This document shows positions 1 to 64,000 of a stretch of 64,000 nucleotides of DNA, in pieces (the first letter of the stretch is position 1; every line of letters starts with the position of its first letter). Where the stretch lies: positions 248,001 through 312,000 of the forward strand of contig WHUZ01000074.1 in the NCBI GenBank assembly GCA_015179045.1, read 5' to 3'. This DNA comes from Kalaharituber pfeilii. Taxonomy: Eukaryota > Ascomycota > Pezizomycetes > Pezizales > Pezizaceae. The notes below the pieces were generated by a model. It did not search any database and had not been told where the DNA came from. It saw nothing but the letters and a program-made list of their open reading frames with translations. The translations under genes and the position numbers were made by a program.

Positions 1-2240
1 GGCATTTTATTCTATCCCGGAACCTTGCTATACAGAACACATTTTAGCGATCCGGTAAAGCAAGGGTAAACTGTATATTTATTGTCCAGTTTGGACCCTT
101 GGCACGCCGGGTTACTTCCGGACATACAGCCTATATGCAGGTGGCAACGCGTGTACATTTCACTCACATAGGGTGACCAGGCCTATGAGCCATTTTCCGG
201 CTGGTGAATTATTTCATTTTGGGGTGCGAGATAAGTGAGGCATCGAACTGGTGACCGTTTTATCGCTAGTCAACTGTAACGAATCTGGTAAACGCAGAGG
301 TCAAAAACACACTTGACTACGATGCTAAAACTTGCTAGTTAACTCATGCAGCCGCCACCACCGTCAACTCGCATATCGCTTGCATATGTGTGTCACCGAC
401 CGCCCGCCCTACGGTTGCGTAACAGGTATTGGGGGGTGCAAAACCTCTATGCATAGCGCACTGCAGTACTGACTGCAATTGTGAAATTGTTAGCACCCCT
501 GCATACCCCACAAAAAATTGTACTAACCGCTTCCAACGCACGGTTACACAGCAAAGTAACACAAAGTGCGGGGAACCAGCCTTGCATGGAGTTGCAGCCT
601 TATACAATGTACTTTATGTACAATCCTAGTTACAAAACGACGGTTCGGCGATTCAAATCAAATCGGACCTCATAATACGCATTGTGCATATGGCTACAAG
701 CATACAGGGCTGACAACTACCATGTGAGAACTTGTATATTTATATATTATACACAACTGACATATGAGAACTCCACAGTGTGCCATGGTGAGCTGAACAT
801 TGATCATTAAGAACCTATCTATCCGAGCGCTTGCACACTAATGTACCTTCATATGTGCGTCTGATATATACATGCAGAATTACATCAACTATGTCTCTAG
901 TTGGATACCTGTGAACCCTCGCGATTTAGACCACAACAGCTCTCAAGGCCATACCTGGTGTTCAGACCCTAGTTTACAGCTATGGGCGGGCTGCCAAATA
1001 GGGACCCGTAGTTAAGACCGTACACTGGAATTAAGACCCCAGCACCGAGAGGCTGATTTTGACTGGCAGTGCCCAAGCAGTTGCTGATTGGAAGTTTAGG
1101 CAATTAACACAGCTTTGTGCTCATGTAATTCAGCTTCAGCGATTCTCAGTGGACATATGTGACAATATACACAGGTACGTACCTGTTAGCCAGTATTAGC
1201 TGTTTGCCTCTCTCATTAAGACAATACCTCATAATCAAGACCCTTGTTATCTGGCTACTGTCCTGCAATTAAGAATTGGCCTACGTCGCGGGATCTACGG
1301 TAATCAAATTTAGGACCCACTGCTGAATGTGGCCTCGGAAGAAACGTTGCTTTTCTGACTAGGCAGTATTTCCACCAACATTAGGTCGATCAGTAAGACA
1401 CTGGCGCTTTAACCCACCATGTCATATCTCAACCGAGAATTTAGGTATGCATGGCCAATTGGCGTTCTATTCGCTGTCATGTTGCGGATTGCTGAAACCG
1501 CGTAGGCCATCGTCAATGTTTGCGAACTAACTGGAGCATAAAGCATCTTATCTGTTGATTTGCGCGCAATTGTCTTTATGTATTATTTATAAGAATAGGT
1601 TTTCTTGTTTTTTTTAATTGTTGATTTGTTTTTGTATATATTTTGCGATTGTAATAATGCTTGGTATATTACTGCACGCTGGGCATGGCCCACGCCGGCT
1701 GTAAGCAGGAGAAAAGAAGGATTGGCTGCCTGCAATACGATACTACCTGTAATACATGAGTACAGTATCAATGGCCACCAGAGTAGTACTCTGAGACCAG
1801 CCGCAGCAGCACCTTGTGAACCTGAGGAAAGACATTGCCAACCACATTTAGTAGTCAACCTATGACGCTTCAGGAAGGGTAGCCGAGATACGAGCGTCCC
1901 TACTGCTCACGTTCAGCTGGAGGAGCAGCGCATCGTGCCACTAGCTCCTGGCAATCGTCACGAAATCACCGATCACGAAAACGGCTTTGGATTCCCTGAA
2001 TGGGGCATGCGTCTGGGTGAGTTGTTCCATGGAAAAGCTTAGAATTCCACAAAAGGTTGTTCCAGCAGGGTGTGACTGTAACGTACATGGCCAGACGGAA
2101 TATAATGCACTTCCAGGAAGCCCACTCCAACCTTGCCCTCCCCATCCTAGTTCCCCAATCGATAGCCCCCTCTGACTCTTCCATTTCCATTTACCTCTGG
2201 GTCTATCTTCTCACAGAAATACTGCTGAACGTCTCCTGCT
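1..2240. other. Gene-poor segment
   Basis: No convincing gene is seen. Open frames here are short, overlap on both strands and resemble no protein family I know. The only recognisable content is a reverse copy of a dispersed repeat near 240-427. The remainder looks like ordinary intergenic DNA. Confidence 0.5.
240..427 (-). repeat. Dispersed ~200-bp repeat, copy 1
   Basis: On the minus strand this reads like the copies at 4245-4476 and 6168-6374. Shared blocks are a GGCGGGCGGT-type start, a middle 'CTAGTCAAGT' block followed by 'TTTTTGACCT', and an end 'GTTTACCA'. The class is unknown. No terminal inverted repeat or clear target duplication was found. Confidence 0.5.
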
Positions 2241-2312
2241 ATGAGTTCCTACGCCCTGCGATCTTCCATCAGGACTGGTAGTACTTCAGATCCACAACCA
2301 CCACCACCACCA

Positions 2313-3553
2313 ATGGCCGCCGTAACTTCTCTCTCGAATCCCGTCAGCGCTGACGAGTATCTTGTCTTCTTTAATGACAAAAACTACCAGCTTAGCGTAG
2401 TCAAACAGTATAAAACGGACTTGGAAAAGCCACTTTTTGACTACGGCATCGCGCCAACCCAGGATGTTCCCAGTGGCAACATTGCGAATCCGTCAAGCCT
2501 CACCGCTGTTCTGTTTGATAGTATGGTGAGCATCAATAATCGATCGTACACTGCTCTTACAAAAGGTAGCTGTTGGTATAGTCAGCAGGATTGCTATTAA
2601 CACGGCTAAAATTGCAGATTTGCGTATATGGAGTCCTCCAGGGCACTACCGCGGGCGACTTGCTTGTTTGCCGGCTGAGCCCTGGCTTCAACCTCCTAAA
2701 CATCGGAGAGATACCTCTTGCGACCAGCAGCTGCATTACCGCATGCAGTGATGGTGAACAAAATGGCTCTCTGTTCTATCTTGTGTGAGTATAAGCACTC
2801 TGTATTCCGAGACTGGCGAAATCTTTCGTAGCATTGCACTTCTAACACCATCATGATTATGATGCATAATTAGCATTGATGCGGATGGAGTTCCCCGCAT
2901 CAGGGTCATCACGTTGCCCGGAACGTTCTCAACGTCGGAACAGGTGCCAATCACCTTTGCTCTTCATAGAACAACATATTTGGGTTCTGCTTACGGGGTT
3001 CTGGGTTCTGTCCCCCCAAGCGCCTATGTAGGCGCCCAAGATATTGACAATAACGTGAATGTGTTTTCGCGAAAAACCGAAGTTTGTAAGTCAGCCCTGG
3101 GAGGTCCCCAGGTTGTACTTAATTTCAGGAACCAGGTTCATTTCGCGATCAGGCAGTGGGAGCAGAGACTGATAATATGTCGATTTTTGAATGTGCATAG
3201 CCGCTCGTATTAGCACCGCGAAGGGTCTCAAGAACACACCGATCGCACTTGTCTTCGTCGATCAAAGTCTCGTAGTCTACTTTTTCGGCGTAGTTGGCGC
3301 TGGCTCTCAACCGGATTCCCCCCCCGTTTATCGTGCTGTTACCAAGGGTCTGAATCAAGGCTTCAATTTTAAGACATTGGACCAGGCACCAGCGCCGAAT
3401 GGATACACACAGCTCACCGCCATTGCCAATCGGTCCACCAAGAATGATGGCCTTGGGTCTGTCATCTTGACTTACGTGGAGAATGGCAGCAACCAGCTCG
3501 TCAGTTGGGAGGATCATCTGGACGGCTTCCACAATGAGCCTATCAAAGATTGA
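2313..3553 (+). CDS. Beta-propeller / lectin-like protein, intron-containing
   Basis: A spliced gene. Exon 1 is 2313-2525, with a possible in-frame earlier ATG at 2241. It ends at a GTGAGC donor, and exon 2 (2618-2784) follows a GCAG acceptor. Exon 3 starts at 2874 after ATTAG, and the last exon runs from about 3190 to the TGA at 3551-3553. Reading phase is kept across the first two introns. The exon 3 to exon 4 join (about 3085-3190) could not be resolved. The protein has recurring short beta-strand-like blocks, such as 'SSLTAVLFDSM', 'ICVYGVLQG', 'TPIALVFVDQ' and 'GSVILTYVENG', in the style of fungal fucose-lectin-like beta-propellers. No signal peptide is seen, so a cytosolic carbohydrate-binding role is only an inference. 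No transposon motif is present. Confidence 0.6.
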
Positions 3554-4479
3554 GGTGGATGATCGCTATATATATGTTTCTTATCCGGCTTTCCATTTTA
3601 TTGTATTTTTCCCCCCTTCACTATCTGTTAATCACTGTCCGCTGGTGGCAGTGAAAGCTTCGCAATATGGCATTGTGGAAGGCGGGAGGTGAACGGGATT
3701 ACTAGGACATAGTATCAGATTATCCATATGAAGAGATTGACCTAGGTTGCAAATGTTAATTATTGGGATAGCAACCGTTGGCCTTATTATCCTCCCGTAA
3801 TGTTGAGTCTTGGCCAAGGGGTAGTAGCGTGTCGAATCATACTCTGACTACAACCTGACTCGGGTGCATGAAACCCTGCCCAGGGGTTATGTGATCAAGG
3901 TTCTTGTAATTCCCAATCGCGAATCCGATGTTGGCGAGTGGGAGTTTAGTCATCCTCGATCACTCTCAGGTTTCATGGATGCTGTGATGGGCGATTCTAT
4001 AAGTAACCTCCCTACGGGGAAGGCGGAATTGCGAGAAGCAATTGGATTCGCTGGGCGTAGTCCTCGACAGCACGCTTGAGTTCGACCACCACTGGACCCA
4101 TGGGTGGTAGCACGACTAGAGAAAGACCCGTAGAGAATGAAGGGGACGATGGGGAGGCTACGAAGCGATGAAGGGGAGGCTCTAGAAAGTGACCGAGAAA
4201 AGTGCGATGCACTGATCAAAAGTATCACAGGTTCACCGCGACCGTAGATTGAGCGGCCGGTGAAGCGCGCGAAAAGTGTGAAAATTGCAAGCGCATATGA
4301 AATGCGCATATGCGACGTAGGCGATATGCGACAGCCGAGGGGTAGCGGCGTCGTCGCAGTTGCATAAATAAATAAATGTGCTATATGAGCTACGCAGCCG
4401 ACTAGCAAGTATCGCTAGTCAAGTGTCTTTTTGACCTAGCGGACGGTAACTCCCTGTGTTTACCACCTCTGTTACAAGA
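3554..4479. other. Intergenic segment with dispersed repeat
   Basis: No host gene is recognised. The right part (4245-4476) is a dispersed repeat copy lying directly against the LINE relic that starts near 4480. Confidence 0.45.
4245..4476 (+). repeat. Dispersed ~200-bp repeat, copy 2
   Basis: Matches 6168-6374 in the same orientation. Both contain 'CTATATGAGCTAC', then 'ATCGCTAGTCAAGT', then 'GCGGACGGTAACTC', then 'TTTACCACCTC'. It also matches the reverse copy at 240-427. Confidence 0.55.
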
Positions 4480-4630
4480 AGAATGGCAGTTGAGTAAGGC
4501 GGTGATGATTCTGAAGCCAAGAAAGAACAAAACCTAGGCAAAAGGGTAGCACCCCATCAATCTCACTGTTTTATCGGCAACAGTTCGGAGGTCAAAAGGG
4601 GAGGAATGTGGTGGCAGTGATGATGCGGGT

Positions 4631-4997
4631 TAGTGAGCGGCACGAGCTAGCTCGAGCCGAGCTGGAGGGTGAGCTCGAGCCAGCTCGTGAGTAAGTGAGC
4701 TCGGCTCGAGCTGGCTCGAGCTGGCGTGGCATGAGCTCGAGCCTGGATTGATTATATACATAATATTGACAAACTAAACTAAACTAAGCTAAATTTTCAT
4801 CTGTCTCACTACTATTGTGCATTTCGAAGTTGTTGGTAGGTCAGAATGAGCTCCAAGTCTCTAATTATTACTATATTAGGTATTTACAGTTTATGAAACC
4901 TTGCACTGGCTAAGCATTTTAGCGAGCTGTCAAGAAAAACACAAGCATGATCTTGGCTCGTTTGAGCTCGAGCTGGCTCGGCTCGTGCCGCTCACTA
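4631..4997 (+). mobile_element. hAT-type MITE, copy 1
   Basis: 367 bp with terminal inverted repeats starting TAGTGAGCGGCACGAGC and ending in the reverse complement. Subterminal DNA is rich in GAGCTCG/CTCGAGC. An exact 8-bp duplication ATGCGGGT flanks it (4623-4630 and 4998-5005), as expected for the hAT superfamily. Removing it rejoins LINE sequence. No coding capacity. Confidence 0.88.
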
Positions 4998-5899
4998 ATG
5001 CGGGTGGTCACCAAGATACAAAGATGCCTGCCACGGGGAGGAGAGGCGCTGTAGAGCCTGGATGCAAAACCTCTCGGGACAGGCACTTTCTGCCTGTATG
5101 CACACTGGCCGCTTTTCCCACTTATGATCGCCTGGTCTGAGCCTAGGCCTCAGTTTGAGTCCGAGCTAGCCATAGAATTGCCATAAGATACCGGTAGCCT
5201 CCGCTTGTCTGAAAGTGCTTTCACTTGATCTGCCAGTAGTATGGCAACGCACAGGAAGGAAAGTGCAGAAGATTTTTTTGTAATAGTAGCACCCACAATA
5301 CCCATGCATTTTTCCTAACGCTAGACAAGTAGGGACAAGTGGTTATCACCAAGACATAGTCTGTGCCCTAGTTTCAAGCCGTTTGCGGGCATTACCTAGC
5401 TATTTTTGAAAATTACTTGTTTAAGTTATAAATTCTAATACTGCATATTTTTTTTTGCCAATCTTGCATTTTTGCAAAATTATCCTGACATTACTCTCTG
5501 CCATAGTTGTGAACTGCGTAATGAAGTTATAGGGTTGCTATCTGGGCATGAGAACAATAGAGTAGTAAGAATAGAGTTACTGATTGTGATGCTTATTGCT
5601 ATTATACTTGTATATCTTATGCATGCAACGATCACTAACACTCTACCTACAATGACTATGATGACCTGTGACCTTGAAGGCAGGCCCACTCAGCACATTG
5701 CTGAACAGAGTTTACAAATATGTATTAGATATTAAGACTCACCCAGTGCAAGTGCTGAGTGGAGCGCACAATACTTACATAAGGGCAGTACGCAGCCAAA
5801 TACGTACTGAGTACATGTATGTGATAGGATGGTCATATATGATAGTCGTAGTTATGAACTGTGCAGAGAACTAGCGGACATTGTTAGTCAACTATCTTC

Positions 5900-5955
5900 T
5901 TTTTTTTTTTTGTTCATATCATTACTCGTATGCTGCCCTATGGGCTATGGCGAGG
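5900..5955 (-). mobile_element. Lineage-A hairpin micro-retrocopy
   Basis: A T run is followed by the reverse complement of the lineage-A LINE end (hairpin arms GCCC/GGGC inside CTCG/CGAG). It begins at the 5' foot of the stem. No clear target duplication was found, so it may be old. Confidence 0.65.
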
Positions 5956-6167
5956 TTCTAGATACATAGGATATAAGTGAAAAGGGAACAGAAAAATGAA
6001 TAACAGAATAACAGATTACTACTCCTCCAGATGATAGCGCTGCAACTTCTATAACAGTGTTGATATTATTGCTATTATTCATACCAGCTGTTACTCCAAG
6101 CCTGCTATCATTCATACGCACTGTCACTTATACTTGCTACGCACCACTAGTACCGTCTGCTATCTGT

Positions 6168-6374
6168 TATGGGCTCACCGCAACTATAGGCGGGCGGTTG
6201 GTAGATGCAAACATGACATGAAGAATATGTGATAGCCAATAGCGTTGCAGTCGTATAAATGAGTACTATATGAGCTACACAATAGACTAGTAAGCATCGC
6301 TAGTCAAGTATCTTTTTGGCCTGGCGGACGGTAACTCTCTACATTTAGTCTCTACATTTACCACCTCCATTACA
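6168..6374 (+). repeat. Dispersed ~200-bp repeat, copy 3
   Basis: Colinear with 4245-4476 and located inside the Mutator-like element. It contains GGCGGGCGGT near the start and GCGGACGGTAACTC near the end. Confidence 0.55.
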
Positions 6375-6402
6375 TTATCACTCATACCACTTGCTGGTAT
6401 TC

Positions 6403-6462
6403 TTTTTATTTTTTTTTTTTTTATATCATTACTCGCGTGCCGCCTGATAGGCTATAGCGAGG
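6403..6462 (-). mobile_element. Lineage-A hairpin micro-retrocopy
   Basis: 60 bp: a T-rich tail plus a hairpin-only copy. A perfect 12-bp target duplication TTGCTGGTATTC lies at 6391-6402 and 6463-6474. The inner stem reads GCCT/AGGC instead of GCCC/GGGC, a compensatory pair change. Confidence 0.93.
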
Positions 6463-6546
6463 TTGCTGGTATTCATACTCACTGTCACTCATATACCACC
6501 ACTCCTACCTGCTGTTGCACATACCTCCCGACATGATACCTTTCTG

Positions 6547-6848
6547 TAGTGAGCGGCACGAGCCGAGCCAGCTCGAGCTCAAACGAGCCAAGATCATGCT
6601 TGTGTTTTTCTTGACAGCTCGCTAAAATGCTTAGCCAGTGCAAGGTTTCATAAACTGTAAATACCTACTATAGTAATAATTAGAGACTTGGAGCTCATTC
6701 TGACCTACCAACAACTTCGAAATGCACAATTTAGCTGATAGTAGTGAGAAAGATGAAAATTTAGCTTAGTTTAGTTTAGTTTGTCAATATTATGATCCAA
6801 GCTCGAGCTCATGCCACGCCAGCTCGAGCTAGCTCGTGCCGCTCACTA
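6547..6848 (-). mobile_element. hAT-type MITE, copy 2
   Basis: 302 bp, same family as 4631-4997 but inverted and with an internal deletion. It has TAGTGAGCGGCACGAGC termini and a perfect 8-bp duplication CCTTTCTG (6539-6546 and 6849-6856). It is nested in the Mutator-like element. Confidence 0.9.
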
Positions 6849-9510
6849 CCTTTCTGCCCTATGGTCCTTGCATATAGTATAGAGCATATGTAGTTGTTAG
6901 CTTATATTCCAATATGTCTGTCGTGAAAATGCAAATGGATAAGTATGCAATAAACAATTACTAGTACAGTGTGTTGTTATTTTATTTATTTGGGGCTAAA
7001 GAAATAGAGATGATCAATTAGTCCCTACTAGTAGGTATTTGACTACTTAGTGTAAAAAATAATGCATGGATATTGCAAGCCTCATCCGTGCGTAGCAAGC
7101 CTCTACCAACTACATCAGTGCGCAAAAAATCTTTCTGCCCTATGCGTTGCCTACTGGCTGGCAGATCAAGTGAAAGCACTCTCAGACAAGCTGAGGCAAC
7201 CGGTATCTTGGGGCATTTCCATGGCCAGCTCGGACTCAAACTGAGGCCTAGGCTGAGACCAGGCGATCATAAGTGGGAAAAGCGGCCAGTGTGCGTACAG
7301 GCAGAAAGTGCCTGTCCCGAGAGGTTTTGGCCTGGATGATGTAAGAGGAGGCTTCAATATTGTGAGAGGAAGAGAGGTGTTGGAGAGGATTTGACAGGAC
7401 CCAAAGACGGCAAGATGGGAGGGGTGGCTGAGGGGCTTCTTCAACGAAAGAAGATTTACTGTGGAATGGGATGGTCAGGTACGGAGGGAGTGGAGGGCAA
7501 ACGTAGGAGTGCCCCAAGGATCTCCATTGTCGCCAGTCATTTTCCTTATATGGCTAGCACCCACATTGGAAAACCTGGAGAGAACCCTGAAAACGCAGAT
7601 TCCAGAGGTGGAGTTTGAGGTTCTGTCGCATGTCGATGACATTAATGAAACGGTATAGGACTGGGAGGGGGTGAAGGATCGAGAGAGACTGAGAGTCAGG
7701 GTATGAAACATTGTAAGCAGGGTTGCGGAGGAGCAAGGCATACTTCTAGAACCTGCAAAGCATGAAGATATCGTATTCGGTAGAGGAAAGCGAAGATGTA
7801 AAGTTGAAAGAGTAAAGTAGTTGAGCGTGATCTTCGATTCGACGCTCAACTTTGACTTCCATTGGAAGATGAGGATTGAGAAAGCAAGGAAGCTAACGGG
7901 GACGGTGATGGGGCTGGGGATAGGCTAGTAAGGTATGAGCTCGAGAGGTTGACAGCAGGTATACACAGGGATGATCAGGAAGGTAATACTATAGGGGTCA
8001 GAGATTGGCTGGCATGGACAGAAGGAATGGTGAAGGAAGATGGAGAAAAGTCAGTATTAGGTACTGAGGAAAACCACTGGAGCGGTATATGGAGCGGCGA
8101 GAGAGAAAGTCAATTGGATCGCCAGAGTAGAACCCATGGAAGTAGCATTGGATGCAGTGTAAGCAGGCTTTATTGCACGAAGCATCGGGGACCTGGAAGG
8201 ATGCAGAGATGTTTTGTCAGTGGACTTCTGGGGGGAAGGAGAAGAGGAGAGGGGGAGAGACTGGAAGGACTGGGACATCGGTTGGGCGATGCAGAAAGGG
8301 GGTGAATCCGATCGATCGCCGGAAGAATGCAAAGACCTGTCAGCTTCGTCATGCTGGAAGGAGTAGATGAAGTGTCATAGGGAGGGAGGTATGGAGTGGT
8401 AAATATGGAAGAAGCACAGAGGGAGGGACACAAAGGGGGAGGGAGAGAGGAATGGGAAGCGTCCATACACTAGACAACTCAAGAGACAGGAGCAATGTAC
8501 TCAGATGGCAGCATGAATGAAAAGGGGAGGGCAGGGGGGGGGTTGGAAATGGGATAGGGGAGGGGGTGAAGAAATGGGGACTGGGGTGACGGTGTGGGAT
8601 GGGGAGATCAGAGGCATGAGGATGGGGCTGGAGCAGGCGATACCGACTCCAGCAACTGTGGTAATCTTGACGGACTCACAGGCCATGATCACAGCGGTGA
8701 AGAAGGCAGGGAGCCGTGGCCAGAACCGGAGACCTGAATGGTGTGGTAGACCATATAGCAGAAAGAAGAAGAGGAGAGGTGAAGCTGGTGTGGGTGAAAG
8801 CCCACATTGGCATCCCAGGCAACGAGGCGGCAGACGCGGAGCCCAAGAAGGCAGCGGGAAGAATAAGGCGATCGGTAGTGACGGAAGGGGGGCTGCGGCA
8901 GGAGTGGAGAAGACTGTGCACAGCGGAAAGATGTGAACCGGGGTATGGAGGGGGCGCGGTGATGAGGTGGGGCAGGGGAGCAGGCACCACCTTCACAAGG
9001 CTGAGGACGGGAAAGGGGATGGGCAAGGAGTGGGACATGAAAATTGAAAGCGGTGGAGGGGAGTGTATGCGGGTGTGGGGAAAAGCAAACGGCAGACCAC
9101 CTGGCGTTCAGGTGCGATGAGGTGGCATACCCAGAAGGGTGGAGAACATGGACGGACTTCGAGGGGAGAAAGTGGGTGGAACAGCAGGAGAATGGGGAGG
9201 GGGTTGATATCCTCGAACAACTGTCCACTCTTTGAGGGCGTGAGAGGCGAAGGGAGTTCCGGGGGTGGGTGCGGGGCGGGGACAAAATTTCGTATATCTG
9301 AAGGTAGCGGTGGAGGAATGATGTAGAAATTTTTATTTGTCACGAGGAGGTGTGGCAGGGGGGGGGGGGGGAGATTTTCGTATGTAGAGTAGGCGGGGGA
9401 GGCGTAGATAGATATGCTTGCCTCCGAGCATTGAGGGTCTAGAATCAGGGGTCCTGCTATGGCGAACAGCTGCAAGCGGGATAACGTGAAAAAAAATAAA
9501 AAATAAAAAA

Positions 9511-10338
9511 GATATAACTGTGCATCATGGTGTACATCACCTCGTATTGAAAGAGAGGTTGTACAACAGAATTTGAGATATGAAAGGCATGGGAGTTACT
9601 TGAGCAGTTATATAATAGACCACTATCGCATTAAATCGTAAGTGAGTGTATTCATAAAAATGTTCACCAGCAGGCTGCAACATATTCATGTAGGTACATA
9701 GAGGTACGTTTCATGTTCCTTAGCGGACTGAACAGACTACTCTATTCACGATTAGACCGGTCTGCCCAGAAATCATTCTGTTCGCGAGTAGACTAGTCTG
9801 GTTACGACTCAGAAATGTTCGTCGGCAGGCTGCAACAAATAGGCCGGTCAATTCTATCTTGTTTAAAGATGCGAGAAGCATTCCAAGAGAATTTCTGAAG
9901 AAGTGGTGAATTTATTCCAAAAATTCACATTCTCATAGAAAATTGTATGTAGTAATTGTGCTGGAAAACTACTGGAAATGGCAATTTGATGTACAGTATG
10001 GACCACGCATTTAACAACATTAAACGAAAAAGAGCATTGAATACTAGGAGACTTATTGGGGAGACTCTCTAGCCACAATTCTAGTTATTATGATGAGTGG
10101 TGAGGGGAAGTAGTGCATTCTACCTTCTGGAGTGCTACTCCACATAAATGTATGCCAGGACATTAATGAAAATGTCATTGTGCCATTAATTATATTTTGG
10201 TGCAAGTAGAGGTGTTAGAGGTGAAGAATAACCTTTTATTTATCTACTTTGAAAACTACATACAAGAATCTGATGTGGCTGTTGAGATATAGACTCTTTC
10301 GAGTGAGCACTTTTAGTATAAAATGTGCGTCCTTACGT

Positions 10339-10340
<2 letters not shown>
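9511..10340. other. AT-rich noncoding segment, possible MITE relic
   Basis: No gene is seen. Short blocks such as 'AGCGGACTG' with a nearby 'ACTACTCT', and an end near 10568 'GGTGAAACACAGTA', resemble the mariner-like element at 23457-24303. A diverged copy of that family may cover this stretch. The left boundary was not found. Confidence 0.35.
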
Positions 10341-10380
<40 letters not shown>

Positions 10381-10540
10381 TCATTACTCGTATGCCGCCC
10401 TTTGGGCTATGACGAGGTATGTGTATAAATACATGAGGAAAAGAACTCAGATCATGTCAAATCGTGGAAAGATAAAAATAAAAATAAAAATAAAAATAAA
10501 AATAAATAACAAAGGAAGTAATGTCACGTCCCCACCCCCC
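10341..10540 (-). mobile_element. Retro-inserted block with lineage-A hairpin and poly-T
   Basis: A T run of about 37, then the reverse-complement lineage-A hairpin (to 10417), then about 120 bp ending in an (AAAAT)n-like run. 'TACGTGG' occurs at both edges (10334-10340 and 10541-10547). The outer stem pair is CTCGT/ACGAG, again compensatory. This may be a longer SINE-like insertion of about 200 bp or a hairpin copy beside a microsatellite. Confidence 0.55.
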
Positions 10541-10547
10541 TACGTGG

Positions 10548-11206
10548 TGTGTGTCGCTACTTGGTGAAACACAGTATTGCACGCAGTATTTTGCCAGCGA
10601 GCAGGTTGACCATGCATCTCTACTTGTCCAGTCTACCTTCGAAAATGCCGCTGAGGTACTCTAAGGCAATTCAAATATGGCAGGGTATACGCAGGCCAAT
10701 GAGTCTCTGGGTTTTCATGACTTATTTCCTGTCCGGCATAAACATGCGTCATGGTCTTTGCCATCCATCGTCCCATTGAAGAGAGAACGGCTCAGTAGCA
10801 TCCACTGCCTTGCACGCGTGCCGGATAGCTTTAGAGCTGGCGGAACTAAGGTATCAAGTCAAGCCCAATAGTCACGAAAAGTGTCTGTATTGCCCAGCCC
10901 AAGAATGATCAATCCATGCCTTGTCTGTCTGTTACGATGCCCAATTGCCTGATGCTCCATCCGTCATGCTCAATGATCCTCCTATTCTCCTTTCTATGTA
11001 CAATCTATAGACTATTTTCAACTTTCTAAACGAAGCCGGCTTTCTTGTCCTTTCTTTTCCCGAGCGTATCATCATAAGCCTCCGAAGTTTGCAAAACAGC
11101 CCTTTTTCCTTTCTCTTACATCATGCCGCACCGACCCTTAGTTCCAACTGATACTTTAGATTCCCCCACACCATCACTCTTCCGTTGATGCTCTGCCTTC
11201 CTTCCG
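10548..11206. other. Intergenic segment
   Basis: No gene or repeat is recognised. It includes the probable 3' untranslated region of the minus-strand membrane-protein gene near 11.0-11.2 kb. Confidence 0.4.
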
Positions 11207-12966
11207 TTATCCCAAGCCAGTCTCTTCCACAAACTCCCGCTGCAGGACCTTTTCGTTCCTGTTGAATACCGCGATTCCTACTTTGCTCAACGCATACATA
11301 CAAGCGAAGCAGAGTGCCTGCGCGGAGATCGATGCTCCGATGAGGCCAGGCAATAGCCCCGTACTAGCCAGATGCTTGATCTTCTTTTCCAGAAACAGGT
11401 CGATGTACGCATTGTCATAACCACGGCTGAACGGTGCAGACCAACATCTACAACTGTTCCACCATCCTGTGACACTGTCAGAAAAGCAAGTTCAACGTCA
11501 CTGGAGGATGTTACCATCGATTTTGGGAAGGTGAAAATACCTGCAACCGCCCCATGCATTGCTGCCAACATGGGTCCAGCAAACAATACTGCATCCTTGA
11601 TTGATACCACAATCCACAATATCTTATCGACCTCTGAGCCACCCCACCATTTTACATATATGGAACACATGGCCTTCGTTAAGAAGTAATTAAGAATCCA
11701 TCCTCCAAAGAACCCCATTTGTGCTAGATTACGGCATCCCATGCCTTCAGTCGGGGTGAGCCAAGACATCAGGAATGCCGTTGCGAATGAAATACCAACG
11801 GAGAGGAAGGCGAGTGCTACGGCAAGGATCTGGCGGGTTCGGAGCCGCACCGTATTTGGAGGTTTACTTCCCGTAAATACCAATGGGTTGCAGTCTGGAA
11901 CCTGCCATGTGTACACACCGCCGGAGTAGGGGCGCGGTAATCGCAATTCAATTGCTAGAATATCATGCACTGGCTCCTGCATTCGTGCTCCTGTCTCCTG
12001 CCTCTCCGCCTCCACCAGCGTCGCACTACTGGCACTCATAGGAGTGGAGTGCTGAGGAATGGTGTCATCCCTCCGATTCGTCTCTTCAACCAACTTCATT
12101 AATATTCTTGCAGAGCTTCTCCTCGAAGGAAAGTACCCTGCATATGCACTCAATAGCACCGCGGGCAGCAACCAGTAATAGAGTTGCCGAAAGGCAATCG
12201 TATGCGATATATGATTATTGATCGGCTCCTCATCACCCGGGAAGACCACAAATGTCTGAATATACGCTGCTGCGACTGAAAACACATAAAAGAATATGGC
12301 AAACGCTGCTGGGATACGATTATTAATCCGCAGCTCGCGAAGTTCGCTGGCTGCCGAACGCACTGCTCGCAGAGTGTAGGCAGGATCCCGCAGAGCGTGC
12401 GCAGTCAGCAGCGTGAAATAGGACTTCCCGGGCGGCGCCGGTAAGTCATCGAGTGCTGTAAGCACCGTCGCAAAGTCCTGGACAATTCTTGCCCGTCCCA
12501 CGCGCTGCTGTCCATATAATTCAGGTTTCTCTAAGCTTTTCTGTGGATATAAACGTGACTCCTCTATTCTCCTTTTGAACTCGCTGGCCTTATCTAGTTT
12601 GTCTAACAAATTTGCGATTGTTCCAATTGGGTTTCCAAGGAGCTGTGCTGCGGAGGCTAGGATGTCCAGCCACCCGAACGGCGCCCATGTCATGTTTCCA
12701 ACCAGGAGCAACAGCGGCAGGTCCCAGGTTACGATGTCGTTCAGGATCTCGTAAAGCTTGTACTTCTCGTAATTGCTTCCGCATAGGTCAAGACAGCCAT
12801 CCAGAGTCAAAGTACCTTGGCCGTGGCGGAAGTAGGGGTTGTGGGGGTCAAAGCGAAACAGGGTGAGAACGGTATTGCGGCACGTGGAGAAGGAGAATAT
12901 TGGGTCGGAGGTAATGGAGAGGGTGTGGTTTATAGCAGGAGAGTGGGTGCTATTTGTGAAAACCAT
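11207..12966 (-). CDS. Multi-pass membrane protein, ascomycete-type, function unknown
   Basis: Two exons on the minus strand: 12966-11541 and 11466-11207. They are separated by a 74-bp intron (donor GTATTT, acceptor CACAG). The splice keeps frame (562 codons including stop). It replaces an unlikely read-through tail with 'GWWNSCRCWSAPF' and 'NAYIDLFLEKKIKHLAS', which fits the C-terminal half of a family common in ascomycetes. The N-terminus is extracellular-like, with Asn sites and cysteines ('TLDGCLDLCGSN'). About six to seven hydrophobic segments follow, near residues 82-110, 225-248, 268-285, 400-425, 435-455, 480-495 and 512-540. A charged loop lies between the third and fourth. No catalytic motif is visible, so I assign no function. 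It appears intact, with no stops, and no transposon lies inside it. Confidence 0.8.
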
Positions 12967-13714
12967 GTGGAAAAAGCTGGCGATTGTTCAATGCAATAAG
13001 TACATCTATAGGAGGTGAGTTAAGAGACTTGGTTTACACCTGCGGATGTAAAATGGTATCCAAATTGATTGGATTATCATTGACACTGAAACGGTCAGGG
13101 TACGGTTATATGGTAAATTCTGACACAAACACTGACTCTGAGCCCACACGCACCACGATACTACTTCTACGGTTCAAGCACTTCGATACATCCATTGGTC
13201 AAATGGAGTAAGGGTCCCAAAGTATCACGTGACCTTCACGTGTGTATCCGGCACCAGATATTCCAGCAGGATTACATCGACTATGGGCATGTCAACGCTG
13301 AATACGGCAAAGATTTGGAGCACCCATTACATGGTAGGGGTTCAGCTCTGCCGACAGAACTTATGCTCTTAATATGAGAGCAGAGCTCAAGCTTAATTTC
13401 GGTAACCCACTGATCTGCGTCCGGGATCTTGCATTTTTTTAAAGCACCCCTGTAGCACATGTAGAGTAGTGCTAGTATGGTTGGGGACATCTGTACGCGG
13501 AGTGGGGCGGACATTTGGCTTGATGACTAAGCACTAGTTATGTAATAAGTACATGCACTGTTCTACCCCCTTTCAAACTGTCGCATCGATTTGGTTTCCT
13601 TCCACTTGCGCACCCCACCGCCCTGCTACTCCCACCTATACCAGTTGGACCTCCACTGCATACTGCTCCTCATATACCTGTTGCATCGGTCGCAAATATC
13701 AGTCGTACATATCG

Positions 13715-13786
13715 GTCGCTCAATCAGTCGCTCAATCCGTCGCTCAATCCGTCGCTCAATCAGTCGCTCAGTCAGTCGCTTAAATC
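13715..13786 (+). repeat. 12-bp minisatellite
   Basis: About six tandem copies of a 12-mer close to GTCGCTCAATCA, with C/A variation at the unit end. The unit length is a multiple of three, which creates apparent open frames (Ser-Val-Ala-Gln repeats) that I do not regard as genes. Confidence 0.85.
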
Positions 13787-13811
13787 GGTCCTGCAACCTG
13801 TTCACCCACCC

Positions 13812-14030
13812 TGTCGCTGTTCTTATTCATTTGATGGTTTACGAGATACTCTTCCTTTAGCATTACATTCTGTTTCTTCCGCATCTATTAATCGTTTTTA
13901 TTATCATTGTTTGCGTACTATTGATGCATATAATGAAGGGTTAACTTATGGTACTAAAGAGTTTTATTCACATATATATAAAGGTCATAGACAGGTACCA
14001 GATAAAACGAAGTGTATGCATAGGAAATGT
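13812..14030 (+). pseudogene. Possible DDE transposase C-terminal remnant
   Basis: An AT-rich open stretch reads 'LPLALHSVSSASINRF' and, further on, 'YNEGLTYGTKEFY' and 'HIYKGHRQVPD'. This resembles the helical C-terminus of fungal DDE transposases (a pattern like 'YMDAY..GL', then 'YK.HR..P'). No catalytic residues are present, and the hydrophobic tail after 14020 is probably unrelated. The assignment is tentative. Confidence 0.35.
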
Positions 14031-14159
14031 ATATATTCTATTCTATTTTTGGTTAGCTATTTTCCTTTTTTGGTTAGTTTAATATGTACTATACCATATT
14101 TAGCAGTTACTAAAGGTGGACATTTTTACCCATTCCCATATAAAACTTCTTATCTTTGA

Positions 14160-14551
14160 TTTCAACTCACGATGACAAAAAATTAAATAAATAGATATCG
14201 CTTCAAAATATTATTTTTCATTCACTAATTTATCATATTTTGGTGCAAAACTAATTTTATCTATTAATTTTGGTTGTGATTTGAGTGTTGAAGTTGATGC
14301 GAAATTCACTCCGGTTACAGATGTCCCCAACCATACCCACACTTGAGGCTTGCAGGTTTAAGTGGAAAGCGTGGCTTTAAGACAGATAGAGCTAAAGAAT
14401 TGCCCTTTGGAGGGAAATCGAGAGCGACCAGCAAGAGTTTGATGATTACACCCTGTTTAGAAGTGGTGCCAGTGGTTTGATGCCCCGATAGCAAGAGACG
14501 CCAGTGATATAAACCCTATTCCAATACGTATCACCCCTGCGACAACTCCAC
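14160..14551. other. AT-rich intergenic segment
   Basis: No gene or recognised repeat is seen. Confidence 0.35.
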
Positions 14552-14562
14552 GAGCACTGCAT

Positions 14563-14605
14563 ACGGCACGCGAGTAATGATATTGAAAAAAAAAAAAAAA
14601 AAAAA
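14563..14605 (+). mobile_element. Lineage-A micro-retrocopy, truncated inside the hairpin
   Basis: 43 bp including 18 or more A. A perfect 11-bp duplication GAGCACTGCAT lies at 14552-14562 and 14606-14616. It begins in the 3' half of the hairpin (ACGGCACGCGAG) rather than at the stem foot. Confidence 0.93.
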
Positions 14606-14616
14606 GAGCACTGCAT

Positions 14617-15628
14617 TGACAGTTCCTCCTGGCTCGAAAACTGAGTTCCTCTGCCCTGTCATTTTTGCGCTGAAGCCACACTTTCCACTTGAACATGCCA
14701 TCCTAAGCATCTGTATAATAGTGGTATTCCAAAAAATTTCACTTTCCAATTCCACTCATTGCGATCGAAAGTATCCCCAGGTTGGATAGCCTACAGCGAA
14801 GAGGGGGAAAAAGATAAAGCCGACCGGTCAAACAAGGCTCAATTTGGCGTTGGCCAAACTGCATCTCTATGCCATATGCAGTATAGGTTATGATTATGCA
14901 TATTTGGGCCAATCCAAGTTCAGCGTAGTACAGTGGCAATACATTCTTCAGACTCTAAAAAGGCTGGTTTGGATATGTTCCGAATTATGTTTAGCTGAAA
15001 AATTTTTGAGCTTGTGCTAACCTAACCTATTTGCTCCAGAAATTTTCTTTTTAGATATCCTATTTAAGTCGCCTATATTACGGCAGTTAACACTAGCCCT
15101 TAAGCTCTTACGAAATAGCTGCCATAGGCTGGTAGTCTGTATGCGGAGTTAGGTGACCCAAAAAAAAAATAAAATAAAATAAAAGCTCTTCCAAAAGCGG
15201 GATAACGGAGTGTTGTCCGTCATACTTGTGAACTGCGTGCCCTAAATTTTCCGCTAGCTGCAGCAATGCGGTTAACATATGAGCCACATCAACGCAACAT
15301 TCCTAGGACGCTATTATTGGGTGGAATGTTTCACCAATGAAAGCTAACAAATTCTGTGTAACAGCAGTTTGGATTTGATAAATATTAATGCACAGCTACG
15401 TCTTCCGTACTACCGCGCCATGGGCTCAATCTTGAGCTGTGCATCAAGGAATGTTGACAAATTTTCGCCTTCACTCCGGTTAGGTACATGTATTAGAAAC
15501 CTTCCGCTGTGCCGTCTGGGCGTGCGAAAACGCCACTCGATCCGGGGTGCGGTCTAGATGGCCCAAAAGATCTTGCGCAGAATTGGAACCTGAAAGGGGT
15601 CAGGAAAAGAAGGAGTGTTGCATTTTTC
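14617..15628. other. Intergenic segment
   Basis: No gene or recognised repeat is seen apart from a short A-rich AAAAT run near 15160-15185. Confidence 0.35.
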
Positions 15629-15639
15629 AACTACATACT

Positions 15640-15696
15640 CCTCGCCATAGCCCCAGGGCGGCACGCGAGTAATGATATAAGAAAAAAAAAAAAAAA
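15640..15696 (+). mobile_element. Lineage-A hairpin micro-retrocopy
   Basis: The hairpin starts at CCTCGCC and is followed by poly(A). The duplication AACTACATACT lies at 15629-15639 and again directly after the A run (15697-15707). Both stems pair fully. Confidence 0.93.
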
Positions 15697-15795
15697 AACT
15701 ACATACTGCTGTGAATTTGTTGCTGCATATTTCTCGCATCGGCGCCGAGAAATTGGCTCCGCAGGGAGGTTTGTGATCCCTCCACCGATCTCTCA

Positions 15796-15843
15796 ATTTT
15801 TTTTTTTTTTAATATCATGCCGCCTGTAGGGCTATGGCGAGGT
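15796..15843 (-). mobile_element. Lineage-A hairpin micro-retrocopy, internal deletion
   Basis: A T run plus hairpin, with the duplication GATCTCTCA at 15787-15795 and 15844-15852. This copy lacks the 3' strand of the outer stem (8-9 nt), so it cannot fold fully. Confidence 0.88.
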
Positions 15844-16160
15844 GATCTCTCATTTGCCAATGCTTCCTGAACATTTCTTGAAGAGCTCATGATATTACGG
15901 CGAAGTAGAGGCTATCAGCGATCAATAGATACCTTTGACAACAAAATCTGGATGTTCGTTGAGGTGCTATAGCAGTTCAAAGTTCTAGACGTAGAAAGGG
16001 GCGGTTTCCGTCTACTTCAGACGGCGTTGCGCAAGGTCTCTATTTAGAGCGAGTTTGGATGTGAGCAAGGGCCTCTTTATTTTTAACGTTCTGTCACTGG
16101 TTCGTGGATAGTTCTTACCCTGCCGGAGTCGATAGATCGACTTGATGCTGTATTAGGAGA

Positions 16161-16217
16161 TTTTTTTTTTTTTTTATATCATTAATCGCATGCCGCCCTA
16201 TGGGCTATGGCGATGTT
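16161..16217 (-). mobile_element. Lineage-A hairpin micro-retrocopy, ATCGC subtype
   Basis: The duplications GTATTAGGAGA (16150-16160) and GTAATAGGAGA (16218-16228) differ at one base. The outer stem is ATCGC/GCGAT, a double change relative to CTCGC/GCGAG that keeps pairing. Confidence 0.9.
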
Positions 16218-17053
16218 GTAATAGGAGAGATAGTATACAATACTGCCTAAGAGTGACCGGAATAGTGAGAGTTGGAGGAACAAACGTACAACTTGATGCC
16301 TGTGTGGGTGCGAGAGAAGAAGAGAAGGTTGCTTAGTCGGTTGTCTACTACTACACAGAACATAGAGGCGTATATATTGTGTGCGGAGCCACTCGCAACA
16401 GTAGCCTCAGTCACGACTGGCCTGAGCCAACCCCAACTTGCCCAGGCAACCGACTGGGCGGGGCAGTCGCTAGACCAGCTATGTTACAGGCCACTCGATA
16501 GCTCCATTTACCAATTACCAATTACGGTAATAAATTACTTGCAGAAAATACCAGTAACTGCTCGCTTCTTTTTTTTTTTTTTTCCCATGGTACCCGTACT
16601 CCGCCAGAAGGTTGCCACGAGATAAACCGCTCCCTGAGAACTACCATTACTACCCGCTGAGATATGCAGTTCCTGCCCCCTGGGAAATACCAGTTATTGC
16701 CCGCTGGGAAATACAGTGGCCGCTCGATGTGGAGGGAAGGGAGGAAGAGAGATGTAAAGCTGCCGTGCACATACAGGCCATTGGAGAGGTCGGGGGAGGT
16801 GCTGGAGTTCTCGCTAGAGTGATAGGAGAGAAAGGCCTGAGAATGGAGGAAGAGAATAGGGAAGACGGAGGATGGTGGATGCCGGCGGTGTGGAGGAGAA
16901 GAAGAGTCTGGGAGCACCTTAGGGACTGGTGCAGAGTATGGAAAGGGATGGGCTATGTGGGGTCCTTCCTGACGGAACCACCGATGCCAAAGAGGGGAGT
17001 AAGACAACTAAAGGAGTGGCTGAGATGGATGAGGAGAGGGCAGAGGTAGAGGG

Positions 17054-17110
17054 TTTTTTTTTTTTTTTTCATGTCATCACTCGCATGCCGCCCTATGAGC
17101 TATGGCGAGG
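17054..17110 (-). mobile_element. Lineage-A hairpin micro-retrocopy
   Basis: A perfect 11-bp duplication GAGGTAGAGGG lies at 17043-17053 and 17111-17121. The copy starts at the stem foot. The inner stem GCTC/GGGC retains pairing through a G-U wobble. Confidence 0.93.
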
Positions 17111-17121
17111 GAGGTAGAGGG

Positions 17122-18236
17122 TGAAATGAAGGGAGATTATCATGTACGTCATCTGAAGGGCGATATACAGTAGGAGTAATGACATTGAAAAGAATATAAA
17201 AACAAGCCTGCTCGCTGTGGAATGCAAGGGCTAATAGTCTAACAGGAAGTTTATCCTCGCCCTGAGTACAAGATCGACTCAGTGCGGAACTATGAGTGCT
17301 AGCATTGATGCTTGTAATTCTGACCCAGAAACTCTGGCTACGCTACCAGGTATTGGGCTTCCAATGATACGGTGAGTGCTATGAATGTGTGCCCTGAGTC
17401 CTGTACATGGACGAAAAAAAAGGTTCATTTTTGAGTTCTAGAACTTACTCAGTGCTCTGGCCCATTCATGTAGTCTGGTTGGCATTAATGACTGGCCCGG
17501 AGTGTTCACGATTGGCTATCCCAGTCAGCGATCAAGGCCGTCATAACTGAGGCGGCTGTTATAAGTGGCGACCGTTTCAAATGGCCCGGCACATACTACT
17601 ATGTACTTAAGTTAATACCACCATTGCCACACCTGCCTCCGTTATCCCGAAACGAACATCCAGACGAAAACAAGGCGCTACACGCGTCGCTGAATATGCC
17701 CCCTGCGACATTACCTACTTAAAGTATGTCCCCACCGCTGAGGTCAAGAGAAGTTAAATAATCTAACAGAAAGCACGTGACCCATAATCTTCCCCCCCTA
17801 TAACCTCCGGAATGAGCAGAGAAAAACTGATAAAACCACAGAAACACGACGAAATAGATGAAATCCACAAAACAAGCCGTTTACCCTTTCTTACCCCGGG
17901 GCGGAAAACACTCCTCGCATACAATCGAAGAAAACAGCCTATTCCTCCATATAACCACAAGAACCCATATTCCTTCACGGAGCCGCATAAACCAAGGCAC
18001 AAGATGGACACAAAGAGATACAGAGAAATCGGCCCACCCGCGACAGCTCTAGCAAACGGGCTAAGCGAATAAAGTGAGTGAACGAATAAATAAACGGCTG
18101 AACGACTGGAAGCAAGCAAGCAATTCAAGCAAACAGACGAACAAGCAATAGGAGATCTATATCTACCATCCTCCTCAACACCCTCCTGTCACCTCAAAAC
18201 TGCCACTTAAGCCTCCCTCACCCCCCGGCAGAAGCG
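17122..18236. other. Intergenic segment
   Basis: No gene is recognised. The overlapping open frames around 17.8-18.1 kb on both strands have no family resemblance. Confidence 0.35.
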
Positions 18237-18301
18237 GTGCCGGATCGACAAGAAAGAAAAAGACTTAACAAACCTTCCATCAGCACTACCCCCCGCTATG
18301 C

Positions 18302-19156
18302 TCAAAGCCTCTCTGCATCCTGCTCTGCGGTGGCCAGTGTTTGTAAAGCCTTCAGCTCGGCGATTTGCTCTACGCCTCGCCGTATCTCGATCCAGTTTAC
18401 CAAGAGCTCATTCACCACCTTGTTGAGCTCTTCGGTGTTTACAGTGTGCGATTGTGGCTGCGGTTGTGGCCGTCGACTCTCGTCCCTTCTTTCAATATCA
18501 GCAAACTGTTTCATCTCCCGTAGCTTCCTCATTTGGGAGCCGTGTTTCGTGATACTGAGAGCTTCCTTCTTAAGGTTCGGCCATACGGTGCGAGTCGTCT
18601 CCGGATCCGCGATATCAATTGAACATTTCTTACAGAGCTTATCCCCTATCTTGTCTGAGAAAGCCTGCAAGAACAAAAGGACTCGAGTGTGTTCGTTGAT
18701 GATGCCCCTGGTAACCAGCTGATCCGCTCGTTCGGAAAAGTCAGAGATGAAATGACGGTATTGCAACGGTGTCGGGTCAATGGTATCATGCATAGCTTGA
18801 ACAACACTTCGTAAGGGCCTCAGCTCGATGGTGTCACGAATAGTTCGAAAAATACTTTGTAGGTATATCTCAGTGCTGCGCTTTTGCTCGTCGTCATCAT
18901 AGCGGAATTCCTTGAGTAACTCTTTCTTGAATGTTGTCCAAGAAGTGGCCGATTGAAAAGCTTCCATCGCTCTGATATATCTACCAATACTCCTGTCACA
19001 GTATAGAGGGACCTTCTTGATGCGAGTTTCATCGGTCCAGTCAACTGTCAGGTCTTCCCACATGGTGACGAAATCCGTTACATTTTTTCCATCGAAGTTC
19101 GGCGCACTAGGCTGGTGCGAAAGCGGAAAATAATAGGGAAGCGGAAAATAATACAT
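18302..19156 (-). CDS. Retrotransposon gag-like protein (Gypsy type)
   Basis: A 284-codon open frame. The N-terminal region 'SAPNFDGKNVTDFVTMWEDL' and the following 'TSWTTFKKELLKEFRYDD' match the capsid-like gag domain of fungal Ty3/Gypsy elements. The C-terminus is charged and Gln/Pro-rich. No CCHC knuckle and no protease follow. I found no LTRs or pol beside it, so it is either an orphan fragment or a lone gag ORF. The start codon lies in a short local duplication (GCGGAAAATAAT twice), so the true N-terminus is uncertain. It is uninterrupted, unlike the pol region at 55.6-58.8 kb, and may come from a different family. Confidence 0.65.
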   Translation of the reverse strand: MYYFPLPYYFPLSHQPSAPNFDGKNVTDFVTMWEDLTVDWTDETRIKKVPLYCDRSIGRYIRAMEAFQSATSWTTFKKELLKEFRYDDDEQKRSTEIYLQSIFRTIRDTIELRPLRSVVQAMHDTIDPTPLQYRHFISDFSERADQLVTRGIINEHTRVLLFLQAFSDKIGDKLCKKCSIDIADPETTRTVWPNLKKEALSITKHGSQMRKLREMKQFADIERRDESRRPQPQPQSHTVNTEELNKVVNELLVNWIEIRRGVEQIAELKALQTLATAEQDAERL

Positions 19157-20457
19157 TGCGAATGCTGATACAGGCGTTAAAGAAGTGGATGCTGAAGCGG
19201 ATACTGAGCGGCGGCGGAATTCTCTATTGCTGCAATGATTTGCCGAAATGATTGAATTCCCTATGCAACCAGACTAGAATTGCTTCGTGAATTTGTTGAA
19301 GTGAGCTGCTGATCCCGGTCGATGAAGGCGCTACGTACCAAGTATGCAGGTGCTGCTCAGGAATACGCTAGAGTGCGCGGCGTGGTATGCAAGGGTGATG
19401 CGATATGCGGGGGCGATGCGGAGAAGCAGGGTGCGGAATGGTGCGAAGGGATGCAGTACAACGCGAGCGTGTAGTACGATGCGATGTGAGATCAGATATG
19501 TTGTGCGACAGAAGCAAGGTTGCGAGGCTGAGAGTGTGATATAATGTAAGTGTGAGGAAGGATGCGAGAGCGGTGCAAGGAGCGGTGCAGAGCCAGTCTA
19601 GAAAATTGTGGCAAATTAGTCATATAGTCTTGGCAGCTGAGTTCGGAGTGCTGAACAACTTTCAATACTAATTAACCTTCTGCATTGAACTTACTAATAA
19701 TGGCAAGAGGACTTGGTGCCAGAGTACTAGTGCGATATAGGGAGTGGCGGGCGAGGTACGATAAGATGCCGGGTGTGGTACTGTGGGGTGTGCGGAAGAT
19801 AAGAAAGATGAAGACAAGTACAGTATTCAAAATATGCAGGTAGGTCTGCCCCACGTTCCTGTGTCCTTTTTGGTCCCCTGTTTTTGTTCGGTGGAGTGCT
19901 GAAACATTTCTGCTCTTGTGCTCTGATTAATGGTCCCTGAATGTCCCTACTTCCGGTTGCCATGCGGTAGATTTCCAGCAAGCCATAAGGAACGACGATC
20001 ACTGCCAAATTCGGATTCGTGGCAATATGGGCTTTTTTTTTCCCAAAAAAGTCATGTAATACCGCTTACAGCTCACGCCATGGCAGGGCGTTGCAATATG
20101 GCTGATACGTGCGAGTATCACTACATAACGCCACTAGGCTATCCGAACGTCAGGAACCCCGCTGCCTCCCTTATGGCTTGCGACTCCGTCTTAGTTATGA
20201 TAGTTATTCTTCCTTATCCCTCTGGGGAGAAAACAGGCTGCCCCGACTGTCCGAAGTGCCTTTCCAGTTTCTTGCCACATTTCTGAGTGCTAGGAAAGTG
20301 AGCGAGTTGAGATTAACGTTCCCAGCGAAGTAAATGTAGGTTGCGGGTACCAGGGTTTGCGAGTGCGTGGATGTGAGTGCGTGGTGCGAGTGCGTGGTGC
20401 AGAGACAGCGATATGCCCAATTTGCAATCTAGAGTCTAGACTAGAATCATGATGCGA
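19157..20457. other. Intergenic segment
   Basis: No gene is recognised. The stretch 19.34-19.58 kb is rich in short GATGCG/GTGCGA words and looks like decayed low-complexity DNA. Confidence 0.35.
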
Positions 20458-20493
20458 GCAATTGCGATTGCGATTGCGGTTGCGATTGCGCGA
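20458..20493 (+). repeat. GCGATT hexanucleotide microsatellite
   Basis: About five to six copies of GCGATT with one GCGGTT variant. Confidence 0.8.
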
Positions 20494-20499
20494 TCAATG

Positions 20500-22480
20500 C
20501 GTTGGTCTGGTCAGATGCATGCGGAGATGACACATCGACTTTGAGTTACTACGTTATCATTCAATGTAGCGGTTCCATCAGTAGATGCCAACACAACATC
20601 AAGGGTGTAATTTATAGTTCCATCTACGGCCATAGACTGAAGAAAACGAGGCATCCTGTCCGCTCTGCCATATCAGAGCTTCAGATCGCCAAGCTAGTAC
20701 TACAGTGGGTGACCATGTGGGAATCCTTGGTGCCGTAGATTCAGCAACCTTTTTTTTTTCCCTTTGAGTCTTGCCATAGACCATAGCAACTAAAATGTTA
20801 TAAAATGAGATGGTAATAAGAGACGGAGTAATTGATTTATTTATTTAATATAGTACGAGGATTTCAGACCCGATGTGAGAGAAATGCAGAACGTAAAGTT
20901 GCCAAGACAGAAGAACAGTGCCGTAGAAAAAACCTGTTACCAGTGCTGGTGGCACCAGTCGTACTGCGCTTGGTAATAACTGATAAAGGGTACACGGGAG
21001 CACATTCTTCTAACATAAACGAACGAAACTATGCATAACAAAGAAAAAAAAAGTCAGTAGTAAAATGGGTTTACATAGTATGTTGACCTCGCCGCCAAGC
21101 CGCCGCAATGATCCTGGTCCCAAGGCTGCAAAATTCCCGTAACCAGACTACTTAAGGTACCGGTTTGCTCGTTTTGTGCCCGCTTAAGAAGTACCCGGAA
21201 CAACTGGTTACGAGACTACTGGAACAAATAGAAAAGCGTCATTGATAGATTTCGACTTTTGTTTTTGCGCATCGTTGAAACTTGGTTGAAAGGCTTATTT
21301 TAACCCTGCAAGAAAAAACGCTTGACTAAGTTTGTTGGGGATACGTAATCCGAGCGGAAGGAAGTTAGACCCTTTCTCCACACTTCATCCCGGAAACAAA
21401 AACCGGTATGTACATGTAGCTTATATTAACCCCCACACATAGCTGCAGGCCACGATCTAGTACATACCCTAACCGGCGACAAAGATGGGAAGGTTGAGTC
21501 AAACTTGATTTGCCGCAATAGAAAAACTGTAAAATGTAGTACTTAAATCAGGTCATTCATATATGTTAAGTAATTAATGTCAGGTCCTACCATCTTGAGG
21601 TTATTGATATCCAGTTTCGGCCGGCGCTAGGTAGGATTTGATTGAGCCGGAGTGATGTCACGCAACACACGAAGGGACAAAATATGTTCTTGTAGTATAC
21701 CGCCCGAATAAGGCCATACTCAAGATCAAATCCTACATGAGTGACGGTTTTTGCGCTCCTAAACAGTCCTTGCATCCATGGATAAGACCGCACTCTAAGA
21801 TAAGACTATATCGTGGTATTGGGTGTATTTGTCTGTCTAGCAAAGGATGGGCACGAAAGCAGTGCACAGCGCCGGTTGGTAAAGAATAAACAACTAACGG
21901 AATAAGTGATATAAATTGGATATGTGAGTACTGTTGCAGTGGTTTTTTTTTTTCTTTGTGAGCGCGACTTTGACTAGTGAGGGATGAGTGTTGCTTGGGG
22001 TTCTTTGGTGAAAGGAGTGTCATGTTTATAGTGTTCGAATAGAATGGTAGTAAAGTGTTTTCGTTACCGTAAGGTTGTGATAACTAGTAGGCTGAGGAAT
22101 AAACATAAAGTTAAATAGAAACACGGAATCAAAAGCATTCATGTAAATAAACATTAGCGATTTTTTAACTCGATTCGCACAGTCGGGTCATAAAATAGTT
22201 GCTGGTTGTACTATTTACCCCCTTCCCCTCCCCCCACCCCTTTGCCGCTCACTTCATTACCATCAACGCACATGATTTGCGAAGGGGATTGGACATATAC
22301 TTTGAGGTACTTAGGAGGACGGTATTCACGTACAGGGACCTGGTCGACGTTTCTCTACTTACTTACACCTCAAGGCGAATGACTACTCAGGGGAGGTCGA
22401 GCTGCGTATGTATTTCGCGGGTATATATATTTTTTTTTTGAATATCATTATCCGTGTACCTAGTCTCGTAACCAGCCGTG
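20500..22480. other. Intergenic segment
   Basis: No gene, RNA or recognised repeat could be supported. Confidence 0.35.
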
Positions 22481-22510
22481 TGCCCCCCTGTGCCCCCCTG
22501 TGCCCCCCTG
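22481..22510 (+). repeat. 10-bp C-rich tandem repeat
   Basis: Three copies of TGCCCCCCTG directly downstream of a T run and a degenerate AATATCATTATCCG block that may derive from a lineage-A tail. Confidence 0.75.
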
Positions 22511-22647
22511 TGAGCTCTGGCCAGACATATGCATGGTTATTGTGAAACAATTTCCCAACATCACTTCAGCAAGTCTTTCCTCGGATACAAGGAGAAAAAA
22601 AGAGGATAGGAATAGTCAAAGAGCTAAAAGATAAAAGTGCGCGCTAC

Positions 22648-22741
22648 TGGACGTACGGCGAATCGAACGCCGGACCATCTCAAGTTTCGATGGGCTGAGC
22701 ACCTTTGCAAATGAGATATTATACCACTAAACCACACGCCC
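22648..22741 (-). tRNA. tRNA-Ala(UGC) with 22-nt intron
   Basis: The minus strand folds as a full cloverleaf. The acceptor stem is GGGCGTG/TACGTCC with discriminator A, and the D-arm is TGGTTTAGTGGTATAAT. The anticodon stem is TCTCA/TGAGA with loop TTTGCAA (anticodon TGC). The T-arm is CGGCG-TTCGATT-CGCCG. About 22 nt sit one base 3' of the anticodon, the standard nuclear tRNA intron site. The third acceptor pair is G3-U70, the alanine identity element, which supports the anticodon reading. An internal B box is present. A T4 run lies about 11 nt downstream of the 3' end (22633-22636) and would terminate pol III. It appears intact and is the only tRNA found. Confidence 0.92.
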
Positions 22742-23084
22742 TGCGATGCTGAGTATATGTAGCCTGGACTCTTCAACCTTACTCTCTTGCACCTATGGTA
22801 ACCTGGCGGAGGTAAACGTAAACTAGTCTCATGCTCGGATTATCGTGTAAAAAAGCCAAAAGGAACCATCCCACTACTTGAGAGGAAATCTGCAAAGTTT
22901 ATTTCCCATGCTGAGATCCAGCGAATTCTGAGAGAGTTCTTGGACGTTCACCAACTTTCGAAAATGTTACCTTTCCACCGATCTATGGGAATATTACAGC
23001 GGTGGAGCAAGTGGGAGAAGTGGGAGTAGCACTGGAGCATAACGCAGTAGTTTTATTTATTTATTTATTTTTTAAAAAAACCAA
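22742..23084. other. Intergenic segment
   Basis: No recognisable feature between the tRNA and the lineage-A copies. Confidence 0.35.
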
Positions 23085-23125
23085 AATATCATTACTCGCA
23101 TACCGCCCTATGAGCTACCGCGGGC
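23085..23125 (-). mobile_element. Degenerate lineage-A hairpin copy
   Basis: ATATCATTACTCGCATACCG followed by a diverged second half (GAGCTACCGCGGG). No clean tail or target duplication. Confidence 0.55.
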
Positions 23126-23183
23126 AACACATGTAGCTAGTGGGTGCGATCGTTTTGACTTCTTTTACTTTTATTAATAAAGA

Positions 23184-23250
23184 CCCTCGCCATAGCCCGT
23201 AGGGCGGCATGCGAGTAATGAAATAAAAAAAAAAAAAATTAAAAAAAAAT
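23184..23250 (+). mobile_element. Lineage-A hairpin micro-retrocopy
   Basis: An intact hairpin starting CCTCGCC with arms CTCGC/GCGAG and GCCC/GGGC, then an A-rich tail. The target duplication is not identifiable. Confidence 0.75.
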
Positions 23251-23349
23251 ATGGCGAGAAGCATAAGGCAGTCGTTAGCGGTTTCATATTGAAGAGAGCA
23301 GCAAAGTAATCTGAGGCTACATTCCATGCTAATGATGACCTTAGTGTAT

Positions 23350-24638
23350 TTTTTTTTTTTTTTTTTTTTTTTATATCAGTACTCGCGTGCCGCCCTAGGG
23401 GCTATGGCAAGGTTAAGGTTAAATAGAAATAAACAGGTGAACTGAGAAGTGTACTACTGTGTTTCACCACATCTCGACGCACACCACAATTCGACGCACT
23501 TCCCCACCAAAACTAGCCACGCAGAAGAGCGTGTACCTCAACCACTAGAGCAGAATTTTGTAAGCGCTATTTAGAGACACTAAATAAATACTTGTTCTTC
23601 ATGTTTAGCACCTCTGCCTGCTCAAAGAAAGCATTCTCAAGGAATTATGGCACCGTAAAATTTGTAACAATGTCTTGGCATGTATTTGTATGAGATTCTC
23701 ATACAATATTTCAGCGGACTGGACATACTACTCTTTTTTTAGCACTATCACACCAATGGCAATTGTCTTGTGATTAAAGGGCCTCCCCTGATTGTATATT
23801 GATTCACTTAATTTTATTCAGTCCATTTTGATATATTGCATAGTTGGCATGCTGATACATATTTTCAGGTGCTCTTCCGATACTATTCATATGCAATATT
23901 TCTATGGGAATGAAAATATTTTGAACAGCTCAACAATTACTTCAAGGATTATGTTGATGCCATTCATGTATATCTCCATAGGGATAGGTTATCCAAATAC
24001 AATGTTTAAATATTTTTATTGAATTAATTACAGGTGCAGTGGGTAGATTTCCATATCTGCAATTTTACCGCAAAAATATATGCCAAGACTTATGTGAAAA
24101 TATGCAAAGATATAATTCATTTATAAATACTCTTTTTTAAAAGTAGAGATGCAGGATCTGATGAATGATGCTTGCTTTAAGCCTCCTGAAAGGCGCATAG
24201 AAAAGTAGGTTCTGTGCGTGGGGATATACAGGTTCTCATTCGCTCAGTTTTGGTGGGAAAGTGCGTCGAATTGTGGTGTGCGTCGAGATGTGGTGAAATA
24301 CAGTAGAAATAGAAAATAAACGTCAAGTGTTGCACGTAGGAAAAATGATCCACCGTCCATCTAGAGTTGTCCTGCCCATTCTAAAATATCCACCAGAGGG
24401 TCTCTGTCCTTGCCTTGGGTGGCCTGATCAGATCTGCTCTGCCCCCCGGCCATGTCCTTTTCCATGTTCTGCACTTGGTGAGTACGGGGGTGGCAGATTC
24501 CTCCTCTTCTCCGCACCACCGGCATTCCGGGCTTTCTGTTTTGCCGATTGTGTATTGCCACCCTCTTAGCCCCTTAGCCCCCAGTATGCCCGCGAGCGTC
24601 GGTACTCTTCGTACTAATCGTGTCAGCGGATTGTAGCT
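23350..24638 (-). mobile_element. Lineage-A LINE 3' fragment
   Basis: A 5'-truncated LINE on the minus strand. From 24638 downward it encodes an ORF2 C-terminus with a finger-like 'ECRWCGEEEES' and 'TPVLTKCRTWKR', then a 3' UTR, the hairpin and a T(A)-run near 23350-23385. A perfect 13-bp duplication GACCTTAGTGTAT brackets it (23337-23349 and 24639-24651). This proves the 40-nt hairpin is the 3' end of a LINE. A TA-flanked inverted-repeat element (23457-24303) sits in its 3' UTR. Confidence 0.88.
23457..24303 (-). mobile_element. TIR element of Tc1/mariner type, non-autonomous
   Basis: 847 bp with about 55-bp inverted ends beginning CTGTGTTTCACCACATCTCG (left) and its near reverse complement on the right. 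TA dinucleotides flank it (23455-23456 and 24304-24305). It interrupts the 3' UTR of the lineage-A LINE. No transposase. Related blocks appear near 9.7-10.6 kb and 63.2-63.6 kb. Confidence 0.75.
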
Positions 24639-24651
24639 GACCTTAGTGTAT

Positions 24652-25167
24652 ATGTCGGTTCTACATGGTTTTTTGATTCACGGCGAATTCGAGTTCTTAA
24701 CGTACTGGCTCCGGCCACGTTAAAGAGTCCCGCTATGAACGCTTTTAGCCCCGAACTGATCGATTCTAGTAAAAACTGTCAATCAACTAGTGGTTTGCCA
24801 AGCGACTTAAAGTAATCTAAGAAGTAATACATCGGTTGATTAGAGAGATTGCGAATTAACTACTGCGTAGAGCCAAGATTCCGATTCCTCCCTTCATAAA
24901 CCAAAAAGTGCGAACCTACTGGACACTTGTAAGTGAAGCAGCACTCACCAGGCAACGGCCGGCAGTCTTGGGTTTTTTTTTTTTTTTTTTTTTTTTTTTG
25001 GTTTACTACTCGGGCACTTTGAGAAGAGGTCCTAACTACAAAAGTTCGCCCTCACCTGCTCAACTTCTCAACTATGGCCAAGTTTCGACGCTCCATCACT
25101 CATGCTCTGGATCTCCTCTTCAGTGATTCCCAAGAGCCAACCCATAAGCGATTTCCAGCCTCTCCGG
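24652..25167. other. Intergenic segment with long T run
   Basis: Noncoding, with a T28 run at about 24973-25000. The sequence after the T run resembles no known tail strongly, although a decayed micro-retrocopy is possible. Confidence 0.35.
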
Positions 25168-25861
25168 TTACATCACAACAATGAACTTGTTCCCATCATA
25201 CACCTTCTCATAAGTGGTCTTCTCCCCTGCACAAACCTCATACAGACCCTCTGCAGCCCTCCTCCATCCCTCCACCAACCTATCTATTACCCTACTCTTT
25301 GCTTTTGGCTCTACTCTCTCTACAATAACCTTCCTATTTAGTGGTATTTTCATGTGAAGAGCTTTTACTTTGCAGCAGATATATAGCTGCCACAATTGCT
25401 GAAAGCGCGAAATGGTCATTGTACCCATACTTTGTGAGCTTGACGTGATTGTCGGAATTTTCGAGTTCGTAGCCGAGGGCTTTTAGGAGGCCTTCACGAG
25501 CCAATCTAATCCCATCCCAGGATTCGTAGCGTGCACAGAGGTTCTGTCTTAAACTAACGGCTCTCGCAAGGTGGATGGGTGGGGAAACTGTTGCGGGACG
25601 GCAGGAACTGGTGTATGTGTTTTCTATCGCTTTGATCTTGGCATCCACGGCATCGAGAACTGTTTTTACCTATAAGGAGGAAGTATGCCTGCCAGCTGGG
25701 GCGTTCTCGTACAACTTCTCCACATACTGTAGCAGCTGATCTCTCTCATTACGTGCGATTTTACGCTCGTTCCTCTCGAGCGTGCAGTAACGACAATTAC
25801 AGGTAAATCCTCAACCGCGCATGAGTTTCTTTTGCCGTTCCTATAGTTATCCTATGGCGGG

Positions 25862-25925
25862 GCCCTGCCATGGCGAACAGCTGCATGCGGGGTTACGTGA
25901 CAAAAAAAAAAAAAAAAAAAAAAAA
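25862..25925 (+). mobile_element. Lineage-B hairpin micro-retrocopy inside the SET gene
   Basis: Starts GCCCTGCC, the 5' foot of the lineage-B terminal stem (CCCTGC/GCGGGG), and ends in about 23 A. Duplications TCCTATGGCGGG (25850-25861) and TCCTATGACGGG (25926-25937) differ at one base. It lies directly after the codons for 'FSYAPP' of the SET domain. Confidence 0.93.
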
Positions 25926-26229
25926 TCCTATGACGGGGGCGCGTAGCTGAATGTGACTTGCTCTCCCGCGGCAATTGGCGCGCAGGCCCGCACGATCATG
26001 AAGTCTCTAATGAAGCTGCGTCTGGCGTTGCCCCAGCACGAGTGATTGATGAAAGAGGACAGGAGCCATAGGCCCACGTCACTGAAGTTGTGATCCTGGG
26101 GCTGCTCAGGACTTGTCTGCTCCTCGGGGGACAACAGTTTGGAAGTCAAACCTGAGCAACTGAAGGCATTAAGGGAGCGGATACGGTCGATCCTGAATCC
26201 GAGCACATCGTTAACATGAATCCCACGGC

Positions 26230-26998
26230 AGGAACGTTATGGCTCCTCGTGTACAAGTAAGCGGGTGGGGAATCTAAACGGGACCTCTCCGGGCAGGGGT
26301 ATCGTCAGGGGACTGTAGACTAGCCAGCTCGGTTGCAGAGGTATCTACAGGGGACTGTACGGTATCTACAGGGGACGACACAGGTCTTCAGATCGCATGC
26401 CAGGCTTATTCATATGCGTGAGAGGTGAGGTATGTAGACATTCCTATTGGTTTTATAGACAACATACATACACCTTGAGTCTAGTATGCAATCTGAAGAC
26501 CTGTGCCGTCCCCTGTACTAGCCGAAAAATAAGTATCTGAACAGGAGATAAATGTATATTATGCACTATGCAGCATTTGGTGTAAACTAGCATATGTTCG
26601 TAGTGGATATCCACGAGACTAGTCCACCAATTTCGTGATAGATTGTCCAAATTTTATTATGTCAGAAGTATCCGGGCAGCTAACATGAATTTGTGCCTAT
26701 CATACAGCAGCAGAATAAACACAAGAACAAGGTAGAATATACAAGGTAACAAGGACGGCAGGTAAAAAAGGTCCAGGTAAAAACTCAACTATCATACTTA
26801 GTAAGATAATAATATTCTCATAGGTGTTCTGAAATAACCGCCCAGAAAAGAGCAGCGATTATGGCCTACATTGAGGTATTCGCATACCAAATACCCCAAG
26901 CAAGCTTTCATCAATAAAAACAATATCTACAATAATGAAGATACTGAAGTCAACATGCACTGACATCATTGAGAATGCAGTTTTGAGAGCTTCACATG
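26230..26998. other. Unassigned insert within the SET pseudogene
   Basis: Where the TPR region would be expected, this stretch shows no protein similarity. It contains short repeats ('GGTATCTACAGGGGACTGTA'-like, 26300-26370) and AT-rich DNA. Probably inserted or replaced sequence. Confidence 0.4.
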
Positions 26999-27008
26999 TG
27001 CACCAGCT

Positions 27009-27070
27009 TTATCGCCATAGCCCTTAGGGCGGCATGCGATTACTGTTATTAAAAAAAAAAAAAAAAAAAA
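27009..27070 (+). mobile_element. Lineage-A hairpin micro-retrocopy, ATCGC subtype
   Basis: Hairpin with outer stem ATCGC/GCGAT and poly(A). Duplications GCACCAGCT (27000-27008) and GCATCAGCT (27071-27079) differ at one base. Confidence 0.88.
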
Positions 27071-27099
27071 GCATCAGCTGCAAATCTAGAGCCTTTTCC

Positions 27100-27325
27100 G
27101 GAAACTTTTGCGGAGGCTGTTTCGGAGGCTGTTTCGGAGGCTGTTTCGGAGGCTGTTTGAGCTCGAACAGCCCCTCAAACAGTATTTCAATGGCCTCTGG
27201 AACAGCCTCTGGAACAGCCTCTGGAACAGCCTCTGGAACAGCCTCTGGAACAGCCTCTGGAACAGCCTCTGGAACAGCCTCTGGAACAGCTCTTGGAATA
27301 GCTTTAGAAAAGCTTCTAGAGAAGC
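27100..27325 (+). repeat. 12-bp minisatellite arranged as a long inverted repeat
   Basis: About four copies of TTTCGGAGGCTG (27117-27163) are followed, after a short spacer, by about nine copies of GCCTCTGGAACA (27193-27300). The second unit is nearly the reverse complement of the first, so the transcript could form a long hairpin. The open frames through it on both strands are by-products of the 12-bp period. Confidence 0.85.
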
Positions 27326-27585
27326 CCTGAAGAGCAATCTCGAAATCTTAGGATGTATCAGAATAGTAAGTTTTGACCATTATAAAACCCTAAGTACGGC
27401 TCCTTAACCAACACCACCTTGCGCTCCCCGAGGTAGCTTTGCAGGTCCTGTCGCTGATCCCAGCGATTGTACAGTGTCAGCAGCTCGCATATGCCATTCT
27501 CATCCTCGGCGATGGCCATTGCTGAAACCAAGTGCCCACCTGGAGTGATTGTACGTAACACAACGTACTTTCCTCGGTGGTTCGT

Positions 27586-27645
27586 CCATAGCCCATTGGG
27601 CGGCATGCGAGTACTGATATAAAAAAAAAAAAAAAAAAAAAAAAA
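27586..27645 (+). mobile_element. Lineage-A hairpin micro-retrocopy inside the SET gene
   Basis: Starts CCATAGCCC, slightly inside the hairpin, and ends in about 25 A. A perfect 12-bp duplication TCGGTGGTTCGT lies at 27574-27585 and 27646-27657. Confidence 0.94.
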
Positions 27646-27834
27646 TCGGTGGTTCGTTTTAAGAGCAAATCGGCAATCATGACTTTCGAGAGGGTGGAAA
27701 GAGGAGCTACACTAGGTGGATACATATGCGTGGTGTAAGATGTCTTGAAGTTAGCCTGAAAGAAATCATTGCAAGACTGCGGAGGTCCGTAGATGTTTCC
27801 CGCCGAGTGAAGTGTGTTGGCAATGAAGTTTGCA

Positions 27835-27905
27835 CCCTCGCCATAGCCCTTAGGGCGGCACGCGAGTAATGATTTCCAAAAAAAAAAAAAAAAAAAAAAA
27901 AAAAG
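27835..27905 (+). mobile_element. Lineage-A hairpin micro-retrocopy inside the SET gene
   Basis: Starts CCTCGCC and ends in a long A run. A perfect 10-bp duplication GAAGTTTGCA lies at 27825-27834 and 27906-27915. Removing the insert and one duplication restores the frame 'HFVANFIANTLH' exactly. Confidence 0.95.
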
Positions 27906-28572
27906 GAAGTTTGCAACGAAGTGTGAACGCGTTGGTCGGTGAGGTGGTTTGGCCCCCTTAAGGGGCCTGGCGGACAGGAGGTTGGACTTGGCTTGTTCAA
28001 AACCTCGGCGGAAGTTGAGGTTTTCTGAGACGTAAACGGTATCCATGTTGGGCGGTTGGAGCTAAGGTTGTAGGAGGACTACCGTGAGGAACTAGGAGAT
28101 AGTACCGAGGGTGGGATGAGCGGAGGTGGGGCTGTAGTTAACCTTTTCCAGAAACCGACGCAAAAACTAGAGGAGACCTAGTAAATCCTCTTGAATTGAG
28201 AAAGGAAGGGTGACAATGCGCTGATCTGCTGTTGAAGTAGGTATGATGTCTCAACGGCAAGCGCAACTTGTTGCTCAGCAATCAGGCTGTGCCTCACTAC
28301 TTAAGCATAAATGGTAACAGCTCATTGTTTGTTGAAAGATCGGGTTTCGCTTATAACATTATTTGTGAACAGTGTTTCCAACGGGCCGGCCAGGCCAGGC
28401 CAAGGGTACGGCCTGGGCCGGCCTGGACCGTGAAAATCTAGGCCTGGGCCTGGCCTGATCTTTCAGGCCGGCCATGAGGTCGGCCTGGGCCGGTCCAGGC
28501 CGGTCCAGGCCATTGAGGCCAGTCCAGAACGATGAGTAAATTATATAGCTAAGTACATAAAAATAGGACTAT

Positions 28573-31500
28573 CTATGCTCTACCTGCATCCCGTTCCCCA
28601 GTACATTTTGCTTCCAGCTGCTCCAACATCACCCGTACCTGGTCTGTATCTTTAAATGGCAGAATAACTCCTGACCCCTCAGCACTCCATGACTTGATAC
28701 ATTCTGCTGCTTCTATAACATCCTCCTTTAACCGATTTCGCCGATCTGTAATTAATAGACCAGCACTACTAAATACTCGTTCCACCTCTGCACTCATAGC
28801 AGGAACTGCTAAAATATCTAATGCCATAATCGCGAGACGAGGGTAATCCTTTTGATGCTGTATCCACCAAAGCCGCGGATTCTCAGTATCAATCATAGCA
28901 GAAGAGATATAGTCCTCTAGTTCATCTTTATCTCTAGTTCGTGGCGCACGTTTGTTTTTCCAACTTGAGAGTCCACTTTCAGCTGATGTAGGAGCGGGCC
29001 GAGCTGTACTAGCTGTAGAATTCGTACCAGGCGTTAATGTGAGGACCTTATATCTATTGTATAGTACTTGTTAGAAACGTCAATACATGTAAGTGGATAA
29101 GTAACATACTTTGTTTCCCATAGCTTCTTAACCTTTACCTTCGCATCAGCAATCCATTGTGGATGTTCTGCCCAGTTGGTCTCGAAGTAGTCATATTTCA
29201 TGCCTGGATGGAGAACAACACCTGCGTAAAGTACTGTATTGGATTCAGTCATGGTATAATATTTGTTTAGCTTTTCCCACGCGAGACTGATTGAGGTCTG
29301 AAGGTGTTCGGAACAGTTGCTGGCTGTATACATTGATTCAGTGTTCCCAACCGGCCAGGCCGCCGACCAGGCCGCCCAGGCCGGTCCAGGCCGTCCAGGC
29401 CGGTCCAGGCCGCCCAGGCCGCCCAGGCTGGTCCAGGCCGGTCCAGGCCATTCAGGCCGTTTAAGCAATTTCAGGGGCAGGGGGGCTGGTTTTGAGGCTA
29501 TTTCAGGGGCCACCTTCAGGTTACTTGGACACGGATTTAATATGAACCTTTCAATATTTTCGGATAACTATCTAGACTTTTTTTTTTATTGAGCAGCGCT
29601 TTTCGCAGGTATTCAGGTAAGTAATTTTTTTTTGTATCGCTTGACTATATACTAATTTCTTATTAGTACTGCAGGGAGACAGACATTCCAACCACCGGTT
29701 CTGGCGATGATGATTCCTTTAGTATTCTACTATTCTTCACTCTCCATAGTGCAGTTCAAGTTTTGATCTTGCATCGACGATTCCCTGCAGTCCCATCTGA
29801 TGCCGATATCGAGTCTTCTGGAATTTGGGTTACAAAAATCTGGTGCGACAAAGTTGGATTTGACAGTATGGTGAAGCTGTGCATGGCTAATGGAAAGCGA
29901 TACTGACGGTGTAAAATCAGCAAGCAAAATCCTAAACATTAGAGTAGAATTTAGAGTACGTTCTGTATATAGCTACTGTATAACTTAACTCACACTGTAG
30001 CCTGAATGGCCTCAATGGCCTGGACCGGCCTGAATGGCCTGAATGGCCTGAATGGCCTGGACCGGCCCAGGCCTAGATTTCTATGGCCCAGGCCGGCCAG
30101 GCCATACCCTTGGCCTGGCCTGGCCGGCCCGTTGGGAACACTGCATTGATTGAGCTGATTCAAGATGTTCAAGAAGGTTATCCATCGCAGGAAGTAAATC
30201 AAATAAAGCTCCATTACCACGACGACCTTCCAGCTCTAATGTAATTCGATAAAAGGGCTCCAAAATAGTAACCATATCTTGTAGTTCCTTCCAATCATCA
30301 ACGTCAAGCTGATCTTCACTTAAGCCATCTCATGCATGTCTGGCAATAAAAACTTCAAAGCTATTACGGAGTTGCAATGCTCTCTTAATAGCTCGAAAGT
30401 CACTATTCCAGCGTGTTGCATTAGTAAGAATTGGTTGAAAGGCAGTCTCTTCAGGTAATGCTTCTTGTGTCAGCCGTGCAAATTCTTCTCTTCGTTGAGG
30501 ACTAGCACATATAAAGCGAATAATATTTCGTAATCGGCCATAAGGTCCACGTCGACGCCAGACACTCAGTTGTGGTTCAGTATTCTCATCTGAATCACCT
30601 ATATCTCATAACTCTTATTAGTATTATCACTATAAAAGACTATCTTTATAGACTTACCTATATCTTGCATCTGAGGATCATTACCATATAAAAATGCCTT
30701 CACCACTAAATTAATAATATGACCAATACAACGTAAACGCTGCTCCACAGGATCAAAAGAAATATTCAACTCCTGTAAACGAGAATTCAACAAACGTAAA
30801 GCACTATCATTATTAGTTGCATTATCCAAAGTGAAATATCCAATCTTCTTCAATAACCCATATTCATTCAAGAGTGAAAATACAACTTGACATTGATTTT
30901 CCCCACTATGACTTCCATTCAAACGTCGTAATCCTAAAAGAGCTTGACATATTTGTCCTTCTTGATTAATCCAATGCGCTATCAAACCTAATAAAGCTAA
31001 GTGATTAGATGAAGACCACAAGTCAAATGTAAAATGAACTGCATGTTTATTATGAAATCCTTGAATAAGAATATTTTTATGATGGGTATACATATCTAAA
31101 ATCCAAGTCCGTATAGTAGTTCCAGAGTGAGGAAGAGAGCGAGGTATAGCAGTATATGAAGAACTAACAGCAGCAAGATAAGAAAGTAATAAACGAAAGC
31201 TAGAATTATCCACTTGACGAAAAGAAATATTAGATAAAATTATCCACTGAAGTAGAAGCTGCTTAAAGACATCAATATTGAAATAAATTTTGGGTATACT
31301 ATTTCCGAAAGCCTGCCGAATAAGATTTGGTGCACTAGAGTCTATAGGTCCATGTTCGGTCATTTTATGGGACTTTAAATGCTCAATTGGATGTTTTGTA
31401 GACCCATCGGCATATCGTTTTGGATTTCGTTTGCAAAGCTTGCAACTCCAGTAGCGTTTCCCATTATCGTTTACTGGGTCGCCATATTGCCAAATCCAAC

Positions 31501-31708
31501 TGCGTCGTAACGAAGGTTTGAATTGCCATATTTCTGAAGAGGACTCGACTTCAGTATCAGGTTGACTACTTTGAATAGTAGGGTTGACTTCAAAGCTGGA
31601 ACTAAATTGTGCGGAGGAGAGTTGAGATAGTTCGCTGAAGGTATCATCATCAAGTAGGTCTCCCGATGGAATATGAGACTCCATACTATAGCGAATATCA
31701 GTATACAT
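28573..31708 (-). pseudogene. hAT transposase, broken
   Basis: The N-terminus (31708-30599) has a BED-type zinc-finger region ('YWSCKLCKRNPKRY', 'HLKSHKMTEH'). The catalytic-core start follows ('HFTFDLWSSSNHLALLGLIAHW', with the hAT Asp in 'FTLDNATNND'). Downstream, 30600-30150 continues the core ('TNATRWNSDF', then 'DDWKELQDM'), interrupted by an in-frame TGA after 'ARHA'. The insertion 29339-30143 then splits the frame. Coding resumes at 29330-29034 ('SLAWEKLNKYYTMT'). The C-terminal dimerisation domain (28896-28573) reads 'PRLAIMALDILAVPAMSAEV' followed by 'ERVFSSAG'. The nonsense codon and the nested insert make it inactive. Confidence 0.88.
29339..30143 (+). mobile_element. Non-autonomous hAT element nested in the hAT transposase
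   Basis: 805 bp with the same CAGTGTTCCCAAC termini as its host and a perfect 8-bp duplication CATTGATT (29331-29338 and 30144-30151). GGCC-rich arrays lie at both ends. The interior shows no transposase. It disrupts the host transposase between the core and the dimerisation domain. Confidence 0.92.
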
Positions 31709-32523
31709 TAAAGAAAAAGGGAGAAAACAGATATATACTTGAATATTTCCAATAGAAAGCGCGACTCTTATATCAAATAATAGCGAAATAAAAAATAATA
31801 GTTGACGGAATAAAGGCGCGTTGTATGTGAATTTAATTCATACGCGTGTGGGTATATGTTAGGGTTTAAATACTAAAAAATTACAAACTAAATGGCCTGG
31901 ACCGGTCTGGACCAGCCTGGACCGCCTGGACCGCCTGGACCGGTCTGGACCAGCCTGGACCGCCTGGACCGGTCTGGACCAGCCTGAACCGTCTGAAACG
32001 GCCTGAATAGCATCAACCAATCAGTAACTGCATTTTGGCCTTTGATCATCGAGATCAGCATATATCCCTGAAATCATGACAACCAATTAGCAGCCGAAGC
32101 ACCGCCTTGGCCACATATCTATAATTTTAGACCATATAATGTACGTAATAGTTAACTGAATCGAGCAATTTCCATTATGATATAGCTAGCAATAGGTCAT
32201 CTTGCGACTGTGCGTATACATGTAAGATTGTCATGATAACCCTTAAATAGTTTTACAGAGTGTAGGTACTATAGGTGCGAAACTGAGAGGGTGGAATTGA
32301 GAAGATATGGACTGCGAAAAAGTGGAAGGAGAATGTAGTGCACTCTGCGATGGCAGGATGTGTGAGTTAGATTCAGCGGGTGCCTACCTCTACATAGATG
32401 ATTAGAATGAGAACACAGAACGCAGTTAAAACAGACGGCAAAGTGAACTGAAATCTCTAGTAAAATAATTCCCTTAGCACACAGGCTCAAAGTGGTAATG
32501 CTATTGAGTATTTACGTGAGTAT

Positions 32524-32557
32524 TTTTTTTTTTTTTTTTATATATATCATTAATCGC
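32524..32557 (-). mobile_element. 34-bp lineage-A insertion, minimal form
   Basis: A T run of about 16 plus the reverse complement of only the last about 18 nt of the lineage-A end, starting exactly at the 3' strand of the outer stem (GCGAT). A perfect 13-bp duplication TTTACGTGAGTAT lies at 32511-32523 and 32558-32570. Confidence 0.92.
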
Positions 32558-32940
32558 TTTACGTGAGTATGGCCTGAACCGGCCTGAATGGCCTGAACCG
32601 GCCTGAATGGCCTGAATCGGCCTGCATGTTTCAGGCCGGTCCAGGCCGGTCCAGGCCGGTCCAGGCCGGCCCAGGCCATCAGAAGCTCCGCCGGGGCCGC
32701 CCCAGGCGGTTTCAGGCCTGCCAAGCCAGGCCGCCGATCAGACCAGGCCAGGCGGCCTGATCGGCGGCCTGGCCGGTTGGGAACACTGTTTGTGAACGCA
32801 AACGATGTACTAAGATTCACTCCCTGTAGATGCTCCATTACCCCTCGTATGCGTGCACTACTGATGCCTTCCTTTACGCTACACAACTTGATTGACCTGT
32901 CCAATTATAGTAGCCTAACGGGAAGCCAGTTCGTAGTAAG

Positions 32941-33232
32941 TAGTGAGCGGCACGAGCCGAGCCAAGCTCGAGCTCAAACGAGCCAAGATCATGCTTGTGT
33001 TTTTCTTGACAGCTCGCTAAAATGCTTAGCGAGTGCAAGGTTTCATAAACTGTAAATATCTAATATAGTAATAATTAGAGACTTGTAGCTCATTCTGACC
33101 TACCAACAACTTCGAAATGCACAATTTAGCTGATAGTAGTGAGAAAGATGAAAATTTAGCTTAGTTTAGTTTAGTTTGTCAATATTATGTATATAATCAA
33201 TCCAGGCTCGAGCTAGCTCGTGCCGCTCACTA
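32941..33232 (-). mobile_element. hAT-type MITE, copy 3
   Basis: 292 bp with TAGTGAGCGGCACGAGC termini, most similar to copy 2. The flanks GTAGTAAG and GTACTAGT match poorly, so the duplication has decayed or been rearranged. Confidence 0.85.
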
Positions 33233-33239
33233 GTACTAG

Positions 33240-33960
33240 TAAGGTAAGATGCATGAATGAGTTCCTTGTCACCACTTGATCATGCACGCAGCCACATCCC
33301 AGTGGAAGGCCTGATCAAGTGGCTACCAATTACAATCAATCAGGAACAAAGCCGAAATTTGTCAGTACCATTGTCGTTTCATTTCTGCTGGAGAAGGTAA
33401 TGAGTGTTTATTTATTGTCTTATGATTGCTGGAAATTAACATCTATTATAGTACTGAGTTACTAGAGAATGCCCGCTCGCTACGCTCGCAATGGGGGCAG
33501 AGCTTGCGGCGGGAGCCGAGTCAGAGCTTGCGACACTCGCGACCGGGATTAGGGGCTTTGGTGCTGTCACAGAGTAGTAAACATACTTTTCAGCCGCTTG
33601 CATACATCCTTACTGAGAGACCCCACTCGCTTCGCTCGGGGGTCTATACAACTGCTGGGGAGGGTGACGCACCTAGGGAAGTGACGCGCCTAGGGGGTGA
33701 CGCGCCTAGAGGGGTGATGTGCCCTGGGGAGTGACATTAAGAGGAGAAAAACTGATAGAGGTGTACATTTAACACGAAGGATAGCACTGTATTATCAAGA
33801 CCCGCACCTAGTCTCGTAACCAACCCGCACCTTTAAAATTGGTCTCTACCCTTAGATGTCACATCCCTATCTGGAAACTTACATCCCTCCGCTGCAGCCA
33901 TATTTACAACAACTATATCTGTCAACTTCCACTTTCCAGTTGCCCACCCATTAACTACAA
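33240..33960. other. Intergenic segment with short GC-rich repeats
   Basis: No host gene. It contains 'CTCGCTACGCTCG' and 'CACTCGCTTCGCTCGG' near-palindromic words (33475-33640) and three to four copies of a GTGACGCGCCTAGG-like unit (33663-33735). Confidence 0.4.
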
Positions 33961-33962
33961 CT

Positions 33963-34215
33963 TGCTGAATCACTTGCTGAATCGCCCGCTGAATAGCCTG
34001 CTGAATCGCTTGTTAAATTGGCTGCTGAATCTCCTGAATCCCCTGCTGAATCCTCCGCTAAAGTGCCTGCTGAATCCCCCGCTAAAATGCTTGCTGAATC
34101 CCCTACCGAATCACTTGCCGAATCGCTTGTAGAACTACATGCTGAACTTGTTTGTTGAACTTTCTAACTCATCTGCTAAGCTGCTAGTTAGCTCACGTAA
34201 TGAATTGCTTGCTGA
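33963..34215 (+). repeat. Degenerate 12-bp tandem repeat
   Basis: About 18-20 diverged units close to CTGAATCGCCTG. Read in one frame they give Leu-Leu-Asn-Xaa repeats. The divergence between units suggests an old array. Confidence 0.7.
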
Positions 34216-34469
34216 ACCCTTCACTGAATCGTATAGTGCATTCTCAATCAAGTTCCTCAAGTAGCAAGTTTAGTAGAGTACAACCCGATAACCTATATTT
34301 TTTTCAGTATTAATATAGTAGTGCCAATGGAATAAAGTGACTCTTACCTTCGCATTGTCAAGTTGTGGAGTTGTAAAGGGGTGAAGGTGAGGAGGTAGTT
34401 TTAAGATAGATTTATTCTTAATTCAGGAGAATATCATAGAAGTCAAGCTATCTTTATTTTGATTAGTTT

Positions 34470-35032
34470 TTTTTTTTTTTTTTTTTTTTTTTATTCACGT
34501 AACCCCGCATACAGGCTATCAGCCTATGGCAGGGACCCATATACCCGGGCCAGGTTTGGAACACCTAACTATGGAATCTACATGCACATCTTGAGCACTC
34601 AGTGCTCTCCGTCCCCGGCTACCCCAGATCGAGGCAGGCAAACCAGTGCTCGACCGGGTCGCCCTCCACACCTTCTTGCTTCCACCCTTTCTCCTCTAGG
34701 TCCTCCCAGGATTGCCAGGTGACATGCGCCCCATCTTTGTCCTTCCTCTGGGGTCGCTCCAGTTCGGTGCACCTGAACACCACATGCTCAGCACTCCATG
34801 CCTCACCACATGTACATTGTACCTCCTCGCCACTGGCCATCCTCCTCCACATAGCTCCGCCTTTTCCAGTCCGCAGCCATGTGTAATTTGTGAGTGCTCT
34901 CCTGCCCCACTTTACGAATTTGCCCTTCCCAAACCCTGCACGCTCCCTCTCCTCTTTTCTTTTTCGAACTAACTCTTGACGCAGCCCACCCTCAGTGGCC
35001 TGCCCATCATACCTCATGCACTTGGCCCCCTC
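34470..35032 (-). mobile_element. Lineage-C LINE 3' fragment
   Basis: Begins on the plus strand with a T run, then the reverse-complement lineage-C tail (outer arms CCCTGC/GCGGGG, inner AGGCT/AGCCT), a 3' UTR and an ORF2 C-terminus. A perfect 12-bp duplication TTTGATTAGTTT lies at 34458-34469 and 35033-35044. Confidence 0.9.
34619..35017 (-). pseudogene. LINE ORF2 C-terminus (lineage C)
   Basis: The last about 130 codons of an ORF2. They cover the post-RNase H linker ('TEGGLRQELVRKRKEER', 'LTNYTWLRTGKGGAMW') and a C-x-C-x(7)-H-x(4)-C finger ('CTCGEAWSAEHVVFRC'), then a short acidic tail ending in a stop. The frame is open, but the catalytic domains are missing because of 5' truncation. Its relation to lineages A and B is clear from the finger spacing. 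Confidence 0.82.
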
Positions 35033-35044
35033 TTTGATTAGTTT

Positions 35045-35540
35045 GATGGGACGACTTTCTCAAGTTGACAGAGATTTGCACAGTTTTATGAAAAGTGCTG
35101 ATCAGAAGCCACTTGTAGAGGTCATAGCTACAAAGTATAGAAATCTATTGGCCCGATAAGAGAGGAGGCCCAAGTTATTCTCGAAAATTTTTATCTCAGT
35201 ACTATATAGACATCCCTCTTGGCGTACACCGAACCCCTGTCAAAAAAGACCTTGGCGACAACCGCGAATGCCATATCAACGTACCGAGTGAAATGTTCAC
35301 ATACTCCTGAACCTTAACATACCCCTGAACCTTAACATACCCCTGAACCTTCGTCATAAGGCACATATTAAGTAATGTGGAATATGCCAAACGCCCGACA
35401 ATACCTATATCAAGAGTTTCCATTACATTTCGTATAGAATCAACCTTCACGGAAATGGACACCACGACAATGAGGAGTCGCAATTGGCCGTATCTATCAC
35501 TGCAATCCCTTTATGTGAAATGTTCACATTCTCCTGAACC
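35045..35540. other. Transition into satellite DNA
   Basis: No gene. Short tandem copies of 'CCTGAACCTTAACATACC' (about 19 bp, 35306-35350) and a second 'GTGAAATGTTCACAT' block precede the main satellite. Confidence 0.45.
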
Positions 35541-35559
35541 TCAACATACTCGGCATAAG

Positions 35560-37510
35560 ATACAGAAGAATGAGCCAAATTTTATAGGTATGGTATATCT
35601 CTCTCACCATCAGGAGATGAAGCATAACGAGTTCAATTTGACAGGTACAGCAGCAGCTTTCCATAGCACAATAGTAACAAAGTGAGTCAAATTTAACAGG
35701 TATAAGAGTACAATTTGACTGATATTCGATGGCACGAGATGCAGCTGAACAAGTCAAATTTGACAGGTATGATAGGTCCATTTTACCTCGCGAGATGCAG
35801 CAAAATGAGCTGAATTTGATAGGCACTTTGACAGGCACGACAGCTCCTCAATGGTGTGAGGTGCAGCAGAACGAGTCAAATTTGACAGGTATGGTAGGTC
35901 CATTTCACCCCGCGAGATGCAGCAAAATGAGCCGAATTTGACAGGCACTTTGACAGGCACAACAGCCCCTCAATTTGACAGGCACAATAGCTCCTCAATT
36001 TAACAGGCACGACAGCTCCTCAATTTGGCAGGCACGACAGCTCCTCAATTTAACAGGCACGACAGCTCCTCAATTTGACAGGCACGATAGCTCCTCAATT
36101 TAACAGGCACGACAGCTCCTCAATTTGGCAGGCACGACAGGTCCTCAATTTGGCAGGCACGACAGCTTCTCAATGGTGCGAGATGCAGCAGAACGAGTCA
36201 AATGTGATAGGTATGGTAGGTCTATTTCACCTCACGAGATGCAGCAAAATGAGCCGAATTTGACAGACACTTTGATAGGTATGATAGCTTCTCAATGGTG
36301 TGAGATGCAGTACAATGAGCTGAATTTAATAGGTATAACAGTCTCCCTCAATGGCGCAAGATGAGGATGGATGTGGTCAAGTTGACCGATATGACCTTGT
36401 CAGGCAAAAATGAGGCAGAATAAGCTCAATTTAACAGGTATGACAGCTTTCTCTCAATGGCGCGAGATGTGGCCGAATGAGCTCAAGTTGACAAGTATTA
36501 CAGGACTCTTTCCATAGCGTAAGAGCAGTAGAATGAGCTGAATTTGACAGGTACAGTAGGTCTCTCTTGCCCTGTCATGGCGAACAGCTGCAAGCGGAGT
36601 TACGTGAAATTAAAAAAAAAAAAAAAAAAAGAGTAGGTCTCTCTTGATAGCACGAGATGCAGCAAAATGAACTCAATTGGACCGGTATGTACGTCTCCCT
36701 TGACAATACAAGATATAGTAGAATAAACTAACTTTAACAAGTATATAGGTATGGCAAGACTGTTCTACGGCACGAGATACAAAAGAATGAGCCAAATTTC
36801 ATAAGTATGGCACTCCTCTCTTACCAGCGTGAGATGTAGTAAAACGAACTCAATTTGATAGGTATAGTAGCACCTTTCCACAGGAGAGTAGCAGAGTGAG
36901 CCAAATTTAACAGGTATAATGGGACTCTTTCCGCATTATGAGATATAGCAGAATGAGCGCAATTGATAGTTATTCGATAGCACAAGCTGCAGCAGAACGA
37001 GAATCAAATTTGACAGGTATGGCAGGTCTATTTCAGCCTGGGAGATGCAGCAGAATAAGCCGAATTTGACAGGGATTGGTAGATCTCTCTTGCCAACATG
37101 AGATACGGAGGGCGAGCAGAATTTGACAGGCATGATAGCTCCTTATGAGATGCAGCAGAATGAGCCGAATTCAATAGGAATGGCAGTCTCTCTTGATGGT
37201 ATAAGATGAGGCAGAATGAGCTCAATTTAACAGGATATGACAGCTTCCTTTCGATGGCGTGAGATGAGGCAGAATGAGCTCAAGTTGACAAGTATCACCG
37301 GACTCTTTCCACAATGTGAGAACAGCAGAATGAGCCAAATTTGACAGGTACGGCAGGACCCACCTAGCAGCGTGGAACATGGTAAAATGAGCTCAATTCA
37401 CAGTTAAGGCTGGCCCCTTTCTATGGTGCAAAGTGAGGCAGTATGGCTCAATTTGACAGATACAATAAGATCTCCTTGATGGTGCGAGATGGGGCAAAAT
37501 GAGAATGCGC
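35560..37510 (+). repeat. Degenerate ~55-65-bp satellite array
   Basis: Irregular tandem copies built from 'CGAGATGCAGCAGAATGAG', 'AATTTGACAGGTATGG' and a 'CTCTCTTG/TCCATTTCACC' spacer. A sub-array at about 35968-36170 has collapsed to about 25-bp units (CAATTTGACAGGCACGACAG plus GCTCC). The same satellite occurs inverted at 61196-61930. Open frames through it are artefacts of the repeat. Confidence 0.88.
36570..36631 (+). mobile_element. Lineage-B hairpin micro-retrocopy in satellite
   Basis: Starts CCCTGTC, the 5' foot of the lineage-B stem, and ends in poly(A). A perfect 15-bp duplication AGTAGGTCTCTCTTG lies at 36555-36569 and 36632-36646. Confidence 0.95.
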
Positions 37511-37939
37511 TGGACCGGTACGGCATGGTGCTAGAGGCCAGATAAGGAAGCTAGGTACACATGAAAGGGCATATGCTGGACATCTGAGCAATATCATTGT
37601 GGGTAGATATTAACCGGAATTTAGGTAGAGTTTATGGGCTGTAACGAGGGTTTCGCTATCCATAGGTTCTACAATTATTAGCATTATACTCCACAAAATA
37701 TATAAAATTAATACTAGAGCTCCCTGGATGCAGGAGGGGGATTACGTGATATTATAAATAACAATGAGAATATACCGATATGATTAAATGCAGAGAAACG
37801 AGATTGTACGGTCATGGAACTGGTAAAGAGTGTACAGTCACTTGACGCCGACTTTACGGGTCCCTTATCCACTACCGCTACACCTACACTCACCCTCGCG
37901 GTCGCGAGGTGGCCACATGCTAGTTATACATGTACTGTG
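37511..37939. other. Intergenic segment
   Basis: No gene is recognised. It ends in the left target duplication of the next LINE fragment. Confidence 0.35.
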
Positions 37940-38280
37940 CCTACGGGCGTGGAAACACAGGATGGGGACAGCAGACAGCCCAGATTGCCGATGGTGCGGC
38001 GAGGAAGCCGAGACGACACAACACAACACATATTGACGAACTGCCGGGTGTGGAAACAGAAATGCCCCCGAGGCATTGACGACCTCCGCCACCCAAAGAC
38101 AGACAAGGACGAAGACAGAGACAAGCTGTAGGAATTAATGGATTGGGCAGGGAGATAGGAAACAGAGCAATCTTCATTTTCTTCACTTTTCCTTATATAC
38201 TCAATTTCATGTATTTAGCACCTCGCCATAGCCCAGAGGGCGGCATGCGAGTAATGATATAAAAAAAAAAAAAAAAAAAA
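37940..38280 (+). mobile_element. Lineage-A LINE 3' fragment
   Basis: A 5'-truncated copy that encodes the ORF2 end ('SPDCRWCGEEAETTQHILTN', then 'CRVWKQ'), a 130-bp 3' UTR, the lineage-A hairpin (38210-38260) and poly(A). A perfect 12-bp duplication TACATGTACTGT lies at 37928-37939 and 38281-38292. The finger has the form C-x2-C-x(8)-H-x(4)-C. This copy gives the cleanest view of how the hairpin sits at the LINE terminus. Confidence 0.93.
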
Positions 38281-38318
38281 TACATGTACTGTACTACCGA
38301 TCGCAAGCCACTGAAGTA

Positions 38319-39496
38319 GTCAAGGAATGGTTCGCCAGCCGAAGGGCCCGAACGACGTGTATATAGGGTGTGTAGATACTTAGATAGTTGCTCAACCCTG
38401 CCATCATGGCGATCCAGAAGGCAGGTAGGGAGGGAAAGGGAAAAACCGAGGATGTGAGGAGAGTGGTGGATGCCGTGGCGAGGAGGAAGAAGAAGGGAGG
38501 GGACGCGAAACTGATGTGGGTCAAGGCTCATATCGGAATTGCAGGGAATGAGAAGGCTGATGAGTGGGCAAAGAAGGGGACGGCGGTGGAACTGAAAGAG
38601 GTGGCCACCGGAAGCGGGGTGCGCCAGAGGATTAAGGCGTGGAGGAAGGAGAGGAGGGAGGTGGAAGGTTTCGGGAAGGGGAAAGTAATGGAGTGGAATA
38701 GGACAGCGGTGTCCAACTTCACAGCATTACGACTGGAGAAAGGAAGATGCAGGGTGTGGTTGAAGAGGATGGGAGCGGCAGAATCGGAGAAGTGCAGCTG
38801 CGGGGAGGCCCAGACGGGGGGTGCACCTAGCCTTCCAGTGCGGTCAGCAGAGGTTTCGCCCAGAAGGCTTCAGAGAATGGGGGGATGTGGAGAAGAACTG
38901 GGAAAGGACGGCAGAGAATGGGGAGGAATGGGATGAGTTGGAAAGGTTCTTTTCCGGGATCAAGTTTTAGGAGCGCGCCGTGCGATAATTTTCGTTCTGG
39001 GTTGCGAGGGTGTGGAGGGATTTTTTTTTTTTTTTTTTTTTTTTAGGGCGCCGCGCGATTTACCGACCCGGGTCGGGAAAAATTCGCAGGTTGCGAAGGT
39101 GTGGAGGAAACTGCCAAATTTGCCGTCGGGGAAGTTTGCTTGCCGGGGAAGTTTGCTTGCCGGGGTGCGAAAGTGTGGAGAAGAGGGGAGGGGGCAGAGG
39201 GGGAGATATATAGTGGAGCCTCCCTGACGCAGAAACCGGAAGGTCCGGCCGGACGTTTCTGGAATCAGGTGGTAGAAGTAGATAGAAATTTCTTTGTTTG
39301 TTAAGCCTGTCTCCGGGCTTCGAGGGCTTGCCCAGGGACCCTGCCATGGCTTGGCGCTGTAAGCGGGGTTATGTGATTTTAAAAAAAAAAAAAAAAAAAA
39401 AAAAACCTGACCCGGGTATATGGGTCCCTGCCATAGGCTGACAGTCTGTAGCCGGGGTTACGTTATGCAAAAAAAAAAAAAAAAAAAAAAAAAAAG
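38319..39496 (+). mobile_element. Lineage-C LINE fragment carrying a nested lineage-B LINE
   Basis: The outer insertion is bracketed by GCCACTGAAGTA (38307-38318 and 39497-39508) and ends with the lineage-C tail and poly(A) (39406-39496). Its body is split by a lineage-B LINE (38396-39405). The lineage-C block CCCGGGTATATGGGTCCC resumes immediately after the inner poly(A), as in the copy at 34.55 kb. Confidence 0.8.
38396..39405 (+). mobile_element. Lineage-B LINE 3' fragment (nested)
   Basis: A 5'-truncated copy very similar to 52940-53694. RNase H end ('VKAHIGIAGNEKADEWAKKG') and finger start 'KCSCGEAQTG' are present, then a frameshift, a longer 3' UTR with a T run (39020-39044) and the lineage-B hairpin and poly(A). 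The only candidate target duplication is very short, so its left edge is approximate. Confidence 0.8.
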
Positions 39497-39739
39497 GCCA
39501 CTGAAGTACTGTAATTCACCACAAAGCAACGCAAACCACGAAACGACACACATTTTACACCAAAACTACACATCCGGGAGAGACTATATCTCAACAACCT
39601 TATCAGCTTTTTATATGTGCTTTTCGGGAGAAATAAATAAAGGGTCATTCTTCACCTATACCACCTCCAGTTGCTCTGAAAAGATAGTGTGGTCAATTAA
39701 TGTCAGAATGATATTTTTCATTGATGTCTTGGCATGCAC

Positions 39740-40711
39740 GGGCACGTTAGAGACCCGAAACCCCCTACCCCTGGTCGCTCTCCCCACCCTACTGAAGGAC
39801 GCCGATTTAGAGGAATGGAACAGAACCATCGACGAAGCGGAAGACGAAGGCTGGAGAAGCGTCTACACGGATGGCAGTCGCATGGGGGGAAAATCCGGAG
39901 CCTGTACTTACTACCAGGGAACCAGGCAACTAATATACCTGGCCACAGGAAACGACATGGAGCTAATAGCGATGGGAGAGGCCCTGGATACTCAGGAGGG
40001 GGAGATCCTGATAATCTCCGACTCCAAAACGGCCCATATCCAAACTACAAAAGATTGCGGAAGGAAAACCCACATACGAAGGAGCATCACAAAGGGTCAG
40101 GGAACGTTGGGAAGTAAGAATAGCAAGAGGGGACTTGGACGTGGCGATAATGTGGGCGAAGGGGCACACGGGGATAGAGGGCAACATTGAAGCTGATAAA
40201 GCAGCAAAGACCGGTGCCCTCTTACAATACCAGGACGAGGTGGTCACGGAAGTGGGCGTGTGACAACAAGCAAAAGACAGAAGAGCGACAGAAAGCAACC
40301 GCCTCGAAATGAGCTACAGACCGCTCCAAAGACTATGTAGGCCACCGGCTGATGACACTAGCAGGCATTCTGGGGGGCAAGGGGCTGAGACAATGGAACA
40401 CAAAGTGGGCAAAGTGGACGGACCGGAGTGCAGGTGCTGTGGAGAAAAGGAGGAGACCACCGCATACTACTAGGAGAATGCAGATTTGGAAGGGCGAATG
40501 CCTCGCAGGCGAGAATGAACTCCTCAGGCCCCGAAAGGAAACGGACATCAACAAGCTGATGGAATGGGCGAGATAACAGGAATAGCGGGACAGGACGACG
40601 GACTTCTACTTTTTTCTCTTTCCACTTATCTTCCACTGTATTTCCATCATGTATCTAAAACATCGCCATAGCCCTTAGGGTGGCAAGCGATTAATGATAA
40701 AAAAAAAAAAA
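39740..40711 (+). mobile_element. Lineage-A LINE 3' fragment with RNase H
   Basis: Carries the RNase H domain with its acidic positions visible ('VYTDGSRMGGKSGACTYY', 'DMELIAMGEAL', 'LIISDSKTAH', then 'MWAKGHTGIEGNIEADKAAK' after a frame change). A finger 'CRCCGEKEETTAYY' lacks its last ligands. The 3' UTR, an ATCGC-type hairpin (40661-40700) and poly(A) end it. Frameshifts near 40090 and a TGA near 40262 inactivate it. The target duplication was not found. Confidence 0.8.
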
Positions 40712-40755
40712 TCGCCAGAAATATTGGCATGATATTGCTCTGTTCAAATAATTTT

Positions 40756-40800
40756 GTTCACATAACCCCGCATACAAGCAACAAGCCTATGGCAGGGACC
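40756..40800 (-). mobile_element. Lineage-C hairpin micro-copy
   Basis: The reverse complement of the lineage-C end, from the stem foot GGTCCCTGCC to GGTTATGTGAAC. It lacks an obvious T run, and an A run lies on the other side, so the insertion history is unclear. Confidence 0.6.
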
Positions 40801-40811
40801 AAAAAAAAAAC

Positions 40812-41678
40812 ATGGATTAGTACCTCACTAGAACATGTGAAGTTGATAATCCAGCTGGTGCCGTTTGGCCATGGGTCAATAATCCAGCCATTTGCCCTGA
40901 TCACGATCCGGCAGCCTGTGACGCTGTAGGTTCGGTTGGTGTAGTTAATGGCCATCTAGGATGAATTAAGGTGATTGGAATTGTTGTCTGCAATTCAAAC
41001 AACGGTCCAAGCTTGTTGGGACATGGAAGCGTGTATTGGTACAGTAAGGAATACTACTCGTTACCAGCATTTGGTGCTGGAATAGTATGCCTTGGTTGAA
41101 AGGCTGTGGCTACATTGCTATTGACCCAGGCCACCAAGAGAAACGCTACTGTTTTCCCTACAAAACTGCCCTCTCAAGAGCGAAGATACCCTGCTGCCAC
41201 ACCAGGTCACTGGCCTGTCACAGGGACTATGCCCAACCTCCATTGTGCATCACTAAATGCTGGTAACATTTGATCTTCCTACCCCACAATGTTGGCACCT
41301 GTGTCATAGTGTCATGGTGTAAAGCTTATCGACTGATGAGGTCCAGGAGCGGCAGGCGGAATCTGCCTGTCCTGAGAGGTTCTGGGTGAAACACAATGGA
41401 GTTGGTACAACAGACGATGTTCAGGCATGATTGACTATATGAAGAACAAGTTCAACTTGGTGTGGATCTATGGTCAAGCACCTAGCGTTGTCCTAACCGA
41501 CACTCCCATATATACTTCATTATCATGCAACGCTAACAGGAATTCTGTGCTAAATTGTAGTTGGTATACCTCTATGGGCCATTAAGTATGTCTAATGAAG
41601 ATCCCTGGTAACTAGGAGTAACTCTACAGCGTTCTAGTCGCATTTGCCACAAGTCGACTTGTGGTTATGGATCATGTA
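40812..41678. other. Intergenic segment with a Mutator-like end
   Basis: No gene is recognised. The stretch 'CTGCCTGTCCTGAGAGGTTC' (41364-41383) resembles the end of the Mutator-like element at 5065-7329. Its partner end was not located. Confidence 0.4.
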
Positions 41679-41689
41679 AGCTCCAGAGA

Positions 41690-41747
41690 CTCGCCATAGC
41701 CTAACAGGCGGCATGCGAGTAATGAAAGAAAAAAAAAAAAGAAAAAA
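41690..41747 (+). mobile_element. Lineage-A hairpin micro-retrocopy
   Basis: Starts CTCGCC. A perfect 11-bp duplication AGCTCCAGAGA lies at 41679-41689 and 41748-41758. The inner stem is GCCT/AGGC, the same compensatory pair change as at 6403-6462. Confidence 0.95.
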
Positions 41748-42197
41748 AGCTCCAGAGAAATTTCTTTGCTCAGGCTTGTCTAAACGTGCATCATGTGCCT
41801 TCCATGGCTCGCTTTACAGTTCTGGCAGTCGAATCTGTGGCACGAATGACACAAGCACGTATTGGGTTCCTGAGGTCACGCTCGCTATCACTGGGTCAAG
41901 AATTCACATACTTCTGTTATCGGGAACAGCTTAGCAAATCGAGAGTCAATTTGATAATTCGCAAAACGGTTGAGGGTAGAGGCAGTAAACAGAAAAGAAG
42001 CACTGAAACACATCATGACCATCAAGCAACCCAGACGCCACATTATATACTTAGTGAAGCCAATTGCAAGAGCATCCCGTGAAAAACAGACTTATTCATC
42101 AGGCAATAGCACACTTTCGATAAATGATGTCATGTATAGGTGTCCAATAATTTCAGCGTCAGTTACAATACGAATGTTAGTGCTTGTTGGGTGTCGA

Positions 42198-43692
42198 TTA
42201 ATGTTTTTCTGGCTTTGTTTTCCTCTCAGGCTTCCTACCGTGAACAAACCAACTGCAATGAATAGGTCAATTCTTGAACTGTCAAAAGTAAATATACATG
42301 AGCATACATACCCATGGCAGTAATATTTTCCAACATCATAGTCGGCGGTGATCCTGTCAGAAAACACTTTGATCTGGTCATAGGTCCATCCTTCTTTGGT
42401 CAAAAGATGCAGACAAAAGGGTAACGTGCTGTCCTTTGCGCCAACTTGGGCCCATCTGCCAATTTGTTTGAGCCGTTTGTCCTTTGGCCAGGGTCCCAGT
42501 GGCCAGATGGCGAGATGTTCTTCCACATCCACGAATCCGGCCTTTTCCAATCTCTCCTTGGTTCCTCTGGCTACCACCATTTGTCGTCCTTGCTTTTCCC
42601 CAGCCGTGGTGACGTAGTAGAAGAATTGCCCGACAGGAGGTTCGTCTGGACTCTTTCCGAGCTGTGTTCCGTCATGAAGGAACAGTTCACTGCCATAATC
42701 CTGGAACTCAATATAACCTCCAGGCTTTGTTTTTCTGTTCGAGACAGGAATGTTAGATCAGGTGCAAGACAGATGCGAACAGGGTGGACAAAACTTGTAT
42801 GCTTGAGCGAGGACGGCATCCCAGTTACGGAAAGATCCACTAAGTGATCGGATGTGTATATAGTCGAAGAAATCGTCATGATAAGCCCACTCCTCCTCCA
42901 TATCATCGACCTCGAATTTAAGGTTTGGAGGCACCCTGGGTTTACAGGTTAGTGAAATCTATTGTTGCAGGACCTGGTGACGAAAAAGCTTACCACTTGG
43001 GCTGGATAGGACTAAGGTCATTTCCCAAAACTTGGGACTCAGGGTGCTGACTGGTGACCGCTTAGTTAACGGGAACAGCAAAACCGGAGTGCTACTAGCG
43101 ATCTACACTGTTGGAAGCTTACTCTGCAAAATCAATAGCCCATATACCAGTACCGGTACCAACGTCTAACACATGTTGCGGATTGTCTAGCGGCGCTGTA
43201 TATAACTTTCCACCTAATAGTAAAAGGAAGATATGGTGATAGATATCCAGGCGATCCTGCTCCGTTTCGTCGTTTGGAAGGAAATACTCTCCTTTGGAAA
43301 ACCGATCCGAGTGATAGCGACGCCCATTTGCGTAGGTGAAACTGAATACACTGGAGGCTATAGATGTTGTCAAACTGCTTTGGGAACTGCCAGATGTGTC
43401 AGGAGCGACGTACATTGGCATGGGCGCATGGTTTTTGAAAAGTACTTACGTGCCCAATGCTGATTCAGCAGGGTCGGTTTCCGACAACTCTGCATCCTAT
43501 TTCATAGCTTCAGTACCATTCGACTCCCTTTAACTAGCGTGTAAACGACGACTCTGGTAGTGCTGCAGTTGTCGGACCTACATCAACCTGGACCTCAATT
43601 GGTTCGGTGCCAGCGCTTAATGGCAATTCACCCTCTTGCGTAAATTCGAGCTGGGGCTCAGCTGTTGCGGCACTTGATTCGCCTCCCGCCAT
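42198..43692 (-). CDS. SAM-dependent methyltransferase, LaeA/UMTA-like
   Basis: Seven minus-strand exons: (43770 or 43692)-43582, 43496-43450, 43386-43123, 43050-42994, 42935-42795, 42734-42312 and 42252-42198. All introns are GT-AG, 58-85 bp, and the phases agree throughout. The longer start at 43770 gives 391 residues. I prefer the ATG at 43692, preceding 'AGGESSAATAEPQLEF', giving about 365 residues. Domain order: an acidic N-terminus, the family block 'ANGRRYHS' and 'YFLPNDETEQDRLD', SAM motif I 'VLDVGTGTGIWAIDFAD', 'GNDLSPIQPKWVPPN', 'DYIHIRSL', and 'KPGGYIEFQDYGSE'. It ends 'YYCHGWFVHGRKPE'. Members of this family methylate secondary-metabolism or regulatory targets. The substrate here is unknown. 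No stops or insertions were found. Confidence 0.85.
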
Positions 43693-43770
43693 GTCGTCAA
43701 TTCCAAGAGGTCGACTTATTAGGTGTGTTGAATTGTTAACAGTTGCGCTTCCACGCCGCCGCCCATTCAC

Positions 43771-44505
43771 TTTATTTAAGTTTACCCTCCTTCGATCTAC
43801 GATTTTGCCACCTACATGGATGGCCCTTGCAACAGTTTGAGGTGGCCAGCCCCCCTCCCGACTTCGTACTCAAAATTGCGACATTCGCTAGCGTGCCCGA
43901 AGTAGTAACGAGCTGCCCCCCTGTAACGATCCACCCTCTTGGCACTCCTCGTCATGCATTCCTTGCCCTATTACCTATTACCGGATATATTGCGACTACG
44001 GAAATTGCATAGTATTATATCACTTTGATACCGCTGAATCTGAATATACTATCATAATAAGGAAAAAGCCAAAATTCCAATAACTATAACCAACTTCATC
44101 ATTATTTATATGAATTAACCCCTCCCTGCATATAATATAGCTGTCATGACGGTATGACATGGCGGTATGCGAGCGTACCCAGAGCAGGGCTAAAATGCAG
44201 TGAGCTACGAGGTCATGTGACCGGCCCACCCCTGCTATGCCTGAAGACCTGGCGCGAACCGGTACCAAGAGCCCGTATGCATGGATACTCCTATATATCC
44301 CGACCGTACTACCAGGGGTCACCGGTAGTTCTACCTTTTGGTGCAACGGTTTGCAAGACGGTCGGTTGCAACCCGTAACAATAGCTCAATGTTCTCAGAA
44401 TCAGGAAAATAATATAGAAAATGAGTAATAATCATTCGCCTAGCACTAGTCTTTTCAGTTAAAGTTAATAAATGTATATAGGAATTATATAGGATACACG
44501 CACCT
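43771..44505. other. Intergenic segment
   Basis: Contains the likely promoter of the minus-strand methyltransferase and the 3' flank of the pogo-type element. No terminal repeat of that element could be identified with confidence. Confidence 0.35.
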
Positions 44506-46591
44506 TCAAATATATAGAAGAAATTCACATTCTCGAGCTAATCTCTGTACCTCAATATCATCATCAGTGTCCTCAGAGTCCTCAGGTGATCCAGGAATAC
44601 TAGGACTTGAAGAAGTGGTAGATGAAGCACTAGAGATAGTAGCAGTAACTTCGTCTGAGGCATCAGGTATGATAGAAGAGGTCTGTGGCTCGAGATTTAC
44701 TACTGGAACCTCCTTCACCCCCCCCCCCTAGCAGGTGTTCGGACCCTCCCACCTCCTGAACCAAAGGCCTTCCTCGGCCCCGGCCTCGCCCGCGAGCTCC
44801 CCCACGACCTCTCTTTGCGGCCCGCTCAGCTGCAGCTATTCCTCTCTGTTCTTGTTTCTCTTTTGCCTTTCTTTCTCGCTCCTCCACTGCTAGCTGCTTT
44901 TTCACTTCAGCAGCTTCTTTCTTATCCTCAGCTATTTTTCGTCGCTCCTCTGCCTTCTGAATTTTCTCTTCCTCTTTTCTTATCTTCTCTACTGCTTTCT
45001 GTTCCTTTTCCAGCCTCTTCCGCTCTTTCTTTTCCTCTGCTTCCAGTGCTGCTTTGACTTCGGCTTGTCGAGAGGATTCAATATACGCTCGATTAAGAGT
45101 CCGAGGGCCTTTAATATGCTTCAAACTACCAGCCGGAGCTTTTTTGACCATCCTACCATTCCGTAGAGCTTTGAAGGTTGTAGCATTAGGCTCAATCACC
45201 GTATATTTTGTTAGCTTTTCCTCCAGAAACAATACATGATCCATCACAGTCTTGCGTGTATGTGGAGTCAAAATTGCCTTGTCCAGAGCAGTTCGCAGTA
45301 CTATTTGCTTTGATGGAGTATCTAATATAGAGATATCTGAATTGACCGTCATTGTCGCTTGAACTTGAGGAGGAATAACTTTGTCGGGATCAATAGGCCA
45401 GCATCCAGACCCCCGCCATGCACCCAAAATAGTATCGGTAGTAAAAGTAGATTGTCTGGCACCACAAAGAATTTCCCAGAAGTCAGGTTTGCGCAAAATA
45501 TCACGAGGCTTTTGATATATCCAATCTTGTAAGCCATTGCGGTAGTGTCTTTGGAGAGGAGAGAAACATCCAACATCAAGAGGTTGCATTAAATGAGTTG
45601 AATGTGGGGGAAGACAAACCAGTTGAATTCGGTGATTGAGTGCATATTCAACGACTTGGTAAGCGACATGGGAAGAGTGACCATCAACAATTAAAAGGCG
45701 CCAAGGATATTCAGATATATTAGAGGGAGGTAAGGTCAGTGAATCGCTCGAAATAATTATACTGCGTTTGTCATGTATAGTGCTTGTAGGGAGGCCGGTT
45801 GCTATGGGGGTGCCGGCGGTGGAGGCGGTGGAGGCGGTGGAGGCGGTGGAGGCAGGGGCGGTGGAGGCAGTGGAGGTAGTGGAGGTAGTGGTAGGGTTCA
45901 CGGGGCGAGTATATGGCTCAAAGTGATTTTATAAACTCAACACCTAGTTCATCATCCATGTATCCACTAGGCGAGCGTCCAAAAGTTGCAGGAAGTTTAT
46001 GGACACCCTCAGCACCGTAGTAGTCTTCTCTATGGGTTTTCGCCTGCCAGACAAGGTATGGAGGAATGATGTGACCAGCAGCATTTACTGTCTCTATGAC
46101 AGTAACAAATTCTCGATTGCCATCAGTAACTGCAGTTTTTCGCCTTGGACCTGCTCGAACAATACATTTCTGCCTGCCAGTTGCAATGCCCATAATAATA
46201 CCCTTTTCATCATAGTTCCAGAGGTTGTCAGGGGTGATCTTAAGTTGGCGCATTGTAGTCCGGAGTGACCGATAAAATGCCTTCTGCGCTGGAATATTTG
46301 TCCCTTGCGAATGCCGAATGCGCTCAAGATATTGTACATATTTGCTGTTAACTATGGGATGTCGAAGTAAAAACCTCTCATGCCACCGATCTCCTGGAAC
46401 TGCATTGCTAAACCTTCGCTGCAGAATTAAAACAGCCATAGATCTCAGCATTCGCAAATGAACTGGAAAGCCCATATCACTCATTGTAAGTGCCCAGGCC
46501 TCTAATGCATTCTCTTCACCTCTAGTAAGCAATTGCTGCCTTTCGCGAGCCTCCTTCCTTCCTTTCTGTACCCCATCGAGTCGTCTACGTA
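44506..46591 (-). pseudogene. Pogo/Fot1-type transposase, C-terminal part
   Basis: From 46591 downward the frame gives 'RRRLDGVQKGRKEARERQQL', a DNA-binding helix region, and the first catalytic Asp in 'NLWNYDEKGIIMG'. After a one-base shift near 45931 it continues with the second Asp ('LLIVDGHSSHVAYQ') and the third ('STHLMQPLDVGCFSPLQ'). This is the DDD triad of pogo elements. The C-terminus is a long Glu/Lys-rich coiled coil ending in an Arg/Gly stretch and an acidic Ser-rich tail. A run of nine C at about 44720-44728 shifts frame again. A Thr/Ser/Ala repeat (45810-45890) is inserted between the first and second Asp. Its N-terminus lies beyond the LINE at 53695-53850. Confidence 0.87.
45810..45890 (-). 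repeat. 9-bp GGTGGAGGC minisatellite inside transposase
   Basis: About eight to nine units of GGTGGAGGC/GGTGGAGGT, in frame as Ala-Ser-Thr repeats. It sits in a surface insertion of the transposase frame. Confidence 0.85.
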
Positions 46592-47014
46592 CACCGACAA
46601 CAACTTTTTCAGAACGAGCGCTTGGAAGAACTCCAACTTCCCGGCGCCTCCAGAACGTGAAAGTTATATCAAAGCGAAGCTCAGGACCGCCTGAGGAAGA
46701 ATACCTCATTTGATTTACAGAATTCAGAAGTTTAGGACTCGCTTCGTCAAGGCCAAGTTTTCTGAAGTTTTTCAGAGAATTCCCACACAAATCTCGAGAG
46801 GCAGGGACCCGCACCTAGGATCGCGCGATCGCTTCGGAGATCGGCCGATCGGCTGCAGAACGGGCGACCAAGAACAGTAATAGCGCAAACGAGCAACGAG
46901 CAGCGACCTTCCCTTTTCAGTCTTAGCAACAAGAGCTAGGATTGAAGCGGCGCACAGCCAGAAAAGGCAGGACTAAGCGAAGGTCACGAGAAGTTAAGGA
47001 AGTCAGGGAGCAGG

Positions 47015-47542
47015 ATGTCGGTGGAGGAGGAAGTACCAAAGATGCAGTTCTTGGGACCGGTAGGAGAGGGATGGACAGGGGAGGTATATGTAATGGACAG
47101 GAATACAGTGTGGGGGATAGACGCTATCCACACATGGGAAAGGAAGGATTGGTGGCTGGCGAGGCTGGGAGAGGGGGAGGATATGATTACGGTGAAAGAA
47201 AGAGTACAGAGGGCATACAGAAAGGGGGGAGAATATGATGGGAAGTTGGATATGATCGAAGAGATTAGAAAGGAGGCAGTAGAGGCAGCAGCGAGGAGGG
47301 GAGTAGAGGAGGTGGAGTGGGTGAAGACGGAGGAGCTCACAGGGATCGCGGAGGTAGCAAGGGTCGTAAAGCTCTGGAGTGAGGATGCGGCGATGTTCCG
47401 GAGGTATGTGGAGGGGGAGGATGGAATCGTGGTAGAAAGGGAGACAGAAGTTCTAAAGAACGCGACAAGGGAGTGTATCACAGTCAAGAGGGGACCGTTA
47501 GTGGTTTTCCAGAAGCAGCAACGGGTTCCTAGGGTCACGTGA
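47015..47542 (+). CDS. LINE ORF0, small protein of unknown function
   Basis: A 175-codon frame upstream of the gag-like ORF. The stop TGA (47540-47542) overlaps the ATG of ORF1 as TGATG, the configuration associated with stop-restart translation in some LINEs. The protein is Glu/Val-rich, mixed alpha-beta in appearance ('VYVMDRNTVWGIDAIHTW', 'WWLARLGEGEDMITVKERV', 'GIAEVARVVKLWSED'). I recognise no domain. Its openness and tight coupling argue that it is real. It could also be the N-terminal part of an ORF1 that once read through. Confidence 0.65.
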   Translation: MSVEEEVPKMQFLGPVGEGWTGEVYVMDRNTVWGIDAIHTWERKDWWLARLGEGEDMITVKERVQRAYRKGGEYDGKLDMIEEIRKEAVEAAARRGVEEVEWVKTEELTGIAEVARVVKLWSEDAAMFRRYVEGEDGIVVERETEVLKNATRECITVKRGPLVVFQKQQRVPRVT

Positions 47543-49659
47543 TGATGAGCTGGGGAAGGAGGAGGGAGAGGGGAGGCAGCAGGAGCAGGTCTCCATGCGA
47601 GGGAAGGGGAGGAAGGAGGGAAGGATTCAGGGATAGGAGCGGGGGGGAATGGGAGATCGGAGATTCACAGCTGGGCGTTGGGCCGGTGGCAGAGGCGCCG
47701 GCAGCAGCGCCGGTGCTAGCTAGGGTGGAGGAACGAGGAGAAGAGAAAGAAAAGGTAGGTGGAGCTGAGAGGGGAAAGGAGGAAGAGGACGATGAGGAGA
47801 TGGGGGAGAATGAGGAAGAGGAGGAGGACGAAGAAGGGGTGGGGAGGGAGGAGAAAGAGGTGCTAGCGCTCGTGCATGCGGCACAGGTGCTGGATGGGAG
47901 AGTGGACAAGCTGAGGAAAGAAGGGAAGGAAAGAGAGGCGAAGAGGCTGGGGGCAGCATGGGTATGGGTGACGGCAACTTTGGGGGAAGCTGCCTTTGAA
48001 AAAGGGTGGAAGGCACTGAAGGAGAAGGGGGGGGAAGGGGAGAGGGTGTTGGAATATAGGAGGAGGGCGAAGATGACGGGGAGGGAGATAAAGGAATGGA
48101 GAGAGGGGGTGAAAGAGGTCAGGAAGGAGTGGGAAGAGACTAGGGAGAGTGATATGGAGAAAAGAATGGGGAAGCTGGAGGGAATGGTCCTGGAGATACA
48201 TGCAGCGATGGGACTGGCATCGGTGAAGGAGGAAAGGGCACTGGAGAGGGAGAAGAAGAAGAGGGAGGAAGAGAAAAGGGAGGAGAAGAAGAGGAGAAAA
48301 AGAGAAGCAGAGATTCGGGAGATCCGGAAGCTCCAGGAGGAGACGGAGAAGAGAAAGAAGAGGGAGGAGGAAAGGTGGAGAAAAGCAGAGGAGGAGAGCA
48401 AGAAGAGGGTAGCGGAGGAGCGGAGGAAGGCGGTGGAGAGAGCACAGGTGCTGAGTAAGGTGGCAGAGGTGATGGAGATGCCGGCGGGATCACAGGAGGA
48501 GGTGGCAGCCCTGGAGGAGAAGGAGAGGAAGCTGAAGGAGGAGGAGGAGAAGGCGGCAAAGGAGGCGGAGAAGAGGATTGAGGGGGAGAACTGGACAGTG
48601 GTAAGGGGGAAGAAGCTGTGGAAGAGGATGCTGAGGACGGTACATGCGAAGCCGGTACCGTATGGAACGGAGGGGACAGAAGAGAGGGACGTCCTCCTGA
48701 AGAGGTGTGAATCTCTTTGGGAGACATCAGCGAAGGTGGAGGGAGAGAGGGGGTGGAGGGTAACACAGGTAACGAGGAATCCAGCGGCGTCGAAGTACGA
48801 GAGGGTATGGCTGCTGGTGGATATTCGGGAGGAGGAGAAAGCAAAGGAGGTAATGGAGAAATTCGGTGCATGGATGAGGCTGATCGTTGGCGAGGATCTC
48901 CTAAAGGTGGAGGTTCACAACAAGGATGCGGTCCCTCTAGTGATGAAGGGGGCGGATTATGAGGATGGGAGGGGAGAGGTGGAGGTGATGAGGAGAAAGC
49001 TGAGGGAGGAGAACCCGGATGTCAAGTTTGGGTCGAGACCACCAGTGCGCTTTGGAGTAGCGCCATCTATGGGTCCGCCGAGGGTGTCGCAGTTAAAGTT
49101 CGAGGTGGTGAATGCGGATGAGGCGGCGAAGGTGTTGAAGAAGGGGTTAGTGTGGAGGGGACAGAGGAGGGTGGTAGAAAGGTACCGACCGGGAGTGCAC
49201 ATGCAGGGGGATGGGCGGGCGAGCTATGCCAATATGGCGGCAGCAGGGGCAGGTCAGCAGGGGCAGCAGCAGCAGAGGGTGGACGTGTATCCAGGGGGGC
49301 AATCCATCCCACCGAGGGTGGCGGTGGCTTTCTTCCCGGGAGCAGGTCAGCAGGTGCAGGTGCAGGTGAGAGGAACGCAGGGGAGCAGCCAGGAGAGCCA
49401 GGGGACAGGCTGTTACAGGTGCGGAAAGAAGGGGCATCTGGCAAGAGAATGCAGATTCCAGAAGGGCCAGATGGCGTGCTATGCATGTGGCATGTGGGGC
49501 CACATTGCGAGATTCTGTCCAGAGAGACCGAAACCGGTGACTCCAAACCAGAGCCAGAAGAGGGAGAGGGTGGAAGAGACACCGATGATGAAGAAGCAAG
49601 AGGAGGGAAGCAAGGCGGTGAAGGTGGTAGAGGGGGGAAGGGCAAGGAGAAGGAGGTAG
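47542..49659 (+). CDS. LINE ORF1, gag-like RNA-binding protein
   Basis: ATG at 47542 (a second follows at 47545), giving about 705 codons. An acidic N-terminal third is followed by a long Lys/Glu/Arg coiled-coil region (roughly residues 200-330). A central fold region follows ('KYERVWLLVDIREEEKAKEV', then 'RLIVGEDLLKVEV'). Near the C-terminus are two CCHC knuckles, 'CYRCGKKGHLAREC' and 'CYACGMWGHIARFC'. ORF1 of LINEs binds element RNA to form the mobile particle. The listed frame stops at 49659. The frame that opens past a G6 run near 49632 continues with 'EVGMKETGVKLSSVLSENWD' to a TGA at 49901, which overlaps the ORF2 start. The longer product is therefore likely ancestral. Confidence 0.85.
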   Translation: MMSWGRRRERGGSRSRSPCEGRGGRREGFRDRSGGEWEIGDSQLGVGPVAEAPAAAPVLARVEERGEEKEKVGGAERGKEEEDDEEMGENEEEEEDEEGVGREEKEVLALVHAAQVLDGRVDKLRKEGKEREAKRLGAAWVWVTATLGEAAFEKGWKALKEKGGEGERVLEYRRRAKMTGREIKEWREGVKEVRKEWEETRESDMEKRMGKLEGMVLEIHAAMGLASVKEERALEREKKKREEEKREEKKRRKREAEIREIRKLQEETEKRKKREEERWRKAEEESKKRVAEERRKAVERAQVLSKVAEVMEMPAGSQEEVAALEEKERKLKEEEEKAAKEAEKRIEGENWTVVRGKKLWKRMLRTVHAKPVPYGTEGTEERDVLLKRCESLWETSAKVEGERGWRVTQVTRNPAASKYERVWLLVDIREEEKAKEVMEKFGAWMRLIVGEDLLKVEVHNKDAVPLVMKGADYEDGRGEVEVMRRKLREENPDVKFGSRPPVRFGVAPSMGPPRVSQLKFEVVNADEAAKVLKKGLVWRGQRRVVERYRPGVHMQGDGRASYANMAAAGAGQQGQQQQRVDVYPGGQSIPPRVAVAFFPGAGQQVQVQVRGTQGSSQESQGTGCYRCGKKGHLARECRFQKGQMACYACGMWGHIARFCPERPKPVTPNQSQKRERVEETPMMKKQEEGSKAVKVVEGGRARRRR

Positions 49660-49894
49660 GAATGAAGGAGACCGGGGTGAAGCTATCCAGTGTCCTGTCA
49701 GAGAACTGGGATGAAGAAGCGGCAAGGTTAGGAGGCTTCTTGAGGGAGAGGAGGGGGGGGGAGAGGATGGAGATAGATGCGAGAAGTGATTTGGAAGGAT
49801 CCAGACACCGACCTACCATTGAGTTGGGAGACATATTCGGGAGAGCGCCTCGGGATGGGTGGGAGGCTGAGAGTAGTGGGGTACCAAGTGCGTC

Positions 49895-51873
49895 ATGGTG
49901 AAGGTAGGGTACGTGAATGTGGGGGGGAGTAGCCTGGTAGAGCACGTGTGGAGGGAGAACGTTTTTAAGGAGCGGTGGGAGCTGGGTTTTGAGGGAGCGG
50001 TGTGGAAGAGGGAAGAGCAGACGGGGTGGAAAACAGGGTCACATCCAGGACTCACGAGGGTGGGAGCAGTGGGCCCGAGCACAAGGATTGTGGGCTGGAA
50101 AAGGGAAGAGAGAGAGAGAGAGAGAAGAGGGGGTGACAACGTAGTTTGGGGAAGGGTAGGGGAGGTAGTGGTAGGGGGGGTATATGTGGACGGGGGATGG
50201 AGGGAGGAGGAGTTTGAGGCGTGGTTAGAGAAGGTGTTGGAGGTGGAAGGGAAGTGTATACTCCTAGGAGACTGGAATGCACACAGCCCGATGTGGAGCC
50301 TCGAGGGGACTGGAGAGAGTGGGAGGGGGAGAAGGTTAAGGGAAAGGATGGAGGGAGCGGGTTTCAGCCTCAAAGGGGAACGAGCGGGGACATGGAGAAG
50401 GGAAGTCGAAGGGAGGCTAAGGGAGTCCAGGATAGATCTGGTGTGGACGAGGGGCTTGGAGGGGGTAGAGGTGGAGCTGTGGGAGGTGGGCTCGGACCAC
50501 TCGGCGCTAGTGGTGGATTTCGAGAAGAAGGGAGGGGGAGAGGGTGCCGAGGAGAGGGTGCGGGTGGACTGGGAGAAGGTGGAGAAGGAAGTGAAAGGTT
50601 GGGAGGGGGAGTGGGGAGAGGAGGAGAAGAGGGAGTGGCTGGAGAGAGTAGGGGACGGAAGTGCATATGAGAAGCTGAAGAGGTGGAAGGGGACGGTGGA
50701 GAGAAGGGTGAGGGTAGGGGGAAGAAGCAAGAGGTGGTGGACGGAGGAGATTGAGGAGATGAGAAAGGAGGTCAATAGAATGGCACGGGGAGGAGTAGGG
50801 GCCAGGGCAAGATTGACGGACGGGGAAAGGGTAAGGGGGAAGGCAGCAGTGAAAAGGATGAAGTGGAAGATCCGGGAGGAGAAGAAGAAGTGCTGGAGGG
50901 AGTTCGTGGAAGAGGAAGGGTATAGCGACCCGTGGAGGGTGGTGAGGGTGGCGAAGGACCCTTTCGGAGGAAAGGAGAGGATGGGAAGATTGAAAGATGA
51001 GGAGGGGAGGGAGTTGGAGGGGGATGGAGAGAAGGTGAGGACGCTGGTGGAGAGGAATTTTGCGTGGAGGGAAGAGGGGGACGGCAGAGGCGGGGGAGGA
51101 GGAGGGGGAGGGGGAAGCGGAGGGGGAGGGGACGAGAGGGAGAGGGAGAGAGTGGAAGGAGAAGTGAGGGCTGCGTTGCAGGGCACCAAAAACAATTCGG
51201 CACCGGGACCTGACGGAATCGGATACCGATTGATCAAAGCTGCCCTGAAGACTCCCATCAGAGATGAGTTAGTGAGGGAGATCGCCGAAAACTGGATCCG
51301 GAACAGAACCCCGGCGGAGTGGAGAGAGATGAGGGTCGTCATGATACCGAAGCCAGGCAAGGACATCAAGACGGCGAAAGCGTGGAGGCCAATCAACCTG
51401 ATTAATTGTATCGGGAAGATCGGGGAGAAAGTCATGGCCAGCAGGCTACAGAAAGAAGACCGACTCTTCCACAAGCTCCAGCTGGGAGCACGCAAGGGGA
51501 GGAATGCGATCCAGGCGATGGCGAGGGCGGTGACAAAGGTGCAGAGGTGCCTGCACAGGGGGGGGAGAGCAGCGTGGGTGACGGCGGATGTTAAAGGAGG
51601 CTTTAACATCGTGAGGAAGGAGGTGGTCCTGGGAAGGATTGAGGAGAGGGGGAGCGAGGGGGTGAGAAAGAAGCGGAGGTGGCTGGAGGAGTTTATGGGA
51701 GGCAGGGAGTTCGGAGTGTGGTGGGATGGCGAGGAGAAAGGGAGGGGCAGGTCGAACGTGGGGGTTCCGCAAGGGTCACCACTGTCACCGGTCATCTTCC
51801 TCATCTTTATGGCTCCCACCATTGAGAAGATGGAGAGAAGGCTGAGGGGGGTGGCGATGGGGGCGGAGGTAGA
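49895..51873 (+). pseudogene. LINE ORF2, endonuclease and RT N-terminal half
   Basis: ATG at 49895 overlaps the ORF1-extension stop (TGA at 49899-49901). The APE-type endonuclease covers about residues 1-230 ('VGYVNVGGSSL', 'LLGDWNAHSPMW', 'SRIDLVW', 'GSDHSALVV'), which nicks target DNA. After an acidic linker with a Gly-rich stretch, the RT fingers and palm begin ('NNSAPGPDGIGYRLIK', 'MRVVMIPKPGKDI', 'AWRPINLINCIGKIGEK', 'LGARKGRNAI', 'VTADVKGGFN', 'NVGVPQGSPLSPVIF'). The frame then shifts by one base at about 51873, immediately before the catalytic YVDD. Read in the original frame it ends at 51958 with nonsense sequence. Confidence 0.9.
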
Positions 51874-53511
51874 ATGCCATCGTATGTCGACGACCTGGCA
51901 GCAACGATCCTGGACTGGCACGGGTACTGTGATATGGGGCGGCTCAGGGAGAAAGTGAAGGTGGCAATGGCGGAGGTGGCGGAAGAAGATCAGATCCCGC
52001 TAGAGGAGTCGAAGTGGGAGATGATAACTTTCGGAGTGGGGAAGAGGTGGAAGAAGGAGGGGGAGATGCTGAAGTGGCTGGGAGTCATTTTCGATGAGAG
52101 GCTGACCTTCAGTGCGCATTGGCGAAATAGGCTGAGTAGGGCGAGGAGGCTGGCGGGGGCACTCTCAGGACTGGGAAACCGGGACTGGGGGATGTCACCA
52201 CGGAGCTGGCGGCAGGCGTACACAGGGATGGTGAGGGCGGTGGCGATGTGGGGGAGTGAGATCGGGTGGAGAGGCCAGAAGGAGTGGAAGAAGGAGATGG
52301 AGCGATTACAGCTGCAAGTTCTAAAGAGAGTAGCTGGAGGGGGGAGAGGTGCCGGGGTGGAAGGGGTGAATGCGGTTTGCGGAGTGGAAGACGTGGAGAC
52401 GGTCCTGGATGGCGCGCAAGCGAGAGCGATCGTCCGGGAGGTGGAGGCGCCGTCAGAGCTGGCGGAGCTTTGCACGGGCGACTTCGGAGGGAGTGAGGAG
52501 AGAGAGGAGGAGGCGAGAAACTGGAGAGACTGGGGGGTGCAGTGGGCGGTGGCCGAGAATGATGGGTATGAAGCAGTGCTGGACCGCTGGCAAGGTCAGT
52601 GGGCGAGGTTCACGGAGGAGGGGGAGGAGATCTCGTGGGGAGGGGGGTGTGAGAAGGTGGAGGTGGAGACCGCGGTGAGGCTGGGAAGAAAGAAGGGGGG
52701 AAGGGAGGAGTGGGAGACCTCGGTTGAGGAAGCCGGAAGAGGGAGGGCGGTCCTTTTCTCGGATGGCAGCAAGATCGAGGATAGCAAGGTGGGGGCGGGT
52801 GTATGGGGGAGATCAGCGGTGGTGGCGGAGGTAGTAGGGAGAACGGCGACGGTTTTTGACGGGGAGGTGAGGGGGGTGAGAACGGCGCTGGAGGGTGTAC
52901 CGGAGGAGGTACCGGTCCTGGTTTGCTTAGACTCTGAAGCTGCTGTCATGGCGATTCAGAAGGCAGGCAAGGAGGGAAAGGGAAAGACGGAGGATGTGAG
53001 AAGGGTGGTGAATGCGGTGGCGAGAAGAAAGAGGAAGGGGGGGGATGAGAAACTGTTGTGGGTAAAAGCTCACATCGGAATCGCAGGCAATGAGAAGGCG
53101 GATGAGTGGGCGAAGAAGGGGACGGTGATGCAGGGGAAGGAGGTGGCCACCGGAAGTGGGGTGCGCCAGAGGGTGAGGGCGTGGAGGAAGGAGAAGAGAG
53201 AAGTGGAGGGCTTTGGAGGAGGAAAGGTAATGGAGTGGAATAGGATAGCAGTATCCAATTTCACTGCCTTGCACCTGGAGAGAGGGAGGTGTGCAGTGTG
53301 GTTGAAGAGGATAGGGGCGGCTGAGTCGGATAAGTGCAGGTGCGGGGAGGTGCAAACCGGGGAGCACCGCGCTTTCCGATGCAGAAACCAGAAGAACAGT
53401 CCAGAAGGCTTTGAGAGGTGGGGCGACATGGAAAAGAATTGGAAGAGAAAGGCGGAGAATGGGGAGGAGTATGACGTTTTGGAGAATTTCTTCGCTGGGG
53501 TCAATTTCTAG
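51874..53511 (+). pseudogene. LINE ORF2, RT C-terminal half, RNase H and finger
   Basis: Continues ORF2 in the +1 frame, starting 'PSYVDDLAATILDW' (RT catalytic Asp pair). The RT thumb ('KWLGVIFDERLTFSAHW') and a linker follow, then RNase H with its acidic set ('LFSDGSKIEDSKVG' near residue 294, 'DGEVRGVRTALEG' 327, 'CLDSEAAVMAIQ' 350) and 'VKAHIGIAGNEKADEWAKKG' near 398. The C-terminal finger is 'CRCGEVQTGEHRAFRC' (about 487-502). It ends at a TAG. Every domain is otherwise open, so the element may have died very recently. Confidence 0.9.
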
Positions 53512-53579
53512 AAGGTAGGAGAATGCGGGGTCAAGTTCTAGAAGCTAGGAGAGCGGGGGCGACGGCGCGTGGAGGCCAT

Positions 53580-53694
53580 GTACGTAGAGAGTTAGTTTAG
53601 CCTGTCTCCGGGCTATGAGGGCTTGCCCAGGGACCCTGCCATGGCCAAGTGCTACAAGCGGGGTTAGGTGATTAAAAAAAAAAAAAAAAAAAAA
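53580..53694 (+). other. LINE lineage-B 3' end and terminal hairpin
   Basis: The common lineage-B tail: 'GCCTGTCTCCGGGCT', a short spacer, then the hairpin with outer arms CCCTGC/GCGGGG, then GGTTAGGTGAT and A(20). The same tail ends the copies at 9437, 25862, 36570, 39340, 54034 and 62430. Confidence 0.85.
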
Positions 53695-53850
53695 GAGTCG
53701 TCTACGTAATGTAATAGCTTTTACATCAAAGTACTAGGAAGCAATCTTTGGTATTGACTCTTCCCAGTATTTGTATGCATAAGTGATTGCTCAGTTAATG
53801 TTTTCAGGCTTACTTTCCTGTCGCATAGTTATTAACTGCAGGTAAGATGA
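53695..53850 (-). pseudogene. Pogo/Fot1-type transposase, N-terminal part
   Basis: On the minus strand this reads 'AYKYWEESIPKIAS', stop, 'YFDVKAITLRRRL', a helix-turn-helix like those at the N-terminus of pogo transposases. It runs directly into the target duplication and is continuous in frame with 46591 downward once the LINE is ignored. The in-frame TAG fits a CAG-to-TAG change. The true start was not located. Confidence 0.72.
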
Positions 53851-54033
53851 GTTCAAAATATGTAGAATTCACTGAGATATGCAGGATAATCGTGGTTGAA
53901 AGATGAGAAGCAGGTTGCTGAAGCAGGAGTAAAAATGTAGGATCATTACAGAGAGGTAGATCATTACCAAATCGGGTACATTATAATATGTAATACTACT
54001 AGTCACGCTTTGTAGTAATTCAGGGCTAAGACA

Positions 54034-54106
54034 CCCTGCCATGGCGAACAGCTAAAAGCGGAGTTATATGATAGTTTTTATAATGAAAAAAAAAAAAAAA
54101 AAAAAA
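54034..54106 (+). mobile_element. Lineage-B hairpin micro-retrocopy
   Basis: Starts CCCTGCC and ends in poly(A). One outer pair is broken (GCGGAG). The target duplication is not clear. Confidence 0.7.
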
Positions 54107-54560
54107 GCCTCAGGGGAGCTTGCCCACATCATTAGAGCTAAATAAATGTGTGAGACCCTTGCAGAATGCAATTCATTCTAGCTATGGATCATTCGAAGAC
54201 TATAAAGTAGATATCATTTATTTATATAATAGAGAGATATAATATGATATTTTATGAATTGAGCTACTGAAGCATATGTAAACCTTCACCCAATCCTATA
54301 CATAATTTCTTCTATATTAAGGAGGAACTAAATGAGGAATACTTTCAACAGTACTAAAATTTTCTCTTGTCTAATAGTCTTCAATATATAGAAAGATAAG
54401 AGGTCAATGTCAGAGTAAACTGATTGCCTAATACATTTTATATATAAAACTGAAGCAGAGTAGTTGCCATATATAAGTATGTCTCCTATGTGGGGTCCTA
54501 GGTTATACCTGAGGATATCTTGTATGCATTACACTAACTTTAGGATTATGCAAAAACTAA
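54107..54560. other. AT-rich intergenic segment
   Basis: No gene or recognised repeat. Confidence 0.35.
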
Positions 54561-54568
54561 GAGTATAT

Positions 54569-55214
54569 GTCAGCGTAGGCGTCGCTGGACTCACGAAAGT
54601 GGCACTGGTTTTCCGCGAAGGCAGCGAAGCAGACAGCAAAGGTTACGCGAGAGTGTTTTCAAGTGAGAGACTTAGAACACTGCTTGTGTCTTGATTTCCT
54701 TCTAGCTAACTGTTCAGCCCGTTTATATAGACTTCCGGCCGTCATACATGACTAGTCAATCGACAGAAACATGACGATAAACATGCTAAGGCATACAGGC
54801 AGAGAAATGTAACAGAAAACAAGCATCAGGAAGGTCCGTAATAGCAGGAAAGGCGTGAACGTAATAGAAGCATGCATTAGGAAGGTCCACGGTAGCTGGA
54901 AAGGTGTGGACGTAATAGAGGCATGCATTAGGAAGGTCTGCGGTAGCCGGAAAGGCGTGAACGTAATGGAGGCATGCGTTAGGAAGGTCTGCGGTAGCCG
55001 GAAAGGCGTGAACGTAATAGAAACATGCATCAGGAAGGTCTGTGATGCATGTGCGCATATTGGTAGGCCATGTGCAACTTCAACACACACTTCAGTAGGC
55101 AACCGCCGTTTACCAGTGGACGTTGCCTAGTGGTGATCAGTCACATCTTTAGCATACGTCTCTGGCGGTGCTTCCGGAACCGACTCCGTAAGTCTTACCT
55201 TAGCCGTAACATCA
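54569..55214 (-). repeat. Probable 3' LTR of the Gypsy element
   Basis: On the minus strand a polypurine-like AAAACGGGGGG (55215-55225) is followed by TGATGTTACGG, a typical start of fungal Ty3/Gypsy LTRs. The far boundary near 54569 (ending TGACA) is a guess, because the other LTR is absent from the window. Confidence 0.5.
54825..55048 (+). repeat. 51-bp tandem repeat within the LTR
   Basis: Four full units plus a partial, beginning CATTAGGAAGGTCTGCGGTA and containing GGAAAGGCGTGAACGTAATA. The period is a multiple of three and so leaves open frames on both strands. Confidence 0.9.
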
Positions 55215-55599
55215 CCCCCCGTTTTAGAGCTTTTTTGGCCCCGAAAAGCTTCTAAAAATCCGAAAATCTATTCGGTGGGGTCAGTGTATGCTTTTGTGTG
55301 GCTAAGAGTGTCGGCGTACCCTATGCGCAGAGTACTGGTGATTCATTGTAAGTACAATGGCCGATGGTAAGACTGGTGTGTTCTGCACTTAAATTCAGTG
55401 TTAGCCATTAAACCACTTCTCAGGTAAAACCCTGTGGGAAACCCTTGAGAGCGTGGAAGGTATAACACCTACGTGAGGTTGTAGCTTTGCTAGCTAGACC
55501 TCGATAGTACCATATAACATATCACGATGCCTGTAAGGCGGGGTCCTTAGGCTTTCGTGGGTGCTTTGCATGGAATTCCCTGACGGACTCTAGCGAACG

Positions 55600-58500
55600 T
55601 TATAGGTTACCAATTGGTTCCCAAGTGTCCTCATCTTCGTTGTACCCCTGCCAGCGGATTCGGTATTTGACCTGGCCCCGGACCTTGCGGCTGTCGACGA
55701 CGTGGTCGACGTCGTAGTAGAGTTCTTCGTCATCATCAAGGTCTGTGTCGTCTCGACTTTGAAAGGGCTTAAGGAGGCTGACATGGATGACACTATGCAG
55801 TCGCATGCCTTTGGGCAGCTGAAGTTCATACGCATGACGACTGACAACCCTCTTCACTTCGTAGGGACCGATGTACTTCTTGGTGAGCACCCGGTTGTTG
55901 CCTGACTTAACTTGTAGGTTTCGCCGGTCAACAAGCACTTTGTCGCCCACTTTGAATTGCCTAGACTTCTCGGTGAAGAGCTTCGACCTCTTGTCATTAA
56001 TCTGCTTAAGAGTATCGTGTACCTGGTTGTGTACGGCAGTCATCCTATGTAACCAGTCCTCGGCCGCTGGTGAGGCGAAAGTGTGCTCGTCCGAGACATG
56101 TATCGTTTTTGGGTTGAATCCATACAGGCTCTCAAACGGAGTATAACCATGGGTCGATGACTTAGAAGTGTTGTACGCATACTCCGCTAGAGGCAACCAA
56201 GTAACTCAACGGTTTTGCCTATCATGACAGAAGATGCGTAAGTACTGCTTGAGGGTTTGTATTGCGCGCTCCGATAGTCCGTCAGTCTACGGATGGTAGG
56301 GAGTGGAAAGCCGAAGTTTGATACTGAGCTGCTGGTTGATATCCTTCCAACAGGCTGAGGCAAATTGCGGTCCTCGGTCAGACGTAATAGCTTGTGGGAG
56401 GCCATGGTGTCGCCAGATGTTGTTGATAAAGGCTGAAGCTACATCCGTGGACGTCCAAGTAGTCTTTGCTGGGATATATCGTTGGACCTTGGTAAAACGG
56501 TCCGTGATAACGAGGATCGCGTTGTAACCTTCAGATTCTGGTAACTCTCCGACAAAATCCATTGCTACTTCCTCAAAAGGCTTAACTCCAGTCGGCATTG
56601 GCATTAATTGAGTTTGGCGAGCATGCCGGTCAGCCTTCGCTTTTTGGCATGCTGTACAACTGGCAACGTATGTTTGTGTGGCTTCTTTCCATCCATCCCA
56701 GTAAAAGTTCCTGGATACCATCTCTTGAGTGCGATACACCCCCCAGTGCCCAGCCACTTCCGAATCATGGCATTGTTTCAGGACAGCTATTCTATGTTGT
56801 TCTGGTACCACCAGGAGCCCATCCCTTCTTTCCCAATCCTTGGTATCGATCCCTTCCACTTCAACCCCTTCTACCTCGATGGGATCGCCATTAATAAGTA
56901 ATTGCCTGTCTTTCAGGAGCTGAACTTCCAGGCCAGCGGATTCGTCACCGGTCTGACATGATATAGCGTCAGCCTTCCTGTTATCACTTCCCTTGCGGTA
57001 AATGATAGTAAAGTCCAACTCGCACATCTTCATGTACCAGTTGGCTTGCCGGGAGTTAAGCTTCTGCTTGGTGGTGAAGTACTGTAAGCCGTGGTGATCC
57101 GTATAAATATCGACATGTATCTCCTGCAGCCAGGTGTACCACTTTTTGCAGCAGTCGACTATCGCCAATAGCTCCTTGTCGTGGATGGGGTAGTTGCGCT
57201 CGGCTGCGTTGAGGGCTCGTGAGTGGAAGTCGACTGGGTGAAGCGTTTTAGTTGCGTTTTCCTCGTGATATTGGGACAGAATGCCAGCAAGGGCTTGGTT
57301 AGAGGCATCGGTTTCCATAATCGTCTTCAGGCTTCTATCCCATGGGCGCAGTACTGGGGCAGATATAAAGGCTTCTTTTAGCTCGTCAAATGACTGCTGC
57401 TGTGCGTCACCCCAAGAAAATGGTACGTTGCCTGTGAGGGTTGTAAGCGGTTTGGCTCTGGCGCTGTAGTTTTTGATGAAGCGGCGGTAATAGTTGGCGA
57501 AACCTAGGAATTTCTGGACTTCCTTCTTCTTAGTGGGTGTTGGCCAATCGGTGATAGTATTGAGCTTGTGAGGGTCCATCTTGATCTCCTTCCCATTGAT
57601 GATATGGCCAAGGAAGACTGTTTCTTGCACGTGGAATTCCGACTTGGCCAGGTTTATGGCTAGGCCATGGTCGAGTAGCAGTTGCAAGATTCATTCCACG
57701 ATTTTTTGATGTTCGGCCTCAGTCTGTCCTCCATGGACCAAGATGTCATCTAAGTACCATATAACGCCATCAACATCCTTCAGGATTTCGTCCATCATCT
57801 CCTGAAAACTCGCGGGTGTATTAACAAGCCCAAACGGCATAACGGTATACTCAAACAAGCCCTTCTTGGTTTTAAAGGCGGTCTTCCACTCATCGCCTGA
57901 CTTGATGCGAATAAGGTAATAGCCATTCTTAAGGTCCAGTTTGGTAAAGTATTTACTGCCGCGTGTCTTTTCCAGAAGGTCTGGTATGAGTGGGAGGGGG
58001 TACCGATTTGGTACCGTGATCTTGTTGAGGCCTCTATAGTCCACACATAAACGGAGAGAACCATCCTTTTTCCGGACAAAGAGTATATCGGTGCGCCAGC
58101 CGCGGATCTTGAACGCCGGATCTTACCGGTAGGCAGATGCTCTTCCAGGTACCTCTGCAGGGCTTCATCTTCCTCCCAGGTGGTCTTGTATATCGGGCCA
58201 TTAGGTACTCTAGCATTAGGATCATTTAGCGGGATCTCGTGATCCCAGAGTCGGTGGGGTGGTAGCCTGGCTGCTTGCTCCTCCGAAAACACTTGAGTGT
58301 AACATTCGTAACGTTCGCGTGCGTCAATCATTAGTAGTACATCGCCTTCTTCCAAGGGTTCTTTTGCCAAGTCTAAAACAGAAACCGAAGGTAAAACAAC
58401 CTCATCGCAAGGAACAACAAAATCACGGGAATTATGGACCAAACGCCTGTTTTCACAATCAACAGAGAAACCTTTTCTTCCTAACCAAGATAATCCTAAC

Positions 58501-58775
58501 AACACTTCTCTATCACCAATATCCAAACATTCTGCATCAAAGTCAAGTACAGTACTAGAGATCACATTACCTGATTTATCCTGAACGCCGGAAAAAGCAA
58601 ACGCAGTATTTAAGATCTTTGTTCCACCTTCCAGGGAGCTTCCGTCTCCCTGCCGTATATTTATGCGTCTAGCCCGGTCTTTCCAACCCAGTTTCCTACC
58701 TAAAGACAAAGAAACGACAGAAGCAGATGCACCAGGGTCAATGAGGGCTCGGATACTAGGTCGTTTTACAGTCAA
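55600..58775 (-). pseudogene. Gypsy chromovirus pol (PR-RT-RNaseH-IN-chromodomain), defective
   Basis: From 58775 downward: an aspartic protease ('IRALIDPGASASVVSLSLG'), then RT after a frame change near 58100 ('[17 protein letters not shown]', '[10 protein letters not shown]'). RNase H follows ('METDASNQALAG', 'HDKELLAIVDCCKKW', 'IYTDHHGLQYF'), then integrase ('CTACQKAK', 'AMDFVGELPES', 'ITSDRGPQFASACW', the third acid region 'ERAIQTLKQYL' after a stop). A chromodomain closes it ('YRIRWQGYNEDEDTWEP'). Three in-frame stops are visible: one CAG-to-TAG in integrase, and TGG-to-TGA changes near 57690 and 56204. Gag and the 5' LTR are missing. The frame ends upstream at a minisatellite. The chromodomain normally directs insertion to heterochromatin. 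Confidence 0.92.
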
Positions 58776-58794
58776 TTGCCATCGGGTTCGAGGT

Positions 58795-59860
58795 TGAGTT
58801 CGCGTACGCCAACTGAGCTGGCACCGGGTCCTTCAGTGAGTCCGCGTACGCCAACTCAGTTGGCACCGGGTCCTCCAGTGAGTTCGCGTATGCCAACTCG
58901 CCCACTGGGTCCTCCAGTGAGTTCGCGTACGCCAACTGAGCCGCCACCGGGTCCTCCAGTGAGTTCGCGTACGCCAACTCAGTTGGCACTGAGTCCTCCA
59001 GTGAGTTCGCGTACGCCAACTGAGCTGCCACCGGGTCCTCCAGTGAGTTGGCGTACGCCAACTGAGCCGGCACTGTGTCCTCCAGTGAGTTCGCGTACGC
59101 CAACTGAGCTGGCACTGGGTCCTCCAGTGAGTTGGCGTACGCCAACTCAGTTGGCACTGACTCCTCCAGTGAGTTGGCACTGAGTCCTCCAGTGAGTTCG
59201 CGTACGCCAACTCAGTTGGCACTGAGTCCTCCAGTGAGTTCGCGTACGCCAACTCAGTTGGCACTGGGTCCTCCAGTGAGTTCGCGTACGCCAACTCAGC
59301 TGGCACTGAGTTCTCCAGTGAGTTCGCGTACGCCAACTGAGCTGGCACTAGGTCCTCCAGTGAGTTCGCGTACGCCAACTGAGCTGGCACTAGGTCCTCC
59401 AGTGAGGTCGCGTACGCCAACTCAGTTGGCACTGGGTCCTCCAGTGAGTTCGCGTACGCCAACTCAGTTGGCACTGGGTCCTCCAGTGAGTTCGCGTACG
59501 CCAACTGAGCTGGCACTGAGTCCTCCAGTGAGTTCGCGTACGCCAACTGAGCCGGCACTGAGTCCTCCAGTGAGTTCGCGTACGCCAACTCAGCTGGCAA
59601 CTGAGCTGGCACTAGGTCCTCCAGTGAGTTCGCGTACGCCAACTCAGCTGGCACTAGGTCCTCCAGTGAGTTCGCGTACGCCAACTGAGCTGGCACTAGG
59701 TCCTCCAGTGAGTTCGCGTACGCTGGCACTAGGTCCTCCAGTGAGTTCGCGTACGCCAACTCAGTTGGCACTGGGTCCTCCAGTGAGTTCGCGTACGCCA
59801 ACTGAGCTGGCACTAGGTCCTCCAGTGAGTTCGCGTACGCCAGCTGAGCTGGCGCTGGAG
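58795..59860 (+). repeat. 42-bp palindrome-bearing minisatellite
   Basis: About 25 units of 42 bp. Each carries a near-palindrome CCAACTCAGTTGG (or CCAACTGAGCTGG) and GCGTACGC, joined by 'CACTGGGTCCTCCAGTGAG'. Because 42 is a multiple of three and units lack stops, several frames on both strands stay open over 300-400 codons. I treat these as artefacts. The array abuts the truncated Gypsy on the left and a LINE end on the right. Confidence 0.93.
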
Positions 59861-59871
59861 GAGAAAAGAAA

Positions 59872-60394
59872 GGGGATATGGGGGGGGCACAGTGATGGAG
59901 TGGCGAAGGGGGCCCGCAACGGCGTTCACAAGATTGAGAATGGGAAAGGGGATGGGGAAGGAGTGGGAAGTCAGGATTGGGAAAGCGATGGAGGGGAGTG
60001 TATGTGGATGTGGGCACAAGCAAACGGCGGACCACCTGGCGTTCAGGTGTGAGGAGGTAGAATACTTGGAAGGATGGGGAAGGTGGGAGGACATTGACGA
60101 CAAGAAATGGACGGTAGAGCAGGAGAACGGGGAGGTGGTGAATGCACTGGGAGAGTTTTTTGGTTCATTAAAGGTGTAGGGGAAGGGAACGAATTTTTCG
60201 TTTGTGTGAAGGTAGCAGTGGAAGAAAGTTGTAGCTATTTTTATTGCCTCGTGGAGGTGGGGCGGGCAGGGGTCGGGTTTTCGTTTATAGGGATGGTGGT
60301 GGAAGAGCTAGGGAGACAAGCCTGCCTTCGGGCTTCAAGGGTTTAGACCCAGGGGCCCTGCCATTTTTTTTTTTTTTTTTTGTCACATGACCCC
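59872..60394 (+). mobile_element. Lineage-B-like LINE 3' fragment with inverted end
   Basis: Encodes an ORF2 C-terminus ('TAFTRLRMGKGMGKEW', finger 'CGCGHKQTADHLAFRC', ending 'NALGEFFGSLKV') and a 3' UTR with 'AAGCCTGCCTTCGGGCTTC'. At 'CCCTGCCAT' (60363) the sequence switches to a T run and 'GTCACATGACCCC', the tail in reverse. This suggests an inversion during insertion. Confidence 0.78.
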
Positions 60395-60640
60395 TCTACT
60401 GCTGAGTTCGTGAACGCCCACTGGGTCCTCTACTGAGTGGGCGTCCACTGAGTTCTTTTGGGTTTTTTTTATATCATTTATCGCTTACTCCACTGAGTTT
60501 GCGAACGACCACTGAATCTGCTGAGTATTTGCCGTTGCGTAAAATGACCTATTTTCTACATGCGCGATGAGGGTTATAAAATAACCTATAGCCTATCGGA
60601 AAAAATATTTATTTGCGTCCGGGTGCGTCCTTGGGTCCTG
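60395..60640. other. Short repeats and truncated tail
   Basis: Diverged copies of 'CCACTGAGTT' units, a lineage-A tail remnant (60463-60485) and a single unit of the satellite that resumes at 63.78 kb ('ACCTATTTTCTACATGCGCG'). Confidence 0.45.
60463..60485 (-). mobile_element. Minimal lineage-A tail insertion
   Basis: T(8) then ATATCATTTATCGCT, the reverse complement of the last about 15 nt of the lineage-A end only. The flanking 'TCCACTGAGTT' occurs on both sides but inside a local repeat, so the duplication is ambiguous. Confidence 0.6.
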
Positions 60641-60689
60641 ACGCATAGGCGCACTTATGCAAACTGATGAATCAGGATGTGGCACCCTG

Positions 60690-60990
60690 AACCGCTGACG
60701 TCTGGACGCAAGGGCCGAGGCCCTGTATGCCTGTACGCAATGACCGGGTCTCTGGTATGCCTGGACGCAAGGACCAGGACCCTGATATGCCTGAACGCAA
60801 GGAGCCGGGCCCTCCATGTCCGGGCGCAATTTGATTCAATTGCCAATGTTCATAACGCAATGGTTCGGACTCTCAACGTTCCTGATACAAGTATTCAGAC
60901 CCTCAGCATTGATAATGCAAGTACTCAAATCCTCAGCATTGACAATGCAAGTATTTAGATCCTCAGCGTTCATGATACAAGCCCTAGCAT
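60690..60990 (+). repeat. Degenerate ~30-bp tandem repeat
   Basis: About ten units of a 'CCTGGACGCAAGGACCAGGA' type that decay rightward to 'CTCAGCATTGACAATGCAAG'. Confidence 0.75.
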
Positions 60991-61195
60991 CGTCGGCGCC
61001 CTGAATCTCATGGTCGGCCACTCCCGCCTACTGCGGTTATTGCATAGATTTCAATTAACCACTTGTTTATTCATTACTAGCTACTACCGCGATCTATATA
61101 CAGGTGTCCTTTCATTATTCCACCATTCCATGCCCTCATCTGTCGTCCTACCGCTCCAGCGCATGCTCATCCCGCCGTAGATTACACTACCGCGG

Positions 61196-61930
61196 ACCTG
61201 CGATACCCGTAGAATTCAGCTCATTCTGCATCATCTCGTGCCGCAAAAGAGCCCTGCCATACCAGTAGAATTCAGCAAATTCTGTATCATCTCGCGCCGC
61301 GAAAGAGACCTGCCATACCAGTAGAATTCAGCTCAATCTGCATCATCTCGTGCCATGAAAGGGCCCTGGCATACCTGTAGAATTCGGCTCATTCTGCTGC
61401 ATCTCGCGCCGTGAAGTGGGACCTGTAATACTTGTCAAATTCAATTCATTCTGCTGTATCTTGCGACGCAGAAAAGATGCTGCCATACCTGTAGATTGAG
61501 CCCATTTCACCACTTCTCGTGCCGTCAAGAGAGACCTGCCATACCTGTTAACAGAGCTCATTCTACCTCATTTCGAACCTGTAGATGAGCCCATTTCGCG
61601 TCGTCGAGAGGAGCCTGCGGCACGTCAGATTCGGCCCATTCTGCTGCATCTCGTACTGCAGAAAGGGTCCAGTCATACCTGTAGATGAGCCCATCTCGCG
61701 CCGCGGAAAGGGTGATTTCATACCTGTAGATAAGCCCATTTCGCGTCGTCGAGAGGAGCCTGCAGCACGTCAGATTCGGCCCATTCTGCTGCATCTTGTA
61801 CTGCGGAAAGGGTCCAGTCATACCTGTAGATGAGCCCATCTCGCGCCGCGGAGAGGGTGATTTCATACCTATAGAATGAGGCCATCTCGTGCCTTCGAGA
61901 TAGGCCTGCCATATGTCAGTTTCAGTTCAT
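61196..61930 (-). repeat. Inverted copy of the 55-65-bp satellite
   Basis: Reverse-complement units of the array at 35560-37510 ('AGCTCATTCTGCATCATCTC', 'CCATACCTGTAGAATTC'). A higher-order duplication of about 140 bp is visible at 61590-61730 and 61730-61865. Confidence 0.88.
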
Positions 61931-62248
61931 TCTACTGCATCTCGTGCTAGAGAAAGGGCTCAGTAATACCTATGAAATGCTGCCACACGGAGGTTGTATT
62001 CTTCACATCAACAAACACGTTCTGTCAGTTTCAGTTCATTCTGCTGCGTCTCGTGCTAGAGAAAGGGCTCAGTAATACCTATGAAATGCTGCCACACGGA
62101 GGTTGTATTCTTCACATCAACAAACACGTTCTGTCAGTTTCAGTTCATTCTGCTGCGTCTCGTGCTAGAGAAAGGGCTCAGTAATACCTATGAAATGCTG
62201 CCACATGGAGGTTGTATTCTTCACATCAATAACCACGTTCTGTTACTG
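61922..62248 (+). repeat. 109-bp tandem triplication
   Basis: Three near-identical 109-bp units ('CAGTTTCAGTTCATTCTGCT', 'GAAATGCTGCCACACGGAGG', 'ACAAACACGTTCTG'). The first part of each derives from the adjacent satellite. The high identity suggests recent amplification. Confidence 0.92.
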
Positions 62249-62335
62249 AGGGGGCCCGTGTCAGCTCATGCCTTCTGGTAGTATCATAGCTGAATCGACA
62301 TCCAATTTGCTAGTGAATTTGACATGAGATGAGGG

Positions 62336-62680
62336 GTAATTCTAGTAGTGTCAACCAGTAAGCCCGAAGGCGTACTGATCAACGCTGGTTAATTCTGGTA
62401 GTGTCAACTAGTAAGCCCTAAGGCGTACTTTTTCTTTTTTTTTTTTTTTTTCCGCTAAGCCATGGCAGGGTCCCTGGGCAAGCCCGAGACAGGCTAAAAG
62501 AAAATTCCTGCCTCACCGCGCCGTTGACCCCCGCTCTCCTACCTTCTAGACCCTAAGGGGTTCACCAGACTACTAAGAGGTACTGATTAACGCTAATTAA
62601 TTCTGGTAGTGTCAACCAGTAAGCCCGGGTTAATTCTGGTAGCGTCAACCAGTAAGCCCGAGGGCGCACTCCTCAATGCT
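62336..62680 (+). repeat. ~50-bp tandem repeat interrupted by a LINE end
   Basis: Units 'TAATTCTGGTAGTGTCAACC' followed by 'AGTAAGCCCGAAGGCGTACT' occur before and after the lineage-B insertion at 62430-62572. Confidence 0.8.
62430..62572 (-). mobile_element. Lineage-B LINE 3' end, short copy
   Basis: A T run, the reverse-complement hairpin region and about 100 bp of 3' UTR (matching 53510-53660). Near-identical flanks CTAAGGCGTACT (62418-62429) and CTAAGAGGTACT (62573-62584). The 3' strand of the hairpin is shortened next to the T run. Confidence 0.82.
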
Positions 62681-62929
62681 GGTTGTATCATGCTATGGCT
62701 ATGAGTATCAGACGCATCGCCGATATGGAGCAAATGACCCAATGAGCTCAATGAGCGGCCCCACGTGGGGTCTGATGAAGAGCCCAATGCATGGCCTGAG
62801 GAGGTGAATTCAATGACAGCAGATTCCGGCGCCCCTTGTTGCACTAGCGTGAGATTTATCCCAAATCAGCAATGTCCTAACAGGGCAGCTCTGGCATACT
62901 GTGATGTTGCCAGATTGAGATAATGACCG

Positions 62930-63160
62930 CCCTGAAGATATTGGGCACAGTGGGCCAATTGAGCGTATTGAGCATGCTGAGCACGGGTATGAGATACAGA
63001 GATTAGTGAATATTAGGCATATTGGGCATATTGAGCCTATTCAGCATATTGGGCGTGAATTCGCCGGGAATTGACCACTTTCGCAGTGCACGTGAGATGT
63101 TGGACATATTGACCGCGCATATAAGATGTAGAGAATATTGAGCACATTGAGCGGTTGTTC
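62930..63160 (-). repeat. Degenerate 9-bp repeat
   Basis: Irregular copies of ATATTGGGC/ATATTGAGC. Confidence 0.65.
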
Positions 63161-63199
63161 TCATCCAAATGGTTTCTATGGGAAATATGAATATTGTGA

Positions 63200-63600
63200 A
63201 TAATTTCACAACCACTACAGTTATTACCTAATTACGTTGTTCATAGTTTCCGACTGAGTGATGCTATTGAATGTGAGTGTCTGAGTTTTTTTCATGAATT
63301 GATTGCAGGTGTAGCATGCAGAATTCGGGGGTGGTGATATTTGTATGGAGATCCCATACAACTAAATGCCAAGCCTTCCAACAAAAATGTGACAAGCCAT
63401 AAACCCTTTGCAACCACAATTTTTGATGAAGAGAAGGTGCTAGATAGCAAGAATTACACTATGTGTAATAGCTACACAAAGTGCATTCACAAATGCTGTT
63501 GTGGTTGTTAAGATATTGAGTGCGAAAGTTGTGCAGTTTTGGTGGTAAATGTGTCCGGGAAAGTGGGGTGTCCGGGAAAGTGGTGAACCACAGTATATGA
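63200..63600. other. Possible mariner-like MITE relic
   Basis: 'ATGCCAAG', 'TTGTATGGAGATCCCATACA' and an end 'GGTGAACCACAGTA' resemble parts of the element at 23457-24303. Boundaries are not defined. Confidence 0.35.
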
Positions 63601-63710
63601 CAAGGGCATTTGCGACGTATTCACTATGCCGTGGTTAACTGCTATAGCGACCAGTGCGAGTGCTATTTTGCCTGGCCTTGGCAAACTGGCACTCGACAGT
63701 TGTGCGGTGA

Positions 63711-63767
63711 ATCGCCATAGCCCATAGGGCGGCATGCGATTAATGAAATAAAAAAAAAAAAAAAAAA
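63711..63767 (+). mobile_element. Lineage-A hairpin micro-retrocopy, ATCGC subtype
   Basis: Starts ATCGCC. Outer stem ATCGC/GCGAT, inner GCCC/GGGC, then poly(A). A perfect 12-bp duplication GTTGTGCGGTGA lies at 63699-63710 and 63768-63779. Confidence 0.95.
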
Positions 63768-63783
63768 GTTGTGCGGTGAGCCG

Positions 63784-64000
63784 TTTTTAACATACGCAAA
63801 ATAGTCAATTTTCTATGTACACGACGAGCCCATTTGCAACGTATTTAACAGGCGCAAAATGGTCTATTTTCTACAGGCATGACGAGAGCATTGGCGACAT
63901 GTTTACCATGCGCACAATGGTCTCCATTGGTGATGTAGTCATCATACGAAAAATAACCTATTGTCTACATGCGCGACGAGGACATTTTTGACGCATTTAC
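63784..64000 (+). repeat. ~60-bp satellite running off the window
   Basis: At least three diverged units of 'CGCAAAATGGTCTATTTTCT' followed by 'ACATGCGCGACGAGGACATT', continuing past the end. A single unit occurs at 60530-60590. Confidence 0.75.

Follow-up and report, generated by a model that had tools for sequence, protein, structure and literature searches.

Hairpin-only retrocopies of LINE 3′ ends in Kalaharituber pfeilii start at stem feet, suggesting retrotransposition of short RNA fragments

Several described products of LINE activity resemble the short insertions reported here. With 5′-truncated LINE copies made by target-primed reverse transcription (TPRT) they share the LINE 3′ end, A-tail, target-site duplications (TSDs) and a similar target preference, but the starts of truncated copies scatter, whereas here they concentrate at stem feet. 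SINEs are short and non-coding, with a LINE-like tail, TSDs and many copies. The hairpin copies have the same shortness, absence of coding sequence, tail, TSDs and high copy number, yet SINEs are usually 150-300 bp long and pol III-transcribed (PMC8466645), whereas the hairpin copies measure ~40 nt, lack clear pol III boxes and share haplotypes with LINE-attached copies. In the stringent LINEs of zebrafish (ZfL2), the ORF2 protein binds its cognate 3′ stem-loop (PMC4176376); a stem-loop at the LINE end is common to both systems, and here covaries in lineage A, but in the present case the stem-loop alone seems to be copied, and its binding by protein would follow by analogy. Tailless retropseudogenes and truncated snRNA retrocopies likewise derive from small structured RNAs, carry TSDs and have ends that are not random; they are, however, 3′-truncated, lack A-tails and end in loops (PMC5322556, PMC4476161), whereas the hairpin copies are A-tailed and 5′-defined at stem feet. 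For R2, a stable fold at the 5′ end of the template is proposed as a barrier to 5′-3′ exonucleases (PMC11331408), resembling the decay-resistant fold proposed below for the hairpin, but the R2 fold is an HDV-like ribozyme, and five loci scanned here gave no Rfam match at gathering score. A literature search of open-access articles in one collection found no published description of hairpin-only LINE retrocopies.

The window, a 64-kb stretch (C333:248001-312000), belongs to a 78.0-Mb assembly of 360 contigs, the one genome searched. A search for Chloroa_b-bind came up empty and so gives no sign of a photosynthetic host; among the 120 gamma-tubulin hits listed, the best stands at 92%, and the closest that bears an organism name is from the fungus Caulochytrium protostelioides (69%). 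A sequence-only reading of the window had listed eight insertions made of a terminal LINE hairpin plus poly(A), with starts near the 5′ foot of the stem. All eight are present and every one carries a TSD, although the duplications span 9-17 bp rather than the 9-12 bp claimed; with the C of CTCGCC as coordinate 1, the starts (0, 0, -1, +4, 0, -1, +1, +1) agree with the proposed position. These lineage-A copies lie at 6403-6462 (minus strand; 12-bp TSD GAATACCAGCAA at 6391-6402 and 6463-6474; start 0), 15640-15696 (plus; 11-bp TSD AACTACATACT; start 0), 15796-15843 (minus; internal deletion in the hairpin; 9-bp TSD TGAGAGATC and start -1, values from a separate TSD analysis because this copy falls under the score cut of the main search), 16161-16217 (minus; ATCGCC type; imperfect 17-bp TSD with 2 mismatches; start +4, because the TSD identity extends into the element), about 17054-17110 (minus; 12-bp TSD ACCCTCTACCTC; start 0), 27835-27905 (plus; 10-bp TSD GAAGTTTGCA; start -1), about 41690-41747 (plus; CCT/AGG inner stem; 12-bp TSD AAGCTCCAGAGA; start +1) and about 63711-63767 (plus; ATCGCC type; 13-bp TSD AGTTGTGCGGTGA; start +1).

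Further plus-strand copies were absent from that list: a lineage-A hairpin-only copy at 27586-27645 (start +5; TSD TCGGTGGTTCGT), a lineage-A copy at 14563-14605 starting within the hairpin (+19; TSD GAGCACTGCAT), and lineage-B hairpin-only copies at 25863-25924 (TSD ATCCTATGGCGGGG, one mismatch in the right copy) and 36570-36631 (TSD AGTAGGTCTCTCTTG). Starts around the loop or 3′ arm (+11 to +25) form a minor TSD-flanked class, to which 14563-14605 belongs together with copies at L030 1303, L032 2871, L023 514 and L029 1698. A few bases separate two lineage-A hairpin-only copies at L016 1428-1536, which are oppositely oriented and have separate TSDs. The window also holds a LINE (47533-53694, plus strand) with CCHC, endonuclease-RT and RNase H frames and a B-type hairpin (53631-53671) followed by poly(A), a LINE of the sort that the hairpin-only copies imply as their enzyme source, and the 3′ part of an A-type LINE (39411-40702, plus strand), in which an RNase H frame (39411-40190) precedes a lineage-A hairpin (40663-40702).

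Genome-wide, the lineage-A hairpin pattern CATAGCCCNNAGGGCGGCAYGCGANTAATGATAT has 6750 matches (3409 + 3341) at up to three mismatches, and the lineage-B pattern CCTGCC(A/T)TGGCGAACAGCTGCNNGCGGGGT(C/T)ACGT has 3198 at the same tolerance, with 0 matches to the reversed control for A and to the control for B. The lineage-A sample comprised the 100 pattern places listed, taken as 3-kb loci in 30 cases and as 754-base stretches in 70, together with 8 DNA-search loci (one in the window) and, on contig C1, ten stretches of 1.5 kb placed at round coordinates; the lineage-B sample comprised 30 loci and 40 stretches at 70 of the 100 pattern places listed. Since the listed places are exact matches on the first contigs (C1-C18 for A), the sample is non-random, and copies not picked by pattern were tallied separately. 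TSDs were called by a scored ungapped search pairing the sequence after the A-tail with upstream sequence (strong TSD, score >=10), and the null paired each copy with the downstream flank of another; start coordinates in hairpins with indels may be 1-2 bases off. Upstream sequence mostly extended over 400-1500 nt, so long copies are under-called, and the foot share is therefore not a genome frequency. Strong TSDs flank the A-tailed inserts in 97/211 A and 71/127 B copies, against about 8.9 (per 211) and 7.5 (per 127) with swapped flanks, ruling out chance TSDs as the explanation, as expected for products of LINE-mediated TPRT; in other copies LINE sequence precedes these hairpins, as expected of inserts drawn from a LINE 3′ end. 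Extending the sampled foot shares to all pattern matches would put the number of hairpin-only copies near 1,450 for A and 1,480 for B, an extrapolation from the TSD-confirmed shares of selected, non-random samples (23/107 A and 30/65 B).

Start points in lineage A fall into distinct groups. Among the 97 TSD-bearing copies, 49 start at the foot (-4 to +8), 42 are long LINE copies, two start at -47 to -5 and four inside the hairpin, one of which (L091) is an artefact whose 'TSD' is another hairpin. The swapped-flank null gives 0.2 foot, 7.3 long, 0.6 near-upstream and 0.8 inside starts per 211 copies, so that a few of the long calls are due to chance. The excess at the foot is that anticipated by the sequence-only reading, as far as this sample of the genome goes, and it appears in copies not chosen by pattern (48/104 with TSD: 26 foot, 18 long, four inside, none near-upstream) as in those that were (49/107: 23 foot, 24 long, two near-upstream). 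In an earlier 191-copy set, 41 starts occupied 13 foot positions as compared to 29, counted by hand from the printed start list, over the 452 nt from -49 to -500, a ~49-fold density per nucleotide that rules against ordinary random 5′ truncation, from which scattered starts would be expected; the histogram of this set peaks at -1 to +2 and is empty at +6 to +10. The foot sequence in lineage A is (AC)CTCGCC or ATCGCC, and starts spread over -3 to +5: CTCGCC-type copies often retain the templated C or AC ahead of CTCGCC, while ATCGCC-type copies start mostly at the A, 3/11 sharing 3-4 nt with the target. Three copies called long in an earlier pass (L020, L040, L038) resemble free copies by eye. 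Target sites of short and long copies are similar: a pyrimidine precedes the TSD, and the TSD itself opens most often with A, otherwise with some other base that is seldom C. Haplotypes of short (27) and LINE-attached (67) A copies did not differ significantly (permutation p 0.14) in a test of 94/211 copies, with 59/211 left between short and LINE in the classification, so a single SINE master for this lineage is unsupported.

Lineage-B LINEs end in a hairpin related to that of lineage A, and the same foot spike, missing from the earlier list, recurs there. The 71 TSD-bearing copies comprise 49 foot, 17 long and five near-upstream starts (swapped-flank null, 0.2 foot and 6.4 long), and the 26 among them not chosen by pattern comprise 19 foot, five long and two near-upstream. 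The five are three ~80-nt copies plus L171 and L122, which, though scored off the foot, by eye are ordinary foot copies starting at the usual G. Start precision is markedly high in this lineage, where the B2 foot sequence is GCCCTGCC: of 54 free-standing copies that fall in the foot window with a TSD score >=9, 52 are compatible with a single first template base, which precedes CCCTGCC and is read as G in 49 and A in three, so that a single 5′ end, as expected of a discrete RNA, is seen in B, while A starts spread over several nucleotides. The other two (L140 371, L148 2891) start 1-3 nt inside and were left out of the junction count. Of the 52 junctions, 18 are direct, 13 have TSD identity reaching 1-5 nt into the element, a 25% share equal to chance, and 21 carry 1-6 extra bases, which are T or C in 36/47 cases; the extra base adjoining the foot equals the LINE template in 4/21, no more than chance. 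Being untemplated, these bases argue against random drop-off near the foot, which would leave a templated G or AGGG, and B starts fit a template with its end, or a block, at a single nucleotide. Junctions of long truncated copies show microhomology above chance (15/32, p 0.006), but the direct contrast between short and long copies is weak (microhomology, p 0.056; extra bases in 21/52 short and 8/32 long copies, p 0.17) under a scripted rule that excluded TSDs longer than 18 nt as well as copies whose homolog boundary did not fall within -6 to +5; an earlier contrast with hand-picked boundaries had given p about 0.02 both for extra bases (21/52 vs 4/27) and for microhomology (13/52 vs 14/27), but was weakened by this rule and is superseded. 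A second hairpin, AAGCCTGCCTCCGGGCTT, lies upstream of the B hairpin, and the ~80-nt copies (L125, L135, L141), three in number, start at the first A of its stem with 0, 1 and 2 extra bases, respectively; a copy at L132 1858 resembles them, with no TSD above threshold.

Analysis of the hairpins themselves relied on single-sequence folds, since RNAalifold on raw alignments returned only weak, misplaced stems (-1.3 and -0.2 kcal/mol). The A hairpin folds into an outer stem of 5 bp and an inner stem of 4 bp. When canonical pairs on this fold were compared to shuffles that take no account of copy relatedness, the outermost pair 1-30, around which A starts cluster, was found to swap C-G/A-T across 145 distinct copies (135/145 canonical, against a mean of 80 and a maximum of 103 in the shuffles), the inner pair 13-17 to swap C-G/T-A (142/144; mean 131, maximum 135), and pair 5-26 to lie slightly over the shuffles (138/144, maximum 137), with no excess for the remaining six. 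The covariation of pairs 1-30 and 13-17 indicates a conserved 3′ stem-loop, as in the tails of stringent-type LINEs. None of 11 tested pairs in the B hairpin exceeds the highest of 500 shuffles, and pair 2-35 is unsupported, but B pairs barely vary and hence say nothing on covariation. Measured against shuffles, the folding energy is moderately favourable for A (z -2.07, -1.92), less so for B2 (-1.05, -1.19), and not for the 80-nt forms (-0.43, -0.65). A known RNA family as source found no support in an Rfam scan of five loci (12 sub-threshold matches, none reaching its gathering score), and a tRNA origin was rejected as the one ARAGORN call in the window lies away from any hairpin; the program's tRNA-like gene at 22648-22741, with a four-base anticodon (gcaa), is probably spurious.

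The tendency to form hairpin-only copies depends strongly on the B subfamily, as revealed by an exact-haplotype tally of 67/127 B copies. B1 (A..GTTACGTGA) accounts for 18 LINE-attached copies and one short copy, and B2 (G..GTCACGTGA) for 30 short, two LINE-attached, one 80-nt and three unassigned copies; an intermediate form (G..GTTACGTGA) contributes seven short, two LINE-attached and two unassigned copies, and one further B copy is LINE-attached. Thus 37/38 free-standing copies have G-type haplotypes, whereas B1, with a hairpin nearly identical to that of B2, is LINE-attached in 18/19 (Fisher test, 18:1 vs 3:30, 5e-10). Genome matches with up to one mismatch follow an upstream CAGGG in 251/388 cases for B1, a rough minimum, since TAGGG stands there in several B1 copies and G-type copies enter at one mismatch, and in 38/220 and 36/325 for B2-TTGG and B2-CACGC, sets that overlap at one mismatch, so both counted B2 haplotypes also occur beside LINE sequence, at similar low shares. 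Long B2 copies do exist (L153 and L179, 82% identical over ~460 nt), and the 3′ part of a diverged B2-type LINE in the window (approximately 9030-9493, plus strand) is 68-72% identical to these two. Copies consisting of the hairpin alone from another B subfamily, with a GGCCAAGTGC loop, occur beside the usual type at L155 (292 and 399) and L184 (321 and 156), and a third B subfamily therefore also produces them. At L130 (1539 and 2154), a B1 LINE copy appears to be inserted in a B hairpin-only copy (TSD CGGGGTCACGT), giving the order of events.

The sequence-only reading had offered two explanations for a shared start, of which an RNA with its 5′ end at the hairpin base before TPRT fits best, because of the near one-nucleotide B starts, the off-template extra bases and the starts at three stem feet, while an ultra-short SINE with its own gene fares poorly. 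Judging from the DNA copies, it is somewhat probable that the LINE machinery retrotransposes RNA fragments whose ends lie at hairpin feet. LINEs of two related lineages terminate in a short, conserved RNA hairpin and a poly(A) stretch, the hairpin probably serving, by analogy with stringent-type LINEs, as recognition tag for the LINE protein. A share of the LINE RNA may be shortened from its 5′ side to the stem foot, either through 5′-3′ decay that stalls at the fold or its bound protein, or through cleavage at the foot. Since the ~40-nt hairpin and tail would still form a complete tag, the protein could nick DNA, prime at the A-tail and copy the fragment to its 5′ end, sometimes adding 1-6 untemplated bases, and joining of the cDNA would leave a TSD-flanked hairpin-only copy. 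Direct observations in support are the TSD-flanked copies, the foot spikes, the near one-nucleotide precision and haplotype dependence in B, and the covariation in A. The spikes, far over the null in two lineages (49/97 and 49/71 against 0.2 each), argue for such fragments, as do the ~80-nt copies at the next stem foot, the covarying A pair 1-30, the similar targets of short and long copies, and microhomology at chance in B short junctions but above chance in long ones. Untemplated bases without a microhomology excess fit the end of a template, but extra bases are also reported at truncated inserts in published LINE assays and are no proof of it (PMC4245944). Against this reading stand the A starts spread over -3 to +5, with some junctions sharing 3-4 nt with the target as abortive synthesis gives, the weak short-versus-long contrasts, the 2/54 B starts inside the hairpin, and the escape of B1 from shortening, which it does not account for; the unexceptional stability of the B hairpin weakens a purely fold-based exonuclease block.

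The main rival is abortive TPRT, in which a full-length LINE RNA is the template and the enzyme releases after the hairpin, either because it still holds the tag or because a bound protein or modified base blocks it, and the short cDNA is joined. The spread and often templated A starts, and the sampling of LINE haplotypes by A free copies without significant bias, agree with premature release, and a poorly processive, subfamily-specific enzyme could perhaps explain the difference between B2 and B1. However, near one-nucleotide B starts with off-template bases call for a hard stop, a variant this rival includes, B short junctions show no excess of microhomology over chance, and nearly identical hairpins behave as 18:1 vs 3:30; overall, abortive synthesis appears rather unlikely. 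Few exact haplotypes and a common start base among B free copies are what a handful of source genes would produce if they transcribed an independent ~40-nt SINE borrowing the LINE enzyme, but both counted B2 haplotypes recur in LINE context and A copies lack significant haplotype bias. No pol III boxes exceed shuffled expectation: B boxes in the ~40-nt forms are found at 5 mismatches, and the A-box match of A copies, which has 2 mismatches, is equalled by 66 and 56 of 500 shuffles. Overall, the independent SINE is improbable. Trimming of a long cDNA by a host structure-specific nuclease, cutting at the foot of a DNA hairpin before second-strand joining, would also place ends at stem feet, but should strike B1 as it does the nearly identical B2 hairpin, which it does not, and is very improbable.

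Returning to retrotransposed RNA fragments, a stronger version, tentatively held and slightly more doubtful than otherwise, is that in B2 the unit that moves is, for the most part, a discrete polyadenylated hairpin RNA of ~40 nt, bounded precisely at the stem foot on its 5′ side, rather than the LINE. Such an RNA would be the smallest known to have spread so widely, and hairpin and A-tail would be a sufficient template. The minimal RNA needs of LINE enzymes are usually probed by tail mutation in cell culture; if a ~40-nt hairpin plus A-tail does suffice for the enzyme, nature seems to have run that experiment many times. The sharp starts render LINE 5′-end formation testable, as template end versus enzyme release, and B1 versus B2 offers a natural near-isogenic contrast. 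Elements this short may be numerous and easily overlooked by repeat annotation. Other mobile elements share the window, including DDE_1 and HTH_Tnp_Tc5 frames of a DNA transposon at 44663-46814, which we take to be pogo/Tc5-like, and LTR-type pol and protease frames (RT RNase H, integrase) at 56287-60164, near a 42-bp tandem array at 58795-59858.
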